From: Glycocaulis sp.
Lineage (GTDB): Bacteria > Pseudomonadota > Alphaproteobacteria > Caulobacterales > Maricaulaceae
Assembly (NCBI GenBank): GCA_022565665.1
Contig: JAIUMI010000014.1
Location: 1 to 62,746 of the forward strand
Direction of reading: 5' to 3'
Length of the DNA stretch: 62,746 nt
The position numbers and the translations under genes are program-made. Below, piece after piece: positions 1 to 62,746 of this stretch (position 1 is the first letter of the stretch; each line of letters begins with the position of its first letter). Below the pieces are notes generated by a model. It was not told where the DNA came from, did no database searches, and saw only the letters and a program-made list of their open reading frames with translations.

Positions 1-127
1 CCCCGGCCCGGCTCGCTTGAGCTACGCGCAAGCTCCGCTCACCGGGCCTTGACCAACCACATCAACCCAGAAAGAAAGGCGAACAGACTCTACTAACTCA
101 CGGCCCGGATCAGGGGGCTGGGTCACA
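1..127 (+). mobile_element. Right end of an IS3-family insertion sequence (partial)
   Basis: The 19 bases at 109-127 are the exact reverse complement of 62623-62641, where an IS3-type element begins in front of an orfA start. I therefore read 1-127 as the tail of a copy of the same element entering from the left, ending at 127. Short open frames here could be the end of orfB, but I cannot tell which frame is real and call no gene. Confidence 0.7.
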
Positions 128-254
128 GCCTCCACAAGGCGGTGAACTCAACACCTATCTCAACCACCTCTTATTCGCGATTACCGAAAGGCCGCGTCGC
201 CTCACAGAGGGGCATGTCTAGCCAAGATGCCGGCAGTGGAACGGTATTTCCTTC

Positions 255-611
255 TCAGTCCCCATTCGGTTCCGTTACCTCCAGCTCCTCCCAATAACTC
301 TCATCTCCTTCAGGAAGCCAGATAAACTCTCGCCAATCAGATGGCTCCAAATCATACTCTTCAACTATCCGCCTGAGCCGAGCTTCATCTTCAGATGTGA
401 TCGAACCCGTAGGTGACACTTCAACTCTACCCAGCCGGATCAACTCCACAGTCAATCTGAGATTACCAATTTCTCGGCGCAACTCTGTAAATTCCGAATG
501 GACCCGGTCCTCAACTCGTCCGACCCGATTATCCATCAAAGTTGCGCCGGTAATAGTCACCCCAATAATAGCGAGAATTCCGACTCCGACGCCCCAAAAT
601 TTCCCTGCCAT
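255..611 (-). CDS. Small membrane-anchored hypothetical protein with coiled-coil
   Basis: About 118 residues. A short basic start (MAGKF) is followed by one hydrophobic segment at about residues 6-25, then a charged, Arg/Glu-rich helix that looks like a coiled coil (VGRVEDRVHSEFTELRREI), and an acidic C-terminal half. I chose the ATG at 611 because a GGGAGCGGGGC ribosome-binding site lies directly upstream; an in-frame ATG 12 codons earlier lacks one. No family recognised. The shape suggests an N-terminally anchored protein with a periplasmic or cytosolic helical domain. Confidence 0.6.
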   Translation of the reverse strand: MAGKFWGVGVGILAIIGVTITGATLMDNRVGRVEDRVHSEFTELRREIGNLRLTVELIRLGRVEVSPTGSITSEDEARLRRIVEEYDLEPSDWREFIWLPEGDESYWEELEVTEPNGD

Positions 612-670
612 GCCCCGCTCCCTATGATTGTTGGCTAGTGCAACCACAATGATATATCGTCATTCACTTG

Positions 671-1312
671 CTATCTAGCCTGCTCGACCAGGCTCCGCCC
701 TTCACCTGATATCGGTCCTTTTACCGGGTATATATCCAGCTCTCCGTCGAACGGCACGCACAGTTCTGCCGGTTCACCGCCACTCATCCACGCTTCCCTT
801 GCGCCGGCGTCCAGGATCGCCGGCATTCGGTCATGGATGGGTGTCATCTGATCGTTTGCTGCTGTCGTGATAATCGTGAAGCTGGATACAAGCTCGCCGT
901 CCTTCTGAGCCCGCGTCCACAAACCAGCGAACACCAGCAATGGATCTTCGCCATGCCGGATAAAATGGGGCTGGCGCTCGCCCTTCGGGCCGGTCCACTC
1001 GTAAAAGCCCATCGCTGGCACCAGGCACCGCCCACGAGAGAGTAACGGGCTGAATAGCCGCGACTCTGCCAATCGTTCCGCACGTGCATTGAACGTCGAG
1101 AGACGCTTACCCTCCATCCAGGGCTGCCATATACCCCAACGCCCCGTTGTCAGGACACGCCGCCCATCAATCTCCGCCGCAAACGGCGCGGTCACAGTGG
1201 GCGCAATATTGTATCGAGGCTCCACATTGAGGGGAGGGTGCCCCTCAATGAGGTTCAGCCAGGCCCGATATTCTTCCCAAGTGGTGTCGCCCGTGGCGTA
1301 ACGTCCGCACAT
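671..1312 (-). CDS. yedK: SOS response-associated peptidase (SRAP / YedK / HMCES family)
   Basis: 213 residues, the usual family length. The protein starts MCGRYA, so Cys2 is present, the residue that forms a thiazolidine cross-link with abasic sites in single-stranded DNA. The other family signatures are present at canonical spacing: FNARAE (Asn near 75), GFYEW (Glu near 105) and IHDRMP (His near 160). Family role: shields abasic sites in ssDNA from error-prone processing. With the Y-family polymerase at 7.7 kb it suggests a damage-tolerance cargo on this replicon. It is read leftward, just after a small gene on the same strand. Confidence 0.93.
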   Translation of the reverse strand: MCGRYATGDTTWEEYRAWLNLIEGHPPLNVEPRYNIAPTVTAPFAAEIDGRRVLTTGRWGIWQPWMEGKRLSTFNARAERLAESRLFSPLLSRGRCLVPAMGFYEWTGPKGERQPHFIRHGEDPLLVFAGLWTRAQKDGELVSSFTIITTAANDQMTPIHDRMPAILDAGAREAWMSGGEPAELCVPFDGELDIYPVKGPISGEGRSLVEQAR

Positions 1313-1365
1313 GGCGCGACGCTAACGATTCTCCTAAGCGCCGGGAAGGGCGCGAGGGTAGGGGG

Positions 1366-1572
1366 TCAGGACGCCTTGAGTCCCGCAATCGCAGCTTCCA
1401 GCTTTTCCGCATCGGCTCCGGCCGCTGCAACCAGCAGCTTCTTCAGAACTTGCGGGCCGAGCTGGTAGGCGCCTGTTTCCATAACAATTCCAGCCGCTTC
1501 CGCGCTCGCTTCAGTCTTGAGCTTCTCCAGCTGTTCGGCCTGCTTTGCGAGCTTGGTCATCGGTGAAGCCAT
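1366..1572 (-). CDS. Small alanine-rich hypothetical protein
   Basis: 68 residues, rich in Ala, Lys, Glu and Leu, predicted to be almost wholly helical (LAKQAEQLEKLKTEASAEAA). No signal or membrane segment. It starts at an ATG preceded by GGAAGGAAAGAT. It lies upstream of the SRAP gene on the same strand and shares a 135-bp divergent control region with the primase gene. No family recognised. Confidence 0.6.
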   Translation of the reverse strand: MASPMTKLAKQAEQLEKLKTEASAEAAGIVMETGAYQLGPQVLKKLLVAAAGADAEKLEAAIAGLKAS

Positions 1573-1630
1573 GAATCTTTCCTTCCGTAATTAACGTGTC
1601 ATTAAGCCCCTAATGGTGCTCTGGCCATCA

Positions 1631-1646
1631 GTTACAAAACGTATAA
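1631..1646. promoter_or_regulatory. TAC-N5-GTA dyad (site 1 of a recurring motif)
   Basis: GTTACAAAACGTATAA lies in the divergent spacer between the 1366-1572 gene and the primase gene. It shares a TAC, five mostly A bases, then GTA layout with sites at 4769, 6648 and 28282. Candidate operator; the binding protein is unknown. Confidence 0.35.
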
Positions 1647-1675
1647 GCATCTAAAAAAGAGTGAATGCGCGGGGG

Positions 1676-1694
1676 CGAGCTGGCGAACAGCTCG
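1676..1694 (+). promoter_or_regulatory. Hairpin immediately before the primase ribosome-binding site
   Basis: A perfect 7-bp stem (CGAGCTG / CAGCTCG, loop GCGAA) ends at the base before the Shine-Dalgarno sequence AAGGAGG (1695-1701). It may set translation efficiency. Similar hairpins precede several other genes in this window. Confidence 0.45.
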
Positions 1695-1707
1695 AAGGAG
1701 GCAAGTT

Positions 1708-2619
1708 ATGTCGCTGATTTTGCGGCAAATTGTAGCCAGCATTGGCGGAGAATTGCATGACGGCGGAACGCGCGCACTTTGCCCCGGACCTGGCCACAGC
1801 GAAAATGATCGCTCCATGTCCCTGATGATTGGACGGGACGGCCGCGTGCTCATCAACTCGTTTTCGTCCCGTACCGATTGGCGAGAATGCCAACGCTGGC
1901 TGGAAGAATTGAAGTTGATCGAACCCTTCGACCCCAAGAACCCCCCTTACAAACTGCCCCGTCAACCGCATATACAAAATGTAGCTGTACGAGACCGCCA
2001 GAAACTCGATCGCGCCAAGAGCCTGTGGGCGCAATCCTTACCCCTGGCCGGTACCATTGGGGCGCGCTATGCCGCCCTTCGCGGCCTGCGCCTCTACGAG
2101 CTACCGTCCACTGAAATCCGCTTTCATCCCAATGTGCGCCGAACGCGCGCGCCGGCTCCAGCCATCCTTCAGAAAATCACATCCTCCACAGGCCGAATAA
2201 TGGGCGTCCAGTCCACCTTTCTGGATCCCGTAACCGCCAATCGCCTGCCAGGACGTGAGGGCCGCCGCATTATCGGCCGGTTCAAATCCGGCGCTGTTCG
2301 CCTGGCACCGGCCGGGCAGGTTCTAGGAGTAGGTGAAGGGGTTGAGTCCACCGCCTCGGCAGCACGGCGCTTTGCGGTTCCCGCCTGGGCCCTGCTTGGA
2401 TCTGAAAACCTGAAAGCCTTCACGCCCCCTGAAGGCGTGGAATTGCTGCTCATCTTCGCAGACCACGGCAAGGGCGGACAGATCGCAGCGCAAACCCTCA
2501 AACAGCGCGCGCTCGATACAGGAATCGATGCACGCATTCTCCCGCCGCCCAAATCGGCCGAGGACTGGAATGAGCTCGACAAACCAGCCTTGCCAACAGC
2601 CGATTTCGAGAAGGTTTGA
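1708..2619 (+). CDS. Plasmid DNA primase-like protein (N-terminal zinc-binding and C-terminal Toprim domain)
   Basis: 303 residues. The N-terminus resembles the primase zinc-binding domain fused to Toprim proteins of phages and plasmids, with a CPGPGHSENDRSM stretch at about residues 25-37. The C-terminal half fits a Toprim fold: LGVGEGVESTASAARR (acidic start) followed by LLIFADHGKGGQ, where a typical family member has DxD; here it reads ADHG. ATG at 1708 has a strong AAGGAGG. Likely primes plasmid DNA synthesis, perhaps on the incoming strand after conjugation. No helicase domain is attached. A TAC-AAAAT-GTA motif like the promoter dyads also occurs inside this gene, at 1970-1983. Confidence 0.75.
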   Translation: MSLILRQIVASIGGELHDGGTRALCPGPGHSENDRSMSLMIGRDGRVLINSFSSRTDWRECQRWLEELKLIEPFDPKNPPYKLPRQPHIQNVAVRDRQKLDRAKSLWAQSLPLAGTIGARYAALRGLRLYELPSTEIRFHPNVRRTRAPAPAILQKITSSTGRIMGVQSTFLDPVTANRLPGREGRRIIGRFKSGAVRLAPAGQVLGVGEGVESTASAARRFAVPAWALLGSENLKAFTPPEGVELLLIFADHGKGGQIAAQTLKQRALDTGIDARILPPPKSAEDWNELDKPALPTADFEKV

Positions 2620-2678
2620 CTCGATAAACGCGAATCCCGCCATGGTGGCAGAAATCTGTGACTGATCGGATGAGAGAT

Positions 2679-2897
2679 ATGGCAGATACGGACGACAAAA
2701 CATCTATCCAGCGACGCTGGCGCAAGAAGCGGATCGCGGAAGGTCACGCAGACGTTCGCGTCCTGCTGACACCCGACGAGCTGGATGTGGTCGACCATAT
2801 TTCCCAATACACCGACCGCAAATCGCGCGCGGCCGCCTTGCGCGTGCTGATCGCGAACGCGGACAAAATCATACCGCTAAAGGAGAGGGGCGCATGA
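2679..2897 (+). CDS. Small ribbon-helix-helix-like hypothetical protein
   Basis: 72 residues from the ATG at 2679. The segment RVLLTPDELDVVDHISQY followed by a basic Ala-rich helix (KSRAAALRVLI) resembles a short DNA-binding ribbon-helix-helix fold with one beta strand and two helices. ATG at 2679 has GAGAG just upstream; an in-frame GTG (2658) and ATG (2670) are alternatives. It follows the primase gene by about 60 bp on the same strand and is probably co-transcribed. Possibly an autoregulator or accessory DNA-binding protein; function not established. Confidence 0.55.
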   Translation: MADTDDKTSIQRRWRKKRIAEGHADVRVLLTPDELDVVDHISQYTDRKSRAAALRVLIANADKIIPLKERGA

Positions 2898-2905
2898 TGT
2901 GAAGA

Positions 2906-2933
2906 AGCCGCCCCTTTTGCCGAAGGGGCGGCT
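2906..2933 (+). terminator. Stem-loop after the primase operon
   Basis: A perfect 11-bp stem (AGCCGCCCCTT / AAGGGGCGGCT) with loop TTGCCG lies 9 bases after the stop of the preceding gene. There is no following T-run, so it may be a weak or Rho-assisted terminator, or an mRNA-stabilising hairpin. Confidence 0.55.
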
Positions 2934-3167
2934 CCTGAAGCTCAAGCTGTAGGGCTAGAGAGCAATGCCAAGACCTCTTCTAGCCCGACATCGCAAAGAA
3001 TGCAAGCGCAGACTGGTCTGCGAGCGATACCGGCTTGCCTGACGGCTCACATCGCCAAAACACGATGGCCCACACCTCGATCTCCACACAGAGCACCCGC
3101 CAGGCGCGAGAAGTCGCGCCGGCGCCCGTGCGTGCGTGTTCATCAATCAGCAAAGGAGGGGCGATCA

Positions 3168-3261
3168 GCCAAAAATAAACCCGGCCAGAGGCCGGGCTTT
3201 CAAGGCGGTATTCAGGAGACCGAAGAGACCAATAAAGGCCAACGAGCCGGTCCACAAAGCT
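3168..3261 (-). ncRNA. Candidate counter-transcribed RNA controlling repC
   Basis: On the minus strand a promoter-like pair (TTGACG at 3290-3295, TATTCA at 3268-3273, 16-bp spacer) would start a transcript near 3261. An intrinsic terminator hairpin at 3180-3196 followed by TTTATTTTT would stop it near 3170. The RNA, about 90 nt, is fully antisense to the repC leader. Antisense RNAs with this layout control RepC in repABC plasmids. The call is inferred from position and signals; no sequence match to a known RNA family was made. Confidence 0.5.
3177..3200 (-). terminator. Intrinsic terminator, minus strand, in the repC leader
   Basis: CCCGGCC (3180-3186) pairs with GGCCGGG (3190-3196) across a 3-base loop. 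Read on the minus strand the stem is followed by TTTATTTTTGG, a good U-tract. It has no protein gene upstream on that strand, which is why a small RNA is proposed. Confidence 0.65.
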
Positions 3262-3278
3262 AATTCCTGAATACCACC
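3204..3278 (+). promoter_or_regulatory. Long inverted repeat in the repC leader
   Basis: Arms GGCGGTATTCAGGA (3204-3217) and TCCTGAATACCACC (3265-3278) match at 13 of 14 positions and flank 47 bases. In the repC mRNA they would form a long stem. The right arm also contains the -10 box of the proposed antisense promoter, so RNA structure and antisense start overlap. Confidence 0.5.
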
Positions 3279-3346
3279 TCCATCGCTGCCGTCAAGCAAA
3301 ATGTGCCATTCGCACAGCCTGAAGGCATGCGCTGATTTTGGGCTGA

Positions 3347-3368
3347 TCGATCCTTGATGGAGGATCGA
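3347..3368 (+). promoter_or_regulatory. Hairpin sequestering the repC ribosome-binding site
   Basis: TCGATCC (3347-3353) pairs with GGATCGA (3362-3368). The Shine-Dalgarno GGAGG (3359-3363) lies in the loop and 3' arm, 9 bases before the repC ATG. Folding would hide the ribosome-binding site, as expected when an upstream structure and antisense RNA gate repC translation. Confidence 0.5.
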
Positions 3369-3372
3369 AACG

Positions 3373-4737
3373 ATGGCTTACGGCCAACAAACAGCGGCGC
3401 TGTCTCTCTCGGAGAAGACAGGGTTTCGCCGCAAATTCCCCGAAGACCTCATCAATGAGGAACTCGTCGAGCGCTACAACGCCAATCCCGGCAAAATCGG
3501 CCGGCTGGAAATGCGCAATGAGGTGAAATGGTTCCGAAGCGCGCTGAATCGCAAGCTCGACCTGGCCCCGCTCGCCTGGGAGCTTCTCCTGGAGCTGATC
3601 GATCTCTCCCATGATTGCGACTGGCAGGGCGGCCCCATCACCGTTTGGCCCGCCAACGAATACCTCATGGAGCGGCTCGATTGCTCAGAACGCGCCCTGC
3701 AATACCAGATGCGCGCTCTCTCTCGCGCCAATCTCATTACCCATGTGGATCATTCCTCGCGCAAGCGTTTCGGACATCGAGGGCTGGACGGCCGTATCGT
3801 CATGGCCTTCGGCATCGATCTGCGTCCGCTCGCAGCCCGGGCAGACGAACTCGTCCAGATGGCCCGCCAGGCTCGCGAAGAGCGCAAAGAACGCGGCCGG
3901 CTCAGAAGAACCCTCAAGGTAACGATCGCCAACCTTGTCGAATATGTGCGCACTGCCGCCAGCCAGAACCGCCCGATCGCGGACTGGCAGGGGCTTTATG
4001 ATGAGCTGCAGGCCGTCTCTCGCACAATAGCGGTCAAACGCATCCCTCTGGACGTGCTCAGAGCTGCCAAAACCGTGCTCGACGAGCTGGACGCCAAGAT
4101 CCGCAAGCTCCTGGTCAAAGCGCTCCGCCCAGCAAGCCCTTCATCAGACAAGGACACGGATCATCCTGCACCCGAGGGTGCATCCGATTGCACCCTAGAA
4201 ACAACAACAACCAATCCATCTTCTGATGAAGATACTGTGAGGCCACCAGAAAGTGGCGTTGCAGAGCCGTCCGTGCCCAAACCGGCGACACAGAGCCAGG
4301 CTGAGAAGAATGGGGAAGGGGATTCGGGATATTCGCATGGCGTCACACCCTATTCCGCCTTCCAGCATCTCGAAAAATATAAAATCACCCCGGAACTCCT
4401 CGTCACGGCCTGCCCCAGCTTCTGCGCAGGCCTGAACGATGAACCCGATTGGGACGATCTCGTCGCCCATTGCGAGCTTTACCGCTCGATTTATGGTCTC
4501 CATCCATCTGCCTGGCGCAAAATGTGCGAGACGCTGGGTGAACGCCCTGCAGCTGCAGGGCTCGCCGTGATCGGAGAGAAATTCCTGCGCGGCGCACGCG
4601 GTGGCGGCAACGTCATCGAGTCACCGGCCGGATATTGCGTCTGGATGACCCGGCAGGCCAAAAATCGCGGATTCCTCGATATCGGCCCGAAGATCCACGC
4701 CCTGCTGACAAAGGATAACAGGCCGAAAAAGGCCTGA
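3373..4737 (+). CDS. repC: Plasmid replication initiation protein RepC
   Basis: 454 residues, close to the 400-450 of RepC proteins. The N-terminal ~250 residues hold the winged-helix DNA-binding region (for example ITVWPANEYLMERLDCSERA). A low-complexity Ser/Pro/Thr linker spans about 255-325. The C-terminal domain has the RepC_C pattern: CPSFCAGL, YGLHPSAWRKMCETLG, AAAGLAVIGEKFLR and SPAGYCVWMT. RepC opens the origin, which in repABC plasmids lies inside repC itself. Unusually, no repA/repB lie upstream; ParA and ParB genes are 20 kb away. Expression is probably set by the antisense RNA and RBS hairpin just upstream. Confidence 0.85.
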   Translation: MAYGQQTAALSLSEKTGFRRKFPEDLINEELVERYNANPGKIGRLEMRNEVKWFRSALNRKLDLAPLAWELLLELIDLSHDCDWQGGPITVWPANEYLMERLDCSERALQYQMRALSRANLITHVDHSSRKRFGHRGLDGRIVMAFGIDLRPLAARADELVQMARQAREERKERGRLRRTLKVTIANLVEYVRTAASQNRPIADWQGLYDELQAVSRTIAVKRIPLDVLRAAKTVLDELDAKIRKLLVKALRPASPSSDKDTDHPAPEGASDCTLETTTTNPSSDEDTVRPPESGVAEPSVPKPATQSQAEKNGEGDSGYSHGVTPYSAFQHLEKYKITPELLVTACPSFCAGLNDEPDWDDLVAHCELYRSIYGLHPSAWRKMCETLGERPAAAGLAVIGEKFLRGARGGGNVIESPAGYCVWMTRQAKNRGFLDIGPKIHALLTKDNRPKKA

Positions 4738-4768
4738 CCCGTTAGGCAATCTTCACGATTTTCCAGCA

Positions 4769-4785
4769 ACATACAAATCGTATGT
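4769..4785. promoter_or_regulatory. ACATAC-N5-GTATGT dyad upstream of the AbrB gene
   Basis: ACATAC (4769-4774) and GTATGT (4780-4785) form a perfect dyad with spacer AAATC, 18 bases before the AbrB start codon. Likely operator, either for autoregulation of the toxin-antitoxin pair or as part of the wider TAC-N5-GTA set. Confidence 0.45.
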
Positions 4786-4803
4786 GCAATTGGAGCAGAG
4801 ACG

Positions 4804-5034
4804 ATGATCGAGAAATGTCCAGTGTCGGCCGCCGGCGCCGGCGTCAGTGTCGAACTCTCGGCCGACCTGGCTGACAGCCTCGGCGTCCGGCCCGGTGACA
4901 CGCTCACAGGCATACGCCTGAATGACAGTCAGCTCCTGCTGACCGCCTCCGATCCCGACTTCAATGCTCAGGTTGAAGCGGCCAGGCAGTCCAGTAGCCA
5001 TTTTCGTAACGCCGTCAGGGCACTCGGAACATGA
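4804..5034 (+). CDS. AbrB/MazE-type antitoxin-like protein
   Basis: 76 residues. The N-terminal half fits a swapped-hinge AbrB DNA-binding domain: VSVELSADLADSLGVRPGD then a beta strand ending TASDP. The tail FRNAVRALGT matches the C-terminal segment with which Doc-partner AbrB antitoxins bind toxin. A GGAGCAGAG precedes the ATG. Its stop overlaps the next start by four bases (ATGA), typical of a toxin-antitoxin operon. Expected to bind the dyad upstream and repress the pair. Confidence 0.7.
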   Translation: MIEKCPVSAAGAGVSVELSADLADSLGVRPGDTLTGIRLNDSQLLLTASDPDFNAQVEAARQSSSHFRNAVRALGT

Positions 5035-5420
5035 GCACGCTTCCTATCTCCCGAACGGCCATGACCGCAAGCATGCTCCAGATAGCTGCACAGCTCGGTA
5101 AAACCTGTGGCTGGTCTGATATGCAGGCCCTCAAGGCTATCGCCGACAGACACGCTCATCATCCTGGCCAGCCACACAAGGCCGCCTCCATGCTGCTGCT
5201 AGACGTGCTGGCCTCTCCGCTGGCTCCCCAGCTCGCAGCACCGCTAGCCCTGGTGCTCACCGCAACATTTCTGCGCGTGAATCGGCTGGAATGGGACATC
5301 AGCGAAACCGATGCCGTCCTACTGGTCGAAAACGCCCGCAATGGTGCTCTGGGGCTCGATCAGATCGCCCGCTTTATCGACACGCGCCTTCAGGATGCCC
5401 GCCTGGCGCAGGCGAGCTGA
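5031..5420 (+). CDS. Doc-like (Fic fold) protein lacking the catalytic motif
   Basis: 129 residues, the length of Doc toxins. The C-terminal half follows the Doc pattern (ALVLTATFLRVNRLEWD, then ENARNGALGLDQIARFID). Where Doc proteins have HPFxDGNKR, this protein reads SPLAPQLAAPLAL, so catalytic His and the phosphate-binding loop are missing. It is translationally coupled to an AbrB-type antitoxin. Known Doc enzymes phosphorylate EF-Tu; this one probably cannot. It could be a decayed toxin, a regulatory partner, or a diverged family with another activity. Confidence 0.55.
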   Translation: MSTLPISRTAMTASMLQIAAQLGKTCGWSDMQALKAIADRHAHHPGQPHKAASMLLLDVLASPLAPQLAAPLALVLTATFLRVNRLEWDISETDAVLLVENARNGALGLDQIARFIDTRLQDARLAQAS

Positions 5421-5457
5421 CCAAGCGTCACTTTGATCGCCCATCTTGCTGCCTGTT

Positions 5458-6075
5458 CTAAGTAGGATCGGGGCGAGGGGGCACGATCCATGGACCCTGG
5501 CGCAGATCTTCCGGGCGCACTGTTTCCAGATTTTCGTCAGGAGCCAGAAAACGAACCTCTTCCCAACTTTCACGCCGTTTCGAGTACGTCATATTGTGGA
5601 TGTAATTGCGCGCGCTGACTTCGGGATATCCTCTGTAATTATAAAGATATACGAATTGCGAGATGACCAAATTGCCGGTCTTCTCTACGACTTTGCCATC
5701 AGGCGTATCGATGATCGCGCATGCCCTCGACTCTACGTAATCCAGCCAGCTCTTCACCCGGACGAAAAACTCATACGCCTCGTCAGGATGGGAGATCGCA
5801 CGTTCGAAGACCTCATTATAAGCCCAGACCCGGATCTCCCAGCCCTTCTCGGCGTCGGGATCAGTTCGCCATTGATATTCATAATCGCCAAAATACCCCG
5901 CTCTAAGCGCATCATGGGTTTCATCGCTGATAAACTGGACGGGGAAGTGCTCAAAGCCTTTGCCCTGCCAGATCAGGCCTTCCGCGTGCTTGAGATAATA
6001 CTCACAATCAAAGCCTTCATCAGCGAAGGGGATCATGCTCGCGATATTCCAGTCGAGCTTCTTTTTATCCAGCAC
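5458..6075 (-). CDS. Hypothetical protein, acidic and aromatic-rich
   Basis: 205 residues, rich in Asp/Glu, Tyr and Trp, without signal peptide or membrane segment. It starts four bases after the stop of the nuclease gene on the same strand, so the two are probably one operon. The frame on the opposite strand is also open (5446-6120), but codon composition and the operon fit favour the minus strand. No recognised motifs; function unknown. Confidence 0.6.
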   Translation of the reverse strand: MLDKKKLDWNIASMIPFADEGFDCEYYLKHAEGLIWQGKGFEHFPVQFISDETHDALRAGYFGDYEYQWRTDPDAEKGWEIRVWAYNEVFERAISHPDEAYEFFVRVKSWLDYVESRACAIIDTPDGKVVEKTGNLVISQFVYLYNYRGYPEVSARNYIHNMTYSKRRESWEEVRFLAPDENLETVRPEDLRQGPWIVPPRPDPT

Positions 6076-6079
6076 GTTC

Positions 6080-6616
6080 TCAATTCCTCGCGCGACGGCG
6101 GTGAGCGCCCGGATCTATGATTTCCTCGGCCGACCACAAACCAATGCCGGCGCGCCGGGCTTCGGCCTCAACCGCTACAAGCTCTGGCGCCGTCGGCCGT
6201 CCACGAAACCGGTAAACGACAGCCAGACCCTCAGCCACCAGCTGACGGCCGAGATCCAGCTCTCCAACAAAGCATCGTGCGACCCTGCGGCCATACACAT
6301 CGCGGCGTTCGCCTTCACACCTGACCGCATTCGATCCGATCAGCTGGACCATGCGAATCCGGCCGGCCTCGCCACAATCCCATTCGCGGCCGTCCACGAT
6401 CATCGTCTGACCCAGCTCGCAGGCGTCCATGCCTACGATCCGGATCCTTTCGCCATCGAGCACGATCGTGTCGCCATCGATCACCCGGACGTTCGCACTC
6501 GCAACAGGCCCGCTGCTCGCGCCCATCATTCCAGCCAGAACAGTCGCCAGCACCAGAGCTATAATCGCCATCGTCCGATACCTCCGCCTGCGGGCCAGTC
6601 TGACCATCCTGTTCAT
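6080..6616 (-). CDS. Thermonuclease-family (SNase-like) secreted or membrane-anchored nuclease
   Basis: About 178 residues. After a basic start (MNRMVRLARRRRYR) comes one hydrophobic segment ending near GMMGASSG: a signal peptide or anchor. The SNase fold follows: VRVIDGDTIVLDGERIRI (Asp and Glu of the OB-barrel active site), then DVYGRRVARCFV, corresponding to the catalytic Arg strand, and LAVVYRFRG. The frame extends upstream to a TTG at 6655; I prefer the ATG at 6616 as the beginning of the basic n-region. Such nucleases are common on conjugative elements. Final tail is Arg-rich. Confidence 0.8.
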   Translation of the reverse strand: MNRMVRLARRRRYRTMAIIALVLATVLAGMMGASSGPVASANVRVIDGDTIVLDGERIRIVGMDACELGQTMIVDGREWDCGEAGRIRMVQLIGSNAVRCEGERRDVYGRRVARCFVGELDLGRQLVAEGLAVVYRFRGRPTAPELVAVEAEARRAGIGLWSAEEIIDPGAHRRRARN

Positions 6617-6647
6617 AGCCGTAAATGCCTCATCAGATACCGCTTGC

Positions 6648-6664
6648 ATATACAAACTGTAATT
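6648..6664. promoter_or_regulatory. ATATAC-N5-GTAATT motif upstream of the nuclease gene
   Basis: ATATAC AAACT GTAATT matches the TAC-N5-GTA layout of the sites at 1631, 4769 and 28282 and lies about 30 bases upstream of the preferred nuclease start (minus strand). Candidate operator. Confidence 0.35.
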
Positions 6665-6818
6665 AGTTAAAACATCCTAGCACACAATATAGAAACATTC
6701 TGTATTTCTCATAACCTTTATTATGCGACGGCCCGGTACTTGTTGTATTCCTTTGAAAACAGAACAGTGAAGATAAAAAGGGCTAGCAATTGTAGCGATC
6801 AAATTGAAGGAGACCGTT

Positions 6819-7124
6819 ATGCCTGCTACCGCGTTTTGCCAGAAACCGGGATGTGATCGTGCCTGGCCCCGTGATCCCGCCCTTGAGGTTGCCTGTCCCA
6901 CCTGCAAGGCCGGCATTGGCGTCGCGTGCCGGCGCCCAAGCGGCCACACCGCGTTCGGAAAATTCAACGTTCACGCTGATCGCGACATCTCTGCCGACCT
7001 GGCTGGTGCCTACGGCGAGTGCCCGTCCGGCCGGTGCGGCCTGAAAAACAAAAATCGGAAGGAGGAGGCGTCCCGCCAACAAAAGGAGGCAGAGGCACTG
7101 CCTCTGTTCAACACATGTCTCTAG
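6819..7124 (+). CDS. Small zinc-finger protein (phage/plasmid zinc-binding type)
   Basis: 101 residues from the ATG at 6819, which has GAAGGAGA seven bases upstream. It contains Cys pairs: FCQKPGCD, then VACPTCKAGIGVACRRPSGH and later FNVHADRD, the CPxC...GxxCRxPSGxxHxxR pattern of small phage zinc-binding domains. The C-terminus is Lys/Glu-rich. It overlaps the next gene start by 10 bases. Probably a nucleic-acid-binding accessory protein; target unknown. Confidence 0.65.
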   Translation: MPATAFCQKPGCDRAWPRDPALEVACPTCKAGIGVACRRPSGHTAFGKFNVHADRDISADLAGAYGECPSGRCGLKNKNRKEEASRQQKEAEALPLFNTCL

Positions 7125-7603
7125 ACGATGAATTCATCCGATCAGCCCGCCGCCAAGGTCAGAGCGACGGCGCATTTGGCTATCCCTCCAACCCCGGAGA
7201 TTTCGAAGGTCCAGCCAGGGTCGCCTATCTGGCCGCCTATGAAGAGGCCTCCAACACCAACCCTGGCGCCCCTATCCGCTTTCTCATCGCCAAGCTTATG
7301 CCGGACACACCCAACGCTTCCCAACAATCCATCATCGACCAGGCCGAAAGCACGCTTATGCTGCTTGAAGCCAAGGCACGCACCTACTACCTCGTCGAGC
7401 AGGTCTACCAAGATCGTGTGAACACCCTGCTTGAAGCGCTGCAGGCCGGAGAACCTGCACAGTTCGTCCACAACGCGGCCGTCACGACCGATATCGAGAG
7501 CCTTCGCAGGATCTGCCTTGATTACGCCAACTGGTGGAACAGAACCGCCCTGCCCGCTATTGCTCGTGCCGTCACTCCTGAGCCAGCCAATAGCGGCAAG
7601 TAA
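7115..7603 (+). CDS. Hypothetical protein
   Basis: 162 residues from the ATG at 7115 (MSLDDEFIRSARRQG), chosen because the upstream part of the frame overlaps the zinc-finger gene. An N-terminal segment (GAFGYPSNPGDFEGPARVAYLAAYEEA) looks like a small compact domain; the middle is helical and the end is Pro/Ala-rich. No family recognised. Probably co-transcribed with the zinc-finger gene and with the polymerase gene 86 bp downstream. Confidence 0.6.
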   Translation: MSLDDEFIRSARRQGQSDGAFGYPSNPGDFEGPARVAYLAAYEEASNTNPGAPIRFLIAKLMPDTPNASQQSIIDQAESTLMLLEAKARTYYLVEQVYQDRVNTLLEALQAGEPAQFVHNAAVTTDIESLRRICLDYANWWNRTALPAIARAVTPEPANSGK

Positions 7604-7689
7604 CCTCTGTTCAGCCATCTCACAGCATCGCCCGTTGACTCTGAGCCGCCCACGCGCCAAATGTTCTTGCTCTGTTCCCCGGAGCGATC

Positions 7690-8931
7690 ATGCGCAAACC
7701 TACCCGTATCGAATGGCTATACGCCGACTTCGACGGATTTTTCGCCAGCGTTGAGCAACAGGCCCGTCCCGCTCTGCGCGGCCGGCCGGTCGGCATTATC
7801 CCCTTCGATGATGAGCGCCGATCCATCTGCATCGCCGTCAGCAAAGAAGCCAAGGCGCTCGGGGTACGCACCGGCACCCCCTGCCCTGATGCCCGGCGCA
7901 TGGCGCCGGGCATCGTCTTCGTCCAGCAGCGCCCCCCGCTTTACGTTCGCGCCCATCACGCCCTAATCGGCGCGATCGAGCGCTGCCTGCCGGTTGCCGC
8001 GCCATTTTCCATTGACGAGCTGGCAGCATCGGTTGCTCACATCTCTCCGGACCAGCTGGTTGACGTAGGGCTCGCCATCAAGTCAGAAATCCGGGCCCTG
8101 GCTCCCTACATCACCATTTCCATCGGCATGGCCGCCAACCCGCACCTCGCAAAAATCGCCTGCAAATGGAACAAGCCAGACGGTCTCACGCTCCTTCCCC
8201 CCGAAGACATGCCCGGCAGGCTTCTGACCGAAGACCGCGCGGATATACCCGGCATAGGCAAGCGTATCGCCGCGCGCCTGGACGAGGCAGGCCTGCACGA
8301 CATGCAGGCCGTCTGGAACAGTCAGCCCAAGCAGCTCCGCGCCATATGGGGCTCAGTGGCCGGAGAACGGTTCTGGTATGCGCTTCACGGCTATGACGTT
8401 CCCGGCGACCCCACACAGCGCTCCATGTATGGCCATGGGCGGGTCTTGCCACCTTCTCATCGCACAATTGCCCAGGCGGGCGATTATGCCGCTTTCCTGC
8501 TCGCCAAGGCGGCACGCCGAATGCGGGCCAACGGCTACGCCGCCGCCCGGATCGATGCTTATGCTGCCGCACGCGGCCGCTCCTGGTCGGCAGGTAAGTC
8601 TATCATTCCCCCTGCCCACGACGACCGGACCTTCCAGCTCGCCCTCCGGTCTCTTTGGGCTGACGCAGCGCGCGACCTCGCCAGATATGCTCCCGTTTAT
8701 CGCATTGGCATCACTCTCTCCGAGCTGGCCCGTGGTCCTCGCCAGCTCGACCTCTTCGCCCAGGATCCAGACCGGCCGAAATGGGAAGCCGTCACCGAAG
8801 CCGCCGACGCCATCAATCGCAAATACTACAAAAACCTCGTGACAGTGGGCGCGCTCACGCCGCCCCCCGGCGCCTATACAGGCAGCAAGATCGCTTTCAC
8901 GCGTATTCCCGATTTTGAGGATTTCGCATGA
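7690..8931 (+). CDS. Y-family DNA polymerase (DinB/UmuC-like)
   Basis: 413 residues. The catalytic acidic motifs are intact: YADFDGFFASVEQQ at residues 11-24 and FSIDELAAS near 107. A helix-hairpin-helix thumb follows (RADIPGIGKRIAARLDEAG), then the little-finger region and a C-terminal tail with LDLFAQD, similar to UmuC and the beta-clamp-binding end of Pol IV/V. Role: translesion synthesis past damaged bases. No umuD or imuA/imuB/dnaE2 neighbour is in the window. The stop overlaps the next gene by four bases. Confidence 0.92.
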   Translation: MRKPTRIEWLYADFDGFFASVEQQARPALRGRPVGIIPFDDERRSICIAVSKEAKALGVRTGTPCPDARRMAPGIVFVQQRPPLYVRAHHALIGAIERCLPVAAPFSIDELAASVAHISPDQLVDVGLAIKSEIRALAPYITISIGMAANPHLAKIACKWNKPDGLTLLPPEDMPGRLLTEDRADIPGIGKRIAARLDEAGLHDMQAVWNSQPKQLRAIWGSVAGERFWYALHGYDVPGDPTQRSMYGHGRVLPPSHRTIAQAGDYAAFLLAKAARRMRANGYAAARIDAYAAARGRSWSAGKSIIPPAHDDRTFQLALRSLWADAARDLARYAPVYRIGITLSELARGPRQLDLFAQDPDRPKWEAVTEAADAINRKYYKNLVTVGALTPPPGAYTGSKIAFTRIPDFEDFA

Positions 8932-9251
8932 ACGATCGTCATCCCCTGCAGCTCCGCGACCTTACGGACGGATACCGTTTCATCGCTGCGTGTCCGTCAT
9001 GCAGCTACAAAGCCACCATCGATCCGGCCACCATCATCACTCGCAACCCGGATGCCCGCTTCTGGACCGTTCCAGAACTCGCCAAACGCCTCAGATGCAC
9101 ACAATGCAAGCGTCGGCTGATGCACGATGTTCAAGGTCACCCCACGCCGGCCCAGATCAGCCAACGCCTCGCCATCGAGCGCAATCGTCTACGACCTGCC
9201 GCTTTTCAGGCCGGCGTAGCGCTACCGCCATCCCCAAAAAGGGAAAAATGA
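8928..9251 (+). CDS. Zinc-ribbon hypothetical protein
   Basis: 107 residues. Two CxxC pairs (CPSCSYK at about 23 and CTQCKRR at about 59) suggest a single zinc ribbon, with a DPATIITRNPDARFW loop between. ATGA overlap with the polymerase gene implies translational coupling. Many integrative elements carry such CxxC proteins next to UmuC-type polymerases, but no specific function is known. Confidence 0.65.
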   Translation: MNDRHPLQLRDLTDGYRFIAACPSCSYKATIDPATIITRNPDARFWTVPELAKRLRCTQCKRRLMHDVQGHPTPAQISQRLAIERNRLRPAAFQAGVALPPSPKREK

Positions 9252-9255
9252 GGGT

Positions 9256-9277
9256 TCCAGGGCGTATTAGCCCTGGA
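9256..9277 (+). promoter_or_regulatory. Hairpin overlapping the Shine-Dalgarno of the 9285 gene
   Basis: TCCAGGGC and GCCCTGGA form a perfect 8-bp stem around the loop GTATTA. The 3' arm runs into the Shine-Dalgarno GGAGGA (9275-9280). Same arrangement as upstream of repC and the 28505 gene. Confidence 0.45.
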
Positions 9278-9284
9278 GGAAGCC

Positions 9285-9452
9285 ATGTCGACTCCCCTGC
9301 CCTCGCAGCATAACGATCGCCCGGTTCTCGACCGTATCACCATCGCCATCTGTCTGGCCGTGGTACTTTTCTTTGCCCTCGCGGTCGTCCCTTCCATCAT
9401 TTCCAGCCATTCCGGCCCGGCCAGCCACACCGTGGAGGCCAACCATGGATGA
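9285..9452 (+). CDS. Small single-pass membrane protein
   Basis: 55 residues: a polar N-terminus (MSTPLPSQHNDRP), one strongly hydrophobic segment (ITIAICLAVVLFFALAVV) and a short tail. It has a GGAGGA ribosome-binding site, and its end overlaps the next ATG by eight bases. Too short for family assignment. Confidence 0.55.
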   Translation: MSTPLPSQHNDRPVLDRITIAICLAVVLFFALAVVPSIISSHSGPASHTVEANHG

Positions 9453-9666
9453 TTCCATCAAGGCCTTTGCCGGATCCGACACCGGCTTCGCCAGATGGCT
9501 GCAGCAGGTCAATGACCACATTCGCGAGCTCTCCACGATGACCTGGCAGCAGTTTGAAATGATCCCCTACCGCGAGCTTTATCAGTCCGGTGCCACCACC
9601 GACCAGGCACTCGCCGCGCTTGCTGCCAAGGATCCACTTTTCGCCGCCTACTATCAAAATCGCTAG
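9445..9666 (+). CDS. Small hypothetical protein
   Basis: 73 residues (MDDSIKAFAGSD start). Mostly helical, with WLQQVNDHIREL and a TDQALAALAAKDPLF segment. I chose the ATG at 9445 because GTGGAGG lies seven bases upstream and upstream codons overlap the preceding membrane peptide. No homolog recognised. Translationally coupled to the 9285 gene. Confidence 0.6.
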   Translation: MDDSIKAFAGSDTGFARWLQQVNDHIRELSTMTWQQFEMIPYRELYQSGATTDQALAALAAKDPLFAAYYQNR

Positions 9667-9800
9667 CAGCGATCCTTCGTCGGCACTGCGAACCCCTCAC
9701 CTCAGTCGAAACGCCATAGCGCGGGACCGAAGCTATACGCCCAGCCCACGCCCGGCACGATTGGCAAACCCTCAACTATCTAAAACCAAAGGACATCACC

Positions 9801-10427
9801 ATGGGATGGACCGTGTATTATAAAGACAACTCGCCGCGCGGGATTGACGCTGAGCGGGCGGAGATTCACCGGCTTTGCACATGGGCTGGAGAGAACAGCA
9901 AAAGCGAAGTTGTCGACGCTAAAAAGGTCGGAACAACTTGGTACGTAGCTCACCGCATCACCCCGAAAGCATCCGATCACAACCCCCTACCATACCAGCC
10001 CGAGATTGACGGCTCGTATGTGGTTTGCACCGTTATCCTGACCAGCCGCCAGAATGGCGAGTGGGGCTATAAGGCCATGGGCGAAACTTCCGGCCCCTAC
10101 CAGACCGCATGCCCGGCATCGATACTCGACGCACTCTCACCCTTGGTTGCTGACGCTGACACATATGCCCGAGAATGGCGCGAATCGTGCCGCGCTGCGC
10201 GCAGGACAAAAACGACCGCCATCACGCCCGGGAAACTCCCACAGGGAACACGTGTCACCTTGGCCGAACCTGTCACTTTCACCGGCGGTCTGAAAGCCAG
10301 CGAATTTACAGTGCAGAAGCGCCCTGGCAGGAAACGCGAGAGAACACTTTTCCTGGCCGACGCGGGCTTTCTATGCCGCTTGCCTTCGCATCTTCTGCAG
10401 TCGGCCAAGATTCAGATACCCGCATGA
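9801..10427 (+). CDS. Hypothetical protein (possibly DUF6927)
   Basis: 208 residues, beginning MGWTVYYKDNSPRGIDAE, a start I associate with the plasmid and phage family DUF6927, though I cannot confirm it. The central region (GTTWYVAHRIT, YVVCTVILTSR, GYKAMGETSGPY) alternates short beta strands. The C-terminal third has LPQGTRVTLAEPVTFTGG, a small beta domain. ATG has AAAGGACATC. It overlaps the following gene by four bases. Confidence 0.65.
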   Translation: MGWTVYYKDNSPRGIDAERAEIHRLCTWAGENSKSEVVDAKKVGTTWYVAHRITPKASDHNPLPYQPEIDGSYVVCTVILTSRQNGEWGYKAMGETSGPYQTACPASILDALSPLVADADTYAREWRESCRAARRTKTTAITPGKLPQGTRVTLAEPVTFTGGLKASEFTVQKRPGRKRERTLFLADAGFLCRLPSHLLQSAKIQIPA

Positions 10428-10672
10428 AACACGCTATCGAAGCCCACCGGCTCCATTCCCAAGAAGCCAATGATGCTCTTCGCGTCTACCGCACCTGGTG
10501 TGCCAAACCCCTGCCCGCGGTGCCGGGCATGGCTACCGCCCCTCGCCTTGCCGTTCGCATCGCCAACGGTCTGTCCATCGAAGAAGCGGCTGGACGCGAA
10601 TATCTCTACCGCTGGAATCTGGCCCTCACCTCATCGCGGTGCTTCGGTGTCCCACACCCTCTGGGGATGTAA
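10424..10672 (+). CDS. Small hypothetical protein
   Basis: 82 residues starting at the ATG that overlaps the stop of the 9801 gene (ATGA). A helical N-terminus (AIEAHRLHSQEANDALRVYR) is followed by a short Pro-rich link and GLSIEEAAGREYLYRW. No recognised family. Convergent with vapC, with only 20 bases between the two stops. Confidence 0.55.
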   Translation: MKHAIEAHRLHSQEANDALRVYRTWCAKPLPAVPGMATAPRLAVRIANGLSIEEAAGREYLYRWNLALTSSRCFGVPHPLGM

Positions 10673-10692
10673 TTCATGAGTGCCAACAGCAC

Positions 10693-11088
10693 TCACGCCG
10701 CTTCCATGTCTGTTCGAGCGAAATCATCGCCCTTGTAGAGCATGGGATATCGGTAATAGCGGGCCATCGCGTAGGCGAAACAGTCCCCGAAATTGAGATC
10801 CGCCTCGTGAATGCCTTTGCCGTAACGCGCATGGACCTCTAAGGCCTTTGCCCCCAGACTTGGTGGCACTGACATGATCTGAATCCCCGCCAGATCAAGG
10901 TATTCCTGGACCGCTGCAGCCGCAGTCAGCGTATCAGTGTTCAAGACCCTCGAAAGAGCGCGGCCCGCTTCCCAGACAGACAGAGGCGACGTAATCCTCT
11001 TGGGGTGTTTCTCTGCCCGGGCAGCCAGTTCGGCTGCCTCTGCTTCCCCGGCAATCATCGCGACAAGCGCACTCGCATCCACAAACAT
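10693..11088 (-). CDS. vapC: VapC-type PIN-domain toxin
   Basis: 131 residues from the ATG at 11088. PIN acidic residues are visible: FVDASALVAMIAGE (Asp4), SVWEAGRAL (Glu), and HEADLNFGDCFAYAMA with the third and fourth acids, then YKGDDFARTD. Family role: ribonuclease that cleaves tRNA or rRNA, held inactive by VapB. The start overlaps the antitoxin stop (TGATG) and has GAGGAG upstream. The module sits where traN/traF-type genes might otherwise follow trbC. Confidence 0.9.
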   Translation of the reverse strand: MFVDASALVAMIAGEAEAAELAARAEKHPKRITSPLSVWEAGRALSRVLNTDTLTAAAAVQEYLDLAGIQIMSVPPSLGAKALEVHARYGKGIHEADLNFGDCFAYAMARYYRYPMLYKGDDFARTDMEAA

Positions 11089-11333
11089 CACGACTCCTCG
11101 TAAAGGCCGTCGATCCACGCCTTGTCTGCTGGCAGACCGCCTTCGGGATCTGTCCGCTTGCGAAGCTGCGCTGCGAAGTGGAGGGTCGCATCGACAAGAG
11201 AGGGCTTGGCCGCTTCCCGCTCCAGCTCCCTTTCAAGGGCAAGCTTGATAGCTTCGATCTTGGGCAGATTCTTTGCCGCCGCCAGCCTGTCGACCAGCTC
11301 AGTAACGTCGGCGCGCTTGATCAAATAGGACAT
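11088..11333 (-). CDS. vapB: VapB-type antitoxin (Rv0623-like)
   Basis: 81 residues from MSYLIKRADV; GGAGATATACGT lies just upstream. The segment VTELVDRLAAAKNLPKIEAIKLALEREL is the N-terminal DNA-binding ribbon-helix-helix region of Rv0623-type antitoxins. The C-terminal tail (WIDGLYEES) would occupy the VapC active site. Likely represses its own promoter through the two ATACGTAT palindromes. Confidence 0.82.
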   Translation of the reverse strand: MSYLIKRADVTELVDRLAAAKNLPKIEAIKLALERELEREAAKPSLVDATLHFAAQLRKRTDPEGGLPADKAWIDGLYEES

Positions 11334-11361
11334 ACGTATATCTCCGATTACATATACGTAT
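11332..11361. promoter_or_regulatory. Paired ATACGTAT palindromes in the vapBC promoter
   Basis: Two identical 8-bp palindromes at 11332-11339 and 11354-11361 are spaced 22 bp centre to centre, two helical turns. This suits cooperative binding of VapB or VapBC. The first overlaps the vapB start codon. Confidence 0.5.
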
Positions 11362-11390
11362 ATACGCACCTATATATCCCGCTTCAATAC

Positions 11391-12071
11391 CTAAAGCGGA
11401 TGACCCATGATCTCCAGTGCCGAGCGGATCGAGATATTCCCACGAACCATGTCATGGGGCGGCGTCTCCGGAGTGCAGCCAAGCTCGCCGCACGGCACCA
11501 CGCCGTGCTCTGCGCGAATGATGGCAGGAACAGCCGACACGCCAAATGCCTGAAACGGTCGAGGATCGATCATCAGCCCGCCCGTCTCGTGCTCTTCAAT
11601 GAGATCCATGATCCGGGCCTGAGTCTGCTGCCAATCGCCCCCATAGAAGCCTCTGATCACAATCGTGCCATTAAGCTCGTCAGCTTCGCGCACCAGGCCG
11701 CGAAGCGCCTCATCCGGCATTCCAAGGCTCACGAGCACGTAAAGGACCGGACCTTCCAGCACTTCTGGCTCGAACATGCCCTCGATGTTCAGATCTCCTC
11801 CAAACATCTCTCCCACTGACCCGGAGCCCTGCCGGGCCAGATCGACGCTATCGGGAAAAGTGACGCCCTGCGTCTCGCGAATGCGGTCGGCCGACGACAT
11901 GAGCCGATCTGCAAAATCCTGCGCGCTTTCCCCTTGCGCATCCCTGGCCGCTTCAAGACCAGAGCGCATACGCTCCACCGCGTCCAGATCAATCGGGCTC
12001 GCCGGTTCATCTCCAGCCAGCGCCAGCGCCAATCCCATGGTCAGAATGCACAGCAATTTCTTTTCCTCCAA
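11391..12071 (-). CDS. trbC: F-type conjugal transfer pilin assembly protein TrbC
   Basis: 226 residues. Signal peptide (KKLLCILTMGLALALA), a charged helical stretch, then the TrbC domain: LYVLVSLGMPDEALRGLVREAD, TIVIRGFYGGD and FQAFGVSAVPAIIRAE, a thioredoxin-like fold also seen in TraW relatives. Family role: periplasmic pilus-assembly factor that works with TraW. Its start overlaps the end of traU by 31 bases. It is the last recognisable gene of the tra operon here. Confidence 0.88.
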   Translation of the reverse strand: MEEKKLLCILTMGLALALAGDEPASPIDLDAVERMRSGLEAARDAQGESAQDFADRLMSSADRIRETQGVTFPDSVDLARQGSGSVGEMFGGDLNIEGMFEPEVLEGPVLYVLVSLGMPDEALRGLVREADELNGTIVIRGFYGGDWQQTQARIMDLIEEHETGGLMIDPRPFQAFGVSAVPAIIRAEHGVVPCGELGCTPETPPHDMVRGNISIRSALEIMGHPL

Positions 12072-13054
12072 AGCAGGAAGCCAACATCCTCACCCGTGGC
12101 CGGCCAGGTCCGGCCGGACTCATAGATGACGGTCGATACCCCCACACGCGGACACGTCCCCGGCCCGCTTACGTGCGGGTTGGGATTGACGAGCTGGAAC
12201 CGGTATTGCTCACGTGGCCAGATGGGCGCGAGCTGGCGCTGACATAGCGCCGCGGACCCGGATGTACGATAGGCAAGCAATTGCCGGTGCATCTTGTAGA
12301 CCATACGTTCGGCTGCCAGCGCTGCACCCTGGATCCGTGTAGCATCGCGCTGAATATTGCCGTTCATCGGGTAGATCGACCCATGGCATCCAGCACACCA
12401 GTACATACCCGGCACATTGCGCCCCGTAGTCGTGACGGTTGCGCAATCGGCCACACACGCTGCCTGCGCCAGCAGATTGCCGAACAATATGCTTTCCGGG
12501 TGAATGAGATAGCTCAGCTCGTCGTCCTGCCATAGCGGATCCAGCTCCGAGATATAGGCGATATCGAACTGCCCGCGCTCAAGGCATGCCGCATCCGCGA
12601 GCAATTCCAGCCAGTAGAAGAGCGGATACACGTAATAATGGACGTGATACTGCCCGCCCGACCAACGCCCATCTACGAATGTGCGGCCCTTGTCACCAAT
12701 GTCGAAGCCCGGATCCAGCCGGATCCCGCCCAGATTCACAAAGCACCAGGGCCTCTTGGACACATCTAGAAGCCGGATCGGCTCCCAAAACCCCACCGCG
12801 ATACCCATGCGCACGAAAGGCGGCGTCGGCATCGAGCACAGGCAGATCGGCAAGGTCGGATTATCGGTATCGGGCGCATTTCCGCTCAACGACACCTGCA
12901 GCCCGCCCACACTCAGCGGGAACATGCAGTCCCAGCAAATATCCCCGATCGGGTTGACGAAACCGCCCTCGCACCGGCTTTGCGCATGGCTGCCCCCTGC
13001 CCCCGTCAGACCGACAACAAGGCTTGTCATCAATACAGCCAACCAACGCGTCAT
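12041..13054 (-). CDS. traU: F-type conjugal transfer protein TraU
   Basis: 337 residues from the ATG at 13054, which overlaps the traW stop (TGATG). Signal peptide (MTRWLAVLMTSLVVGLTGAG), then a Cys-rich periplasmic protein, about 15 cysteines, as expected for TraU: GDICWDCMFP, LPICLCSMP, AACVADCATV, MYWCAGCHGSIYP. TraU is needed for DNA transfer rather than for pilus formation. The many disulfides explain a DsbC-like gene in the same operon. Confidence 0.93.
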   Translation of the reverse strand: MTRWLAVLMTSLVVGLTGAGGSHAQSRCEGGFVNPIGDICWDCMFPLSVGGLQVSLSGNAPDTDNPTLPICLCSMPTPPFVRMGIAVGFWEPIRLLDVSKRPWCFVNLGGIRLDPGFDIGDKGRTFVDGRWSGGQYHVHYYVYPLFYWLELLADAACLERGQFDIAYISELDPLWQDDELSYLIHPESILFGNLLAQAACVADCATVTTTGRNVPGMYWCAGCHGSIYPMNGNIQRDATRIQGAALAAERMVYKMHRQLLAYRTSGSAALCQRQLAPIWPREQYRFQLVNPNPHVSGPGTCPRVGVSTVIYESGRTWPATGEDVGFLLWRKRNCCAF

Positions 13055-13707
13055 CACGGCCGGCCCCCATCAATCACCCGCCACTCAGCGCGCCCATATT
13101 GACGCACCCTCACGAGGCGGCCTTCCTGCTCGATTGAGGCGGGAACTTCGGTAATCCCGAACCTGCTGGTCAGCACCCCTTCCTGATCAAAGAAGAAGCG
13201 CGTCTGATGTCGCTCCATGAGATCGAGTGGCTCTCCATTCACGAGGATCAGCGAAACCAGCCCGTCGCGATTGCGGTAGCGTTCCAGCCCGAAGCGAACC
13301 TGGTCTTCATCATCGCCATCAATGAACACATAGCTGCGCGTCAGCGTGATCGTATCGAGCGGATTGACCTCCTGCCCGGCATGAGCAAACGCAACGCCCT
13401 CGTGGTTCACGATGTCTTCCTCCACTACGATTGTCGGGTCGTAGAGCCAGCTTTCACTCTCTTGCGCGTGAACAATTCCTCTCACCGCCGGAGGACGCCG
13501 AACCCGCGCTTGTGCGCGTTCGGCCGCCTGCTCGTTGAAGTCGTCTATGCGGCCTTCGGCCTCCATCCGGGCCAACCGCTCAGCGATCCACTCCAACAGA
13601 TCCGGCTCGACGATCTCCCACGTCTCCCCGTACACTCCATGGTCCTCGTTCACCGCCACACCGGCCAAGGCCCAGGCACAGACCGCTCCCAATAGACCGG
13701 CTCCCAT
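13054..13707 (-). CDS. traW: F-type conjugal transfer protein TraW
   Basis: 217 residues from the ATG at 13707. Signal peptide (MGAGLLGAVCAWALAGVAV), then the TraW pattern: YGETWEIVEPDLLEWI, the W/P-containing block ESWLYDPTIVV, and LILVNGEPLDLMER near the C-terminus with FFFDQEGVLTSRFGI. Periplasmic, works with TrbC and TraU in pilus assembly and mating-pair formation. Start and stop are overlapped with neighbours, indicating tight coupling. Confidence 0.9.
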   Translation of the reverse strand: MGAGLLGAVCAWALAGVAVNEDHGVYGETWEIVEPDLLEWIAERLARMEAEGRIDDFNEQAAERAQARVRRPPAVRGIVHAQESESWLYDPTIVVEEDIVNHEGVAFAHAGQEVNPLDTITLTRSYVFIDGDDEDQVRFGLERYRNRDGLVSLILVNGEPLDLMERHQTRFFFDQEGVLTSRFGITEVPASIEQEGRLVRVRQYGRAEWRVIDGGRP

Positions 13708-14237
13708 CACGCCACCTTCCTCTGCTGACCAAGCTTCTCGATAGCGCGCTCAAGCAACCGGCTTTCCTGCAGCCGGTTCGGCTTCACCCTTACCAGCGGG
13801 ATGCGCGCCTGGCCGAATACGTCATTGATCAACTCGTCGCGAACACGTCTGTCCGGCCGGTCATGGCTGCTATCATCAACCTCAACGGCAAATGCGGCCT
13901 CGCCTCGCTGATCAAGAACCACAAAATCGACGTGCTTCTGCGCCAGCTGACTGAATACGCGCCACCAGGCTTTCTGACTGCCTGCTCTCATCCTGATCCG
14001 GATGAGATCCGCGACACGCACTTTGGGGGCGACGAACCCATTGCCGCCGACACGTCGGGTCAGCCAGAAGAAGGCCCTCCGTTCGGCAGGGCTCAAAAAC
14101 ATGTCAACGCGCTCATAGGCATATGTGGAAACACGCAGGCCAAGCCAGCCCGCCCGAGCGGCAACCACAATCAACACCGCGAGGATACCCAAACCGATCC
14201 ACAGGGGTTGCTCCGCCAGTCCTAGCAGCGTGTCCAT
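13707..14237 (-). CDS. DUF2726 (nuclease-fold) membrane-anchored protein in the tra operon
   Basis: 176 residues. An N-terminal transmembrane segment (PLWIGLGILAVLIVVAARAG) is followed by a DUF2726 domain: LSPAERRAFFWLTR, HVDFVVLDQRGEAAFAVEVD and IPLVRVKPNR, with the Asp/Glu-x-Asp layout of restriction-endonuclease-like folds. The ATG at 14237 has GAGGTGGA upstream. Sits between the TraF-like peptidase and traW, a non-canonical position for an F-type operon. It may process DNA or act structurally. Confidence 0.72.
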   Translation of the reverse strand: MDTLLGLAEQPLWIGLGILAVLIVVAARAGWLGLRVSTYAYERVDMFLSPAERRAFFWLTRRVGGNGFVAPKVRVADLIRIRMRAGSQKAWWRVFSQLAQKHVDFVVLDQRGEAAFAVEVDDSSHDRPDRRVRDELINDVFGQARIPLVRVKPNRLQESRLLERAIEKLGQQRKVA

Positions 14238-14244
14238 TTCCACC

Positions 14245-14724
14245 TCACAGAACAGGTATCGCGCGGCCTTCAATCGTCTCCACGGCGATCAATCCGATCT
14301 CGGCATAGCGGCTGTCATAGGAGTCCACTGCGTCCGTGACCGCGAACACATAACCTTCGGGAATGACCCCGGCCGCAATGGGCTCAAGCCCCCTGCCCTC
14401 CCGGCTTTCACTGAGCGCGACACCCCGCCAATGGCCAGCAACGCTTACGCGCTGCCCCTCGACCTCGACCAGATCACCCGCCACACCCACGATCCGTTTC
14501 ACGAACAGACCGTCATAGGCAGCTGTTTCCGGCGCCGGAAAAACCGCCAGTTCACCACGCCCGGGCACGGCACCGCGATCAACAATGAAGGCCCAATGAG
14601 GCAGGCTCTCAGACAGGTTCAGACCGGCATACCAGCGCGGCTGCATGTTCATCATCACGACAAACACACAGCCTATGGCGACAATGCCGCCAAACCGTCC
14701 GATCATTGCCCAGGACAGGTTCAT
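14245..14724 (-). CDS. TraF-type signal peptidase (S26 family)
   Basis: 159 residues from the ATG at 14724 (MNLSWAMIG). One transmembrane segment (GGIVAIGCVFVVMMNM), then the S26 catalytic dyad: Ser in LNLSESLPHW and Lys in GLFVKRIVGVAGD. Similar peptidases mature pilins or cyclise VirB2-like pilins in P-type systems, and in F-type hybrid operons they are often next to traW. The likely substrate is the TraA pilin. Start overlaps the trbI stop (TAATG). Confidence 0.82.
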   Translation of the reverse strand: MNLSWAMIGRFGGIVAIGCVFVVMMNMQPRWYAGLNLSESLPHWAFIVDRGAVPGRGELAVFPAPETAAYDGLFVKRIVGVAGDLVEVEGQRVSVAGHWRGVALSESREGRGLEPIAAGVIPEGYVFAVTDAVDSYDSRYAEIGLIAVETIEGRAIPVL

Positions 14725-15161
14725 TACTCCGCCCCTGCCCTCACCGCGCCAATCTCTCTCATCGTCTCGCGATGCACCCAACCGGTTATATCGGTCATTC
14801 GCTCGCCACGGCCGACAACAGCCTCCGACGCAATAACGACCGTTCCTGTCCGGGTGGAGAACTCCTGGGTGAGCATATGCGCTGTCACCAGATACCGGTC
14901 CGTCATCCGCTCCAGCTCACTTGACGGCACCAGCTCCACGATCTCACTGGCGAACAGCGACGCGAGCTGCTCATAGGACACCATGACCATCTCGTCCTGC
15001 TTCTGGCGGCTCTCATAAAGCGCCAGCAGGCTAAGACCGGTTGAGATGATGATCGCTCCGCACAGAGCTAAATCACCAAGGTTTATCCCGGCAATCGTAC
15101 CGCGAAGGGCCGCAACGACCCCCCTGCCCTCTTGCCGGTTATCTATGCTTGATTCAGCCAT
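14724..15161 (-). CDS. trbI: F-type conjugal transfer protein TrbI
   Basis: 145 residues from MAESSIDNRQ at 15161; the frame extends upstream but that part overlaps the preceding gene and is Arg-rich shadow. One N-terminal membrane segment (LGDLALCGAIIISTGLSLLAL) and a periplasmic helical domain fit F-type TrbI. F TrbI influences pilus retraction. Assigned from size, topology and operon position between traC and traW. Confidence 0.7.
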   Translation of the reverse strand: MAESSIDNRQEGRGVVAALRGTIAGINLGDLALCGAIIISTGLSLLALYESRQKQDEMVMVSYEQLASLFASEIVELVPSSELERMTDRYLVTAHMLTQEFSTRTGTVVIASEAVVGRGERMTDITGWVHRETMREIGAVRAGAE

Positions 15162-15430
15162 TGTGGCCTTCCTTTCCAACGCAGTGCGACAACGATCCCC
15201 AGCCATACGAACCAGACCGGCACAGCCACGGCGAGGAACGCCAGGCGAGCGCCTTCCTCGGCGCGCGCGAAGTGGGTGAGGAAGCTTCCAAACAGGCCGG
15301 AAGCGAGGACCAGATTGCCGCCTGTCAGCAGCAGCAGCAGCACGATCTGCCCGCCATAGGTCAGGGCCACACATTCCAGGGCCCAGACCAGTTGGGCCAA
15401 AGAGCGCCGCAAGAGGCTGATTGCACCCAT
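15143..15430 (-). CDS. Small multipass membrane protein in the tra operon
   Basis: 95 residues with two or three hydrophobic segments (LTYGGQIVLLLLLTGGNLVLAS and FLAVAVPVWFVWLGIVVAL). It lies directly after traC and overlaps trbI by 19 bases. No F-plasmid counterpart recognised by sequence; position is that of small membrane genes such as trbI/traQ partners. Function unknown. Confidence 0.6.
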   Translation of the reverse strand: MGAISLLRRSLAQLVWALECVALTYGGQIVLLLLLTGGNLVLASGLFGSFLTHFARAEEGARLAFLAVAVPVWFVWLGIVVALRWKGRPQWLNQA

Positions 15431-15433
15431 CGC

Positions 15434-18010
15434 CTAACCCTTCATCGCCAGCTCTGCCACGACCTCCGCCAGATCGCGGCCAGCCTCCACGCCGGCGCGA
15501 ATACGCGCATAATCGGCGGGGCTGGAAGAGAAGGCCGTCGCAGTGAACGGATCCAGCGTCAGGCGGGCCACCAGCTTCGTGCCTGGCCCGGTAATGAACA
15601 TCTCGGAAAACTCGCCACGGCTCATCTTGAGTGTCTTGACGGTACCAAGCGTGGCATCATCCAACGAAAGACGTTTCGAAGCGCGAAGGCCTTCGGCCTC
15701 TTCTTCACTGATGCGCAGCAGGATCCGCCAGGCGCTGTTCTCGAACGCGGCGCGTGAGCCGTCATTGGCGTAGTAGTCATTGACCGATTGTGTACCGGTC
15801 ACGAGCGAGCCGCCTTCCTTGCGCGCCCGGCGGGCAAAGCCCTCGATAAACCGCGCTGCAGGCCCGCCACCCAGCATCTGCCAGGCCTCATCGATGAACA
15901 CCATCTTGCGCTGTCCACGCCCACCGATCTTCATGCGTTGATCGACCTGGAAGAGCAGGCACAGAATGATAACCCCGCGCAGCTCTTTCATGCTTTCCAG
16001 ATCCGAAAGCTCGTACACGGTGAAGGGATTATGCGTCGTCAGTGATGCCTGCCCGTTAAAGAACTCCTTGTACCGGCCGACCCCGTAAGGGCTCATGCCC
16101 TGCGCAATCAGATCCGCCGTCGGCGTTTTCATCTTCAGCAATGTCTGGCGAACATCTTCAACCGAGCCCTTGCGGCCTTTCTGCTCCCAGACCGCGCCAA
16201 CCGCTTCGTCAATAACCCCTAGCTCGTCTCTTGAAGCGCCGGTCTCTCCGAAGGCCATCAGCTCGATCACCTGGACAATGGAATCGAGTGCCTGAAGCCG
16301 GTCATCATGGCTGGTCATCGCCTTCTCGCTGACTAGCGAAAACGGATTGACGCAAATCGCCTTGTCAGCCCGGAAGACGACATGTTCACCACCCAGCAGG
16401 TGACACATCGTCTCGAAGGACCGGCCATCATCGACCACAATCGCGTGATAGCCAGCCGCCAGACCGTCCGCGCAGAGCGACTGCATGAAAACCGATTTGC
16501 CCGAGCCCGACTCCCCCGTCACTGCCACATTGTGGTTGCCTTCCCCCTCATTCTGGAATTGAGACCAGAACAGGGGCTGACCAAGCCGCGTCATAAGCAT
16601 CATGTGCGGGCGGCCAAAGCTCTTGGGTTGGCCCTGCAGCGGCGCTAGCGCCGGCATGTGACGGGTGAGGCCCGTCCTCAGCAGGCGCATATTCTCCAGA
16701 TCGGTCGAGAAATTGTCTCCATAACCCATCGGAAGCTGTGTCAGCATCGAGATGAGATGCGCGCTGTCATTACGCTCAAGATCCCAGCCGCGCGTGCGAT
16801 AGAGATTACGAAGATTGCGCTCCGCTTCCTCGCCCGATCCCAGCGGGCACTGCACCATGATCTGGTAGCAGAACCGCACCAGCCGGGCGCCGTCCTGCAC
16901 CTCGGTATTGGCTGCCTGCCACTCGCGTGCCTTTTCAAGCACGGCCGGAAAGAATTTGGCGACCGGCGAGCTGAACTGACGACCCGCCTTTGCGGCACTC
17001 AGCCCCGCCTTGGACTGGCTTTTCTCCCGGCTCAGATAGGAAATCTGCAAGGTCTTCCACACCGAGCCGGAAAGACGCATCGTGTCCTGTGACCAGTCAC
17101 CAAGAAGCGATGCCATCATCGACTGGCTGGACTCGTGTGGCAGGCGCGAAACCGAGAACGTGCGCACCTCATTACGCGAGCGCATCAGCTGACGCGCACC
17201 AAGCGTCCCCTTCAGATACGAATGCACGCCATAGCCGGTGTTTTCCAGCTCCAGGCGGGGCTTGAACACCTCGATCGAGCTGTCATTGCGCACCATCTGG
17301 TCGCAGACCCAGCTCTCCGGATCGTATTCGACATCAGGATTGCAAGTGTCCCGGCCCATATTGAGCCAACCGGAAACCAGCGAGATCACCCCGCTCGCAT
17401 TCAGACTTTCAGCCGGATGGCCCAGCGTATCGAAGCTCTTCTGGACCCGCTCTCTCAGCTCGATAAGGCTTGCAATTGCCCTCGTCGCACTCGCCTTGGG
17501 CATCGAGGCAGAGATGAATACCCTGAAATCTCTGGCATGATACGGCCCACTGCGAGATCCGCTCTTCCAGATCATCTCCTTGAAATAGTCCGCCCGCTGA
17601 CGCCCTATCGTCTCCATAACACCGCCGCGCTTCACGCGAGGGCCCGCCCACTTCTCAAGGATTGTCCCCACATAGGGCGACGAGTAGGACGATATCTGCA
17701 CATGGACTTCATCGGGCATCGCTTCTTCAAGAACACCCTGGATGATCGATTCCGTCTGAGTATCCCCACCGGTCAGTGGCCAGACCTCCAGCACCCAGCC
17801 GAACGAGTGAAGATTCTCGAAAATCCGGTTCTCTTCGTCATAGGTCCGATAGGGCAAATAGCCCGCAATCGAACTGGCACGCGCATGATAGCGCGCCCGA
17901 TCAGACGGAATACGATCGCCCAACAGATACTCGCTGGCCGTATCGAGCGCCTGTCCGACACCGATCCGGTCCAGCACCCCATCTAGTCTGTCGAACGCCG
18001 CACCCAGCAT
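15434..18010 (-). CDS. traC: Conjugal transfer ATPase TraC (VirB4 family)
   Basis: 858 residues, typical for TraC. Walker A GESGSGKS near residue 497 and Walker B VFIDEAWQML near 700 are intact. The N-terminal region carries the TraC-specific domain (YLPYRTYDEENRIFENLHSFG). TraC is the cytoplasmic ATPase that powers pilus assembly. It follows the traV lipoprotein with no spacer and is upstream of trbI. GC-rich like the rest of the operon; no sign of decay. Confidence 0.95.
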   Translation of the reverse strand: MLGAAFDRLDGVLDRIGVGQALDTASEYLLGDRIPSDRARYHARASSIAGYLPYRTYDEENRIFENLHSFGWVLEVWPLTGGDTQTESIIQGVLEEAMPDEVHVQISSYSSPYVGTILEKWAGPRVKRGGVMETIGRQRADYFKEMIWKSGSRSGPYHARDFRVFISASMPKASATRAIASLIELRERVQKSFDTLGHPAESLNASGVISLVSGWLNMGRDTCNPDVEYDPESWVCDQMVRNDSSIEVFKPRLELENTGYGVHSYLKGTLGARQLMRSRNEVRTFSVSRLPHESSQSMMASLLGDWSQDTMRLSGSVWKTLQISYLSREKSQSKAGLSAAKAGRQFSSPVAKFFPAVLEKAREWQAANTEVQDGARLVRFCYQIMVQCPLGSGEEAERNLRNLYRTRGWDLERNDSAHLISMLTQLPMGYGDNFSTDLENMRLLRTGLTRHMPALAPLQGQPKSFGRPHMMLMTRLGQPLFWSQFQNEGEGNHNVAVTGESGSGKSVFMQSLCADGLAAGYHAIVVDDGRSFETMCHLLGGEHVVFRADKAICVNPFSLVSEKAMTSHDDRLQALDSIVQVIELMAFGETGASRDELGVIDEAVGAVWEQKGRKGSVEDVRQTLLKMKTPTADLIAQGMSPYGVGRYKEFFNGQASLTTHNPFTVYELSDLESMKELRGVIILCLLFQVDQRMKIGGRGQRKMVFIDEAWQMLGGGPAARFIEGFARRARKEGGSLVTGTQSVNDYYANDGSRAAFENSAWRILLRISEEEAEGLRASKRLSLDDATLGTVKTLKMSRGEFSEMFITGPGTKLVARLTLDPFTATAFSSSPADYARIRAGVEAGRDLAEVVAELAMKG

Positions 18011-18388
18011 CTACTGCTCCCGGCCGGTAGCGCGCGCGCTAGCAGGTGCCGCCCACTGTTCATCGCCGTAGGGAGCAAATATCGTCGTGCCGGCATGATA
18101 ACGCCCGTCACCATCAACCCACGGTGCGAGCGTCACCCGTAACACCTGCCGGCCGTAAAATGTGGGCCGATCTGGCGCATTAGAGACTAGCGGCCCATGA
18201 GGCCCGACATGGATTCTGCCCGCGCTGACCTCGTGAACATCGATGTCATTGCTCGCAATATCCGCGCACGTGCTGTTGCCGAGCGCCCTGCAGCTCCACT
18301 CGCCCGAAACGGACGAGCCGCGAAAGGTGCTGCAGCCCGTCACCAGACCGGCTGCCACGACCACACCCAATACAAGACCGAGTTTCAT
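18011..18388 (-). CDS. traV: Conjugal transfer lipoprotein TraV
   Basis: 125 residues. Lipoprotein signal with lipobox (VVAAGLVTGCS, Cys19) and the short TraV Cys motif (GEWSCRALGNSTCADI), then YGRQVLRVTLAPWVDGDG with the Trp and Asp typical of TraV. Outer-membrane lipoprotein of the transfer core complex with TraK and TraB. Assignment rests on lipobox, motif and position between dsbC and traC. Confidence 0.82.
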   Translation of the reverse strand: MKLGLVLGVVVAAGLVTGCSTFRGSSVSGEWSCRALGNSTCADIASNDIDVHEVSAGRIHVGPHGPLVSNAPDRPTFYGRQVLRVTLAPWVDGDGRYHAGTTIFAPYGDEQWAAPASARATGREQ

Positions 18389-18400
18389 CGCTCTCTCCCC

Positions 18401-19294
18401 CTAGCTTTCGCCATTGATGAAAGCGGTGATCTGTTCGAGCGGCATATATCCGCCCGGCAGACGCCGGCCGTCCTCAAACACCATCGTCGGCGTGCCGCGC
18501 ATGCCAAAGCTCGACGCGAAGGAGGTGTTGGCCGCGATAACGGGGCCAAACTCGGCAGCGCATTCGGCCTGCTCGCGCGAAACTGACACCGTTCCGTTCG
18601 CATACATGTCGTCTGCAGCCTGCGACCGGTCATCCGCGCAAAGGACCAGAGCGGCGCGTGCGCCCCCTCCCCGGCCTAGCCAGTCCACGTAATACTCGCG
18701 AACCTCGAACTCCGTCGTGCGGACCAGCTCGTTATGAAGACGCTGGCAATAGGGACATGTCAGATCGGAGAAGACGTGCAGTACGGGCAGGCCCTGCCCG
18801 CCATTGTGAACCACCGCATTCTCTACCGGCAACGTCACCTCGACACTGGCGAGAGCCTGCCCGTTCCGCCCAGGCGGTACGGCGGGTGGTTGCGCCCCCT
18901 GCCCGCCTCCTACGCGTTCAGGCCCGCCATTGCGTACCTGAGCCTCGCCCGCCAGAAGATTGGCAAACCCCGCGACAGCTTCGCGGCGCATCGCCGTCAC
19001 ATCCTCGCGCGCTTCGAGATCGTAGATCGAGCCCGTATAGGCATAGCCCCGGCGCGGATCGACATAGAACAGCCTTTCACCCGCGATCACCTCGCATAGA
19101 CCGGCCACAGCCTCACAGTTGACACTCGCTACCGCAATTCCCGGAAGAAGCCCTTCCACCTGGGAAAGCGTCAGTTCAGCCGCCCTGTCTTCCGGACGCG
19201 ACAAATACGCAGCCGTCAGCGCCGATGATCCGATAATCGCGATCAAGACCGCCGCAGCACTGGTGTACAATACCTTCTTGTTGATTGACTTCAT
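18401..19294 (-). CDS. DsbC-like thiol:disulfide isomerase of the tra operon
   Basis: 297 residues. One N-terminal membrane anchor (VLYTSAAAVLIAIIGSSALTA), a DsbC-like dimerisation part (LLPGIAVASVNCEAVAGLCEVIAGERLFYVD) and a thioredoxin domain with the catalytic CPYC motif (DLTCPYCQRLH) and the cis-Pro loop RGTPTMVF. Expected to shuffle disulfides in Cys-rich periplasmic transfer proteins such as TraU. Similar genes (dsbC/trbB) occur in many F-type operons. Confidence 0.9.
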   Translation of the reverse strand: MKSINKKVLYTSAAAVLIAIIGSSALTAAYLSRPEDRAAELTLSQVEGLLPGIAVASVNCEAVAGLCEVIAGERLFYVDPRRGYAYTGSIYDLEAREDVTAMRREAVAGFANLLAGEAQVRNGGPERVGGGQGAQPPAVPPGRNGQALASVEVTLPVENAVVHNGGQGLPVLHVFSDLTCPYCQRLHNELVRTTEFEVREYYVDWLGRGGGARAALVLCADDRSQAADDMYANGTVSVSREQAECAAEFGPVIAANTSFASSFGMRGTPTMVFEDGRRLPGGYMPLEQITAFINGES

Positions 19295-19308
19295 GCCTCT
19301 AGCTCCCT

Positions 19309-20571
19309 TTAGCGAACCACAACGCCAGAAAGGAACACGATCTCGACATCGATCCCCGTCGGCATTTCAATAACCGGCTGATATTGCTCAGCCCTCTGGA
19401 TGTAATACTGGGCGAGCTGGCTGGCCGCGCTCGACACACCAGACCCCGCCGAGCTGATGGCAATGTCCGATGCGCTAGGAAGTTCAGCGGCGCCAGTAAG
19501 ACCACCCAGCGTACCTGGCTGGCCAACACGGCTGAATGCATTGCCAAGCCCCTGCAGCGTGCCCGCAATAAGCGCACGCTCGGTCAAATCACCCTCACGG
19601 CTGATAACCCGCCCGCGTACACCGGCCTTGCCGGCAAAGACCACATAACCCTCAACGCTGGACTCCGAGACACGCCCCGATCCGTCATTGACCGGACACG
19701 TCATGCGCTGCAGGCGCACATACACGCGCTCGCTCGACAACTCGCCGTAAGCGGCCCCGTTAACAAGGCAGCCTTCGATATCGGTCTGGTAGACTTCCCC
19801 GCCTTCAATGGCCGAGCGCGCCTGGCCGCTGATACGCAAAAGCACCGGCTTGGGATCTGAAGAGAAACTTGTCCCCGTCGCGGCATCAACGCCCACCAGG
19901 ACACGCGCAGACGCATAGGAATTAGGCGGCACGTAATTCTGGGGATCGCGGATCACGGCGCGTTGAAGGGAGGCGGACTCTCCTTGTGTTGCGGTTGAAA
20001 ACACAACGGAATGCAAAGCCCGTCCGCCAGGCGTCTCAACTCCTGCCGTCAAACTTCCACCTGCCCGCGAAGAATCCGCCTCCACAACACCCCTTTGGCG
20101 GAAGGGGTCCGGTTCAGAGCCCTGTTCTGCAGGGCTCCAGCTCTGGCTGGATGATGATCTCGCACTTGACCGCGCGTTGGCTTCATCCAGTGCCGAGCCG
20201 AGCTGCTCGATCATGGAGTTCGCTTCAATCTGGATTTCCTCATTCGCCTGACGCTGAGATTCCAGATCACGCCGGAGTTCCTCATTCTCCCGGGCCACAC
20301 GATCGCGCTCCTCGCTAATCGATCCGAGCTGCTCTTCAACCGAGCGCAACCGGCCTTCATAGATCTCGAAATGCGAGCGTTCGCCCGTAGGCTGGCGCGC
20401 GAGATCCGTCATACGGGCGCTCGCGGGCGGCATCGCACTTTCCATCCGGGAAACCGGATCGGAGTTATTGCCAGACAGGACAAACCAGATCCCGCCAGCG
20501 GCCAGAACGACCACTATCAAGCCGACCAGGAGCTTGCGCCTGTGCTGGCTTCTGGTGTTCTCATCAGCCAT
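19309..20571 (-). CDS. traB: Conjugal transfer core protein TraB (VirB10-like)
   Basis: 420 residues. A single N-terminal membrane segment (LLVGLIVVVLAAGGIWFVL), a periplasmic coiled coil (RLRSVEEQLGSISEERDR), a Pro/Ser-rich link, and the TraB/TrbI domain: NYVPPNSYASARVLVGVDA, LLRISGQARS, EGCLVNGAAYGELSSERVY, VEGYVVFAGKAGVRG. Spans the envelope as the scaffold joining inner-membrane ATPases to the TraK/TraV ring. Start overlaps the traK stop by one base. Confidence 0.93.
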   Translation of the reverse strand: MADENTRSQHRRKLLVGLIVVVLAAGGIWFVLSGNNSDPVSRMESAMPPASARMTDLARQPTGERSHFEIYEGRLRSVEEQLGSISEERDRVARENEELRRDLESQRQANEEIQIEANSMIEQLGSALDEANARSSARSSSSQSWSPAEQGSEPDPFRQRGVVEADSSRAGGSLTAGVETPGGRALHSVVFSTATQGESASLQRAVIRDPQNYVPPNSYASARVLVGVDAATGTSFSSDPKPVLLRISGQARSAIEGGEVYQTDIEGCLVNGAAYGELSSERVYVRLQRMTCPVNDGSGRVSESSVEGYVVFAGKAGVRGRVISREGDLTERALIAGTLQGLGNAFSRVGQPGTLGGLTGAAELPSASDIAISSAGSGVSSAASQLAQYYIQRAEQYQPVIEMPTGIDVEIVFLSGVVVR

Positions 20572-21332
20572 CAGCGCACCTCCATCACGGTGAACACCCG
20601 TGCGCGCCCACCGGCCGGTATCTCATCCAGGCTGGACACCACGGCGAGAACCGCCACATCGGCAAACGCCTCATGGCGAATATCGACATTGGCCGCCGTA
20701 ATGTTCGAAAACTCGAAAAAGCGCGCCATCAGACCATCGCGCTCAACAACACCAATGCTTGAGAGACTTACGCCTTCGGCAATGATCTCAGGGCGGCTCC
20801 GCCGCCCTTGCGGCGTCTGCCCTGCCGCCCATACGGCAAACTCGACAATGCGCTGTTCGTGAACTTGAGCCCTGCCAGCACGCACAGGCGCCTGCCCACC
20901 CTCAGAGCCAATGCCCGAAATGAAAATCTGCGCCGCCGGCTGATCCGCAAGCGTAAATAGCGCCTGATAAGTCGCCCCGCGCTCGGTCGTTATGAAGGCA
21001 CTGATCACCTGGCCAGGCCGGCCGCCCGAAACGACACCATAAAGATCACCGGTAGCATCATCGCGCTCCCAGTTGATGAGAGGGCCACCGGCCTCACCGT
21101 TCTGAGCCGATCGCACACCCGCAACCCGGTCGCCGTCAAAACTGATCCGGGTCACCTCGCTGATCGACAGAGTGGCAGGAAACCGCTCTCCATCCGCTAG
21201 CCGGAAATGGCTTTGACCCCACTCCCGGCTCTGCTCGGGAACCTGGTCGTCTGCAATGCCCGAAAACGTGAAGATGACAGCAGCAACACATGCGCCAACC
21301 AGGGCCCATGCCAAATTCTCAACCCGCGGCAT
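20571..21332 (-). CDS. traK: Conjugal transfer secretin-like protein TraK
   Basis: 253 residues. Signal peptide or anchor (VENLAWALVGACVAAVIFTFSG) and the TraK core: LSISEVTRISFDGDRVAG, then DLYGVVSGGRPGQVISAFITTERGATYQ and FEFSNITAANVDIRHEAF at the C-terminus. Periplasmic ring protein held to the outer membrane by TraV. Starts 14 bases inside the end of the 21319 gene. Confidence 0.9.
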   Translation of the reverse strand: MPRVENLAWALVGACVAAVIFTFSGIADDQVPEQSREWGQSHFRLADGERFPATLSISEVTRISFDGDRVAGVRSAQNGEAGGPLINWERDDATGDLYGVVSGGRPGQVISAFITTERGATYQALFTLADQPAAQIFISGIGSEGGQAPVRAGRAQVHEQRIVEFAVWAAGQTPQGRRSRPEIIAEGVSLSSIGVVERDGLMARFFEFSNITAANVDIRHEAFADVAVLAVVSSLDEIPAGGRARVFTVMEVR

Positions 21333-21681
21333 GCGCGCTCTCCTTTATATCGAAATCCAGCTCAAGGATCTTGGCTCGTGGCGCTAGCGACCAACGCGCC
21401 GAATAGGTCACAACGAAGTCCCCATGCCGGCCACGTACTGATCCGCTTATGCTAATCAGGAGCCGCGTCTGCGATCCGGCAAAGCGAACCAGGTCACCCA
21501 TGTGAAAATGGTCACTGGGGCCTTTCATCGCGCGAAGAACCGATACGTTCCGCTTGGCTTTATTGCTCATTGCCGGCATAGCGAATTCAGGCGATGACTG
21601 GCCGAACAGCTCATGGCCGAGCTGGCGCATCTCCTGCTCGATCTGCTTCTGTCCCAGATCGAAGGTTTTAAGCTCGCTCAT
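21319..21681 (-). CDS. Hypothetical protein between traE and traK
   Basis: 120 residues. Starts at the base that ends traE, and overlaps traK by 14 bases, so it is certainly part of the operon. N-terminal helix (SELKTFDLGQKQIEQEMRQLG), central MSNKAKRNVSVLRAMKGP, then a beta-rich end (TRLLISISGSVRGRHGDFVVTYS) that could be a small barrel. No signal peptide. No counterpart in the canonical F operon recognised; a lineage-specific cytoplasmic component is likely. Confidence 0.6.
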   Translation of the reverse strand: MSELKTFDLGQKQIEQEMRQLGHELFGQSSPEFAMPAMSNKAKRNVSVLRAMKGPSDHFHMGDLVRFAGSQTRLLISISGSVRGRHGDFVVTYSARWSLAPRAKILELDFDIKESAHAAG

Positions 21682-22286
21682 CAGTCATCTTCCTCTACAA
21701 TCCGGCGACGGCTGCGCGACTCGCTAAGCCGCGAATCCCGTGCGTCGATCCGTGCAAACTCGATGAGGCGCAAGGACAGACCATCCAGGCGCCATTCCGC
21801 TGCGAACACAGCGTTCTCACGTGAGATCCGCTCGTCCCCGACATAGGTTTCGAGCACCCCGTGGATTTCCGAATAGGATTGGGAAGTTTCGGTATAGAGC
21901 TCGACCGGATGGAAAACGGTCGACGTATTCGTCTCGATCCGGTTCACCCGCTCCTCATTAAGCCGGCGCTCCATATCGCCATACACCGAGGAATGAACCA
22001 GCCGCAGTACGGCCCGCTCGAAATAAGCGCGATTGCGCGGATGCCGGTTCAAAAACAGCCCCGCTACATCCCGCGTTACCTGCTCCAGATAGTCACGGTT
22101 CACGGTTCCGCTGGAAACGTGCATGTCAGACGTGAGCGTCGGCACCAAGATCACGTCCTGACGCGTATTCATCAATGCCAGAGCCATCATCCCGTTGCCC
22201 ACTGCGAGAGCGGCTACCAGAACGCTGGCCACCACCAGCTGGCGTGTCATTGACCGGAGTTTCTTGGCGGCCGCTTCCTGCTTCAT
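21681..22286 (-). CDS. traE: Conjugal transfer protein TraE (VirB8-related)
   Basis: 201 residues from the ATG at 22286 (MKQEAAAKKLRSM), overlapping the traL stop (TGATG). One membrane segment (LVVASVLVAALAVGNGMMAL) and a periplasmic domain with DVILVPTLTSDMHVSSG, LNRHPRNRAYF and YSEIHGVLETYVG. TraE is an inner-membrane pilus-assembly component. The frame is open 66 codons further upstream, but that overlaps traL. Confidence 0.9.
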   Translation of the reverse strand: MKQEAAAKKLRSMTRQLVVASVLVAALAVGNGMMALALMNTRQDVILVPTLTSDMHVSSGTVNRDYLEQVTRDVAGLFLNRHPRNRAYFERAVLRLVHSSVYGDMERRLNEERVNRIETNTSTVFHPVELYTETSQSYSEIHGVLETYVGDERISRENAVFAAEWRLDGLSLRLIEFARIDARDSRLSESRSRRRIVEEDD

Positions 22287-22570
22287 CACCCAACCCATTC
22301 CCTGATCACTGAATCGGGAGAGCGGCGCAGACGCACCATGTGCGCTGGCAAGACCCAATACAGCGATGCAATTAAATTGCGGATGGACAGGCCGCGCTTG
22401 GCGCGCTTCCAGACATTCCAGCTGATCACAAACGTCACGATGCCTGTGACCGGCATTCCAAAGCCGAACCCGATGACCAGACACCCCGCCAAAAGCAGGA
22501 ACTCATCAATCGTGAAGATCAGGAACCGATCCGGCTCATCGAGCATCTGGTATAATCTGGTGCCAGCCAT
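22286..22570 (-). CDS. traL: Conjugal transfer protein TraL
   Basis: 94 residues, standard TraL length. N-terminus YQMLDEPDRFLIFTIDEF, two hydrophobic stretches (LLLAGCLVIGFGFGMPVTG, TFVISWNVW), and the basic end KRAKRGLSIRNLIASLYW. Inner-membrane pilus-assembly protein related to VirB3. Lies between the pilin gene and traE, the canonical position. Confidence 0.9.
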   Translation of the reverse strand: MAGTRLYQMLDEPDRFLIFTIDEFLLLAGCLVIGFGFGMPVTGIVTFVISWNVWKRAKRGLSIRNLIASLYWVLPAHMVRLRRSPDSVIREWVG

Positions 22571-22662
22571 GGCGCGCCCCGTCCCGAGCGCGCAGCGCTA
22601 TCAATCCAAACCGGTTATGGGCTTTCACTCCCGGTCAGACCCCAGCGCTGCGCGCTATTCGA

Positions 22663-23001
22663 TCAGATGACCGCTGAAAACATTCCCGACACCAGGCCAG
22701 GCCCGAAGCTGGCCAATCCCGCAAGTGCGAGGCTCCCGAGGATAATCATCACGTTGAAGCGCACCACGCACATCACGACAGCCACCATCAGCGCGATGAG
22801 CGCAACCAGATTACCCAGAGAGCCTTCCAGCCAGCTCGTAATCATCAGGATAAAGTCCTGGAACGTGCTGTCCGTCCCGCCAGCAAGCGCCGGCGCCGAT
22901 GCCAGAACGAAACTGCTCACAGCGAGCAATGACGCCAGAACACCCATTTTCCCAAGGTTGCAAAAGAGACCCGTCTCTTTTTCCAAAGTTCCGATTGACA
23001 T
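22663..23001 (-). CDS. traA: F-type pilin precursor TraA-like
   Basis: 112 residues: long leader (GVLASLLAVSSFVLASAPALA), likely cleavage after ALA, then a mature pilin of about 72 residues with two hydrophobic helices (NLVALIALMVAVVMCVVRFN and MIILGSLALAGLASFGPG). First gene of the minus-strand tra operon. It may be processed or cyclised by the S26 peptidase encoded in the same operon. Assignment is by size, topology and position. Confidence 0.82.
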   Translation of the reverse strand: MSIGTLEKETGLFCNLGKMGVLASLLAVSSFVLASAPALAGGTDSTFQDFILMITSWLEGSLGNLVALIALMVAVVMCVVRFNVMIILGSLALAGLASFGPGLVSGMFSAVI

Positions 23002-23027
23002 GATAGTTCACCCCGTCAAGATTCCTG

Positions 23028-23047
23028 AAAAAAGCCAAGCTTGGCTT
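23028..23047 (-). promoter_or_regulatory. Palindrome plus T-run in the traA leader (possible attenuator)
   Basis: AAGCCAAGCTTGGCTT (23032-23047) is a perfect 16-bp palindrome. Read on the minus strand it is followed by TTTTTT, ahead of the traA start at 23001. It could act as a weak intrinsic terminator limiting tra transcription, or as an operator. Confidence 0.4.
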
Positions 23048-23603
23048 GAGCTTATTCATTCACATTGACGGCCATTCAGATCAATCACTAATGAGTCTCT
23101 AATTGGGCGATGCTATCCACTTACATATTATGTCTGTCGCCTTCCGAGCGACCTTCTGCTTACCCGCTCTTAATCTTTCTTAACCGGGTTGAGAATTAAT
23201 GCGCTTCTTCGGTTAATTTTTCGACTTTCTGTGCCCCAGAACGGGCGATTTATGCTCCGCCGCGTTGATATTTGTCGCCCCCACAAGCATTGTTGCCTTA
23301 CATCTTGTGGCTGCACATGCACACCATTCCCTTAATCATTGAGGCACGCCATGTAACGGACCTACTCAATTACAAAATGGGTGGTGCTACATCATAATTA
23401 CAATCATTTATTATGTGGTGTACATATTATAATTTCTTGCAGCCTGCATAACCATTTTGTAACAACCGCCTGACATACAATGCTCTAAACTATCTAGCAC
23501 TCAGAACAATCCTTCTTTCACCCAACCGAATGCACAGCTTTCAGCTTGCCCGTATCAATCCCTGTCGCTAGCGTTATTGAGAGGGATTCGCAGAGGGGAC
23601 ATC
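23048..23603. promoter_or_regulatory. AT-rich divergent control region between tra operon and 23604 gene
   Basis: About 550 bases without a gene, visibly richer in A+T than either side. It must hold the promoters of the leftward tra operon and the rightward partition/leading genes. Visible elements: TTACAAAATGG (23370-23380) with its inverted copy CCATTTTGTAA (23452-23462), and two TACATATT half-sites (near 23125 and 23421) that resemble the TAC-N5-GTA motif. Confidence 0.6.
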
Positions 23604-24077
23604 ATGCAAAATCTCATTGGCGCCGACACGACTGAAGTTTCAATGGAATCTCTGTCGACCATACGACTCGATCGCCAGATGCGGCAAATTACAATCGTCC
23701 ATAAATTTCTGAAGTGGAAGAAAGTCCCGAGCAAAAACTATGACGAGGTGCTCGGCTTCGACAAAAAGACACTGAGCAAACTGAAAACCGGCGATACAAA
23801 ACTCGCCGCACACCATCAGTTTTCTATATCGAATGGCCTTCAGATGCCCTGGTGGTATATCGAGCTTCTCACGGACATCCCCATGTCAGATGAGCAGCTA
23901 TATCAATTATATTCCGACGCGGATTGGTATAAATCCATACTGCCCAAATTCTTCCTGATACCGAAGCATCAGCGTGATCAGCATTTTCAAACACTGCATG
24001 CTGCCTGGCACCATCATATAAACGCGCTGAAACTCCAATCATTAGCGCTCGATGCCACCATTTCTACAAATTCGTAG
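23604..24077 (+). CDS. Hypothetical protein, candidate regulator
   Basis: 157 residues from the ATG at 23604 with GAGGGGACATC upstream. The middle (YDEVLGFDKKTLSKLKTGDTKL) resembles a divergent Cro/lambda-repressor helix-turn-helix recognition segment, but the match is weak. C-terminal half is His- and Tyr-rich. Divergent from the tra operon across the AT-rich region, the usual place for a transfer regulator. Codon use less GC-rich than neighbours. Confidence 0.55.
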   Translation: MQNLIGADTTEVSMESLSTIRLDRQMRQITIVHKFLKWKKVPSKNYDEVLGFDKKTLSKLKTGDTKLAAHHQFSISNGLQMPWWYIELLTDIPMSDEQLYQLYSDADWYKSILPKFFLIPKHQRDQHFQTLHAAWHHHINALKLQSLALDATISTNS

Positions 24078-24790
24078 TGTTTGGCCTTCTAATCGCGCAG
24101 TGTGAGCGTCTGGAGGATCCGTCCCGCGATGACGGTACGCTCACAGCGCCTGCCATACAGACCGCCCTGCAACTGCGCGCACTCACTGGCGCCATTACGG
24201 CCGCTCACGGTCTTGTTGACGGGCTCAATACGATCCTCACCGAGGCCACCCGTGCGCCGCGTTTCACGCCTTTGCCAGCCACCCTGCCCCAACTCCAGGC
24301 ACTCCGCTCGATCTTGGCCTGGTCCCGGTCTCTCTTCTTCATTGCGGCGCAACTGACTGAAACCAATCAGGCGCTGCATGAGCTGGATCACCCAGCTGGG
24401 CATATCAGCAGTTACGCCGCGCTCTTGCGTGCACGCATCATCCTTCCGGGCAAAGCGTTCATTGGCGGATTTCGCCCGGTAGACCCTGAAAGCCTGATCA
24501 TTCTTCCAGACCGCAAATTCCTGACTGAAACTGGCATGCGCATACTCGGGGAGGCAGCGATCATCAAAACCGCACCAGACCTTCCCGACGGTCTCTCTGA
24601 ATGCCTTATCATCGATCAGCTCAACGCAGCCCTGGATGCCCAGCAGACCGCTAGCCAGCTCATGCGTGAGCTTATCCCGGCGCTCACGCTCAACCGACTG
24701 TCCAGTATCCACACAAGGATGGCAGAGAACCCGGCGATCTTCGGCCGGCTGCCTCCTGGTTGCGATCCCCTCACCCCAATCGTGGGATAG
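24077..24790 (+). CDS. Hypothetical protein
   Basis: 237 residues with GTG start overlapping the preceding stop (TAGTG). Predicted mostly helical, Leu/Ala-rich (TALQLRALTGAITAAHGLVDG; QLMRELIPALTLNRLSSI). No signal peptide, no obvious catalytic motifs. Co-transcribed with the 23604 gene and just upstream of the large ParB gene. Confidence 0.55.
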   Translation: MFGLLIAQCERLEDPSRDDGTLTAPAIQTALQLRALTGAITAAHGLVDGLNTILTEATRAPRFTPLPATLPQLQALRSILAWSRSLFFIAAQLTETNQALHELDHPAGHISSYAALLRARIILPGKAFIGGFRPVDPESLIILPDRKFLTETGMRILGEAAIIKTAPDLPDGLSECLIIDQLNAALDAQQTASQLMRELIPALTLNRLSSIHTRMAENPAIFGRLPPGCDPLTPIVG

Positions 24791-24811
24791 AGAGAAAAAT
24801 GAGGGACGAAG

Positions 24812-24828
24812 GATGCTTTTTCAGCATC
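24812..24828 (+). promoter_or_regulatory. Hairpin upstream of the parB ribosome-binding site
   Basis: GATGCT and AGCATC form a 6-bp stem with a T-rich loop. It lies 7 bases before the Shine-Dalgarno AGGAG (24836-24840) of the parB gene, so the RBS itself stays open. Confidence 0.35.
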
Positions 24829-24848
24829 TTATGACAGGAGAACAACCC

Positions 24849-26720
24849 ATGTCCCCAACTCTCATTCCGCTTCAGCAGCTGGTCGTGTGCGAGTCAAATG
24901 TCCGCTCACGTCCCTATACGCCTGAGAGCGTGGCATCACTTGCCGCCTCTATCGAAAGAAAAGGGCTGCTGCAGTCGCCTCTTGGCTACCGGAAAAGCAA
25001 AAAGCGCGTCGCGCTTTATGGTGGTGGCCGTCGGCTCAAGGCCCTGCAACTGCTTGACCAGGAAGGCCGGCTTCCCGAATCCCTTCAAGCGGGCATCCCT
25101 GTCAATCTACGCGACGGTTCGCTTGCCGACCGCGTCGCAGCATCGTTTGACGAAAATGTGGAACGCGTTGATCTTTCCCCCGTTGAGCAGTTCCACGCTT
25201 TCCAGCGTCTTCGCGAACAAGGCCTGGATGACGATGCCATCGCTATCGAAATGAACGTCACCGCCCGTATCGTGCGTCAGCGGCTATCCCTTTCTGCACT
25301 TCATCCGCGTATCCTGGAAGCCTTTGAAGAAGGCAAGTTCGGGATTGAATTCCTGCAGGCGTTCACTTCCACCGATAACACCGAGCGCCAACTGGAAGTG
25401 CTCGATGAGATGCTCAACGCCTATTACAAATGGTCGGTCCACCAGCTGCGCCACCAACTTCTTCACGACGCGATTACGCCTTCACATCGGCTTGTGAAGT
25501 TCGTCGGCCGGGAGAATTATGAAGCGGCGGGCGGTTCTTTCACTGAAGACCTCTTTGACGAGAATCAATGCTTCTGCGACAACCCCGCGCTACTCACCGA
25601 GCTGGCGACGGGCAAACTTGAAGAGCATGCCGCCGCGATTGCAGATGAGGGCTGGAAATGGGTCACCCCAGTGACAACCCTGGTGTACTCCGAGATCCGC
25701 GAGTATGGCCGTCACTATCCCGAAAATCGCTTCCGTGATGAAGCGGCTGAGAACCGGGATGCGGAAATCTCTGCCCGGCTGGAAGTTCTTGAATCACTTT
25801 ATCAATCGGAGACTGACGACGACGCTCTCGCCAAACTGGGCGAGGAATTTGACTCCCTCGAAAGTGAGCGGGAAACCCTCACGATCGAAGCCTTTACTGA
25901 CGATCAGATTGCTCAATCGGGTGTCTTCGTCTCTGTCTCCCAGACGGGTGAGCTTTTGGTAGAACGGGGGCTCATTCGCCCTGAAGATCAGTCGGCCGCG
26001 CCGGAAGCCCCCTCCCCTTCTTCTGAAGAGAACGCGCAAACTTCCCAGAATGCAGACCAGGACAAGGCCTATCGCCTCTCCAATCGTCTGGCTGAGGACA
26101 TTGATCGCGCTCTGCAGGCAGGTATCCAGCACGCCATCATGGAGGATCAGAAAACAGCCTTCCTGCTTTCCACCGCGCACCTGGCCAAGATAACCTTCCG
26201 TCACAGCCGGCGTTCAATCACCATCTCCTCTGATGGTCCTGCGAACAACGCATCAGCAATCGAGGTCATCACTTCCCAGAAGGCCTCTGAACAATTCGAT
26301 GCCTGGTCGGAACGTCTGAAGAATGCCGAATGCCTGCTTGAAGAGCTGGCCAGCTGGCCTGAAGATGACGTGCACGCCTTGCATACCTTCTGTGCCGCAC
26401 ATCTCTATACCCGTTCGACTGATTGGGGTCGTAATAATAATCCCGACAGCCACCAGACACTTCGCGGCCTTCTTGGCTTCAAACCTGAGAACCATTTTTC
26501 TGCTGACGCAGCCTTCTTTGGTCATTTCACGAAGGGGCAAATCGCCACGGCCTGCCAGATCATGGACTCAACGATGACGCCTGCATCGAATGCCAAGAAG
26601 TCGGATATGGTTCCCGTTGCCACCAAGCTCGCCGCCAAATCTGGTTGGCTCCCATCTGCTTTCACCGACGAAAGGGGCTATGGCCTCGTTGCTCCTACTC
26701 CAGCTCTAGAAGACGCGTAG
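24849..26720 (+). CDS. parB: Large ParB/RepB-family partition protein
   Basis: 623 residues from the ATG at 24849. N-terminal ParB/Srx nuclease-like domain: VCESNVRSRPYTPESVASL, the box-II GGGRRLKAL (CTP-binding region) and ENVERVDLSPVEQFHAF. A helix-turn-helix follows (LDDDAIAIEMNVTARIVRQR). The C-terminal ~350 residues are an acidic extension absent from chromosomal ParB, with a Pro/Ser/Glu linker near 380. Such long ParB-like proteins are common in leading regions of conjugative plasmids. It is not adjacent to parA, so a role other than partition, for example anti-SOS or transcription control, is possible. Confidence 0.85.
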   Translation: MSPTLIPLQQLVVCESNVRSRPYTPESVASLAASIERKGLLQSPLGYRKSKKRVALYGGGRRLKALQLLDQEGRLPESLQAGIPVNLRDGSLADRVAASFDENVERVDLSPVEQFHAFQRLREQGLDDDAIAIEMNVTARIVRQRLSLSALHPRILEAFEEGKFGIEFLQAFTSTDNTERQLEVLDEMLNAYYKWSVHQLRHQLLHDAITPSHRLVKFVGRENYEAAGGSFTEDLFDENQCFCDNPALLTELATGKLEEHAAAIADEGWKWVTPVTTLVYSEIREYGRHYPENRFRDEAAENRDAEISARLEVLESLYQSETDDDALAKLGEEFDSLESERETLTIEAFTDDQIAQSGVFVSVSQTGELLVERGLIRPEDQSAAPEAPSPSSEENAQTSQNADQDKAYRLSNRLAEDIDRALQAGIQHAIMEDQKTAFLLSTAHLAKITFRHSRRSITISSDGPANNASAIEVITSQKASEQFDAWSERLKNAECLLEELASWPEDDVHALHTFCAAHLYTRSTDWGRNNNPDSHQTLRGLLGFKPENHFSADAAFFGHFTKGQIATACQIMDSTMTPASNAKKSDMVPVATKLAAKSGWLPSAFTDERGYGLVAPTPALEDA

Positions 26721-26738
26721 CTTCTTCAAGAGCATCTG

Positions 26739-26783
26739 GCAGGGCGGTTTGCGTTTTCTCCTGGCGTGAACCGCCCTGCTTTA
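26739..26783 (+). terminator. Terminator after parB
   Basis: GCAGGGCGGTT (26739-26749) and AACCGCCCTGC (26769-26779) form a perfect 11-bp stem with a 19-base loop, followed by TTTATGTTT. Confidence 0.65.
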
Positions 26784-26867
26784 TGTTTGCAAGTTGATCC
26801 GATTCCAGATCATTTCTCTGATGTCCTTCAGAACCGGGTTGGCGGTTCCAAGGTATGGCAGCGATAA

Positions 26868-27130
26868 CATTGTTGCACATTGTTCCCCATGTTGCCCCGG
26901 TGTGCCGGGGATACCATGGTGCACCACCCGCGCCATTGTTGCTAATGTCCCCATTGTACGCCATGTTGCACGAGGACAACCCCGGTGCCGGTGTGCTACA
27001 ATGTGACCGATGTTCTACGGCGTGCGCATTGTCCCCATTGTACCCCGCTGACGACCTTGTTACCTTATGTTAACCGTGGTTTGCCATGTTGCCAGCGTTG
27101 AACAACGGCACCTGCGTGCTACCGTGTTTC
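26868..27130 (+). repeat. Array of short decamer-like repeats upstream of parA (candidate centromere)
   Basis: Four contiguous 10-mers open the array: CATTGTTGCA, CATTGTTCCC, CATGTTGCCC, CGGTGTGCCG (26868-26907). Related units recur downstream: CATTGTTGCT, AATGTCCC, CATTGTACGC, CATGTTGCAC (26934-26971), CAATGTGACC, GATGTTCTAC (26999-27018), CATTGTCCC, CATTGTACCC (27027-27045), with looser copies to about 27130. The 10-bp step places every unit on one DNA face. An array like this before parA suits a parS/parC centromere and operator bound by the partition adaptor. Confidence 0.6.
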
Positions 27131-27148
27131 CATGAAGGAGAATGTCTT

Positions 27149-27835
27149 ATGCCTCACAAGGTCATCAGCATCGCCACATCAAAAGGCGGTGCCGGCAAGA
27201 CAACGCTCAGCATCAGCCTCGCCAGCGCATTCGCCGAACAGGGCGGGCGGATTGCGCTAATCGATACCGATCCTCAAGGCTCACTGACGTCCTGGGCAGA
27301 AAAAGCCGATCTGCCTGAATCGATTTCAGTCTACTCGGAATCCACTGATGAAAACCGCGTGATAGATCTAATTGAGGCCGCAAGCCAATCTCACCATTTG
27401 ACGATTGTAGACGTGCAGGGAACCGCCAACACGCTGGCACATACTGCTATGGCCTTCTCCGATCTCGTCATTATCCCGATGAAAGCCTCGGAATTTGATG
27501 CCCGAGCCGCATTCGACACTCTAACCGCAGTGAGGGCCGTCTCACGGAGCCGCCGGAGCGAAATAGAATTCATGCCGGTTCTCAACTGCCTTTCACCGGC
27601 GATTGCGTCCCGCACCGCTCAGGCTATTCGTGAAGGCTTTGAACAAGCCGGTATAACCGTCCAGACAGGCCTTTCAGAGAGAGAAGCTTTCAGGTGCATC
27701 TCAGCCTATGGGGGCTCTCTGTTCCAACTCTCCGATAGCCAGGCGCCCGGTCTTGCCAAGGCCAAAGCCGAAGCACTCGATTTCGCCAGCCTTGTCGCAG
27801 ACAGGCTGGGCATCTCACAGACACAGGCTGCATAG
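27149..27835 (+). CDS. parA: ParA-family partition ATPase
   Basis: 228 residues from the ATG at 27149 (AAGGAG upstream), the short type Ib form without an N-terminal helix-turn-helix. Deviant Walker A KGGAGKTT at 12-19, Walker A' LIDTDPQGSLTSWA and Walker B TIVDVQGTA are present. It would move plasmid copies on the nucleoid. The lack of a DNA-binding N-terminus implies that the small downstream protein, not ParA, binds the repeat array and represses the operon. Confidence 0.93.
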   Translation: MPHKVISIATSKGGAGKTTLSISLASAFAEQGGRIALIDTDPQGSLTSWAEKADLPESISVYSESTDENRVIDLIEAASQSHHLTIVDVQGTANTLAHTAMAFSDLVIIPMKASEFDARAAFDTLTAVRAVSRSRRSEIEFMPVLNCLSPAIASRTAQAIREGFEQAGITVQTGLSEREAFRCISAYGGSLFQLSDSQAPGLAKAKAEALDFASLVADRLGISQTQAA

Positions 27836-27846
27836 GGGAGGGCAGA

Positions 27847-28242
27847 ATGGTCGAGAAACCCAAACTCACCTTCTTCGAAGAAGCACCGGCTAACGCGAAG
27901 TCTCCAGCGATCACCAGGACACGCGAAGAAGTCCTCGCCGCAACGCAGGTGATGAACAAGACACGCGGGATCTCACCAGTGAAGCCGCGTTCCAGATCTG
28001 GACCTATCCCCAAAGAGCGGACCCGATCAGACCGTATCACTGCTCGCACCTATCCCGAGCATTCGGCCGTTGCAAAATACCTCTTTGAGAAACACCGCGC
28101 GGCCGGGCCCGTCCTCGAAGCAGCCATTCTTCAGTTTGCACGTGACGTCATCAAACGAGGCAGTATCAACGACCAGCTCCTATCCGAGCAGCAGATTGCG
28201 GATCTTCAAACTCTGGTCGATCGTGCGGCATCAAATAATTAA
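27847..28242 (+). CDS. Small partition partner protein (candidate centromere-binding adaptor)
   Basis: 131 residues, 11 bases after parA. Disordered, basic N-terminus (SPVKPRSRSGPIPKERTR), then a helical C-terminal half (YPEHSAVAKYLFEKHRAAGPVLEAAILQFARDV) that could be a ribbon-helix-helix or helix-turn-helix dimer. Type Ib ParA operons encode such a small protein second, with a flexible basic tail that stimulates ParA. Function inferred from size and position only. Confidence 0.6.
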   Translation: MVEKPKLTFFEEAPANAKSPAITRTREEVLAATQVMNKTRGISPVKPRSRSGPIPKERTRSDRITARTYPEHSAVAKYLFEKHRAAGPVLEAAILQFARDVIKRGSINDQLLSEQQIADLQTLVDRAASNN

Positions 28243-28281
28243 CGACTGTCGCGCACATCAAAAACCGACTATAAAACAACC

Positions 28282-28298
28282 ATATACATATTGTATAT
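28282..28298. promoter_or_regulatory. ATATAC-N5-GTATAT dyad upstream of the strawberry-notch gene
   Basis: ATATAC (28282-28287), spacer ATATT, GTATAT (28293-28298): a perfect dyad with the same 5-base spacing as the site at 4769. It overlaps an AT-rich promoter-like stretch. Confidence 0.45.
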
Positions 28299-28339
28299 TT
28301 TGCTTGTGCATAAGATAGCTGCGTGCTACACCATTCAAC

Positions 28340-28411
28340 GTCAACAAACACGTTGACCATCCCACTTGGCCGGGCTGCTTGCCCACCCCCGTAAATCGGC
28401 AGCCCGGCCAA
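28340..28411 (+). other. Tandem hairpins between parA operon and strawberry-notch gene
   Basis: GTCAAC/GTTGAC (28340-28345, 28352-28357; loop 6) is followed by a 13-bp perfect stem TTGGCCGGGCTGC / GCAGCCCGGCCAA (28366-28378, 28399-28411; loop 20). No T-run follows, so simple termination is doubtful. They may form a structured leader, or a fold in single-stranded plasmid DNA during transfer. Confidence 0.45.
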
Positions 28412-28479
28412 CTCCTATATCGACGCCATACGTGACATTGCACCGCTCCACCGCCCGAAAGGGAAAGAGGGGAGGGGGC

Positions 28480-28500
28480 CTCCTGAAGCTTTTTCAGGAG
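28480..28500 (+). promoter_or_regulatory. Hairpin sequestering the strawberry-notch Shine-Dalgarno
   Basis: CTCCTGAA (28480-28487) pairs with TTCAGGAG (28493-28500), loop GCTTT. The AGGAG ribosome-binding site is inside the 3' arm, 4 bases before the ATG at 28505. Confidence 0.5.
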
Positions 28501-28504
28501 AAAG

Positions 28505-31500
28505 ATGATGCACCAACAGTCTTCGCTCTCGCGTGCCGCCACATTATTTGCTGGCACGCACATAGAGTGCCCGCTATCGCGGGCCTCTATCAATGACGTC
28601 ATGGACACCACCCATGAGTCTGGCAAGTGGGAATGGCGGGACGCATACGACGCTATCGAAGCCGCCACCGTGCTGCGTATCCTTGCAAGCAATCCCGCCA
28701 GCTCCGTGGCTGAACTACTATCTATCGCCACTCAGCTCCAGCACTGGAAGCCTACTCAAACCATTCGTTCAATCGCCAGCCAGTCGCGCGAGCTATTCTC
28801 CACACCCCCCATTCTGGCTGCCGCCGCGACAAGCCTGCTCAATCTACATAGCGATCATCGCGTGCTCGAACCATCGGCCGGGAACGGTATGCTGGCTGCA
28901 TTTGCAGCTCTGAAAGGTGCCGCACTCACGCTCAATGAGCCTAATGCTCAGTCGCGTTCAGTTCTCAAATTCCTCTTTCCCACAGCCGAAATACTGGATG
29001 CCGACGCAGCCGTGCTTGACGCTTTGACAGCGCCAGGCGGCCTGTATCACCGGGCAATCATCAACCCGCCCTTCGCTCATGCCGAACGTCATCTGAAGAC
29101 CCTGATCTCCTGCCTCGATAGTGAAGGTGTTGCCGTCGCCTTGCTGCCAGCGCGATTGACGGACGCCAGTACATTGTCTGCCGTCCTGGGTGACAGGGCT
29201 GAGTGCGACGTCCTGATGTCTCTTGCTCCGAAGCTATTCGCTCATGCAGGCGTCTCTACCGCCACCGCTCTGGTGCGCTTGATCAAACGCCCTCCGCGCA
29301 AGCTCCCCGATGTTCAACCCATCGCCGACTATGACGAGCTGAAAACTGCTGTTCAGGACATCCGCCGAGCTTCCAACGCTCAACCAGGCGCTGCCCCATC
29401 CAATACTCCAGTCTCAGGACAACTTGGTCTGGATCTCGGCCAAGGCTCTGCGAACCGTCCGTCCCGCGTGCGGTCATTCGGCTCATTCCGTCCTCCGCTT
29501 CCGGGAAAACCCTTGCAATATCGCACCACCGAGCCGCAATCTGCCCAGCCGGCCGGAGACTCTGCCATCTTCGCACGATACCGCCCCAGCCGTGTCTCTC
29601 TCGAAGATGCCAAGCCTCATATCACCCCGCTTGTCGAAACGTTCTCGATGGCGTCCGTCCCGGCGCCCATACCTACCTACCAGCCCTGCCTTCCCGGCCG
29701 TGTGATCAAGTCTGGGATCCTCACCGACGCTCAACTGGAATCCATCATCTATGCCGGTCAGGCTCACGAACGCTTCATTCCCGGCACCTATCTGCCCAAC
29801 GAAAGCGCTCTAGACCTCAACGAACACCCCGAAGGCAATGCCTACCGGTATGGCTACTTCATTGCCGACGGCACCGGGGTAGGGAAGGGGCGTGAAATTG
29901 CCGGGATCCTCATGGACAATCTCTGCCGCGGCCGCACGCGTCACCTCTGGATTTCAGAAAGCGCCACCTTGATAGAAGACGCTCGGCGTGACTGGACCGC
30001 CCTTGGCGGCCGCTCACACGAGGTAATTGATCTCAAAGCCATCTCCGCCAACGACGATATCTCCAATGTCGAAGGTATCCTCTTCGCGACTTACGCAACT
30101 CTGCGCATGGGCTCCACTCAATCACGACGAGCCCGCATCGACCAGATTATCGAGGCGTTCGGCACCGATTTTGACGGCTTGATCATCTTCGACGAAGCCC
30201 ACGCCATGGGCGCTGCGATCCAGATCGAGGGCAAGATCGGTATGGGCAAGGCATCCCAGACCGGCCTCACCGGCCTGCGCCTGCAAAATATGCTCCCAGA
30301 GGCCCGCATCGTTTATGTGTCAGCCACCGGAGGCTCTCACGTCGAGAATTTGGCCTACGCTACGCGCCTCGGCCTCTGGGGTTGCTCCAAGACGCCTTTC
30401 GATACCCGTGAAGCCTGCCTATCCAATCTCTCTGCAGGCGGTCCTGCAGCCCTGGAACTGCTGATGAGAGAGCTTAAGGGCAGGGGGCTCTACACCGCCC
30501 GTTCTCTGAGCTACGAGGGTGTTTCGTATGACCCGCTAACCCACGATTTCACCGCGGAGGATATCGCGCTTTGGGATGAATGGTCAGCCGCCTGGACCGT
30601 CATCCATTTGAACCTCCAGTCCGCTCTGGAATCCACGGGCATTGTCGATGAAACGAAGGCCACCAATTCCAGATCGGCAAAAGCCGCTGCCCTGTCTGCC
30701 TTTGAATCCACCAAGCTCCGGTTTTTCGGCCACCTGCTTCAAACCATTCAGTCACCAGCTCTGATCGAAGCCATAGAAGACGACATCGCCAATGGCCTGG
30801 CTCCCGTCGTGCAAGTCACTTCCACCAATCAATCCGTTCTTGACCGCCGATTGAAACACGCAGCCGAAATGGGCATCGAGAATATCGACATCACCCCGAA
30901 GGAGTACGTGATCGATTATCTTGAAAACGCCTTCCCGGTCGTGAAGCAACAACCGATTTATGAGGACGGTGAGATCGTCGACACCCGACCCCTAATCGAC
31001 CAGGACGGCAACTTTGTCGTCTGTCCTGAAGCCGTCGCTGCACGAGAAGCCCTGTTGACCCGGCTTCTCCTGCTTCCTGAGTGTCTGGGGGCACTCGATC
31101 AGCTCGTCCTGCACTTTGGCCCCGACCGTCTGGCCGAATGCACCGGACGATCCCGGCGCCTGATCATGGCCAATGGGACTCGCACGCTTGTAACCCGGCC
31201 GGCGAGTTCAAATCCGGCCGAAGCAGCCCGTTTCATGGCAGGTGATGCAGATCTGCTCGTCTTCTCCGACGCTGGCGGTACAGGCCGTTCCTATCACGCC
31301 AGTCTCGACCACCAGAACCAGAAGCGCCGCAGCCATTATCTTATCGAACCTGGCTGGCGCGCATCCAAAGCCATTCAGGGCCTTGGCCGCTCTCACCGCT
31401 CCAATCAGGCGGAGCCACCCCGGTTCCGCCCCGTATCAACGAATCTCGCCGGCCAAAAACGCTTCATATCCACCATTGCACGCCGTCTTGAGGTGCTGGG

Positions 31501-32659
31501 GGCCTTCACAAAGGCTGACAGACGTTCAGCTGGCGACCAGCTCTTTTCTGCCCTGGATAATCTGGAAGGCCCCTACGCCTTCGGTGCCTACCGCAACTGG
31601 GTTCATCAGCTCGCCTCGGGAAAAGCGTGTATCTCTGCGGTTAAATTCGAGGAGCTGACAGGTCTCCAACTGACTGCTAACGCAGCCCCGATCTCCGACC
31701 TCCCTGCCATCACACGCTGGCTCAACAGGCTCCTGGCGCTGCCTTTCGCCATGCAGAACGCCATCTTCGCAGAATTTTTCGGCCTGCTGGAAGCCTCGCT
31801 CGAACAGGCGAAATCACAAGGCGTCCTCGATCACGAGATATCCATGATCACCGCCGATGAAATCCGTTTGCTTGAGCGCCATCAGCTCCCTGCCGATCCT
31901 GAAGGCTTCCTGCCCGGCTATGTCTCTGTCTATGAGACAACCAACATCCTCCACCCCCGGTCCCTGGATGCTCTCTCTATCGTCCCTGAGTACATCTCGG
32001 GCTATTACAAGGACCGTAAAACGCATACGCCCATCCTCGCATCCATGCCCCGCCTCGCCGCAGGCGATAACGGCATTCCCTACACCATCCTCACGCTCGA
32101 CAGCCCGTCTTCACGCTGGCATCAGTCAGAAAATGCCCTCATCATGCGCTACGACGAGATCGACCAGGAAGAATTCACCCGGCTCTGGGACGCCGCCCAA
32201 TCCAAGCCGGCACAGATTCAAAAGCGCCTGGTCCATATCCTCCACGGTGCCAGCCTCCACCTTTGGCGGTCCTTTGAATCATCAGATATCTCCGTGCGCC
32301 GGATCATGGACGAAAGCGGCGAGTCCGTTGTCGGCCGGCTGCTCACTGCCAATCAGGCCCAAATGCTTGCCGACATTGAAACGCGTCAGAAACCCGATCA
32401 CCTTATCTCCCGGCTGAGAGAGGGGCGATCCATAAGCCACACGGCATCGAGCCTTCACCTCGTTCCAACACGCTTCATGGACAAGCCCGTGATCGAGATT
32501 CGCGGCTGGAAGCCCGATGACCTGCCATTCTGGACCTCTCTTGGAGCCCAGGCACAGCGTCATGCCTACCAGATGCGTCTAACCGTTCCCGATCAGGACG
32601 CTCTTGGCTTCCTTCAACAACTCCATCAATCCCGGCCTGATCTTGTATTGGCGGCCTGA
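28505..32659 (+). CDS. Strawberry-notch-like superfamily 2 helicase fused to a methyltransferase-like domain
   Basis: 1384 residues. N-terminal part (about 100-260) is an SAM-dependent methyltransferase fold: VLEPSAGNGMLAAFAA and the catalytic-type motif NPPF near 187. The helicase starts with GYFIADGTGVGKGREIAG (Walker A near 455), DEAH box IIFDEAHAMGA near 562, VYVSATGGS (motif III) and helicase C motifs ending QGLGRSHRSNQ. Strawberry-notch-type proteins with this layout are frequent on conjugative plasmids and phages, with roles suggested in anti-restriction or DNA modification; none proven. Intact, no frameshift. Confidence 0.88.
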   Translation: MMHQQSSLSRAATLFAGTHIECPLSRASINDVMDTTHESGKWEWRDAYDAIEAATVLRILASNPASSVAELLSIATQLQHWKPTQTIRSIASQSRELFSTPPILAAAATSLLNLHSDHRVLEPSAGNGMLAAFAALKGAALTLNEPNAQSRSVLKFLFPTAEILDADAAVLDALTAPGGLYHRAIINPPFAHAERHLKTLISCLDSEGVAVALLPARLTDASTLSAVLGDRAECDVLMSLAPKLFAHAGVSTATALVRLIKRPPRKLPDVQPIADYDELKTAVQDIRRASNAQPGAAPSNTPVSGQLGLDLGQGSANRPSRVRSFGSFRPPLPGKPLQYRTTEPQSAQPAGDSAIFARYRPSRVSLEDAKPHITPLVETFSMASVPAPIPTYQPCLPGRVIKSGILTDAQLESIIYAGQAHERFIPGTYLPNESALDLNEHPEGNAYRYGYFIADGTGVGKGREIAGILMDNLCRGRTRHLWISESATLIEDARRDWTALGGRSHEVIDLKAISANDDISNVEGILFATYATLRMGSTQSRRARIDQIIEAFGTDFDGLIIFDEAHAMGAAIQIEGKIGMGKASQTGLTGLRLQNMLPEARIVYVSATGGSHVENLAYATRLGLWGCSKTPFDTREACLSNLSAGGPAALELLMRELKGRGLYTARSLSYEGVSYDPLTHDFTAEDIALWDEWSAAWTVIHLNLQSALESTGIVDETKATNSRSAKAAALSAFESTKLRFFGHLLQTIQSPALIEAIEDDIANGLAPVVQVTSTNQSVLDRRLKHAAEMGIENIDITPKEYVIDYLENAFPVVKQQPIYEDGEIVDTRPLIDQDGNFVVCPEAVAAREALLTRLLLLPECLGALDQLVLHFGPDRLAECTGRSRRLIMANGTRTLVTRPASSNPAEAARFMAGDADLLVFSDAGGTGRSYHASLDHQNQKRRSHYLIEPGWRASKAIQGLGRSHRSNQAEPPRFRPVSTNLAGQKRFISTIARRLEVLGAFTKADRRSAGDQLFSALDNLEGPYAFGAYRNWVHQLASGKACISAVKFEELTGLQLTANAAPISDLPAITRWLNRLLALPFAMQNAIFAEFFGLLEASLEQAKSQGVLDHEISMITADEIRLLERHQLPADPEGFLPGYVSVYETTNILHPRSLDALSIVPEYISGYYKDRKTHTPILASMPRLAAGDNGIPYTILTLDSPSSRWHQSENALIMRYDEIDQEEFTRLWDAAQSKPAQIQKRLVHILHGASLHLWRSFESSDISVRRIMDESGESVVGRLLTANQAQMLADIETRQKPDHLISRLREGRSISHTASSLHLVPTRFMDKPVIEIRGWKPDDLPFWTSLGAQAQRHAYQMRLTVPDQDALGFLQQLHQSRPDLVLAA

Positions 32660-32676
32660 TTTCTAGACGGTGATCT

Positions 32677-32704
32677 GCAGCCCCGGCATTGCCGCCGGGG
32701 CTGC
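32677..32704 (+). terminator. Stem-loop after the strawberry-notch gene
   Basis: A perfect 11-bp stem (GCAGCCCCGGC / GCCGGGGCTGC, loop ATTGCC) begins 18 bases after the stop codon. No strong T-run, so weak or Rho-assisted. Confidence 0.55.
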
Positions 32705-32770
32705 TGACCCTAATTGCCTGTTATATCGTTTACTCTTGCCCGATATATATGCCTGCTATAAACCGCCGCC

Positions 32771-33211
32771 ATGGTAAAACCTTCGCCCAAAATCAGCGTA
32801 AGGGTCTCTATCGCTGCCGCCAATCAGAAGCGGCACGAACAATTTCTCTATTCCCTCTCAACGAAATTCAGCATTCCAATTTATACCATAGGCTCTCTTC
32901 TCGTCACGCGCTGCACAAGCAGCGTTCTTGAAGACGTGCCTCAGAACTTTTACGCTCCGCCAAATGACTGCGCTGTATATGTGATATCCATACCACGCAT
33001 TATTCACACTCATATTCAAGAAGTTATCAACGTATCCATTACGACATTCTTCTATCACACGATGCACCTATTTTACTCCGATTCACGTATTCAAACTGAA
33101 GTAATGTATTCTCTAGCTGAATCGCTAGACGCTTCCGTTTCAGACCTTTTCGCCTGCCTCCACGACAACACGCCGATTCCACCCGGCGCGACCAACATGG
33201 GCAAAGTGTAA
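32771..33211 (+). CDS. Hypothetical protein of lower GC content
   Basis: 146 residues. Basic N-terminus (VKPSPKISVRVSIAAANQKRH), Ile/Tyr/Thr-rich middle with CAVYVISIPRIIHTHIQEVI, and a small helical end. DNA is visibly less GC-rich than flanking genes, suggesting separate acquisition. No clear ribosome-binding site. Possibly a small regulator; not recognised. Confidence 0.45.
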   Translation: MVKPSPKISVRVSIAAANQKRHEQFLYSLSTKFSIPIYTIGSLLVTRCTSSVLEDVPQNFYAPPNDCAVYVISIPRIIHTHIQEVINVSITTFFYHTMHLFYSDSRIQTEVMYSLAESLDASVSDLFACLHDNTPIPPGATNMGKV

Positions 33212-33251
33212 AAATCGGACTGCGGGACTGACAGGCTTGGGCCAGAGGAAA

Positions 33252-33277
33252 GGTCTCTGGAGCCTGCTCAGGAGACC
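33252..33277 (+). promoter_or_regulatory. Hairpin over the ardC ribosome-binding site
   Basis: GGTCTC (33252-33257) pairs with GAGACC (33272-33277); an inner GAG/CTC can extend the stem. The Shine-Dalgarno GGAG (33271-33274) lies in the 3' arm, 8 bases before the ATG. Confidence 0.4.
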
Positions 33278-33281
33278 CGCC

Positions 33282-34232
33282 ATGCCTCGCAAAGCTCCAC
33301 CGCGCTCGCACCGCGCGGACGTCTACGAAGAGATCACCAACAAGATCATCAGCCAACTCGAAGACGGCCGGCTCCCGTGGGTTCAGCCATGGGCCCGCAA
33401 TGGAAATTCCGCCGTTGCCATGCCACTGAACGCCTCAACCGGCCGCAACTATTCCGGCATCAATATCCTCCTGCTCTGGGGCGCTGCCATAGAGCGCGGA
33501 TTTGCCGGCCAGAGCTGGCTCACCTTCCGTCAGGCCTTGTCCCTTGGTGGAAATGTCCGCAAAGGCGAGCGTGGCACTACCGTGGTCTATGCCGATAAAT
33601 TCGTGCCTCAATCCGAGAAGGTCCGCGCCCAACAATCTGGCGACGAACCTTCCGCCATCCCCTTCCTGAAACGCTTCACCGTCTTCAACGCCGATCAGTG
33701 TGAAGGGCTTCCTGATCACATTGCCCCCCAGGCTCCGCCAGTACCGGAGGGCCTCATCGACCCCACTGTTCAGGCGATAATCGCCGCAACCGGAATCGAC
33801 TTTCGAATCGGCGGGGACCGAGCTTTCTATGTGCCACGTCACGACTACGTGCAGGTGCCACCGCCCCAAGCCTATTTCGAGACGATTGACTGGCATCGTA
33901 CCGCTCTGCATGAGCTTGGGCACGCCACAGGTCATCAATCGCGCCTTGACCGCGATCTCTCAGGCTCCTTTGGCTGCAGGAAATATGCTTTCGAGGAGCT
34001 CATCGCCGAGATGACGGCCGCCTTCTCATGTGCAGCCCTCGGCATTGAGCCAACCGTGCGGCACGCCGACTATATTGGCTCCTGGCTGGAGGTTCTGCGA
34101 GAGGACAAACGCGCCGTCATTCGAGCCGCCAGTCAGGCCAGCAAGGCTGCAGACTGGATTCTCGCTTTCCGGCCCAGGCTGGAAACGGATACAAGCGGCG
34201 AGCAGCTCCGACCTCACACCATGGCTGCTTGA
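33282..34232 (+). CDS. ardC: ArdC-like antirestriction protein (ssDNA-binding plus zincin-like domain)
   Basis: 316 residues from the ATG at 33282. The N-terminal ssDNA-binding domain (DUF1738 type) shows VYEEITNKIISQLEDGRLPWVQPW, YSGINILLLW, WLTFRQALSLGGNVRKGERG and FTVFNADQCEGL. The C-terminal metallopeptidase-like domain has HELGHATGH near 210 and a downstream EELIAEMTAAF. ArdC proteins protect incoming ssDNA from nucleases and restriction. Its place in the putative leading region fits early expression in the recipient. Confidence 0.93.
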   Translation: MPRKAPPRSHRADVYEEITNKIISQLEDGRLPWVQPWARNGNSAVAMPLNASTGRNYSGINILLLWGAAIERGFAGQSWLTFRQALSLGGNVRKGERGTTVVYADKFVPQSEKVRAQQSGDEPSAIPFLKRFTVFNADQCEGLPDHIAPQAPPVPEGLIDPTVQAIIAATGIDFRIGGDRAFYVPRHDYVQVPPPQAYFETIDWHRTALHELGHATGHQSRLDRDLSGSFGCRKYAFEELIAEMTAAFSCAALGIEPTVRHADYIGSWLEVLREDKRAVIRAASQASKAADWILAFRPRLETDTSGEQLRPHTMAA

Positions 34233-34641
34233 GCATGGGTTCATCCCGGCTTCACACATTATCGGGCCAACCGTTGTTTTCACGATGCTGATCGTATCCT
34301 GATCGGCCAACGCTACTGGCTCCCTACCGTACCTGCACTGGCGCCTTCTCCTATCGCACAAGCGCGAGGGAGAGGCGCCTACGGCGCTTTCAGCAAGGCT
34401 GAAAACCCACACGGGGCCGAATAGTCAAACCCGTCAACACCTCTGCCTCAAATCCTTAAATCCCAATCTCAATTCTTCCAGGTGCCCTCTACCCTAAGAG
34501 CCAGCCCTGATGCGTAATTGCGCCGGATGGTCCCTCCCGCCCTCAAATTCAAGAAATGAGGAAATGAAGTTGAACCTGATGATCGAGAAGCAGTTGGCGA
34601 TACCCGCCAGACGGTCACCAGGATCGACAGGAGAGACCAAT
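34233..34641 (+). other. Non-coding stretch between ardC and ssb
   Basis: 409 bases without a convincing gene. It holds a small perfect hairpin, TTTCAGC / GCTGAAA with loop AAG (34388-34404), lacking a T-run. The last 80 bases form the ssb leader. Short open frames continuing upstream of ssb lack a ribosome-binding site. Confidence 0.5.
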
Positions 34642-35076
34642 ATGGCCAGCTTTGATATTACGGGCCACCTCGGCCAGAACGCCGTCATCCGCGAAATTGG
34701 CCGCGCTGACGGCTCCACGACAGAAGTCGCCTTCATCTCGATCGCGTCGAACGACTACGCCGGCAATGATCGCCAGGGCAAGCCGATCTACCATGTGAAC
34801 TGGTATGACGTCGCTACCTTCCGCAAGGATCTGATCAGCTTCCTGAAGAAGCACGGCAAGACCGGCGCCATGCTCCAGATCCGGGGCGATATGGACAGCG
34901 AACGCCGCCAGGCTGACGGCAAATACTTCATGGTCACCCGTTTTCGCGTCGGTCAGACCGGCTTCATGACGCTTCTGCGCCCCGCCTCTGAGAAGAGCTC
35001 GGATGAGCGTCCGTCATCCACCGAGAAGCAGCGTGAGTTCGCGTCCGACACGCTCGACGACGACATTCCGTTCTGA
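34642..35076 (+). CDS. ssb: Single-stranded DNA-binding protein (first copy)
   Basis: 144 residues from MASFDITGHLGQ, chosen because AGGAGAGACC precedes this ATG and family members start here. OB-fold strands FDITGHLGQNAVIREI, YHVNWYDVATF and GAMLQIRGDMDS are visible. The acidic tail ends DDDIPF, the conserved partner-binding tip, so it can recruit host replication and repair enzymes. Plasmid SSBs in leading regions protect the transferred strand and help suppress SOS. Confidence 0.9.
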   Translation: MASFDITGHLGQNAVIREIGRADGSTTEVAFISIASNDYAGNDRQGKPIYHVNWYDVATFRKDLISFLKKHGKTGAMLQIRGDMDSERRQADGKYFMVTRFRVGQTGFMTLLRPASEKSSDERPSSTEKQREFASDTLDDDIPF

Positions 35077-35096
35077 CGCTGACCTAGCCAGCCAGC

Positions 35097-35118
35097 GGCA
35101 GCGCCATAAGGCGCTGCC
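35097..35118 (+). terminator. Stem-loop between ssb and the 35159 gene
   Basis: GGCAGCGCC and GGCGCTGCC form a perfect 9-bp stem with loop ATAA, 20 bases after the ssb stop. No T-run; may be an mRNA 3'-end stabiliser. Confidence 0.45.
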
Positions 35119-35158
35119 GCCCGCTTTCCCACATCACCAATTCTGGAGGTTCGTCATC

Positions 35159-35395
35159 ATGACGAATAGCGAGCGCGCCGAACGCGGCGAGGCTGCCATT
35201 GACGGCTATCTGGCCTATGGCGGCGATCTGAGAAGCAGCTTCGACAACGATGAACTGCTCCATGACGTTTTCACCGATCTGCACCATTGGGCCGTAGGGC
35301 AGGGCATGTCGCGCCGGGACGTGGAAACCACGTTCGGCAAAGCCGCCCAATCCTATCTCGATGAACTGGCGGAAAAAGACGAAGGCGGCTCTTAG
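35159..35395 (+). CDS. Small hypothetical protein
   Basis: 78 residues (MTNSERAERGEAAIDGYLAY) with TGGAGGT upstream of the ATG. Entirely helical by appearance, acidic, with HHWAVGQGMSRRDVETTFG in the middle. It lies between ssb and the radC-like gene. Related short plasmid proteins are common but uncharacterised. Confidence 0.65.
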   Translation: MTNSERAERGEAAIDGYLAYGGDLRSSFDNDELLHDVFTDLHHWAVGQGMSRRDVETTFGKAAQSYLDELAEKDEGGS

Positions 35396-35454
35396 CCGCC
35401 TTCATCCTTTCCAGGCCCGCCATCCAGCCCAACCCCCTGCAGGGAGACACACCC

Positions 35455-35937
35455 ATGCAAGCTGCTCTGGATCTTGATCGTCCCGACTGTGTGTACGCGC
35501 CGGATGACGCAGCACTCGTAGCCGAGGCCCGCGCGGTGCTGCGCCGATACATGACACACCGCCCCCAGATCACCAGTTTCTCCACCGCCAAAGACTATCT
35601 GCGCACCGCTTTCGCGGGTGAAAGGCAGGAGGTCTTCCGGGTGCTCTATCTCGACATTAAGAACAAGCTTATCGAGGACCATCTGGCCGGCCGTGGAACC
35701 GTCAATCATACGCCAGTCTATCCGCGCGAGCTGATCCGCCGCGCGCTTGAAGTCGGCGCATCCGCCATGATCCTCGCGCATAACCATCCATCGGGTGATC
35801 TCACGCCCAGCCATGCCGATATCGAGATGACCCGCAAAATCCTCGATGTCGCCAAACCCTTCGAAATCGCCGTCCATGACCACTTCATCGTGGCCGGTGA
35901 CAACGTTGGCTCCATGCGCTCTGCCGGCCTCATCTAG
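35455..35937 (+). CDS. radC: RadC-like JAB/MPN-domain protein
   Basis: 160 residues. JAMM metal motif HNHPSGDLTPSHADIEMT near 108, preceded by YLDIKNKLIEDHLAGRGTVNHTPVYPRE, the standard RadC core. CAGGGAG ribosome-binding site. RadC-type proteins are widespread on conjugative and integrative elements next to ssb and ardC; their biochemical role is unresolved. The N-terminal helix-hairpin-helix part of chromosomal RadC is absent, typical of element-borne forms. Confidence 0.92.
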   Translation: MQAALDLDRPDCVYAPDDAALVAEARAVLRRYMTHRPQITSFSTAKDYLRTAFAGERQEVFRVLYLDIKNKLIEDHLAGRGTVNHTPVYPRELIRRALEVGASAMILAHNHPSGDLTPSHADIEMTRKILDVAKPFEIAVHDHFIVAGDNVGSMRSAGLI

Positions 35938-36039
35938 CCCGGCACGCCGCGCTCACTCCCTTCCTGCTCATCCCCGGCGGACAAGCGCTGCGTTCAAGCG
36001 CGCGCCCGGTCCTGCCCGATCCAATCGGAGATCCGTCCC

Positions 36040-36513
36040 ATGCAATCGCTCAACCTTCCCGAAGACCTGGTGCACGACGCACTGGAGCGCCTTCGCTCCA
36101 CCCTCGAACACACCTTCGAGGACATGCAGGAGGATTGCACCCAGACCGAGGAAAGCCGGGCCGAATTCGAGGCGCTGATGCGCCGCTACTGGCCCTATCT
36201 GGGAATGTCGGCCCCCCATCCTCTCTGGAATGACCAGTCTGTCCCCGCTTTCGAGCAAACACCTGAAGATCACGAGATCCAGTCCCAGATCGATGAGGCC
36301 GACACCAGTGAAGGCCCGGCACGCCTCTGGTCCGCACGCACCTATCGCCGCGAGACCATCATTGCGCGTGAGGATGTCCTGGTTAGCGCGCGCTCTGAGC
36401 GCGAAGCGCTGGAAATCATTCGCGACGGAGAAGTCCAGTCCGCCACCAATTTCGAGATCAGCAACACGCTGGAATCCGAGCTGACAGAGATTTCGATGCT
36501 CTGCGAAGAGTAA
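36040..36513 (+). CDS. Hypothetical protein
   Basis: 157 residues, acidic. N-terminal helices (LPEDLVHDALERLRSTLEHTFEDM), then a beta-alpha segment TIIAREDVLVSARSEREALEII followed by NFEISNTLESELTEIS, loosely like DpnD/PcfM-type small domains. Not confidently assigned. On the same strand as its neighbours, 102 bases after radC. Confidence 0.6.
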   Translation: MQSLNLPEDLVHDALERLRSTLEHTFEDMQEDCTQTEESRAEFEALMRRYWPYLGMSAPHPLWNDQSVPAFEQTPEDHEIQSQIDEADTSEGPARLWSARTYRRETIIAREDVLVSARSEREALEIIRDGEVQSATNFEISNTLESELTEISMLCEE

Positions 36514-36597
36514 CGCTATTGCATCCCCTCAGTGCCAGTACCGTCGCCTTTTCAGCGACACTTCCTCAACCCGTCCAAAAGGAAAACCGGGAAAGAA

Positions 36598-36618
36598 TTC
36601 ATGCTCATAAGGGCATGA
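36598..36618 (+). promoter_or_regulatory. Small hairpin in the second ssb leader
   Basis: TTCATGC and GCATGAA pair across an 8-base loop, about 50 bases upstream of the second ssb gene. Weak evidence for function. Confidence 0.3.
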
Positions 36619-36669
36619 AGAAAAGGCATGACGCCTGATCGGCCTCTTGGGCACAAACAGGAGAGACCC

Positions 36670-37017
36670 ATGAACAAGTTTATCATTTCCGGCAATCTCG
36701 GTGCAGATGCGGATATCCGCGAGCGCGAGCGTAACGGGGAAACCCGCCGCCAGGCCTTCATCCGCGTCTGTGTGGAATCCTACACCGGCCAGAAGGACGG
36801 CCAGCCGACCTACCGCAAGGACTGGTTCTCCGTCGCCGTCTTCAATCAGGGCCTGGTCAATTATCTCGAAAAGCACGGCAAGAAGGGCGCTTTTGTCCTC
36901 GTGGAAGGTGAGATGGAACAGCGCCGTGTCGATGACACGCGCGAAGCCGCCGTCGAGACGCTCATGCGTGTCACGCAGAGCACCGGCTCCATCGAGCTGG
37001 TGAACCGCGCCAGCTAA
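36670..37017 (+). CDS. ssb: Second single-stranded DNA-binding protein (tail-less)
   Basis: 115 residues from MNKFIISGNLGADADI. OB-fold markers: FIISGNLGADADIRE, YRKDWFSVAVFN, GAFVLVEGEMEQRR. Unlike the first SSB, the C-terminus stops at ELVNRAS with no acidic tail, so it cannot dock the usual partners. The leader AGGAGAGACCC is nearly the same as that of the first copy (AGGAGAGACCA). It may act as a specialised ssDNA coat during transfer. Confidence 0.85.
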   Translation: MNKFIISGNLGADADIRERERNGETRRQAFIRVCVESYTGQKDGQPTYRKDWFSVAVFNQGLVNYLEKHGKKGAFVLVEGEMEQRRVDDTREAAVETLMRVTQSTGSIELVNRAS

Positions 37018-37043
37018 CCTCGCCATATCCACCGGCCGACATG

Positions 37044-37072
37044 AAAAGGGCGCTCCTGCGGAGCGCCCTTTT
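37044..37072 (+). terminator. Intrinsic terminator after the second ssb
   Basis: AAAAGGGCGCTC and GAGCGCCCTTTT form a 12-bp stem with loop CTGCG, ending in TTTTCTCTT on the plus strand; the A-run gives a minus-strand signal too. Clear Rho-independent terminator. Confidence 0.85.
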
Positions 37073-37144
37073 CTCTTGCGTCCGCCGCTCCCTCTAAAAG
37101 CGAAAAATCAGACCGCTTCCTTCGAACCCGCAATGGAGGAAGCC

Positions 37145-37618
37145 ATGTCTGTCAACTTCGCCGCCATCAAGACCCGTCCCGCCCGAGATCTCGAAACCGA
37201 GTATTGGGCCGACGCCGACAAGCTTTTCGAAGGCCGCCGTCTGACTACCGGTAAAATCGAGCTGATGAATGAATGGCGCTGCGCCCATTATGCCTTCGAC
37301 GATATCGCCACCGATTTCGTGATCGATCGCAAGCGCTACACCGTCATCTTCAAAGGCCCGCGCGGCGAAGCCTGCGCCGGCGGATTACGGCGCGCCATTA
37401 CCGACCATCTCGTTGAGATATACGAGAAGACCGGTGATACCGACATCTTCCAGTCCTTCAGAATGCCGGTTCTCGTCACCGGCACCTGGAAGCCGCGCCA
37501 CTGGCGCGATTCACGCGGCGTATGGCGCCGCACGCATGAATTGATCGCTGCCGCCTGGTCATACACCGATCCCCAGACCGGCCAGCACGTCGAAGAGGGG
37601 CGTCTGCCGCGCCTCTGA
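37145..37618 (+). CDS. Hypothetical protein
   Basis: 157 residues (MSVNFAAIKTRPARDLETEY); GGAGGAAGCC precedes the ATG. Beta-strand-rich middle (RKRYTVIFKGPRGEA) and an aromatic, basic C-terminus (WKPRHWRDSRGVWRRTH). No recognised family. Lies between a terminator and the structured 37.6-37.9 kb region, so it is probably a single-gene transcript. Confidence 0.6.
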   Translation: MSVNFAAIKTRPARDLETEYWADADKLFEGRRLTTGKIELMNEWRCAHYAFDDIATDFVIDRKRYTVIFKGPRGEACAGGLRRAITDHLVEIYEKTGDTDIFQSFRMPVLVTGTWKPRHWRDSRGVWRRTHELIAAAWSYTDPQTGQHVEEGRLPRL

Positions 37619-37622
37619 CCGT

Positions 37623-37850
37623 TTCAGCAGCGAAAAGCGAAGCGCGGAGCCAGCCCGCGCGAGCCGTGGGAGATGGGCTCCCCGGCCTATGGCGATACGC
37701 CTCCGCTGCTGAAGGGAGTGAAGCTGATGTGGTTTTTACCGTTTAGCTTCTCTCTGGACGTGAAAAAGACCCGGACGAGCTGGCGAGTTCGCATCCGGGT
37801 CTCGCTCTTCACGATCTAGAGACAGGGGGTCGGGTGGAAGCCCGATCCCC
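37623..37850 (+). ncRNA. Candidate structured RNA or ssDNA fold
   Basis: Three consecutive foldable modules. Stem 1: TTCAGCAGCG (37623-37632) with CGCTGCTGAA (37704-37713), closing about 70 bases that contain a further GGAGCC/GGCTCC pair. Stem 2: GACCCGGA (37768-37775) with TCCGGGTC (37794-37801), framed by GTGAA and TTCAC. Stem 3: GGGGTCGGG with CCCGATCCCC (37826-37850). No gene lies in 37619-37958. Could be a small RNA or a single-strand promoter; unproven. Confidence 0.4.
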
Positions 37851-37958
37851 GCTCCCTCAATCTATCCCATCCCCAGCCCTTTGTGAACCCGCTCGCACGG
37901 GCGCGCCGCCGTGCGCGCACCCCGTTGCGATACTTCACCAGCAACAAGGATTCCCGTC

Positions 37959-38513
37959 ATGGACCAGTCCATCACCATTCCCGCCGTACCCGGCGTCCAT
38001 GTCACGCTCGAATATGGTCCGCGGTTTGAATACGCCCCGGCCGAAGGCGAAAGCAGAGGCCGCGTCGGCCCGCCACCTGATGGCATCCCGCCCCATTTCT
38101 GGGGCGTCTATATGCGCAGCTCTGACGGCCATGCCGTTCATATCGACGACGTGGCCGATGAGGATCTCGCCCGCGCCTATGGTGAGATCTCCGAAGATCT
38201 CCTGTGCGACTCTGCCATGAGCCTCTGGGAAGCGGTCTGTACGGCTCTGCCCGGCAGCCAGCTGGCCATTCTGGCCGATACCGTGCGCTCAACCCATGGC
38301 TCCGCCACTCTACGCCAGTCTGTTGGCGCGCTCGCACGCGGCTGCCATATCGGCTGGATCGCCGCCCACAAGGGCGGCAATGGCTATGATGACGCCTTCG
38401 ATTGGGAGTTCTGCCCCTGGTTCCTCCTGGAATGCTGCAGCTGGGACGACAACGCCGTCTCCCTTAAACCCGACTGGCTTGATACCTGTCTGGCGCTCGG
38501 CCGCTCTGGTTGA
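37959..38513 (+). CDS. Hypothetical protein
   Basis: 184 residues from the ATG at 37959 (CAAGGATTCCC upstream). N-terminal beta region (ITIPAVPGVHVTLEYGPRFE), a central GVYMRSSDGHAVHIDDVADED segment, and a C-terminal part rich in Trp/Cys (WEFCPWFLLECCSWDD). No membrane segments or known motifs. Same strand as the other putative leading-region genes. Confidence 0.6.
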   Translation: MDQSITIPAVPGVHVTLEYGPRFEYAPAEGESRGRVGPPPDGIPPHFWGVYMRSSDGHAVHIDDVADEDLARAYGEISEDLLCDSAMSLWEAVCTALPGSQLAILADTVRSTHGSATLRQSVGALARGCHIGWIAAHKGGNGYDDAFDWEFCPWFLLECCSWDDNAVSLKPDWLDTCLALGRSG

Positions 38514-39694
38514 GCGCGACAACGCACAATGCCTCCACGCTCTTCGAAGATGTGTCTCATTTCCGAGATTCAGGCCGGGATGATAATTCTCGCAATGGCT
38601 ACGCCCATTCGAGACCGTCCGGCCGATAGCCGGGAGCGGAGGGACAGGGCAGGGGGCGCCGTCTTCACCGAAGGCGGATCGATACCCCCAACGCTCTCTG
38701 GCGGGACCGGTAGCGCAAGGCCCGCTATTTTGCCCTTGGAACGCCACGCCTGCTCCGGGCATGCCCAGCAGCATCAATCGCGCATTCTGCGTCTGGCGGG
38801 CTAATTTCGGGCCTACCAGACCGCGTTGATATCGCTAGAGCCCAGTCTGGCTCCGTCATCTATGCCTCTGCCGCCTCAATCAGACATTCTCCCCTGAAGT
38901 CAATCGCGGGTTCTCTGGCTCTCTCTGCCCCCATCAGCAGAGGCGATTGACGACAGCCATGGTCCTCCGATCAGGCCGATCATGCGTCCAACCTCATGGC
39001 ACTTCCCTCTTCCCGTTCAATGCCAGCGCGCGTGAATTGCGTCATGGGGCGAGAGTCGGCAGGTTCGCGTTCCGGCCTGTGGCGAACGCGCCAGTCCGTC
39101 CCGATCCTGTCCTGACACGCATCGGCTCTGTCTCTTGTCTGTGCATCGGCGGACCCGTCACCGCCCGATCGCGCAATCAGCCCTCTGGCATGGTCGAAGG
39201 TCATTCACACCCTGCAGCTCAACGCCGGCGCGCTAATGTCTCCCGTCCCGTGCGCGCCTCTTTGAAAGCGGGCATTTCCTCACAGCGCCAGCTTCAAACG
39301 CTGGCCGGCCATCCTTGTGGCCGCCCGTATGGCTCCGCCCAGGTGCGCATTCGCCTGCCGCGCGGACAGGCGGGTTTCCCTTTAATCCCTCTCGAAGCGT
39401 CATGCGGTGATGCCAGGGCTCCCGCACAATGGCCTGCCTTTTTCGATGCAGAACCGAACGGCCTCGAATGGGAAAAGGTCTGCCCGAAGGACGGCTTCGC
39501 CTCGACCGGCTAAGGCGCAACAGCGCCGGGCCGATTTTTTCCCCTGCCAGCGCTACGCGCTGTCATTCCTCGCGGAACAAAAAATAGTCCCTCTGCTGTC
39601 AAGCCGCTGCGCGGTGCGCCGCCGGTCGCCTCCGGCCTCAAGACCACCCATCGAGGCCGCACGGTGCGCCTCTGACAGAAAAAGGAAAGAAGCC
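38514..39694. other. 1.2-kb stretch without a convincing gene
   Basis: Open frames exist on both strands (for example 38947-39513 plus) but their composition is Arg/Pro/Ser-rich and shadow-like, and none has a good ribosome-binding site. I see no array, tRNA or clear terminator. In a region otherwise tightly packed this suggests functional non-coding DNA, such as single-strand initiation or promoter elements near oriT, or decayed genes. Confidence 0.5.
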
Positions 39695-40591
39695 ATGTAC
39701 GACGCTCTTGAGAACATCACCGCCAATGACGGCTACTCCATCATGTCTGAAACCCGCGACCTGCCGACCGACGACGCTATCGAAACCACCTTCACCGCTA
39801 TCGCCAACGAGCTGGCAGACCTCGGAGCCGGCAACGCACTCGAACCCGTCATCGCCGAATTGCTGGCCCGCTTCACCGGCGCCCTCTACGGCACGGCCGA
39901 GAATTACTCCCGGCGCCATGGCGAGCTGCAGTCCAAAATCGTTGACCTCATCCAGTGCCAGGACGGTTCCGAAGTGAAATCGGTCGAACTGGAACAGGCC
40001 CGCACCGAAGCCGAACATCTCGACCAGCTGATCGATGCAGTGAACAGCGGACAGGAAATCATGGCGCAGGGCTATGCCGCCCTGACCGGGGAACGCTGGA
40101 AGCCCGCACGCGGCTCCATCTACTCCAAGCGCAAGCACGCCAATGCAGCCGTCATCGAGGGCCGTGAATATCTGGCAAATCGTGAGAAAGCCGAAGCGCT
40201 GCGCGCCGTGCCCGAAGGCACCAAAGTCGCCGTCGTCGGTACCGCCAACTACACCGATCACGAACAGGCCTTCGCCAAGCTCGACGCGCTGCACCAGAAG
40301 GCTCCCGATATGGTCCTGATCACCGGCGGACAGAAAACAGGCATCGACAAGATCGCTGCCATCTGGGCCGGTAACCGCAATGTCCCGGTTCTCGTCGTGC
40401 GGCCCGACTTCAAGCGCCACGGCCAGGCCGCAGCCTTCAAGCGCGTTGATCACGTGCTCGATACCTTCAAACCCGAAGCCGTCCTGGCTTTCCTGAAGCA
40501 GGAAGACAAGGCAGGCCTCGCGCTCAACATGGTCCAGAAATCCGAAGAACGCGGCATCTTCACCCGCCGTTTCGGCCAGAAAGCCAACTAG
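39695..40591 (+). CDS. DUF2493 (YspA-like SLOG-fold) protein
   Basis: 298 residues from the ATG at 39695. The N-terminal 190 residues are helical, with a possible coiled coil (VELEQARTEAEHLDQLIDAV). The C-terminal DUF2493 domain shows the Rossmann-like start KVAVVGTANYTDHEQAF, then MVLITGGQKTGIDKIAAIWA and VPVLVVRPDFKRHG. SLOG-type proteins bind nucleotides or nucleotide-derived ligands; DUF2493 genes are frequent next to oriT and ssb on plasmids. It is the last gene before the putative oriT and would enter a recipient first. Confidence 0.85.
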   Translation: MYDALENITANDGYSIMSETRDLPTDDAIETTFTAIANELADLGAGNALEPVIAELLARFTGALYGTAENYSRRHGELQSKIVDLIQCQDGSEVKSVELEQARTEAEHLDQLIDAVNSGQEIMAQGYAALTGERWKPARGSIYSKRKHANAAVIEGREYLANREKAEALRAVPEGTKVAVVGTANYTDHEQAFAKLDALHQKAPDMVLITGGQKTGIDKIAAIWAGNRNVPVLVVRPDFKRHGQAAAFKRVDHVLDTFKPEAVLAFLKQEDKAGLALNMVQKSEERGIFTRRFGQKAN

Positions 40592-40612
40592 AACGCCTAA
40601 GCCGTCCCATCA

Positions 40613-40640
40613 GCCGCCCGGCCTCGCCGGGCGGCTTTTC
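40613..40640 (+). terminator. Intrinsic terminator after the DUF2493 gene
   Basis: GCCGCCCGGC and GCCGGGCGGC form a perfect 10-bp stem with loop CTC, followed by TTTTCTTC. Confidence 0.85.
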
Positions 40641-41347
40641 TTCTGGCTCGCGTGCGGACATGGAAGGTGACCGGCCAGCTGCGCTGGCCGGTCTCTTATT
40701 TAGCATTCATCCCGGCCCGGAACCCTCCTTTCGTCTCTGCCGTCGACACCTCTCCCCATCAATCCTGAAGAGCGCTAATCAGCATCCACCCGGTTCGCGC
40801 TTTCACAATCCGATTTCGGCTTTCTTTTCGGAGCTCGTCGAAATTAGCGTGCGCTCCGGGGCAGGGGAGTGTGCTGCCCCTATCTGAAGGAGCGTCTCGC
40901 AGCGTAACCGCCCCGATATCGTCTGCCGGTCCAATATGTCTGGAGCTTGTCGGTGTCGGTTGCCGTTGGTCGACAGCAGTGAATCTGACTGGCTGCCCGC
41001 TTGCCTGATGGATCTCTGTGCCTCGGGTTTTTGCGCGCGATCCGATAGCCGGTTCAGCCTCCATGCTTGCTGGATTCTGGTGTGATGGAATCGCAGCTGT
41101 GTGGCGAATTGGGCGAACCGGCCTCACGGCCGGCCAGGCTCTATTCCGCTACGCTCCACCAAGCCCCGGCCAGGCCGGGTCTTGGCCCATACCGGTGACG
41201 ATCCTTTTCGCACCGCTAGCAGGCATGTCCATGCCAGACCTGCCACCAGTCTGATGGCCTCGTGCGTCATCGCCCAGAGCAAGAATTCAGACAGTAAGGG
41301 CGATTGGTCTTGGCGAAGATCAATCGGCTCCTTTCCCCTAAACTCCC

Positions 41348-41384
41348 AACCGCCCGTGGCTCACCCGCTCCGGGCGGTTTTTTT
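41348..41384 (+). terminator. Intrinsic terminator 1 in the oriT-like region
   Basis: AACCGCCCG (41348-41356) pairs with CGGGCGGTT (41371-41379), followed by a run of seven T. Strong plus-strand terminator with no upstream protein gene. Confidence 0.75.
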
Positions 41385-41463
41385 GCCATCAGCCCGAGCA
41401 CCATCGTGTCCCGCTTACGCGGTCCTTTCCGCTCCCGGTTTCTCCATTCATTCTGTCCCCACA

Positions 41464-41488
41464 CCCGGCCATGCCGGGCTGTTTTTTT
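41464..41488 (+). terminator. Intrinsic terminator 2 in the oriT-like region
   Basis: CCCGGC and GCCGGG pair across the loop CAT, followed by CTG and seven T. Second plus-strand terminator about 80 bases after the first. Confidence 0.7.
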
Positions 41489-42016
41489 GCGACATAACAG
41501 AGCGCTTTTGCATCTCTGCTTCTCGCGCGAAGCGTGGAGCTTTCTGGTGCCGGTTCCGGCTCACTTTTCCCGTCGCGTGTTTTCGGTTTTTCGAGCGCGA
41601 CAACGCTACGTCAACAGCCTCGCTTTTCCCTTCACCGCCTTTCCCGGTCTCATTGAGCTGGCGCATTCACATCCCGCCCTGCGGTGTGATCCTCTCCCGT
41701 CCAGCCGGAGAGGTTGGACGCTATGCGCGACCGATCCGGTCTTCGCCACTGGCAGGTTCGCGACAACGGTTCTGACGATGTGGCCCTGTTTCCCCTTTGC
41801 GACTATCAGCCGGTACGGGCGGCTGCGCCGCCCGCGCATCAGCGCATTGGTTTTTTCTCACACAGTATGCACGCCGTGCCGTCTTGCTGCGCAAGACGAT
41901 TTTCACTAGTTATACCAAACACTTACAAGATGGGGGCCATTTGGACCAAGGCGACAACGCCAAAACCAGCGAAATGGGCCCATTCCAATTGGCTTGTGAT
42001 TTCAATGGGTTCGGTT

Positions 42017-42067
42017 GGCCATATCATGGCCCTGTCCGTGGCCATGCTATGGCCCCTCGTGGCCATG
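42017..42067. repeat. Spaced GGCCAT palindromes upstream of the RHH-traD-traI operon
   Basis: Two dyads, GGCCATATCATGGCC (42017-42031) and GGCCATGCTATGGCC (42040-42054), plus a third half-site GGCCATG (42061-42067). Units step 21-23 bp, two helical turns. Likely binding sites of the ribbon-helix-helix protein encoded 127 bp downstream, either as an operator or as part of the relaxosome at oriT. Confidence 0.55.
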
Positions 42068-42193
42068 TTCTGGTCGTCGTGCCTATCGGCAGCTTCTGCA
42101 CGATCATCTTCTATTGCGCAACTCGGCCAATCGTGCTTTGCTACTTCAGTCTCAACTCCTGTCGTCCTTGTCTATTCATACGAGGACGATCTA

Positions 42194-42532
42194 ATGCAAC
42201 GATTGCGCATTGAGCTCGATGCCGAGCTACTCCAGCAAATCGATTATTCCATTCAGTCCGGGCGGGTCAGCAACCGCACCGAACTGATCCGCACCGCTGT
42301 GCGCGAGCATCTCAATGGCGCATCCGAACGCCGCGAGATGCTCAAAACCCTGCGCTGGCTGAGCTTCGCTCTGATCGCCGCACAGGTCGAAAACTGGCCC
42401 GAAACACACAAGAAAGATGTCGTCCAGGCCGCCGTGAGAATGGGCGCCGATAACATCCTCACACCGCTCGAATTGTGTACCGCAATCAGCGCCCTCAATC
42501 CCGAAAAATGGATCGAAGGGGAGGGCGCATAA
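42194..42532 (+). CDS. Ribbon-helix-helix protein, candidate relaxosome accessory / autoregulator
   Basis: 112 residues from the ATG at 42194. N-terminal ribbon-helix-helix: MQRLRIELDAELLQQID, then SNRTELIRTAVREHL. The C-terminal 65 residues are a helical domain with KDVVQAAVRMGADNILTP. Stop overlaps the traD start (TAATG). In F-type systems an RHH protein such as TraY binds oriT and assists the relaxase; position before traD/traI supports the same role here, with the GGCCAT palindromes as targets. Confidence 0.75.
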   Translation: MQRLRIELDAELLQQIDYSIQSGRVSNRTELIRTAVREHLNGASERREMLKTLRWLSFALIAAQVENWPETHKKDVVQAAVRMGADNILTPLELCTAISALNPEKWIEGEGA

Positions 42533-44715
42533 TGAGCCGGCACGACACCTCCCTTGGCAGCAATGCCGCCCATTCCTCGTGGCTGCGCGGCGGACAGGTC
42601 TTCATCCATACAGCGCGCATGTCGCTCCAGATCGTGCGCCTGATGGCCGTCCTTTGCCTCGTTACCACCCTGGGCACAGCCTTCTATCTGATCACCCAGC
42701 ACGCCGATCCCGTCGACCGGCAAAACTGGCTCACCGTCAATATGGCGCGCATGAATTCTGCGCTCGGTTCAAACCGCGAATATGCCGTCGCCCGCCATGA
42801 CAGAACCAACGTGCGCATGCCAGCAGACCGCATCCTGGCCGACCCCTATACGCGTCAATCGGCCGACCGATTTGTCGCCTTCTCCAAGGGATATATCTAC
42901 AACGCCCTCGGGATCGGTGGCGCATTATTCCTGGTCATGGCCGTCATCTTTATTGCTCACGGCCGGCGGCTCGGTTCCGACCGCACCATTCGCGGCGCGC
43001 TACTGATAACTGCCAAGGAGTTGACCAAGCGAATCCGAGCCTTCAACCGCCAGCAGGCCAGGCTCTACAAGGTCCGCAAATACAAGCCCTACGAAATCGC
43101 CGGAGTGCCATATCCCTTCAGGGCAGAGACCACCCATACCCTTCTTGCTGGCACCACCGGCTCGGGAAAAAGCCAGGTCATGCTCCGCCTGATGGAACAG
43201 ATCCGCGAACGCGGTGACCGCGCCATCGTCTACGACAAAATGCGCACCTACGTACCGCCCTTCTACGATCCCGAGCGCGGTGACCAGATACTCAATCCGC
43301 TCGATCAACGTTGTGCCGGCTGGTCGCCATTCGCAGACGCCCGCTCACACTCTGACTTCCGCCAGATGGCCGCTGCCCTCATCCAGTCCAGAGGCAATGA
43401 TTCTGATCCGGTCTGGGCCGAATGGGCGCGCCTCTTTTTCACCGAAACCGCCTATAAGCTCCATCGCATGAACAAGCGCTCAGTGAGCGATCTCATGTAT
43501 CTCCTGCTGCGGGCGCCCTTACGCGACGTGGCTGATTTTCTGGCCGATACCAATGCGGCCGCAACCATGGGGGCCGATACCCCCAAACAGTCTCAAGGCA
43601 TCCGCGCCACGCTGCTCGCCAGCATGGCATCCATGCAGGCTCTGGCCGACAGCGAAGGCGATAAACCCGTCTTCTCGATCCGCAAATGGGTGGAAGAAGA
43701 CTCGCCCTCCTGCCTGTTCCTGACATCGCGTTCTGACCAGCACGAAACGATCCGTCCGCTCATCACCACCTGGATGGAAGTCGCCCTGTCCGCCATCATG
43801 GCGCAGACCCGCGATGCCGACCGGACAATCTGGATTCTTCTCGACGAATTACCCAGCCTCAACCTGCTGCCCTCACTCCAGGGCGGCCTCGCCGAAGGCC
43901 GTCAGTTCGGGGCCGCGTTCGTGCTGGGCATTCAGCAGCTCTCGCAGCTGAGAAGCATCTACAAGGATGACATCGCGCATACGATCATGGGCCTCACCCG
44001 CACCAAGATCATTCTGAACCTCCCAGATCCCGACACAGCCGAATACGCCGCCAAAACGATCGGCAAAACCGAGGTGCAACGCGCCCAACGCGGTGTGTCT
44101 TTCGGTGCATCCACTGTGCGTGATGGTGCCTCCTATACCTTGCAGGACAAGCTCGACTTTCTGGTCCTGCCCGACCAACTCACGCGCCTTCCGAACCTGT
44201 CTGGCTATCTCGTACCTGCTACAGACCTGCCCGCTGCGACGCTCTCCATCAAATACAAGGCTGCCAAGGAAAAACATCCCGGCTTCATCGAGCGCCACGA
44301 CGATACGAGCGAAATCGACTGGTCCACGGTCTTCATCAAGCGCCGCGCCAATGCCACGCCTGTCGCCAGCGATGACTCCAATAGCCCCGCTTCAAATCCT
44401 GCAGACCCCCCATCGTCTGGCGCTAGCTCTGCCGTGGCGGCCGCACTGCTTTCCGAAGGCTCCCAACCACCCGCCAGTACGGCTCAATCCGGCGACCAAC
44501 AGGCCGGGTCCGATGAATCTGAAGGCCGCGAAACACGTCAGGAAACCGCTCCGGCCGCCCAGCACGACGCGCAATATGCCAGCGCTTCTGCTGTCCTGGG
44601 TCAGGATATGGAAGGGGCGGAAATGAACTCCCATTCCGATTCCGACGCTCAGATCTATCAACAGACGGCCGATCCACTCGCCATGGTCATCCAGTCCGAC
44701 GAGCCGGAGCGCTGA
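42532..44715 (+). CDS. traD: Type IV coupling protein TraD
   Basis: 727 residues from the ATG at 42532. Two N-terminal membrane segments (IVRLMAVLCLVTTLGTAFYL; ALGIGGALFLVMAVIFIA), Walker A GTTGSGKS near 205 and Walker B ILLDELPSL near 433. A low-complexity, acidic C-terminal tail follows about residue 610, as in F TraD, where it contacts the relaxosome. The hexameric ATPase links the relaxase-DNA complex to the secretion channel. Confidence 0.94.
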   Translation: MSRHDTSLGSNAAHSSWLRGGQVFIHTARMSLQIVRLMAVLCLVTTLGTAFYLITQHADPVDRQNWLTVNMARMNSALGSNREYAVARHDRTNVRMPADRILADPYTRQSADRFVAFSKGYIYNALGIGGALFLVMAVIFIAHGRRLGSDRTIRGALLITAKELTKRIRAFNRQQARLYKVRKYKPYEIAGVPYPFRAETTHTLLAGTTGSGKSQVMLRLMEQIRERGDRAIVYDKMRTYVPPFYDPERGDQILNPLDQRCAGWSPFADARSHSDFRQMAAALIQSRGNDSDPVWAEWARLFFTETAYKLHRMNKRSVSDLMYLLLRAPLRDVADFLADTNAAATMGADTPKQSQGIRATLLASMASMQALADSEGDKPVFSIRKWVEEDSPSCLFLTSRSDQHETIRPLITTWMEVALSAIMAQTRDADRTIWILLDELPSLNLLPSLQGGLAEGRQFGAAFVLGIQQLSQLRSIYKDDIAHTIMGLTRTKIILNLPDPDTAEYAAKTIGKTEVQRAQRGVSFGASTVRDGASYTLQDKLDFLVLPDQLTRLPNLSGYLVPATDLPAATLSIKYKAAKEKHPGFIERHDDTSEIDWSTVFIKRRANATPVASDDSNSPASNPADPPSSGASSAVAAALLSEGSQPPASTAQSGDQQAGSDESEGRETRQETAPAAQHDAQYASASAVLGQDMEGAEMNSHSDSDAQIYQQTADPLAMVIQSDEPER

Positions 44716-44718
44716 TCC

Positions 44719-47676
44719 ATGCTGTCAGGGTCCAAAGATGGTGGCGGCCTCTCGGCCGAATATTATAGCGCGGATAACTACTACTCGGCTGATGAGGGCA
44801 CGGGCGAAAGCTCGCAATGGTCCGGCAAGGGCGCAGACCGTCTCGGGCTGACAGGCAAGGTCGATAACGCCGCCTTCAATGGCCTGCGCCAGGGCCAGCT
44901 CCCTGATGGAACGCCCCTCGATCCGTCGAACAAGCCAAGCTCGGGCGTTTCGACACCGCAATCTGACAAAGACGGCCCGGCCGCAAAAGAACGTACACCC
45001 GGCTGGGACATGACCTTCTCGGTACCCAAATCCGTCTCACTCATGGCGCTTGTCGGAAAGGACGACCGCCTGATCAGGGCCGCCGAAAAAGCCGCTGCTA
45101 CGGCCATGGCCTATATGGAATCAAACGCCACTACCCGTGTGCGCGAGGGCAGGGCGGTGCGTGAGGTGAAGACCGCCAATCTGGTCACGTCCCGATTCAC
45201 GCAGCACACATCGCGCAAAGGCGACCCCCAGCTCCACCTCCACAACTACATCCACAACCTCACCTGGAACGAGAACAAAGGCCAATGGCAGGCGGTGCAT
45301 TCCCCGTCCCTGTTCGCAACCAAAGAGGCTACGGACCGCATCTTCATGGCCAGTCTGCGCGAGGAGGCCCGTAAAGCCGGTTATGAGGTCACACCCGTAG
45401 ATCCACATGGCAACTGGGAAATCAAGGGCGTGCCCACGAAGGTCATGGAAGACTTCTCCAAACGGCGCGCCGATATCGAACTGGCCGCGAAGGCCACGAA
45501 CGCACCCCTCAACCGCGCGACCATGGAACGCCTTGCTCTGATAACCCGCCCCACGAAGGATCAGAGCAAGATGCCCGGCAATAATACCGAGCGCTGGCGC
45601 GCTGAAGCCGGTGAGCGCAATACCCGCACCCTCGACGCACTGGCCGGGCAGGCCCGGTTAAAAGCCACCACGATCAACCCTCTGCTCAATTCCAGACCCC
45701 TGCAGGACGCCGGCAAAGCCGTCCGATCGATCATCAATCTGCTTGATCCGCGCCCAGCCTGGCAAAAACCCGCACAGGCCATTGACGGCAAAACAGCCCT
45801 GAAGCGCGCCATCTCCCATACGACTGAAAACTCGGCCGTCATGCACAATAGCGAGCTGATCACGCGCGCCATCACCTTCTCCCATGGTGACACTTCACCA
45901 ACCGAGATCCTGCAGGCCTATAGCGAGGCCCTGAAATCCGGCGAACTGATCGAGGCGGAGAAGTATAAGCCCGGACACGTCACCACGTCTGACATCCTCA
46001 AGGCCGAACGCGACCTCATCAGCACCGTCAAGGACGCCTCGCCCAGCTGGACAGCACTGGCGGGCTACGACGTGGCCGCACACGCTGAAGAACACGCACT
46101 GAGTAAGGACCAGAAGCAGGGCTTTCGCGCGATGCTGGAAGGCACTCAGCGCTACGCGCTCGTCCAGGGCTTTGCCGGCACAGGCAAGAGCTACATGGTC
46201 CAGGCCGCCCATGCCACGCTCCAGAAGCTGAGCCCGGATACGAAGCTTCTGGTCCTTGCGCCCCTTCACCGCCAGGTCGAAGAACTTCGCGACAAGGCGC
46301 ACGCCACACTGTCTGAAGACGGCAAGCCGCCCGCCAATTTCGAGGCGGCCACCATTGCCCGCTTCGTCACCGATATGCAGGCCCTGCAATCGGCCGGCAA
46401 AGAATTACCCGACATGTCCAACACCCATGTCGTTATCGATGAAGCCGGTCTGATGGGTAACAAGGACGCACAGGCGCTCGTCTCCATTCTCGAAAGCGCG
46501 AATGCCGGGCGCGTCGTGATGATGGGCGATCCCAAGCAGAAATCAGCTCCTTCTGCCGGCGCCCCCTTTATCGCCATGCTCAAATCGGGCCTGAAATCAG
46601 CCCGGCTGGATTTTATCCAGCGCCAGAAAAGCGCCAATTACCTCCAGGCCGCCCGGCTCGCCGCTACGGGAAAGCCCGGTCAGGCCCTCAAAGCCATTGG
46701 CTCCGCGCTGCTGGAAACCGGCAAGGAGAGCATGGAAGCGCGCGCGGTTGATGAATGGAAATCCCTGCCCGACGCGCTACGCTCAAAAGCCCTCATGGTC
46801 ACCACGACACGCGCGCGCCGTGATCAGATCAATGGCCTTATCCATGAAGCCCGGCTCAAGGATGTCACCCTGGCACCTGAAGAGCGGCTGAAAGGTGAGG
46901 GGGCTTCCCACACAACGCTTGTCTCGCTCAACCTGTCAGAAACCCAGCGCCGCCACGGATTGGGCGTCCGAGAGAACCACGTCCTCATCTTCAACCGCAA
47001 TCTGCGCGCCATTGGCGTCACCAAAGGCGACCAGCTCAAAGTGCTCAAAGCCGATCCGCGCACCGGGCGCATGATCCTGCTCAAAGCTGATGGCACCAAG
47101 GTTCAGTACCAGTCGCCAGGCGATAAACATGCCCGGCCGCATTACGACGCATTCTCTGAAAAATCCCTCGCCCTGCACCAAGGTGAAAAGCTCGTCTGGA
47201 CGAAATCCTTCCCCAAGCACGGCGACATCAAGGCCAATACCGACACCACCATCGTCCACATCGACCGCAGCCACATCACCCTGCGCGATGATAAAGGCGT
47301 CGAGCAGACTTTCGAACGTACCGACCCTCGGCTCGCTCACCTAAATTATGGCTATGCGCACACCTCAGTTGCCGCGCAAGGCTCCACCGCCAATCCCGTC
47401 ATCGCCGTTACCGGCGCTGCCGACCGCTATGCCGGCGATCAGGCCCACAATTATGTCGCCCTGACGCGGGTAGGCGGGCCGGACGCCCAGAACGAACACC
47501 TTGTCTACATCACCGACGACAAGGCCAAACTCACCCAGCGCCTCAATATGAACCGGCCAATCCCCGATTCCGCGCTGGCGCACGTCAAATCCGAACCCGT
47601 GAAGGAAGCCCCCGCACAGCAGAAACAACCAGAGCCGGTCCTGCAACCCTCTCTCGATATAGGCCGAGGACGCTGA
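44719..47676 (+). CDS. traI: MobF-family relaxase/helicase TraI
   Basis: 985 residues. N-terminal relaxase: tyrosines at 15, 16, 21 and 22 (AEYYSADNYYSADEG), the GKGADRLGLTG motif and the metal-binding HLHNYIHN near 172. RecD-like helicase: GFAGTGKSYM near 484, VIDEAGLMGNKDAQ, MGDPKQKSAPSAG and the final YGYAHTSVAAQGST motif. It nicks oriT, stays on the 5' end and unwinds the strand. Shorter than F TraI (1756), because C-terminal material is encoded by or lost to the next gene. Confidence 0.95.
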   Translation: MLSGSKDGGGLSAEYYSADNYYSADEGTGESSQWSGKGADRLGLTGKVDNAAFNGLRQGQLPDGTPLDPSNKPSSGVSTPQSDKDGPAAKERTPGWDMTFSVPKSVSLMALVGKDDRLIRAAEKAAATAMAYMESNATTRVREGRAVREVKTANLVTSRFTQHTSRKGDPQLHLHNYIHNLTWNENKGQWQAVHSPSLFATKEATDRIFMASLREEARKAGYEVTPVDPHGNWEIKGVPTKVMEDFSKRRADIELAAKATNAPLNRATMERLALITRPTKDQSKMPGNNTERWRAEAGERNTRTLDALAGQARLKATTINPLLNSRPLQDAGKAVRSIINLLDPRPAWQKPAQAIDGKTALKRAISHTTENSAVMHNSELITRAITFSHGDTSPTEILQAYSEALKSGELIEAEKYKPGHVTTSDILKAERDLISTVKDASPSWTALAGYDVAAHAEEHALSKDQKQGFRAMLEGTQRYALVQGFAGTGKSYMVQAAHATLQKLSPDTKLLVLAPLHRQVEELRDKAHATLSEDGKPPANFEAATIARFVTDMQALQSAGKELPDMSNTHVVIDEAGLMGNKDAQALVSILESANAGRVVMMGDPKQKSAPSAGAPFIAMLKSGLKSARLDFIQRQKSANYLQAARLAATGKPGQALKAIGSALLETGKESMEARAVDEWKSLPDALRSKALMVTTTRARRDQINGLIHEARLKDVTLAPEERLKGEGASHTTLVSLNLSETQRRHGLGVRENHVLIFNRNLRAIGVTKGDQLKVLKADPRTGRMILLKADGTKVQYQSPGDKHARPHYDAFSEKSLALHQGEKLVWTKSFPKHGDIKANTDTTIVHIDRSHITLRDDKGVEQTFERTDPRLAHLNYGYAHTSVAAQGSTANPVIAVTGAADRYAGDQAHNYVALTRVGGPDAQNEHLVYITDDKAKLTQRLNMNRPIPDSALAHVKSEPVKEAPAQQKQPEPVLQPSLDIGRGR

Positions 47677-47679
47677 TCC

Positions 47680-49368
47680 ATGGCCGTTCCGCCCGTGCTT
47701 GCGGCGTCCAGCCAGATCATCAAGGCGGCCGACCAGGCCGCCTATAGCCGTGCCGCCATCAATCCTGACCATCTCATTCAGGCAGCCGCACGCGAAACCC
47801 GCGCGGCAGGAATCCACGACACCCACCTGGAAACCGCGCTTCACACCCTCATCGATCGCGGATATCTGCGTCATTCCTCAGAAGAGACTGGCCAGCTCGT
47901 AACCGACCGGACCCAGCGCTGGACCGACAGCTTTGCGCGTGCGCTGACCCATCCGGCCCACACGAATACTCAAATATCCGAGCACATCATGCGATCAGGG
48001 CAGTTCAATCGGGCAGACCCTCTCAGCCAGCCTCAACGCTACACCATCATCGATATCTCACTATCAGGCGGGATGGACGCCACCTTGCGCGCGCTGACCG
48101 AGCCCAGAATCAAAAGCACGCTCATCGAGCCTGATCACACCCATCAGTCCACCCTGCACCCCCGCGTGGAAAGCCAGACCATCACCGGCTGGCTACGCAA
48201 TGCCGTCCAGTCCATCCATCGCATCGACCGCAACGCTATTCCCTCGTCGCAATCGGTCCTGTTCGTTCGCGCTGACGCCCTGCAAAGCGCCCATCGAGCG
48301 CTGGCACTCACAAGCGCGGCCGACAAACTCCACATCCCCAAAGTCATCATCCTGGCCGACCCCTCTCGCGACCGGCCGGCTGATCTTCCTGCCGTTATGG
48401 CCGCCATTCGCGCCGGTGCTGTCTCCACGCTCTCAGCGCCAGCACGGTTTAACGAGCCCCGCCACAGCGAAAACCTTTCATCGCGTCTTCTCAATGCTGG
48501 CCCCAGGCTGATCGATGCGAGAGGTGAGACGGCCTTCATGGCAGCGGCACGCCTTGCGGAGTCTGAAACCCGCCAGCTCTACGCGGCTACGCCAGACCAT
48601 GCCCGTCAGCTCGACCTGGCCGCGGCACACAACGGGCAAACCTACAGATCCGGCGCCGCCACCCTTACCCAGCTCTACCCGATCAGCGCCCATCTGGCCG
48701 ATACCCGAACGGGTGCCGGTTTGCGCGCCGACGATGTTCTAAGACTCGATACTGGCCGAGACGGCGATCGTCCCACCCAGTTCACATTGAAAAGCCTCGA
48801 CCCGCTCACCGGCCATCTTGTTGTCCAGGACCAGGGCGGAAAGCTCGCCACCTTCAATCTCAACACGCTCCACGATCAGGGTGTACGCATTCAGGCCTTC
48901 TCAACGGAAAAGCTTCCCATCAAGCCAGGCGATCCAACCCGCTTTCATCAGTCCGGCTCACAGATTCCCGCCGTCATCAGATCCGTGTCCTCCGAAGGTA
49001 TCTCCATCCGCACGGATACTGGCCGCGATTTGACCCTTACGAGCGCTCAGGCCCATCAAGCCCTGACCCTCGACCACACCAGCTCACGCATAGATCCGGG
49101 CAAGCCCGCCGTGTCAGTTGCACTCAGCCATGACCGCGATCAGGCCGGACATTTCAGCCCGGGCGCCGCTGCCATGGCGGGAGCCAGATCCGGTCCATTC
49201 GCAGAAATGAAGGTGGCCACCGATAATGCCACCGCCATCACCCGCCAGTCTGCCAGCCTTCCCAAGGGCACCGAAAAAGCCATGGAAGAGACCATGAACC
49301 ATTCCCTGCAATCCTCTCGCGACATGAACACGCCCTCACGAGAACTCGATATGGGACGGGAGAAATAG
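47680..49368 (+). CDS. TraI-associated protein resembling a motif-less TraI helicase segment
   Basis: 562 residues, three bases after traI. Middle region reads like a degenerate nucleotidase/helicase: SVLFVRADALQSAHRAL, KVIILADPSRDR, MAAIRAGAVSTLSAP, without Walker A. The later part (DDVLRLDTGRDGDRPTQFTL, LTGHLVVQDQGGKLATFNL) parallels the small beta domain of TraI (LKVLKADPRTGRMILLKADG). I infer a split or duplicated TraI part, perhaps the ssDNA-binding inactive helicase domain. Function not established. Confidence 0.6.
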   Translation: MAVPPVLAASSQIIKAADQAAYSRAAINPDHLIQAAARETRAAGIHDTHLETALHTLIDRGYLRHSSEETGQLVTDRTQRWTDSFARALTHPAHTNTQISEHIMRSGQFNRADPLSQPQRYTIIDISLSGGMDATLRALTEPRIKSTLIEPDHTHQSTLHPRVESQTITGWLRNAVQSIHRIDRNAIPSSQSVLFVRADALQSAHRALALTSAADKLHIPKVIILADPSRDRPADLPAVMAAIRAGAVSTLSAPARFNEPRHSENLSSRLLNAGPRLIDARGETAFMAAARLAESETRQLYAATPDHARQLDLAAAHNGQTYRSGAATLTQLYPISAHLADTRTGAGLRADDVLRLDTGRDGDRPTQFTLKSLDPLTGHLVVQDQGGKLATFNLNTLHDQGVRIQAFSTEKLPIKPGDPTRFHQSGSQIPAVIRSVSSEGISIRTDTGRDLTLTSAQAHQALTLDHTSSRIDPGKPAVSVALSHDRDQAGHFSPGAAAMAGARSGPFAEMKVATDNATAITRQSASLPKGTEKAMEETMNHSLQSSRDMNTPSRELDMGREK

Positions 49369-49370
49369 CC

Positions 49371-50267
49371 ATGACCGGACTTCCAGAACCCATCACCATC
49401 ATCGCCCTGGCCGCGCTGTCACTCCTCGCTCTGGCCGGTCTATGGCTCATACGCCCACCTTCATGGCGCTTCGCGCGACCGGCAAAGCAAACACCCGGCG
49501 AGATAAAGCCCGATATACTGCCCGACAGGGAAATCGAACCAGCGCACATATGGACCGAAAATGCCGCGCCGCTCGTTGCCCAGCTCAAGGACTTACGGCC
49601 CGACCTCGCCTATCTCTGGGGGCCTCGCCTCGCTGACTTCCTGGCCGTCGAAGCCCGTTATCGCGGCACTGGCAAGGCCATCGCCACGGATCTTCGCCTG
49701 CGCCAGACCCGTGTAGGCCTCGTTCTGATGGAAATTCCCTCCATAACCCCTCTGGGCGTGCTCCTGATCGCCGGCAAAAACAACGAAGTCGCCATCTCGC
49801 TCTTCGAACACCTCAAGCTTCCCTACGCCGAGGTTCATCCTCGCGATCCCAATGCTGTAGCGAAGGCCCTTTCGCTGTTTGGTATAGACGCTCCTCTGAC
49901 AGCGCCTGCTGCCAAGGCAGATGACATTTCCCGGCCACTATCCGCCAAAGCTTCACCTTCCGGTCCTGATTGTTACCGCTCTAAATCCCGAAAACCATCT
50001 CCTGCGAAGCCAGCATCAACATCAAAACGCAAATCAGCCAAAACCACTGGCAAAACTGAAGCCAATCCTCGCCCCGAACCGGATACAGTCCAGACCACGC
50101 CGCCTGCTGACGAAACGCTTCCGCTGCCTCTTCATGTGCGAGGCGCAGAACCCGAGGACATGTTTGCTGCACCAGCCAGCGACAAACCCGCACCAACACC
50201 ATCGCCGCCGGCACCAGCAAGTGAAGCCAAGCGCAGCCCGGTCACCAATAATCCCGATATCGTGTAG
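49371..50267 (+). CDS. Membrane-anchored hypothetical protein downstream of traI
   Basis: 298 residues. One N-terminal membrane helix (ITIIALAALSLLALAGLWLI), a globular domain of about 130 residues (AYLWGPRLADFLAVEARYRG to LPYAEVHPRD) that loosely resembles DUF2726 nuclease-like folds, then a long Pro/Lys/Ala disordered tail. Last gene of the traD-traI transcription unit. The same architecture (anchor plus DUF2726-like domain) occurs in the 13.7-kb tra gene. Confidence 0.6.
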   Translation: MTGLPEPITIIALAALSLLALAGLWLIRPPSWRFARPAKQTPGEIKPDILPDREIEPAHIWTENAAPLVAQLKDLRPDLAYLWGPRLADFLAVEARYRGTGKAIATDLRLRQTRVGLVLMEIPSITPLGVLLIAGKNNEVAISLFEHLKLPYAEVHPRDPNAVAKALSLFGIDAPLTAPAAKADDISRPLSAKASPSGPDCYRSKSRKPSPAKPASTSKRKSAKTTGKTEANPRPEPDTVQTTPPADETLPLPLHVRGAEPEDMFAAPASDKPAPTPSPPAPASEAKRSPVTNNPDIV

Positions 50268-50301
50268 CGGCTCCGCCCAAGTTCCGGGCCGATCTGGTGT
50301 C

Positions 50302-50913
50302 CTAATCTGCGATACCGACATTCAGCTCGTTCAGCACCGCCCCCAGTCCAGGAGCATCAATAAGCCTCATCGGAGTGTCAGCCTGCAGCTTGCTGATTGC
50401 CCGGTCGAAAACGGCCAGATTCGTGTGGTTGTTCAGGCGCGATGGATAGATGATCCCGTCAGGCTGTTGCTTATGCTCGTGGAAGGCTAATGACCAATTG
50501 CGCGCCAGCGTCTGTCTGGACGCCTTCGCGACATCGGTCGGAACACCCATGATAACGGCACCGGCACCGCGTAGATCGACCAGGTTCAACGGGGCTTTGA
50601 CGTTGATCTCAGCATAAAGCCGAGTGTGTAGTTCCGATTCAGCGATTGGAAGATCACCGATTACGCCGTCACGTTGATCGCGCAGTACGGCTTCCAGAAA
50701 GCAGACCTTCACAGTCTCCCCGAGATAGAGAACGCCGAACCGGTTGCGCGCAATGCGCCGGCGCGGGTCGCTGAACCGGCTCGGTGACTTGCCAACACCA
50801 AGCGGGTCCGGATACCGCCCCAGATAGATGCGGCCGAAACGCTCGCCGGCTGGCACGACATGAAGCTGAAGGCTCGAACTCGCAAAGCCTTTGGGCGGTA
50901 GCACCTTCGCCAT
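50302..50913 (-). CDS. RES-domain toxin (first module)
   Basis: 203 residues. RES motif: RFGRIYLGRY, SRFSDPRRRIARNRFGVLYLGE (conserved Arg and Tyr) and VKVCFLEAVLRD (Glu). RES toxins degrade NAD+ (ParT/MbcT/Res) or ADP-ribosylate targets. Its start is directly adjacent to the antitoxin stop. The antitoxin-first order and lack of spacing are standard. Confidence 0.85.
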   Translation of the reverse strand: MAKVLPPKGFASSSLQLHVVPAGERFGRIYLGRYPDPLGVGKSPSRFSDPRRRIARNRFGVLYLGETVKVCFLEAVLRDQRDGVIGDLPIAESELHTRLYAEINVKAPLNLVDLRGAGAVIMGVPTDVAKASRQTLARNWSLAFHEHKQQPDGIIYPSRLNNHTNLAVFDRAISKLQADTPMRLIDAPGLGAVLNELNVGIAD

Positions 50914-51678
50914 CTACCGAAAGTCTCTCCCGACGCTCTTGGCCGCCTCCAGAGTGGCCTCGATCTTACCCCGCTCCAGCGCTTCGCGCCCGGTTAGCCC
51001 ACCGAGTTCGCCGTGATTCTGCACCAGGAAGCGATATACGCCCCAAGGCCCGCCTAGCAGATCGTGTAGATCCGCAAGTTCTGTAAAGGGTTTCCCCTCA
51101 GCATTGAGCTGCCACTTCGGATAACGAAAGCCGCGTTTCGCACCATCGAGGCCCAGAACCAGACCGTTTTGCCGCTTCGCGTTCACCGTTACTCGCGATG
51201 TTCCCAGCAACCTCGCGAATTCATCCGCGCTAAGCATATCGCTGCCAGAGAGGATTTCGGCCGCACGCAGGCGACCCCGTTCCCGTGCATTGGCAAGCGC
51301 CGCTTCAAGCTCGGAATTCAACTCACCAGCCTCCGCCGCCACTGGCTCGGGCACAGCATCCAGGTCTTCTAGTGTCGTGTGTATAGACTCGCCATCCGGG
51401 TCTACCTCAACACGGAAGCTGACCGGCCGTCCTACCTTGTGGCTCTGGCTGACCGCGTCGCCATAGGCCTGCAAGAGCGCCTTCATCCGCTTCGGACTTT
51501 TTACAAGAGCCTTGGAAGCCGCCTCCGAAACCTTGAGCTTGTAACCCTTAACTCCCTTCGGTAAATTCGCGCCCGGGCCAACGTAAAAGGTGGCCATGGA
51601 GTTGGTCGCACTCCCGGACGTTCGGACTCGCCGACCCGCACCCCGCTTTATGCCTGACCTTGCTTTTTGATCTGCCAT
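50914..51678 (-). CDS. Antitoxin of the RES module (Xre/MbcA/ParS-like toxin-binding end)
   Basis: 254 residues, longer than usual for this family. GGAGGTAAGGTT precedes the ATG. The N-terminus is basic with a short AbrB-like or unknown domain; a helix-turn-helix lies at LSADEFARLLGTSRVTVNAKRQ. The C-terminal LLGGPWGVYRFLVQNHGEL with GLTGREALERGK is the toxin-binding pattern of ParS/Xre antitoxins. The long N-terminal extension is unusual. Confidence 0.75.
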   Translation of the reverse strand: MADQKARSGIKRGAGRRVRTSGSATNSMATFYVGPGANLPKGVKGYKLKVSEAASKALVKSPKRMKALLQAYGDAVSQSHKVGRPVSFRVEVDPDGESIHTTLEDLDAVPEPVAAEAGELNSELEAALANARERGRLRAAEILSGSDMLSADEFARLLGTSRVTVNAKRQNGLVLGLDGAKRGFRYPKWQLNAEGKPFTELADLHDLLGGPWGVYRFLVQNHGELGGLTGREALERGKIEATLEAAKSVGRDFR

Positions 51679-51726
51679 AACCTTACCTCCGTCAGATCAA
51701 ATATGCCACAGTCCGATAAGGTCGGC

Positions 51727-51740
51727 AAGTTCGCTAACTT
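51727..51740. promoter_or_regulatory. AAGTT-N4-AACTT dyad between the two RES modules
   Basis: AAGTTCGCTAACTT lies 49 bases upstream of the first module's antitoxin start, in the divergent spacer. Possible antitoxin operator. Confidence 0.35.
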
Positions 51741-51773
51741 CGTAAAGTTCCACTCACAAGGCTGTATCTGACG

Positions 51774-51878
51774 ATGAATTATTGGGGCGAGGGCTATCAC
51801 CAGCAGCCGCCCTTGATAGAACTCCGGTCTTGCCGTCAGTCCATTTTTGGATTATATTACTTTGCAGCTCCAATTTAG
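51774..51878 (+). pseudogene. Truncated copy of the 53023 small gene
   Basis: Opens with MNYWGEGYHQQPP, nearly the same as the intact gene at 53023 (MNYWGEGNHQQPP); 34 of the first 39 bases match. After that the two diverge and this frame stops at 51878 without the membrane segment. Read as a remnant left when the second RES/Xre module was inserted or duplicated. Confidence 0.5.
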
Positions 51879-51888
51879 GACTTTTATC

Positions 51889-52293
51889 ATGGCTGCCCAA
51901 GGTATCCAGGCCCCGACCATAGATCGCAAGGAACTGTCCGGCCCCGCTCTGCGGACCTTCTTTCGTATCGCGGAACTCTGGCGCCTTTCAGTCGATGAGC
52001 AAATGGCCCTCCTGGGCCTGACCGCCCGATCGACCTATTTCAAGTGGAAGAAGCACCCCGATACGGTCCTGTCGAAAGACACGCTGGAGCGCATCTCCTA
52101 CATCCTCGGTGTCTACAAGGCGCTGCAGATCCTTCTGCCGAACGAGCAGGCGGCCGACGAATGGATAAGACGGCCCAATCACGCGCCCCTGTTTGGCGGC
52201 CGGCCGGCGCTCGACCGGATGGTGTCGGGCCAGGTCGCTGATCTCTTCGTGGTCCGCCAGTATCTCGATGCGCAGCGGGGCGGTTGGGCATGA
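51889..52293 (+). CDS. Xre/MbcA/ParS-type antitoxin (second module)
   Basis: 134 residues from the ATG at 51889. Helix-turn-helix (LSVDEQMALLGLTARSTYFKWKK) and the antitoxin C-terminal domain (YILGVYKALQILLPNEQAADEWIRRPNHAPLFGGRPALDRM, toxin-binding). Its stop overlaps the toxin start (ATGA). Expected to repress its own operon. Confidence 0.9.
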   Translation: MAAQGIQAPTIDRKELSGPALRTFFRIAELWRLSVDEQMALLGLTARSTYFKWKKHPDTVLSKDTLERISYILGVYKALQILLPNEQAADEWIRRPNHAPLFGGRPALDRMVSGQVADLFVVRQYLDAQRGGWA

Positions 52294-52973
52294 CACCCCC
52301 GATATCTGAAATCGTCTGGAAGCCGTGCTGGCGGATCATCCCCAGCCGCTTCCCCCCGATAGACCTGTTTGAACGTGTCTCCGAGCCTGGCGATCTCGAT
52401 GCCATCTTCGCGCTCGAATCCCTTACCAATCCCCGCCTGCGTGATGAAGTGGGCCAGATCAGCCTAATCGCGCCAGAGGACCGTATCAGCGGCCCCGGCA
52501 CCAGTGTGATCATGGCAGCCTTTACCCATTTGAACCCGGAAGGCAGCCGCTTCTCGGACGGAACCTTCGGGGTGTTCTACGCTGCCAGTTCCTTAGAGAC
52601 AGCAATCGCCGAAACCACCTATCATCGCGAGCGCTTCATGCGCGCGACAGAACAAGCTCGTATGGACCTTGATATGCGGGTCTATGTGGCGGATCTGGCG
52701 GGCGATCTTCATGACCTTAGAGGCCAGCTCGAGGCTTTCTCCTTCGCCTACCACAGCGACAATTACGGCCCGGCCCAGCAGCTCGCACTATCACTTCGCA
52801 AGGCCGCCTCGAATGGCATTGCCTACGATAGCGTTCGCCGTCCCGGTGGGGAGTGCGTCGCAATTTTCCGGCCGCCCCTTCTCTCGAACGCCAAACAGGA
52901 GCGCCATCTGTGCTATGTCTGGGACGGTAAGCGCGTCTCAACCGTTTACGAGAAGCGGCAACTCCAACTTTGA
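52290..52973 (+). CDS. RES-domain toxin (second module)
   Basis: 227 residues. RES motif residues: LFERVSEPG, GSRFSDGTFGVFYAASSLETAIAETTYH (Arg, Tyr and Glu), and the C-terminal YVWDGKRVSTVYEK. Family members deplete NAD+. Coupled to the upstream Xre antitoxin. Sequence is clearly different from the first RES protein, so the two modules are not a recent tandem duplication. Confidence 0.88.
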   Translation: MTPPISEIVWKPCWRIIPSRFPPIDLFERVSEPGDLDAIFALESLTNPRLRDEVGQISLIAPEDRISGPGTSVIMAAFTHLNPEGSRFSDGTFGVFYAASSLETAIAETTYHRERFMRATEQARMDLDMRVYVADLAGDLHDLRGQLEAFSFAYHSDNYGPAQQLALSLRKAASNGIAYDSVRRPGGECVAIFRPPLLSNAKQERHLCYVWDGKRVSTVYEKRQLQL

Positions 52974-53022
52974 TCGTTCGGCTTGGGCCGCGCGATCAAC
53001 TTTCTCCAGGCGAGCATTTCTC

Positions 53023-53163
53023 ATGAATTATTGGGGTGAGGGCAATCACCAACAGCCACCGCGTACTGGCAAGGAGATGCCGCCGTGGCTACCGGGCGCT
53101 TTATTTTATGGCGCGGCCGCCTTAGCGATCATCGTGGCGCTGGCATTCAGGTGGTTGTTTTGA
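53023..53163 (+). CDS. Small single-pass membrane protein
   Basis: 46 residues: polar start (MNYWGEGNHQQPPRTGKEM) and one hydrophobic helix (GALFYGAAALAIIVALAF) ending RWLF. Weak ribosome-binding site. A truncated near-copy sits on the other side of the RES/Xre module at 51774, which supports it as a real gene. Confidence 0.55.
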   Translation: MNYWGEGNHQQPPRTGKEMPPWLPGALFYGAAALAIIVALAFRWLF

Positions 53164-53622
53164 ATGCCTCACTTGCGCGTCGACGCGATCACTGTTTAAG
53201 AGATCATCGATGGGGTCCGTGCAAAATTATCATATTGCAGTAAGCACCATAACCTCGGAACAATCGCGGGCGCGGCGGTAGCCCAAGGCGCTGTCTGGGA
53301 TTCACTTTGACGCAGAGATCGGCAAGCGGGACATCTAATGTGGGTTTCAGTAATTCTGATTGGGTCGGTCATTGTGGCATGCTGCTTGGTGTTGGCTGGC
53401 GTTGCTGCATTGATGTCTGACGTCAGGCGTAAATAGCAGTTGATCGCGCAATTGGCGTTCCAATTTTGTCGAGTACCGCTGAACGGCGAATGAGAGTTTG
53501 CCCGCTGGTTCTCTATGACAGACCGGCAGGACGGGCCTGCGGGAGGATCTTCTTGCTCGGAATGGCCCTGGTGCGCTGGCAAGCCACAGGTACAGTAATG
53601 CACTCCTTATCGGGGACCCAAC
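53164..53622. other. Spacer at the plasmid-backbone / glycan-locus boundary
   Basis: About 460 bases. Apart from one very short possible membrane peptide (53338-53436) I see no convincing gene, tRNA or direct repeat that would mark an attachment site. It separates the toxin-antitoxin modules from the glycan genes. Confidence 0.45.
53338..53436 (+). CDS. Possible very small membrane peptide
   Basis: 32 residues with one hydrophobic stretch (VILIGSVIVACCLVLAGVAA) and a basic end (DVRRK). No clear ribosome-binding site; listed only because the helix is strong and the gap is otherwise empty. Confidence 0.25.
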   Translation: MWVSVILIGSVIVACCLVLAGVAALMSDVRRK

Positions 53623-54549
53623 ATGGCGGCGATTTCCCGCAAGACACTGACCCAGGCCCTGCGCATAGTCTGGGTGATCGGTGCCATCGGCTTTCTGGGC
53701 TATTTCCTATATCGCAGCTGGGATGAAGCCGTATCGCTTCTGTTCAGCCTCAGCTGGTGGCAGCCGGTCGTCGCTTTCGCGCTGCTGCTTGGGGGCAAGG
53801 CGTGCTATGTTGACGTGGTGAGGCGCATGCTCCGCGCGACGGGCAGCCGGGCGAGCTATGGTTTTGCCTTCTACGCGTACTCTCTTTCCCAGCTAGGAAA
53901 ATACATACCCGGATCTGTCTGGCAGTTTGTCGGCCGGTTCGAGATCTATCGCGGCGGTGATGTGACCGCTGCGCGCGCCGTGCAGCTCATCCTTCTGGAA
54001 AACCTGCTCATGCTGGGCGTGGCGGGTTTCATCGCACTGGGAGCCGCGCCCGTTCTGCTGACCATATTGTCCGGTTATGTCCCGCCCTTCCTGCTGGGGA
54101 TTGCCATAGGATTTGCGATACTTGCAGCGCTGATGCTGGCATGGTTTGTCAAACCCGTACGCAGCCGCATTACACAGGCCGCCGACGCTGGCTGGCGTCA
54201 CCGGGTCCTTGCGTTGCAGGTGCTGGCCTTGTTTGCCGCAATGTGGATCCTGATGGGCGCTTCTGCATCCATACTGCTGGTCCAGAATGAAAACATGACG
54301 CTCACTTACGCGGCCTATGTCGCTGCCCTGTTTTGTGCCGCTTATGTTGCCGGGTTCGTTGCCCTTTTTGCGCCAGCAGGGTTGGGCGTGCGTGAAGCGG
54401 TGTTCGTTCTGGGTCTTTCGGCAACGTTTCCTATCGAAGCCGCCCTATTACTGACTCTGGGGCATCGGCTGCTCTACGTCATTGTAGATATCGTCATGGG
54501 GCTTGCCGCTCTGGGGCTTCATGGCTGGGCTGCGCGCCAGCAAGCCTGA
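53623..54549 (+). CDS. LPG-synthase-TM / UPF0104-type flippase-like membrane protein
   Basis: 308 residues with about eight hydrophobic segments. The motif YSLSQLGKYIPGSVWQFVGR at about residue 87 and FAPAGLGVREAVFVLGL near the C-terminus are the two signatures of the lysylphosphatidylglycerol-synthase membrane domain (flippase-like domain) family. Members are often encoded with GT2 and membrane glycosyltransferases and may flip lipid-linked sugars. First gene of the glycan locus. Confidence 0.85.
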   Translation: MAAISRKTLTQALRIVWVIGAIGFLGYFLYRSWDEAVSLLFSLSWWQPVVAFALLLGGKACYVDVVRRMLRATGSRASYGFAFYAYSLSQLGKYIPGSVWQFVGRFEIYRGGDVTAARAVQLILLENLLMLGVAGFIALGAAPVLLTILSGYVPPFLLGIAIGFAILAALMLAWFVKPVRSRITQAADAGWRHRVLALQVLALFAAMWILMGASASILLVQNENMTLTYAAYVAALFCAAYVAGFVALFAPAGLGVREAVFVLGLSATFPIEAALLLTLGHRLLYVIVDIVMGLAALGLHGWAARQQA

Positions 54550-54664
54550 TGAATAGGCCTTTAACGACCCGGCTTTCCCTTGCCTCCGGTTGCGTCAACT
54601 GCACAAACAGGGTACGTCCCGGCAAGGCGCAGCGCGCCGGATTTTCGTTTCGGGGAAACAATTA

Positions 54665-55756
54665 ATGCGCCGCATCAGCATCGTCGTACCTGCAAAGGAT
54701 GAGCAAGCAACACTGGGGTCGCTTGCCGATCAGATTTTCGCCGCCATTGAGGCGCTCCCTGAGCCCACTACGGCCGAGATCATCTTCATCGATGATGGCA
54801 GCGCCGATGATAGCTGGAAGGTGATGTCGCAGCTTGCCGAGACCTACCCGGCAAATGTCCGCGCCATCCGTATGCGGCGTAATTTTGGCAAGGCCGCAGG
54901 TTTGGAGGCCGGATTCCGCCTCGCGACCGGCGAAGTCGTCTTCACGATGGATGCCGACTTGCAGGACGACCCCAAGGAGATCAGCCGCTTCCTGGCAAAG
55001 CTTGATGAAGGCTATGACCTTGTTTCGGGGTGGAAGGAAAAGCGCAACGACCCGCTGTCCAAGACGCTTCCCTCTAAGCTGTTCAACGCCGTCACTTCTT
55101 GGCTGACGGGCGTGAAGCTGAAGGACTTCAATTGCGGCTTCAAGGCGTATCGACGTGAGGTGATCGAGAATGTCCGCCTGTATGGCGAGCTGCATCGCTA
55201 TATCCCGGTGCTGGCGCAGGATGCGGGCTTCCGCGTCGGCCAGATCTCTGTTGAGCACCATCCGCGCCGCCACGGCGTTACCAAGTATGGCCTTGAGCGC
55301 TATATCCGCGGCTTTATCGACCTCATCACCGTCCTGGCGACCACACGCTATCTCCAGCGGCCCGGCCACATGTTCGGCGGCGCGGCGGTCCTGTCCGGCG
55401 CGCTGGGGGTTCTTATCCTCGCCGTCCTGAGCATTCTGTGGCTGTTCGGCGAGCCGATTGGCGGGAGGCCGCTCTTCTTCCTCGGCCTGCTTCTGGTGAT
55501 CCTGTCGGTACAGCTCATTTCCATCGGGGTGATCGCTGAACTGCTGATCCGTCTATCGGTTCCGCGTGATCCGCTTGCTGCCGTTATCGCCGACACCAGA
55601 GAGACGAAGCCCCTGCCTGCAAAGCCCGCGCGCGCCGCAGCCAAACCGGCTGCGAAGGCATCTGCGGCCAACGCGGCTGCCCCCAAGGCAGCAACCAAGC
55701 CTGCCGCCAAGAAACCGGTTGCACGGACCCGCACCGCCAAGCCGAAGATGCAATAG
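54665..55756 (+). CDS. GT2-family glycosyltransferase, DPM1/GtrB-like
   Basis: 363 residues from the ATG at 54665 (GGGGAAACAATTA upstream). GT-A fold markers: SIVVPAKDEQATL, IFIDDGSADDSW, FGKAAGLEAGF, TMDADLQDDPKE (metal-binding DxD) and KDFNCGFKAYRREV. Two C-terminal membrane helices follow (GGAAVLSGALGVLILAVL; FFLGLLLVILSVQLISIG). Family role: transfer of a sugar from a nucleotide donor to polyprenyl phosphate. The last ~45 residues are an Ala/Lys/Pro-rich histone-H1-like tail, unusual in this family. Confidence 0.9.
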   Translation: MRRISIVVPAKDEQATLGSLADQIFAAIEALPEPTTAEIIFIDDGSADDSWKVMSQLAETYPANVRAIRMRRNFGKAAGLEAGFRLATGEVVFTMDADLQDDPKEISRFLAKLDEGYDLVSGWKEKRNDPLSKTLPSKLFNAVTSWLTGVKLKDFNCGFKAYRREVIENVRLYGELHRYIPVLAQDAGFRVGQISVEHHPRRHGVTKYGLERYIRGFIDLITVLATTRYLQRPGHMFGGAAVLSGALGVLILAVLSILWLFGEPIGGRPLFFLGLLLVILSVQLISIGVIAELLIRLSVPRDPLAAVIADTRETKPLPAKPARAAAKPAAKASAANAAAPKAATKPAAKKPVARTRTAKPKMQ

Positions 55757-55771
55757 GCAGGCTCTCCCAAC

Positions 55772-56884
55772 ATGCTCAACCGGCTTATCGACAGGCTAAC
55801 GAAGAAGAAGTGGAGCGAGGCCGAGATCGACGCCATGGTCGGTCCGGCGCGCAGCGCCTGGCTGACCTACGCGAACGATGAAGCTGTGCGCGACCGCGCG
55901 GCCTCTGGCGGCACGACCAGTGCGCTCCTCATCCACATGCTGGAGACTGGGGCGATAGACGGCGCCATCGTCTGCCGGACCTTCATCGAAGAAGGCAAGG
56001 TGCGCGCCCACTTCGTGCTGGCGCACACGCGCGAGGACATTCTGGCGGCGCGCGGCTCGAAATATGTCGAGACGAAATTCCTGCGTGAAGTGCTGCCCAT
56101 TCTGGAACAGAATGAAGGCCGGTTCGCGGTGTGCGGCCTGCCTTGCGACATCACCAATCTGAAGCGCTGGGAAGAAAAGAACCCTAAGCTCGCGGGCAAG
56201 GTGGCGCTCAGGCTCGCTTTCCTGTGCGGGCACAATTCGCGAAAAGAGCTGATCGACCACATTACCTGCCAGCTCTGCACCAAGGCGGGCGGGGACTGCC
56301 AGCTGACGGATTATGAGTTCCGCACGGGCCACTGGCGCGGCGAGCTGGAAGCGCGTTTTGATAACGGGCAGACCATCCGCAAGCCCTTCGCCTTCTTCTC
56401 CGACTACCGCAATCTCTACTTTTTTGCCGAGCGCAAATGCGTCGCCTGCATCGACCATTTCGGCTACGACGCCGATATCGCGCTGGGCGACGTGTGGCTT
56501 TACTCGCTGCGCGACGACCCGATGAAGCATACTGGGATTCTGGTGCGCACCGAGCGCGCCGAGGCCGCCTTCAACGCGCTGAAAGATGCCGGCCTCGTCC
56601 ACGGCGAGGAGATCACGCGCGAGATGATCCTGGACGGCCAGACACGCATCGCACCAGTGCACTATAATGTCTCGGCCCGCTCGCGCGCGGGCAAGCTGTT
56701 CCGTGTCAAAGTGCCGGACAATCACAACATGAAGGTCGGCCCGATCAAGTATTTCTCCGCCGTTGTGGGGATGGCCAACATGCGCTGGAGCGAGCACAAG
56801 GAAGGCCGTCAGGTGATGGCCATCCCGCGCCCGCTCATCCGCATCTACCTGATCTTCAAGAAGGGTCTTGAGACCATCAAGTAA
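55772..56884 (+). CDS. Coenzyme F420 hydrogenase/dehydrogenase beta-subunit-like protein
   Basis: 370 residues. FrhB/FdhB family pattern: RDRAASGGTTSALLIHMLE, YVETKFLREVL, FAVCGLPCDITNLKRW, CQLCTKAGGDC, and KCVACIDHFGYDADIALGDVW, with cysteines for an Fe-S cluster and a flavin-binding core. Versions in exopolysaccharide loci usually accompany pyruvyl transferases, as here. The reaction in these loci is unknown; F420 itself is not expected. Followed 47 bases later by the pyruvyl transferase gene. Confidence 0.85.
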   Translation: MLNRLIDRLTKKKWSEAEIDAMVGPARSAWLTYANDEAVRDRAASGGTTSALLIHMLETGAIDGAIVCRTFIEEGKVRAHFVLAHTREDILAARGSKYVETKFLREVLPILEQNEGRFAVCGLPCDITNLKRWEEKNPKLAGKVALRLAFLCGHNSRKELIDHITCQLCTKAGGDCQLTDYEFRTGHWRGELEARFDNGQTIRKPFAFFSDYRNLYFFAERKCVACIDHFGYDADIALGDVWLYSLRDDPMKHTGILVRTERAEAAFNALKDAGLVHGEEITREMILDGQTRIAPVHYNVSARSRAGKLFRVKVPDNHNMKVGPIKYFSAVVGMANMRWSEHKEGRQVMAIPRPLIRIYLIFKKGLETIK

Positions 56885-56931
56885 GCCCCCGCGGGCATGC
56901 CGGGGCGGACGCACAAGGGGGATTATCCAAG

Positions 56932-58182
56932 GTGAGCCAGCAGGACCATTACGCCATCATTGGCGGGACGCTGTGGGGCAATCGCGGGGCCGAGGCGATG
57001 GTGTGCACCACAATGGCGCGGGTGCGCGAGAAGACGCCCGACTCCCGCTTCGTGCTGATGTCCTACTACCCGGCTGCCGACCGCAAGTTGGCCGCAGGGG
57101 CAGACCATGTGACGGTGGATAACGCCATCCCGCGCATGCTGCTGCTGGTCTACATGCCGTTTGCGATGCTGGTCTGGCTGTTTGGCCTGGTGCGCCTGCG
57201 CTTTCCCGACAGCCTCATGCCGGCGCGGGTGCGCCGCCTGCGGGCCTGTAAGGCGCTGCTGGACGTGTCCGGCATCTCCTTTCATGACGGGCGCATCGGC
57301 GTGCTGATCTACAACGTGTTCTGCATCTGGCCTGCGCTGCTGATGAAGGTGCCCGTCATCCACCTCTCGCAGGCGCGCGGCCCCTTCAACAACCCGCTCA
57401 ACAAGCTGCTCTCAAAGCTCTTCCTGTCGGCCTGCACGATGAGCTGGGCGCGAGGACGGGTGACGGCGCAGTACATGCGCGAGCTGGGCCTGCCGGAGGA
57501 TCGATGGGGCGAGGCCGCCGACATCGCCTTCTCGTTCCGGGATGGCAATTCCATCACCACCGAGAACCCGGAACGCTCTGCCGCCCTGCTGGTCGGACTG
57601 GAGGCCGCCAAGACGGGCGGCAAGCTGGTGGTGGGCGTCTCGCCCAGCTCTGTCGTGCTCGCCAAGACGGAGAAGCTCGGCATCGACTACCCGGCCCATT
57701 TTGCCCGTCTGGTGACGCATCTGGTGGCATCCGGCCACCATGTGGTGCTGCTGCCCAACGCCACGCGTGAGGGCGGCGAGGGCCTGCGCAATAACGACAT
57801 CCCGGTACTGGTCATGGTCCATGAGCGGCTGTCGCCGGAGGTGCGCGCCGCTGTCAGCCTCGTCGATTTCGACGTCAATACCGACACCATCCGCGCGATC
57901 ATCTCATCCTGTGTACTGCTGGTTACCTCGCGCTTCCACGCAATGGTTGCCGGCCTGTCGCTAGTCGTGCCGGTGTTTGTGGTGGGCTGGAGCCACAAAT
58001 ATGGCGAGGTGCTGGAAATGTTCGACTGCCCGGACGATGCTATCGATTTTGCAGGCCTTTCCGAAGGACTGATTCCGGCCGTGGACACGATGTTGACCGC
58101 GCGCGAGGACCGCGCCGCTCGAATAGCAAAAGCTCTACCCAGAGTTCAGAGCAGCTCACTCAGGCAGTTTGAAGTGCTATGA
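56932..58182 (+). CDS. Polysaccharide pyruvyl transferase family protein
   Basis: 416 residues, GTG start (AAGGTGAG context). N-terminal AIIGGTLWGNRGAEAMV and C-terminal VTSRFHAMVAGLSLVVPVFVVGW are the signatures of the CsaB/WcaK family; the middle has IHLSQARGPFNN. Adds a pyruvyl ketal to a sugar, making an acidic glycan. Stop overlaps the following start by four bases (ATGA). Confidence 0.9.
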   Translation: MSQQDHYAIIGGTLWGNRGAEAMVCTTMARVREKTPDSRFVLMSYYPAADRKLAAGADHVTVDNAIPRMLLLVYMPFAMLVWLFGLVRLRFPDSLMPARVRRLRACKALLDVSGISFHDGRIGVLIYNVFCIWPALLMKVPVIHLSQARGPFNNPLNKLLSKLFLSACTMSWARGRVTAQYMRELGLPEDRWGEAADIAFSFRDGNSITTENPERSAALLVGLEAAKTGGKLVVGVSPSSVVLAKTEKLGIDYPAHFARLVTHLVASGHHVVLLPNATREGGEGLRNNDIPVLVMVHERLSPEVRAAVSLVDFDVNTDTIRAIISSCVLLVTSRFHAMVAGLSLVVPVFVVGWSHKYGEVLEMFDCPDDAIDFAGLSEGLIPAVDTMLTAREDRAARIAKALPRVQSSSLRQFEVL

Positions 58183-59924
58183 CCAAATTAAAAAAAGCGC
58201 CCCTTATGTTGCCGCAAATATTTTTAGCCGCAAAGCGCGTCGTAAAACCTATTGCAGCCCTTGTTTTGTTTGCCAGCATTTCGGCAGTTACCGCTCTTTG
58301 GATCAGCGGACAGATTATACAGGGCAGCCAACTGGTAGGGATATCAAGTGACGAGGGTATACACCTTGGCCGTACCGCCAACTGGTTTCGGACAGGGTGG
58401 TATTTACCACCGCGCTTTCTTGATGAGAATCACAACGCACGTGAGGTGAACCCGCCGGGGCGCATTCATGCTTACGGCCCCAGCTTTAGTGTGAGCGCTC
58501 ATGTATTTAATGTCGCACTTGGTCGCGAGGAATTCGGGCGCATCTCTCGGTCTCCCGAAGCGTTTGATGGAAGACGTCTTTTTACGGCTTTGCTCGGGAT
58601 AGTGGCCTCGGTCGCATTTGGATTCTCCCTCTACTCGGCCACTGGCAGCCGCATGATTGGTTTATGGTCTGGAGCTGCCCTACTCGCCGTCCCCGCCTGG
58701 GCGGGCTATGCCATGTTTCATCCCAAAGATTTACCAGTTGCTGCAGGTCTCACTTTCTTTGTCGCAGGTATGGTTATTGCATTCTCAGGTAAAAAATCTC
58801 GCCATGCGCTGATTTTCGCTGGATTGCTCTGTTTAATTGGTGTCTATTTCTCTGTAGGAACAAGAACGGCCCTATGGGTATACTGTGCTTCGGCTTTTAT
58901 TTTAATACTACTTACTATACCATTTTTGATAACAAGGCCTACGATTGAAGCTGTCTTAGCTCCGATCATAGGGAGTATTGCAGGATTCGCTTTGGTCATG
59001 GCGCTTCAATACAGAAATATGGCGCAGTTTGCTGACTGGCTAATCGGATCGGTCTTTGTGAGCGTCGCCTTTCCGGCTGCACAACGTAGAACCACGCTAA
59101 CTGCTGGAATTCCGGTCAGCTGGCATAATCCTGACTGGTGGTATCTTCCAGCTTGGATGGGAACGGCTATCCCGACTTTTATTCTTCTTATTAGCCTATT
59201 CGGTATGATCTGGGCGTTCTGGAGCACAATAATTCGCGCAAGGAATGTAGCTACAAAGCAGGAGAGTTGGCGATTTCTATCTCGCACCCACATTGCCGCC
59301 CTGCTTTTCGGCCAATTGGCGTTCATGCTACCCGTGGCAGCGATCATCATGAATTCAACCATGTATGGTGGCGTTAGACAGCACCTTTATGCCGTGCCGG
59401 GCTTAGTTGGTCTTGCCGGAATTGGAATGTATATATTAGTAATAAATAAGAATATAATCAAAAATACATGGGTTTTGCCTTTAATGGCGTTGCCATTGCT
59501 TTTTTCCGCTTATGAGCAAAGTAAGCTTCATCCATTTAATTACATTTATAGAAACACTTTGGCCGGACCGGTCGACGGCCGTAGGGAAACGGACATGCAC
59601 GGCGTAGGGGATAGAATTGGGGCTGAGCAAACCCCAGAAGGGATCGATATCTTCTGCACGCGCAGACAAGCTAATCGCGCAAATCGATGTGCTGGAGCGC
59701 TTCAATGGATATCTGAACGTCCAAGATTTGATGAGTCTCTTCATCCACCCATAGCTGAAGGCAATGTCTTGCTGGTTATGCGCCCAATGGCGATGTACTC
59801 AGCGCCCAACGAATGCTCTTTGTGGCAGGACGTGACTAGGCCGCTCCGGCAAGAACACATAGTTGTTGTTCGCGTCTTTGAATGTCCCGCGGATCAAATA
59901 GTGTTACGAAGACGGAGAAGATAA
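58179..59924 (+). CDS. PMT/ArnT-like membrane glycosyltransferase (first)
   Basis: 581 residues with about ten hydrophobic segments. The first periplasmic loop carries the acidic pair ISSDEGIHLGRTANWF expected of GT-C enzymes; YAMFHPKDLPVAAGLTF follows. Such enzymes use polyprenyl-phosphate sugars as donors. DNA is distinctly less GC-rich than the preceding genes, suggesting recent transfer. The C-terminal 120 residues form a soluble domain with Cys pairs. Acceptor unknown. Confidence 0.72.
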   Translation: MTKLKKAPLMLPQIFLAAKRVVKPIAALVLFASISAVTALWISGQIIQGSQLVGISSDEGIHLGRTANWFRTGWYLPPRFLDENHNAREVNPPGRIHAYGPSFSVSAHVFNVALGREEFGRISRSPEAFDGRRLFTALLGIVASVAFGFSLYSATGSRMIGLWSGAALLAVPAWAGYAMFHPKDLPVAAGLTFFVAGMVIAFSGKKSRHALIFAGLLCLIGVYFSVGTRTALWVYCASAFILILLTIPFLITRPTIEAVLAPIIGSIAGFALVMALQYRNMAQFADWLIGSVFVSVAFPAAQRRTTLTAGIPVSWHNPDWWYLPAWMGTAIPTFILLISLFGMIWAFWSTIIRARNVATKQESWRFLSRTHIAALLFGQLAFMLPVAAIIMNSTMYGGVRQHLYAVPGLVGLAGIGMYILVINKNIIKNTWVLPLMALPLLFSAYEQSKLHPFNYIYRNTLAGPVDGRRETDMHGVGDRIGAEQTPEGIDIFCTRRQANRANRCAGALQWISERPRFDESLHPPIAEGNVLLVMRPMAMYSAPNECSLWQDVTRPLRQEHIVVVRVFECPADQIVLRRRRR

Positions 59925-61570
59925 TGAATAAGGCGGGTAGTTACCCATCAACCAACGCAATGCCGTCACGGCTAATTGTAACGGCCGATAAACTTAACCG
60001 TTTTGCTAGGCGGCATAGCGTCGCGCTGGCCATTATTGCAATGGCATTCGCGATGCGGCTGTATCTCTCTGGGCAGAGATCTTACTGGTTGGATGAGGTC
60101 TATTCAGTCTATATCCACGCAGTGCAACCGCAATCGATTTTTGAAGTTTTAGATTCTATGTGGGGAATAATACACCCTCCACTATATCAACTAACATTGT
60201 TCCCATGGGTACAAATGTTTGGCCACGGTGAGTTGGCTACCAGGACACTATCAAATGTTTACATGGCTATTGGAACATTTTTCCTTTATCTTTTTGCCCT
60301 ACGTGGATTCGGGCGCGGGCTAGCTATAACCACAATTATCCTATTCAGTCTGAGTATTACCGCTGTGCACTATGGCCACGAAACGCGTTCTTATGCCATG
60401 GTCGTGATGTGGGCTTGTATATCTAGTTACGTCGCTGCAATATACCTAAGGGACTCACTTTCCAAGTTCACATGGAAGGCTGCTTTTCTTTCGCCATCGG
60501 CTGCTGCGCTGATAGCGGTAAACACTGCAGCCCTGTTTACACATTACTATTTAGCGTTCTTCATTGCTGCCCAAGGCATATTTTTCTTTATTGCCCTATT
60601 TTTGTTTTATAGAGGTTGGAAAAGACCATTATCAATCATTCGCTTGGCGCTGTTTGGGGCCATTCCGCCAAGTATATTGGTCGCGCTCTGGGGCGGCTCC
60701 ATCGTTCAGCGATATGAGCGAGGTGGCCGTACATTTGATAGGGAACCTCAATCGATTTTGGAGCCGTGGTCGCGCTACTTGGTGGAGCCAAATCTGGGTC
60801 GCGACAATATCGTTGGATGGATTGTAATCGGTCTCGGACTGGCGGCTATATTCTTTATATTCTGGCTCGCCTATCGCAGACAGCGGGCCATAAAGGAAGC
60901 TGTCTTTGCAGCACACACGCTGGTTTGGGCGGCCCTGTCTATTGGTATCGCCGCCCTCGTGATACTGGGAGTCAGTGCCGACGCGTTCGGAGAACGCTAC
61001 TTTCTATTTGCGGTGCCGCCCTTGATGATCGTTCTGGCGTTGGGTCTTCACAGCGCGATAGGCGGAGCATCGACTTTGATTGGCTACACGAATGCGGTTC
61101 CTGGGAGTGCTATAAAGACACTAATTTTTTACCCGGTTTTGGCTTTGGCTGCGCTATCACTGGTGATGCCTCCCACCCATCGGAACCTTACTTCCGAGAG
61201 GCTAGACTGGCGTCAGCTCGTGGAGGTGCTTGACCGGCAGGTTAGTTCACAGCCAGATCGACGTTATTTCATCTATGAGACGAACTCGCGTGGATACTCG
61301 ACGATAGAGTACTATTTTCGCCGTCAAAATACAAATCTGCGCACTGATCGCATAATAACCCGAGGGCAAAATAACAGAGAACGCTTTCCATTTGACAGAG
61401 ACTCTTCGGAATTGGCGGATGCCGACTATGTGGTGTTACTGTTTCATCATCAGACTACTAACAGGTTTCGCAACACTATCAGGGAAATGAACAGGCGTTT
61501 CGAGGAAGACCATAGAGTGATGTTAACACGCAACCGTGGCTATATAATTTATCGTGCGAGGAGCGAATAG
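59924..61570 (+). CDS. PMT/GT39-like membrane glycosyltransferase (second)
   Basis: 548 residues from the ATG at 59924 (GGAGAAGATA upstream; TAATG overlap). GT-C signatures: SYWLDEVYSVYIHA in loop 1, IHPPLYQLTLFPWVQ, GHGELATRTLSNV and HYGHETRSYAMVV; about ten membrane helices then a periplasmic domain. Low GC like its upstream partner, so the two probably arrived together. Expected to use a polyprenyl-phosphate sugar, plausibly that made by the GT2 gene. Confidence 0.85.
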   Translation: MNKAGSYPSTNAMPSRLIVTADKLNRFARRHSVALAIIAMAFAMRLYLSGQRSYWLDEVYSVYIHAVQPQSIFEVLDSMWGIIHPPLYQLTLFPWVQMFGHGELATRTLSNVYMAIGTFFLYLFALRGFGRGLAITTIILFSLSITAVHYGHETRSYAMVVMWACISSYVAAIYLRDSLSKFTWKAAFLSPSAAALIAVNTAALFTHYYLAFFIAAQGIFFFIALFLFYRGWKRPLSIIRLALFGAIPPSILVALWGGSIVQRYERGGRTFDREPQSILEPWSRYLVEPNLGRDNIVGWIVIGLGLAAIFFIFWLAYRRQRAIKEAVFAAHTLVWAALSIGIAALVILGVSADAFGERYFLFAVPPLMIVLALGLHSAIGGASTLIGYTNAVPGSAIKTLIFYPVLALAALSLVMPPTHRNLTSERLDWRQLVEVLDRQVSSQPDRRYFIYETNSRGYSTIEYYFRRQNTNLRTDRIITRGQNNRERFPFDRDSSELADADYVVLLFHHQTTNRFRNTIREMNRRFEEDHRVMLTRNRGYIIYRARSE

Positions 61571-61642
61571 TGCTCGGTCCAACAGAGCTTAAATAAGAAG
61601 CATAAATAGACTAATAATATACTATTGATACGAGGTGCTACG

Positions 61643-62449
61643 TTGTTTCAACGGACACATGAGAAAACAAATAGTGCCTTCTTCGACTGCGAGGTGCTGG
61701 AGGTGCGCCACTACACCGATACGCTGTTTTCCTTCCGCACGGCGCGCCCGCAGAGCTTCCGCTTCCGCACCGGCGAGTTCGTGATGATCGGGCTGGCAGG
61801 CGAGGGCAAGCCGACGCTGCGCGCCTATTCGCTCGCTGGCCCGAGCTGGGATGATGCGCTGGAGTTCTATTCCATCAAGGTGGAGGACGGGGCGCTGACT
61901 TCGCGCCTGAAACATATCCGGCCCGGTGACCGGGTGCTGGTGGGCAGAAAGCCGACGGGCACGCTGGTGCTCGATGCGCTGCTGCCCGGCAAGCGCCTCT
62001 TCCTGCTCTCGACCGGAACCGGCATTGCGCCCTTCGCCAGCATTGTGCGCGAGCCAGATGTCTATGCGCGCCATGATCAGGTGATCCTCACCCATACCTG
62101 CCGCACGGCCGCAGAGCTTACCTATTCGCGTGAGCTGGTGGCGGGCCTGAAAGACGATCCGCTGGTGGGTGACAGCGCGCCGGAACAGCTTGTCTATTTC
62201 TCTTCCGTGACCCGCGAGGACGGCCCGCAGACCGGGCGGATCACCGATCTCATCCAGTCCGGCCTGTTCTTCAAATCCACCCAGCAGGCCCGCTTTGATC
62301 CGGAACATGACCGGGTGATGATCTGCGGATCGCTGGCCATGCTGGAAGAGCTGAAAGCCCTTTTCGAAGGCCTCGGCTTCACCGAGGGCTCCAATGCCCG
62401 GCCGGGCAGTTTCGTGGTGGAAAAGGCGTTCAGCGGGGACGGGATCTGA
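61643..62449 (+). CDS. fpr: Ferredoxin--NADP reductase
   Basis: 268 residues from a TTG at 61643 with GAGGTG upstream; an in-frame TTG at 61625 is an alternative. FAD-binding RAYSLAG and SIKVEDGALTSRL, NADP-binding LLSTGTGIAPFASIVREP, and the C-terminal MICGSLAMLEEL / FVVEKAF all match bacterial subclass FPR. Transfers electrons between NADPH and ferredoxin/flavodoxin. GC-rich, typical of chromosome; the first 20 codons look less conserved and lie at the edge of the AT-rich segment. Confidence 0.9.
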   Translation: MFQRTHEKTNSAFFDCEVLEVRHYTDTLFSFRTARPQSFRFRTGEFVMIGLAGEGKPTLRAYSLAGPSWDDALEFYSIKVEDGALTSRLKHIRPGDRVLVGRKPTGTLVLDALLPGKRLFLLSTGTGIAPFASIVREPDVYARHDQVILTHTCRTAAELTYSRELVAGLKDDPLVGDSAPEQLVYFSSVTREDGPQTGRITDLIQSGLFFKSTQQARFDPEHDRVMICGSLAMLEELKALFEGLGFTEGSNARPGSFVVEKAFSGDGI

Positions 62450-62622
62450 CGTCAATATGCTTGTTCCAAGGATTGGGCGGTTCAGGCAACGGTGCGCAAT
62501 CCATCACCTGGCCTTCTGGGAGTCCTACACAAACGCCATAAGTTCCTTCGGATGACGAGTACGACGGCAATTGTAAAATCTCACAATACCTGACAAAATT
62601 ATCTCACGGCAGAGGTATAAGT

Positions 62623-62746
62623 TGTGACCCAGCCCCCTGATTTCCGGCCATTGAATGGTAGAGTCCATCGAGGAGAGGATGGACCATGCGAAAGAGCCGT
62701 TATTCGGAAGAGCAGATTATCGGCATGCTGCGCGAGCACGACGCCG
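62623..62746 (+). mobile_element. Left end of an IS3-family insertion sequence (partial)
   Basis: Terminal repeat TGTGACCCAGCCCCCTGAT at 62623-62641, followed by the start of orfA. The repeat is identical, inverted, to the one at 109-127. The element runs off the window. Confidence 0.8.
62686..62746 (+). CDS. IS3-family transposase OrfA (start only)
   Basis: Twenty codons before the window ends: MRKSRYSEEQIIGMLREHDA, the standard opening of IS3-family OrfA helix-turn-helix proteins. AGGAGAGG lies nine bases before the ATG. The rest, and orfB, lie beyond the window. Confidence 0.85.
   Translation, partial: MRKSRYSEEQIIGMLREHDA

Follow-up and report, generated by a model that had tools for sequence, protein, structure and literature searches.

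To our knowledge, gene expression from plasmids that enter the recipient as single-stranded DNA (ssDNA) has been worked out mainly for the F-like plasmids of E. coli. The Frpo/ssi elements described for F and ColIb-P9 are noncoding leading-region hairpins on the template strand, whose copies share an orientation and are spaced a few kb from each other (PMC9849209, PMC11541004), and the element reported here is predicted to share this arrangement. When folded, Frpo is described as rebuilding −35 and −10 boxes (PMC9849209). In the leading-region anti-defence islands of Samuel et al. (2024; PMC11541004), anti-defence, SSB and methyltransferase genes lie on the T-strand side, as is likewise predicted for the genes examined below. 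That study looked for known Frpo/ssi elements through BLAST and E. coli-type boxes, and the terms 'Alphaproteobacteria', 'DUF' and 'ArdC' are absent from its main text. ArdC, strawberry notch and conjugative elements are among the terms of a paper on the polyvalent-protein loci of phages and conjugative elements (PMC5512222).

A one-way gene run in three Glycocaulis plasmids

The window analysed here is a 62,746-nt stretch from Glycocaulis sp. (Maricaulaceae; GCA_022565665.1, contig JAIUMI010000014.1, positions 1..62,746 of the forward strand), of which positions 23,604..42,193 were followed up. The host genome (G000) comprises 31 contigs, and the comparison plasmids were G003:C2 and G002:C10, the latter from Glycocaulis albus. 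A sequence-only reading had placed all genes between 23.6 and 40.6 kb on the plus strand, and the codon patterns of the three plasmids bear this out. Third-position changes are in excess in the plus-strand ORFs starting at 23604, 24077, 24636, 27086, 27847, 28505, 32771, 33237, 34510, 35159, 35455, 36040, 36628, 37145, 37959 and 39695; the signal is weakest in 34510, 37145 and 37959, where silent changes are about as frequent as amino-acid changes. In the same test, the large minus-strand ORFs 28258, 35392, 36529, 38310 and 39638 showed no third-position excess, and each is interrupted by a stop in one or both relatives. ORFs 38529 and 38947 showed no coding behaviour in the substitution test. 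The test is not applicable to short minus-strand ORFs in antisense register with plus-strand genes, several of which were flagged. The run of sixteen same-strand genes (23604..40591), mostly retained across the three species, is not due to chance; in G003 it is split by a 13.7-kb insertion between window positions 32659 and 32689.

Profile matches agree with the families that had been named from the letters alone (ParB-like, strawberry-notch/methyltransferase, ArdC, SSB, RadC and DUF2493). Reading along the plus strand, the run contains a ParB-like ORF (24636..26720; Pfam HTH_ParB, E 1.7e-5) whose real start is probably near 24813, a ParA/VirC1-like ATPase (27086..27835; Pfam AAA_31 and VirC1), and a 1384-aa protein with a methyltransferase-like N-terminus and a strawberry-notch helicase (28505..32659; Pfam AAA_34 and Helicase_C_4, with a PHROG DNA methyltransferase match at 93-226). 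The ArdC anti-restriction gene (33237..34232; Pfam ArdcN and MPTase-PolyVal) has no match in the G. albus genome, where the blast alignment also has a gap. Further along are an SSB-like protein (34510..35076; PHROG 44, E 1.1e-8), a RadC-like JAB protein (35455..35937; Pfam RadC, E 4e-40), an SSB (36628..37017; Pfam SSB, E 1e-12) and the DUF2493, or YAcAr (SLOG), gene (39695..40591; Pfam YAcAr, E 1.6e-21), upstream of whose ATG G003 carries a frameshift.

Interspersed among these are five genes without a named family, which the sequence-only reading had put forward as possible anti-defence genes: a 146-aa gene (32771..33211), a 78-aa gene (35159..35395), two 157-aa genes (36040..36513 and 37145..37618) and a 184-aa gene (37959..38513), each on the plus strand with a coding pattern that is weak in the last. 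Searches of the five against PADLOC and PHROG gave just two weak matches (E 0.03), and the sole Pfam match was Latarcin for 36040, below cut-off. Among 72,556 plasmids, 32771, 36040 and 37145 had zero tblastn matches at E 1e-3 and 37959 had two partial ones, while within the order 37145 was found in 3 of 200 genomes, every one Glycocaulis.

A candidate oriT and the predicted T-strand

We found a candidate oriT core on the minus strand at 41943..41961, consisting of the hairpin GGCG-TTGT-CGCC followed by TTGGTCC, with nic predicted 3' of TTGGTCC within a base or two. It lies upstream of the RHH-TraD-TraI genes, and its hairpin and nic are spaced within ~8 nt, which is the MOBF geometry of the R388/F class; the nic motifs used for this comparison are what we take to be those of R388 and F. 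The 19-mer is identical across the three species and occurs once in the window at up to 3 mismatches (0.05 expected). It borders an unalignable, hypervariable stretch (41962..42215) in which no blastn alignment between species was obtained, and whose GGCCAT-type repeats are probably binding sites of the RHH protein. The RHH (TrwA-like) accessory gene (42197..42532, plus strand; Pfam RHH_8 barely above cut-off) is variable at its N-terminus and conserved at its C-terminus, and is followed on the same strand by the TraD/TrwB coupling protein (42475..44715; Pfam TrwB_AAD_bind, E 1.6e-126) and the MobF/TraI relaxase-helicase (44719..47676; NCBIfam MobF, Pfam TrwC).

Of the 9 sphingomonad plasmids scanned, 5 (L035, L037, L038, L041 and L042) share this hairpin-plus-nic geometry, likewise immediately before the RHH gene and on the same strand. 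In all five, genes for SSB and DUF2493 lie on the leading side and are oriented toward this site. From the geometry here and in these five plasmids, the minus strand is predicted to be the exported strand (T-strand), so that the plus-strand genes would be read from the T-strand toward oriT. The position and direction proposed earlier, a leading region that points at oriT with the T-strand as template, are supported by the candidate beside RHH-TraD-TraI.

An oriT at 23.0-23.6 kb beside the pilin gene, as in F, would mean that the gene run is not a leading region. That gap is relatively AT-rich and 76-82% conserved, and it occupies an F-like place next to the minus-strand F-type T4SS genes (11391..23001; TrbC, TraU, TraW, TraC, DsbC-like, TraB, TraK, TraE and pilin-like). 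However, it contains no hairpin-plus-nic match, the conserved MOBF geometry stands at 41943-41961 as in the five sphingomonad plasmids, and two copies on other contigs retain the 41.7-42.9 kb block and not the gap. We therefore regard this placement as very improbable. A search for TraH and TraG_N as members of the full F-type set gave no match to either in the 31 contigs of the host genome, while both are present in G002 and G003; self-transfer of the plasmid is therefore unproven.

Between the gene run and the candidate oriT, at 41290..41490 on the plus strand, are three hairpins, of which two are conserved and terminator-like and the third shows a compensatory change. These possibly represent a small RNA; the region matched no Rfam family at gathering level, and its matches were at chance level.

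A conserved, structured element precedes the DUF2493 gene

A 223-nt noncoding, structured element (39452..39674), absent from the sequence-only reading, ends 20 nt before the DUF2493 ATG. It is modelled on the minus strand (the predicted T-strand), which gives the stronger consensus fold, and the covariance model (R2) scores it at 205.9 bits. The window holds a single copy. The element is more conserved than coding DNA nearby: its adjacent 50-mers at 39474 and 39525 are invariant in all three species, compared with coding 50-mers (n = 557) that have a median of 41 and reach 49 at the 99th percentile. With R2, it was found in 23 of 385 alphaproteobacterial genomes, the host genome included, and with blastn in 529 of 72,556 plasmids. 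None of 4227 Rfam models matched at gathering level in the window, or at E 1 in ten element-bearing loci.

Directly downstream of 46 copies from 21 regions we found DUF736 (21), DUF2493 (12), ArdC (5), TraF/S26 (1) or nothing named (7). In the 38 copies that abut DUF736, DUF2493 or ArdC, the modelled strand is the template, and none of the 46 has such a gene on the other side and strand. All 18 regions with at least two copies have them on one strand (one strand echo dropped), and the distance to the gene start is 17-26 nt in the nine cases with a known start. The element adjoins relaxases of the MOBF, MOBQ (pRi1724, pNGR234a) and MOBP (pCHQ1) types, with the genes oriented toward the relaxase locus, from whose relaxase gene the T-strand direction was inferred in the MOBQ and MOBP systems.

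A second structured noncoding leader lies at 37619..37958 and is 92-94% identical in relatives. Pieces of it also occur on other Maricaulaceae contigs, and on two of these the piece 37758-37893 is retained beside an oriT copy.

The consensus fold favours the T-strand

The fold of the T-strand shows changes on both sides in 45 of 59 pairs, with 90.7% of cells paired (0 of 500 shuffles). Its consensus z was more negative than that of the sense strand both in 12 sequences (−9.1 vs −3.7) and in 23 non-redundant sequences (−11.0 vs −6.9). Wobbles in covarying pairs (G.T:A.C) numbered 53:10 for the T-strand fit vs 21:26 for the sense fit, in 45 copies (34 non-redundant) from which echoes and doubtful matches were dropped and whose alignments were fitted to each structure. 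On folds built without G.U, the counts were small, at 11:4 and 3:5 in one analysis, and 4:0 and 3:5 in the 23-sequence set. Folds of single sequences gave z values of −3.9 for the T-strand vs −3.5 for the sense strand, 13 of 23 being better on the T-strand (p 0.25). The Frpo loci of F differ equally little between strands, indicating that the single-fold test decides little.

The main rival, which we consider rather unlikely, would make the element a structured 5' leader in the sense mRNA (a riboswitch, a thermometer or a protein-binding leader) that controls translation after ordinary transcription of double-stranded DNA. Such a leader would end just before the start codon, as the element does, and might head several gene families as riboswitches do. 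Folding and covariation are seen on the sense strand too (34 of 46 pairs, 0 of 500 shuffles); in 23 sequences its covariation stands 12.1 sd above shuffles, vs 8.7 sd for the T-strand, while the raw value is higher for the T-strand (2.17 vs 1.72), and in the 12-sequence set only the T-strand is above shuffles. Against this reading, the consensus fold and the wobble ratio favour the opposite strand, no Rfam family was matched, and in 30 copies no conserved or promoter-like sequence precedes the element within 120 nt. The spacing from the gene is equally that of the Frpo loci in F, where two ~540-nt repeats, Frpo loci by their position, end 21-22 nt before the starts of ssb and of another leading gene.

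In the same 30 copies, neither the element nor the 120 nt before it scored higher for sigma-70 boxes of the E. coli consensus than shuffled sequence; box matches of 9/12 occurred in 1 of 30 elements on the sense strand and in 0 of 30 on the T-strand. This also bears on a FinP-like antisense RNA that would be made from the minus strand to silence the genes in donors. The stronger minus-strand fold would suit it, but the promoter-like scores of the element on that strand are no higher than in shuffles and a terminator-like run of five T within 45 nt past the minus-strand 3' end was found in 0 of 30 copies, leaving this reading barely credible.

We also considered a single-strand initiation (ssi) site, which would prime the complementary strand in the recipient, with adjacency to genes secondary. 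Structure on the T-strand, a leading-region location and several copies per mobile element fit such a site, as does the piece of the different leader kept beside an oriT copy. However, a pure priming site needs no link to particular genes, while 38 of the 46 copies lie right before the start of DUF736, DUF2493 or ArdC, and we judge it improbable as the sole function.

Discussion

What the data establish for the element is its conservation, its covarying pairs, its position, its strand with respect to the gene, its repetition and its spread. Action in ssDNA and initiation by RNA polymerase at the element are inferred from these, and we lean, by a little, toward reading the region as a MOBF leading region and the element as Frpo-like, acting on the entering strand. 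In this model, nicking by TraI would fall at 41942/41943 on the minus strand, which would be exported 5' end first, so that the segment from 41.9 to 23.6 kb enters first as the template for the plus-strand genes. The entering single-stranded element would fold into a long, imperfect, Frpo-like hairpin, and transcription of the gene behind it would start there before the DNA becomes double-stranded; the hairpin perhaps also supplies a primer for second-strand synthesis.

More tentatively, we suggest that the copies could form an unnamed, class-wide family, functional only as folded ssDNA, that turns on anti-restriction genes and others related to them (ArdC, DUF2493 and DUF736) during plasmid or ICE entry. 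Such a family would serve MOBF, MOBQ and MOBP systems without E. coli-type boxes, as an alphaproteobacterial counterpart of Frpo in Ti, Ri and symbiosis plasmids. If the element acts in this way, it would offer a way into zygotic expression throughout Alphaproteobacteria, symbiont and plant-associated plasmids included, a sequence marker for leading regions and transfer direction in alphaproteobacterial plasmids, and a route to new anti-defence genes, any gene after a copy being a candidate.

Among known plasmids, the sphingomonad MOBF plasmids of the pNL1/pCAR3 type have the same order of DUF2493, gap, RHH, TraD and MobF, with an SSB upstream in most; their relaxase is ~29% identical, and the R2 matches before DUF2493 in pCAR3 and pCADAB1 are sub-threshold. 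In comparison with Frpo, the element is shorter (~225 nt vs the ~540-nt repeats in F), shows no folded −35 and −10 boxes by the E. coli consensus, and has no detectable homology, R2 giving no match at E 0.05 in the F leading region (48-68 kb). It also stands before other genes, DUF736, DUF2493 and ArdC, in Alphaproteobacteria, with its function predicted from sequence. In summary, the element, on balance Frpo-like, is found ahead of a few recurring kinds of genes in hundreds of alphaproteobacterial plasmids and may switch them on while the DNA is single-stranded.

Plasmid setting and probable origin of transfer

The window, positions 1-62,746 of contig C14, belongs to a draft genome of 2.74 Mb in 31 contigs (G000). 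It carries RepC at 3.4-4.7 kb and F-type T4SS genes on the minus strand at 11.4-23.0 kb. Among 61 related genomes and one named match in the genome-contig scan, relatives of its relaxase at 93-94% identity were found only in Glycocaulis, namely G. albus and a second relative (G003). The plasmid contigs of these two align blockwise to 11.4-49.9 kb of the window at 78-88% DNA identity (84-88% in eight of ten blocks). Both relatives have TraH and TraG_N, which had no match in G000; therefore, the G000 plasmid may not be self-transferring, or its assembly may be incomplete. The two contig ends (1-128 and 62624-62744) both match a single stretch of a chromosome-size G003 contig. This stretch includes a 402-aa ORF and may be an insertion sequence at which the assembly broke off.

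The sequence-only reading had proposed a leading region pointing at an origin of transfer (oriT) near 42 kb. In a three-way alignment of 41.3-42.5 kb, a hypervariable stretch (41962-42215, no blastn alignment) starts at the invariant GGACCAAGGCGACAACGCC, which on the minus strand reads as the hairpin GGCG-TTGT-CGCC followed by TTGGTCC. This hairpin with its nic-like tail at 41.9 kb is sequence evidence that supports the proposal well, and it makes the minus strand the predicted transferred strand (T-strand) and places the predicted leading region at 41.9 to 23.6 kb. We consider the oriT place and the transfer direction very probably correct as mapped.

The oriT scan looked for a hairpin followed by a tail patterned on what we take to be the nic motifs of R388 and F. 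It gave 21 matches in the whole window and none at 23.0-23.6 kb. Three matches fall in the gap at 40.6-42.2 kb, of which two read one plus-strand GGCCAT repeat in overlapping ways. The exact 19-mer of the candidate occurs once in the window; when the pattern is relaxed, 17 of the order's 200 genomes have a match, most of which is background. Among nine sphingomonad plasmids scanned (L033 and L034 were left out), five have a minus-strand hairpin and tail just upstream of the RHH gene (L035, L037, L038, L041 and L042), L032 and L039 have matches elsewhere, and L036 and L040 have none. The RHH protein encoded beside oriT has a variable N-terminus and a fixed C-terminus among the three species. 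Across 41962-42300, the N-terminus varies in step with its presumed binding repeats, whereas the relaxase hairpin is unchanged, as expected if the two co-evolve.

Copies of the oriT block (window ~41.7-42.9 kb), comprising oriT with one loop change, the RHH gene and the 5' end of traD, also lie on a 2.88-Mb G003 contig (C1; locus L113:9474-11211) and a 358-kb G. albus contig (C2; locus L114:8056-9784). They also carry a piece of the leader at 37.8 kb, and a 434-aa ORF, which matches a phage integrase in L113, adjoins. These copies possibly represent an integrated element that borrows the relaxase of the plasmid. In L114, a CRISPR array lies ~8 kb from the oriT copy (~17.9-20.0 kb). None of its 28 spacers is convincingly matched in the window or in 80-kb stretches from the two relatives, where only partial matches (13-22 nt) turned up.

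Genes and noncoding stretches of the predicted leading region

The one-way run of plus-strand genes read from the sequence held up in a codon-by-codon comparison with the relatives, which confirms the plus-strand genes and rules out those large minus-strand ORFs that were tested. Pfam and PHROG searches agree with the gene contents proposed, including ParB-like, ArdC, SSB, RadC and DUF2493 genes, and add a second SSB at 34510. For four of the unassigned genes that the sequence-only reading put forward as anti-defence candidates (32771, 36040, 37145 and 37959), almost no homologues were found in plasmid records or, for the gene at 37145, in 200 genomes of the order. We rejected a role for repeats inside the region, where only short, two-copy, chance-like families are present, and the window has no tRNA match and no Rfam match at gathering level. 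In the G003 plasmid contig (C2), a 13.7-kb insertion between the equivalents of 32659 and 32689, directly after the strawberry-notch gene, splits the leading region.

Some noncoding gaps of the leading region are conserved beyond expectation. The 50-mers starting at 39474, 39525 and 36571 are invariant in three species, while for coding 50-mers (n = 557) the median is 41 and the 99th percentile 49. A second structured noncoding leader at 37619-37958 is 91-94% conserved and also matched in contigs of two other genomes (G191 and G163); its two halves give fold z-scores of −4.4 and −5.1 as sense-strand RNA and of −4.5 and −1.7 as minus-strand DNA. Between the DUF2493 gene and oriT, the stretch 41290-41490 holds two terminator-like hairpins and a conserved hairpin in which one change is compensatory. 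It lies beyond separate terminator-like hairpins immediately after DUF2493 and is a possible small RNA.

A widespread structured element upstream of leading-region genes

The 223-nt stretch at 39452-39674, 20 nt before the DUF2493 gene (39695), is the new part of this work; the gene run seen in the sequence-only reading is confirmed, and the map drawn from it is well supported. The element is not coding, as there is a frameshift within it in G003 and the indels between relatives are not multiples of three. At E 0.01, a DNA search with it hit 84 of the order's 398 genomes, mostly with short or weak matches. We inspected the nine best outside Glycocaulis, several of which are followed by a DUF736 gene; Pfam searches on four genes downstream of copies confirmed the names DUF736, ArdC and DUF2493 (YAcAr). 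One study notes that every Mesorhizobium ICE it covered carries DUF736, often in duplicate (PMC8627217).

A covariance model built on the T-strand of the element matched 23 of 385 class genomes at E 1e-5, G000 included, and revealed no convincing second copy in the window. Besides G000 there are 22 such genomes; we inspected 20 regions, each at most 20 kb long, from 17 of them and 3-kb loci from the other five. The 20 regions together with the plasmid pMC4 (L040) contain 47 matches at E 0.01, or 46 copies after an opposite-strand echo in L090 was removed before counting. By blastn with one copy as query, 529 of 72,556 plasmid records match; in an evenly spread sample of 60 of these, no annotated feature lies under the match in 50, a feature does in eight, and two records are unannotated. 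Among the matches listed in a search of titles and abstracts, which did not cover subscription papers and preprints, we found no description of such an element.

The gene directly downstream is DUF736 in 21 of the 46 copies, DUF2493 in 12, ArdC in five and TraF/S26 in one, with no named gene in seven; on the opposite side and strand, such genes follow none of the 46. These counts were made by tblastn, as taking just the longest ORF downstream gave no name for 16 of the 46 genes. The sole TraF/S26 case, which was retained, is probably a false match (L088:4183-4303, 23 bits, within a DUF2840 stretch). The five genomes on 3-kb loci have DUF736 (four) or DUF2493 (one) somewhere around the match, not necessarily adjacent. 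In all 18 regions with at least two copies, the copies lie on one strand. Each of the two DUF736 genes in pRi1724, and likewise in a pTi plasmid, is preceded by a copy; pCHQ1 has one copy before DUF2493 and another before DUF736, and pNGR234a has one before DUF736. The genes read toward traG-traD-traC and traA in pRi1724 and pNGR234a, and toward a VirD2-like relaxase gene in pCHQ1. The matches in pCAR3 (15.1 bits, E 0.12) and pCADAB1 (11.9 bits, E 0.66) are not significant; they lie where expected, 29 nt upstream of DUF2493.

Covariation and the folded strand

Double changes were observed in 45 of the 59 pairs of the T-strand structure (47 rows), and none of 500 shuffles reached any measure; 90.7% of cells pair in this structure, compared with 41-52% in slid structures. 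The sense structure finds support too, with double changes in 34 of 46 pairs, and a core is common to both.

It is less certain on which of the two strands selection acts, and the main rival to an element acting as the T-strand is a structured leader of the sense RNA. The consensus fold favors the T-strand (−52.2 vs −32.2 kcal/mol; z −9.1 vs −3.7), also with the 23 non-redundant of 36 sequences (z −11.0 vs −6.9). So do the G.T:A.C wobbles in covarying pairs, at 53:10 in the T-strand fit and 21:26 in the sense fit, counted on the same 45 copies (34 non-redundant) with the two alignments fitted to their respective structures and with echoes and two stray matches excluded; with these kept, the counts are 54:11 and 39:28. 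The covariation term of the 23-sequence set goes against the T-strand, exceeding shuffles by 12.1 sd for the sense strand and by 8.7 sd for the T-strand (raw values 1.72 and 2.17), and wobble counts on folds without G.U, which are small, were counted against the T-strand preference. Single-sequence folds with DNA parameters gave no significant strand preference (z −3.93 vs −3.49; T-strand better in 13 of 23, p 0.25). As a yardstick, we used two F repeats of ~540 nt (10082-10622 and 15470-16012 in L129), which by position match the single-stranded DNA promoter loci Frpo1 and Frpo2 (351 and 341 nt folded). With mononucleotide shuffles, their z-scores are similar on both strands (T-strand −6.7 and −5.6; sense −5.7 and −4.7), indicating that even an experimentally supported single-stranded DNA promoter is not strand-separated by the single-fold test. 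In none of 30 copies is the minus-strand 3' end followed within 45 nt by a run of five T, which makes an antisense RNA ending at an intrinsic terminator unlikely.

Comparison with Frpo

According to PMC9849209, Frpo is a noncoding sequence of the leading region; once single-stranded, it folds into a stem-loop in which the −35 and −10 boxes are restored, and it drives expression that is early and transient. By the covariance model, which has no match in the leading region of F, the element shares no sequence with Frpo, and it has no recognizable −35/−10 boxes; in 30 copies, a search with the E. coli consensus found none above the level of shuffled sequences. It resembles Frpo in where it lies, on which strand, in being repeated and in its spacing from the gene: the F loci end 22 and 21 nt before gene starts, and the element ends 17-26 nt before the start codon in the nine cases with a known start. 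Since the layout is shared while sequence and boxes are not, the comparison suggests that the element most likely works like Frpo without being Frpo itself, and it would then act on the entering single strand in a similar manner.
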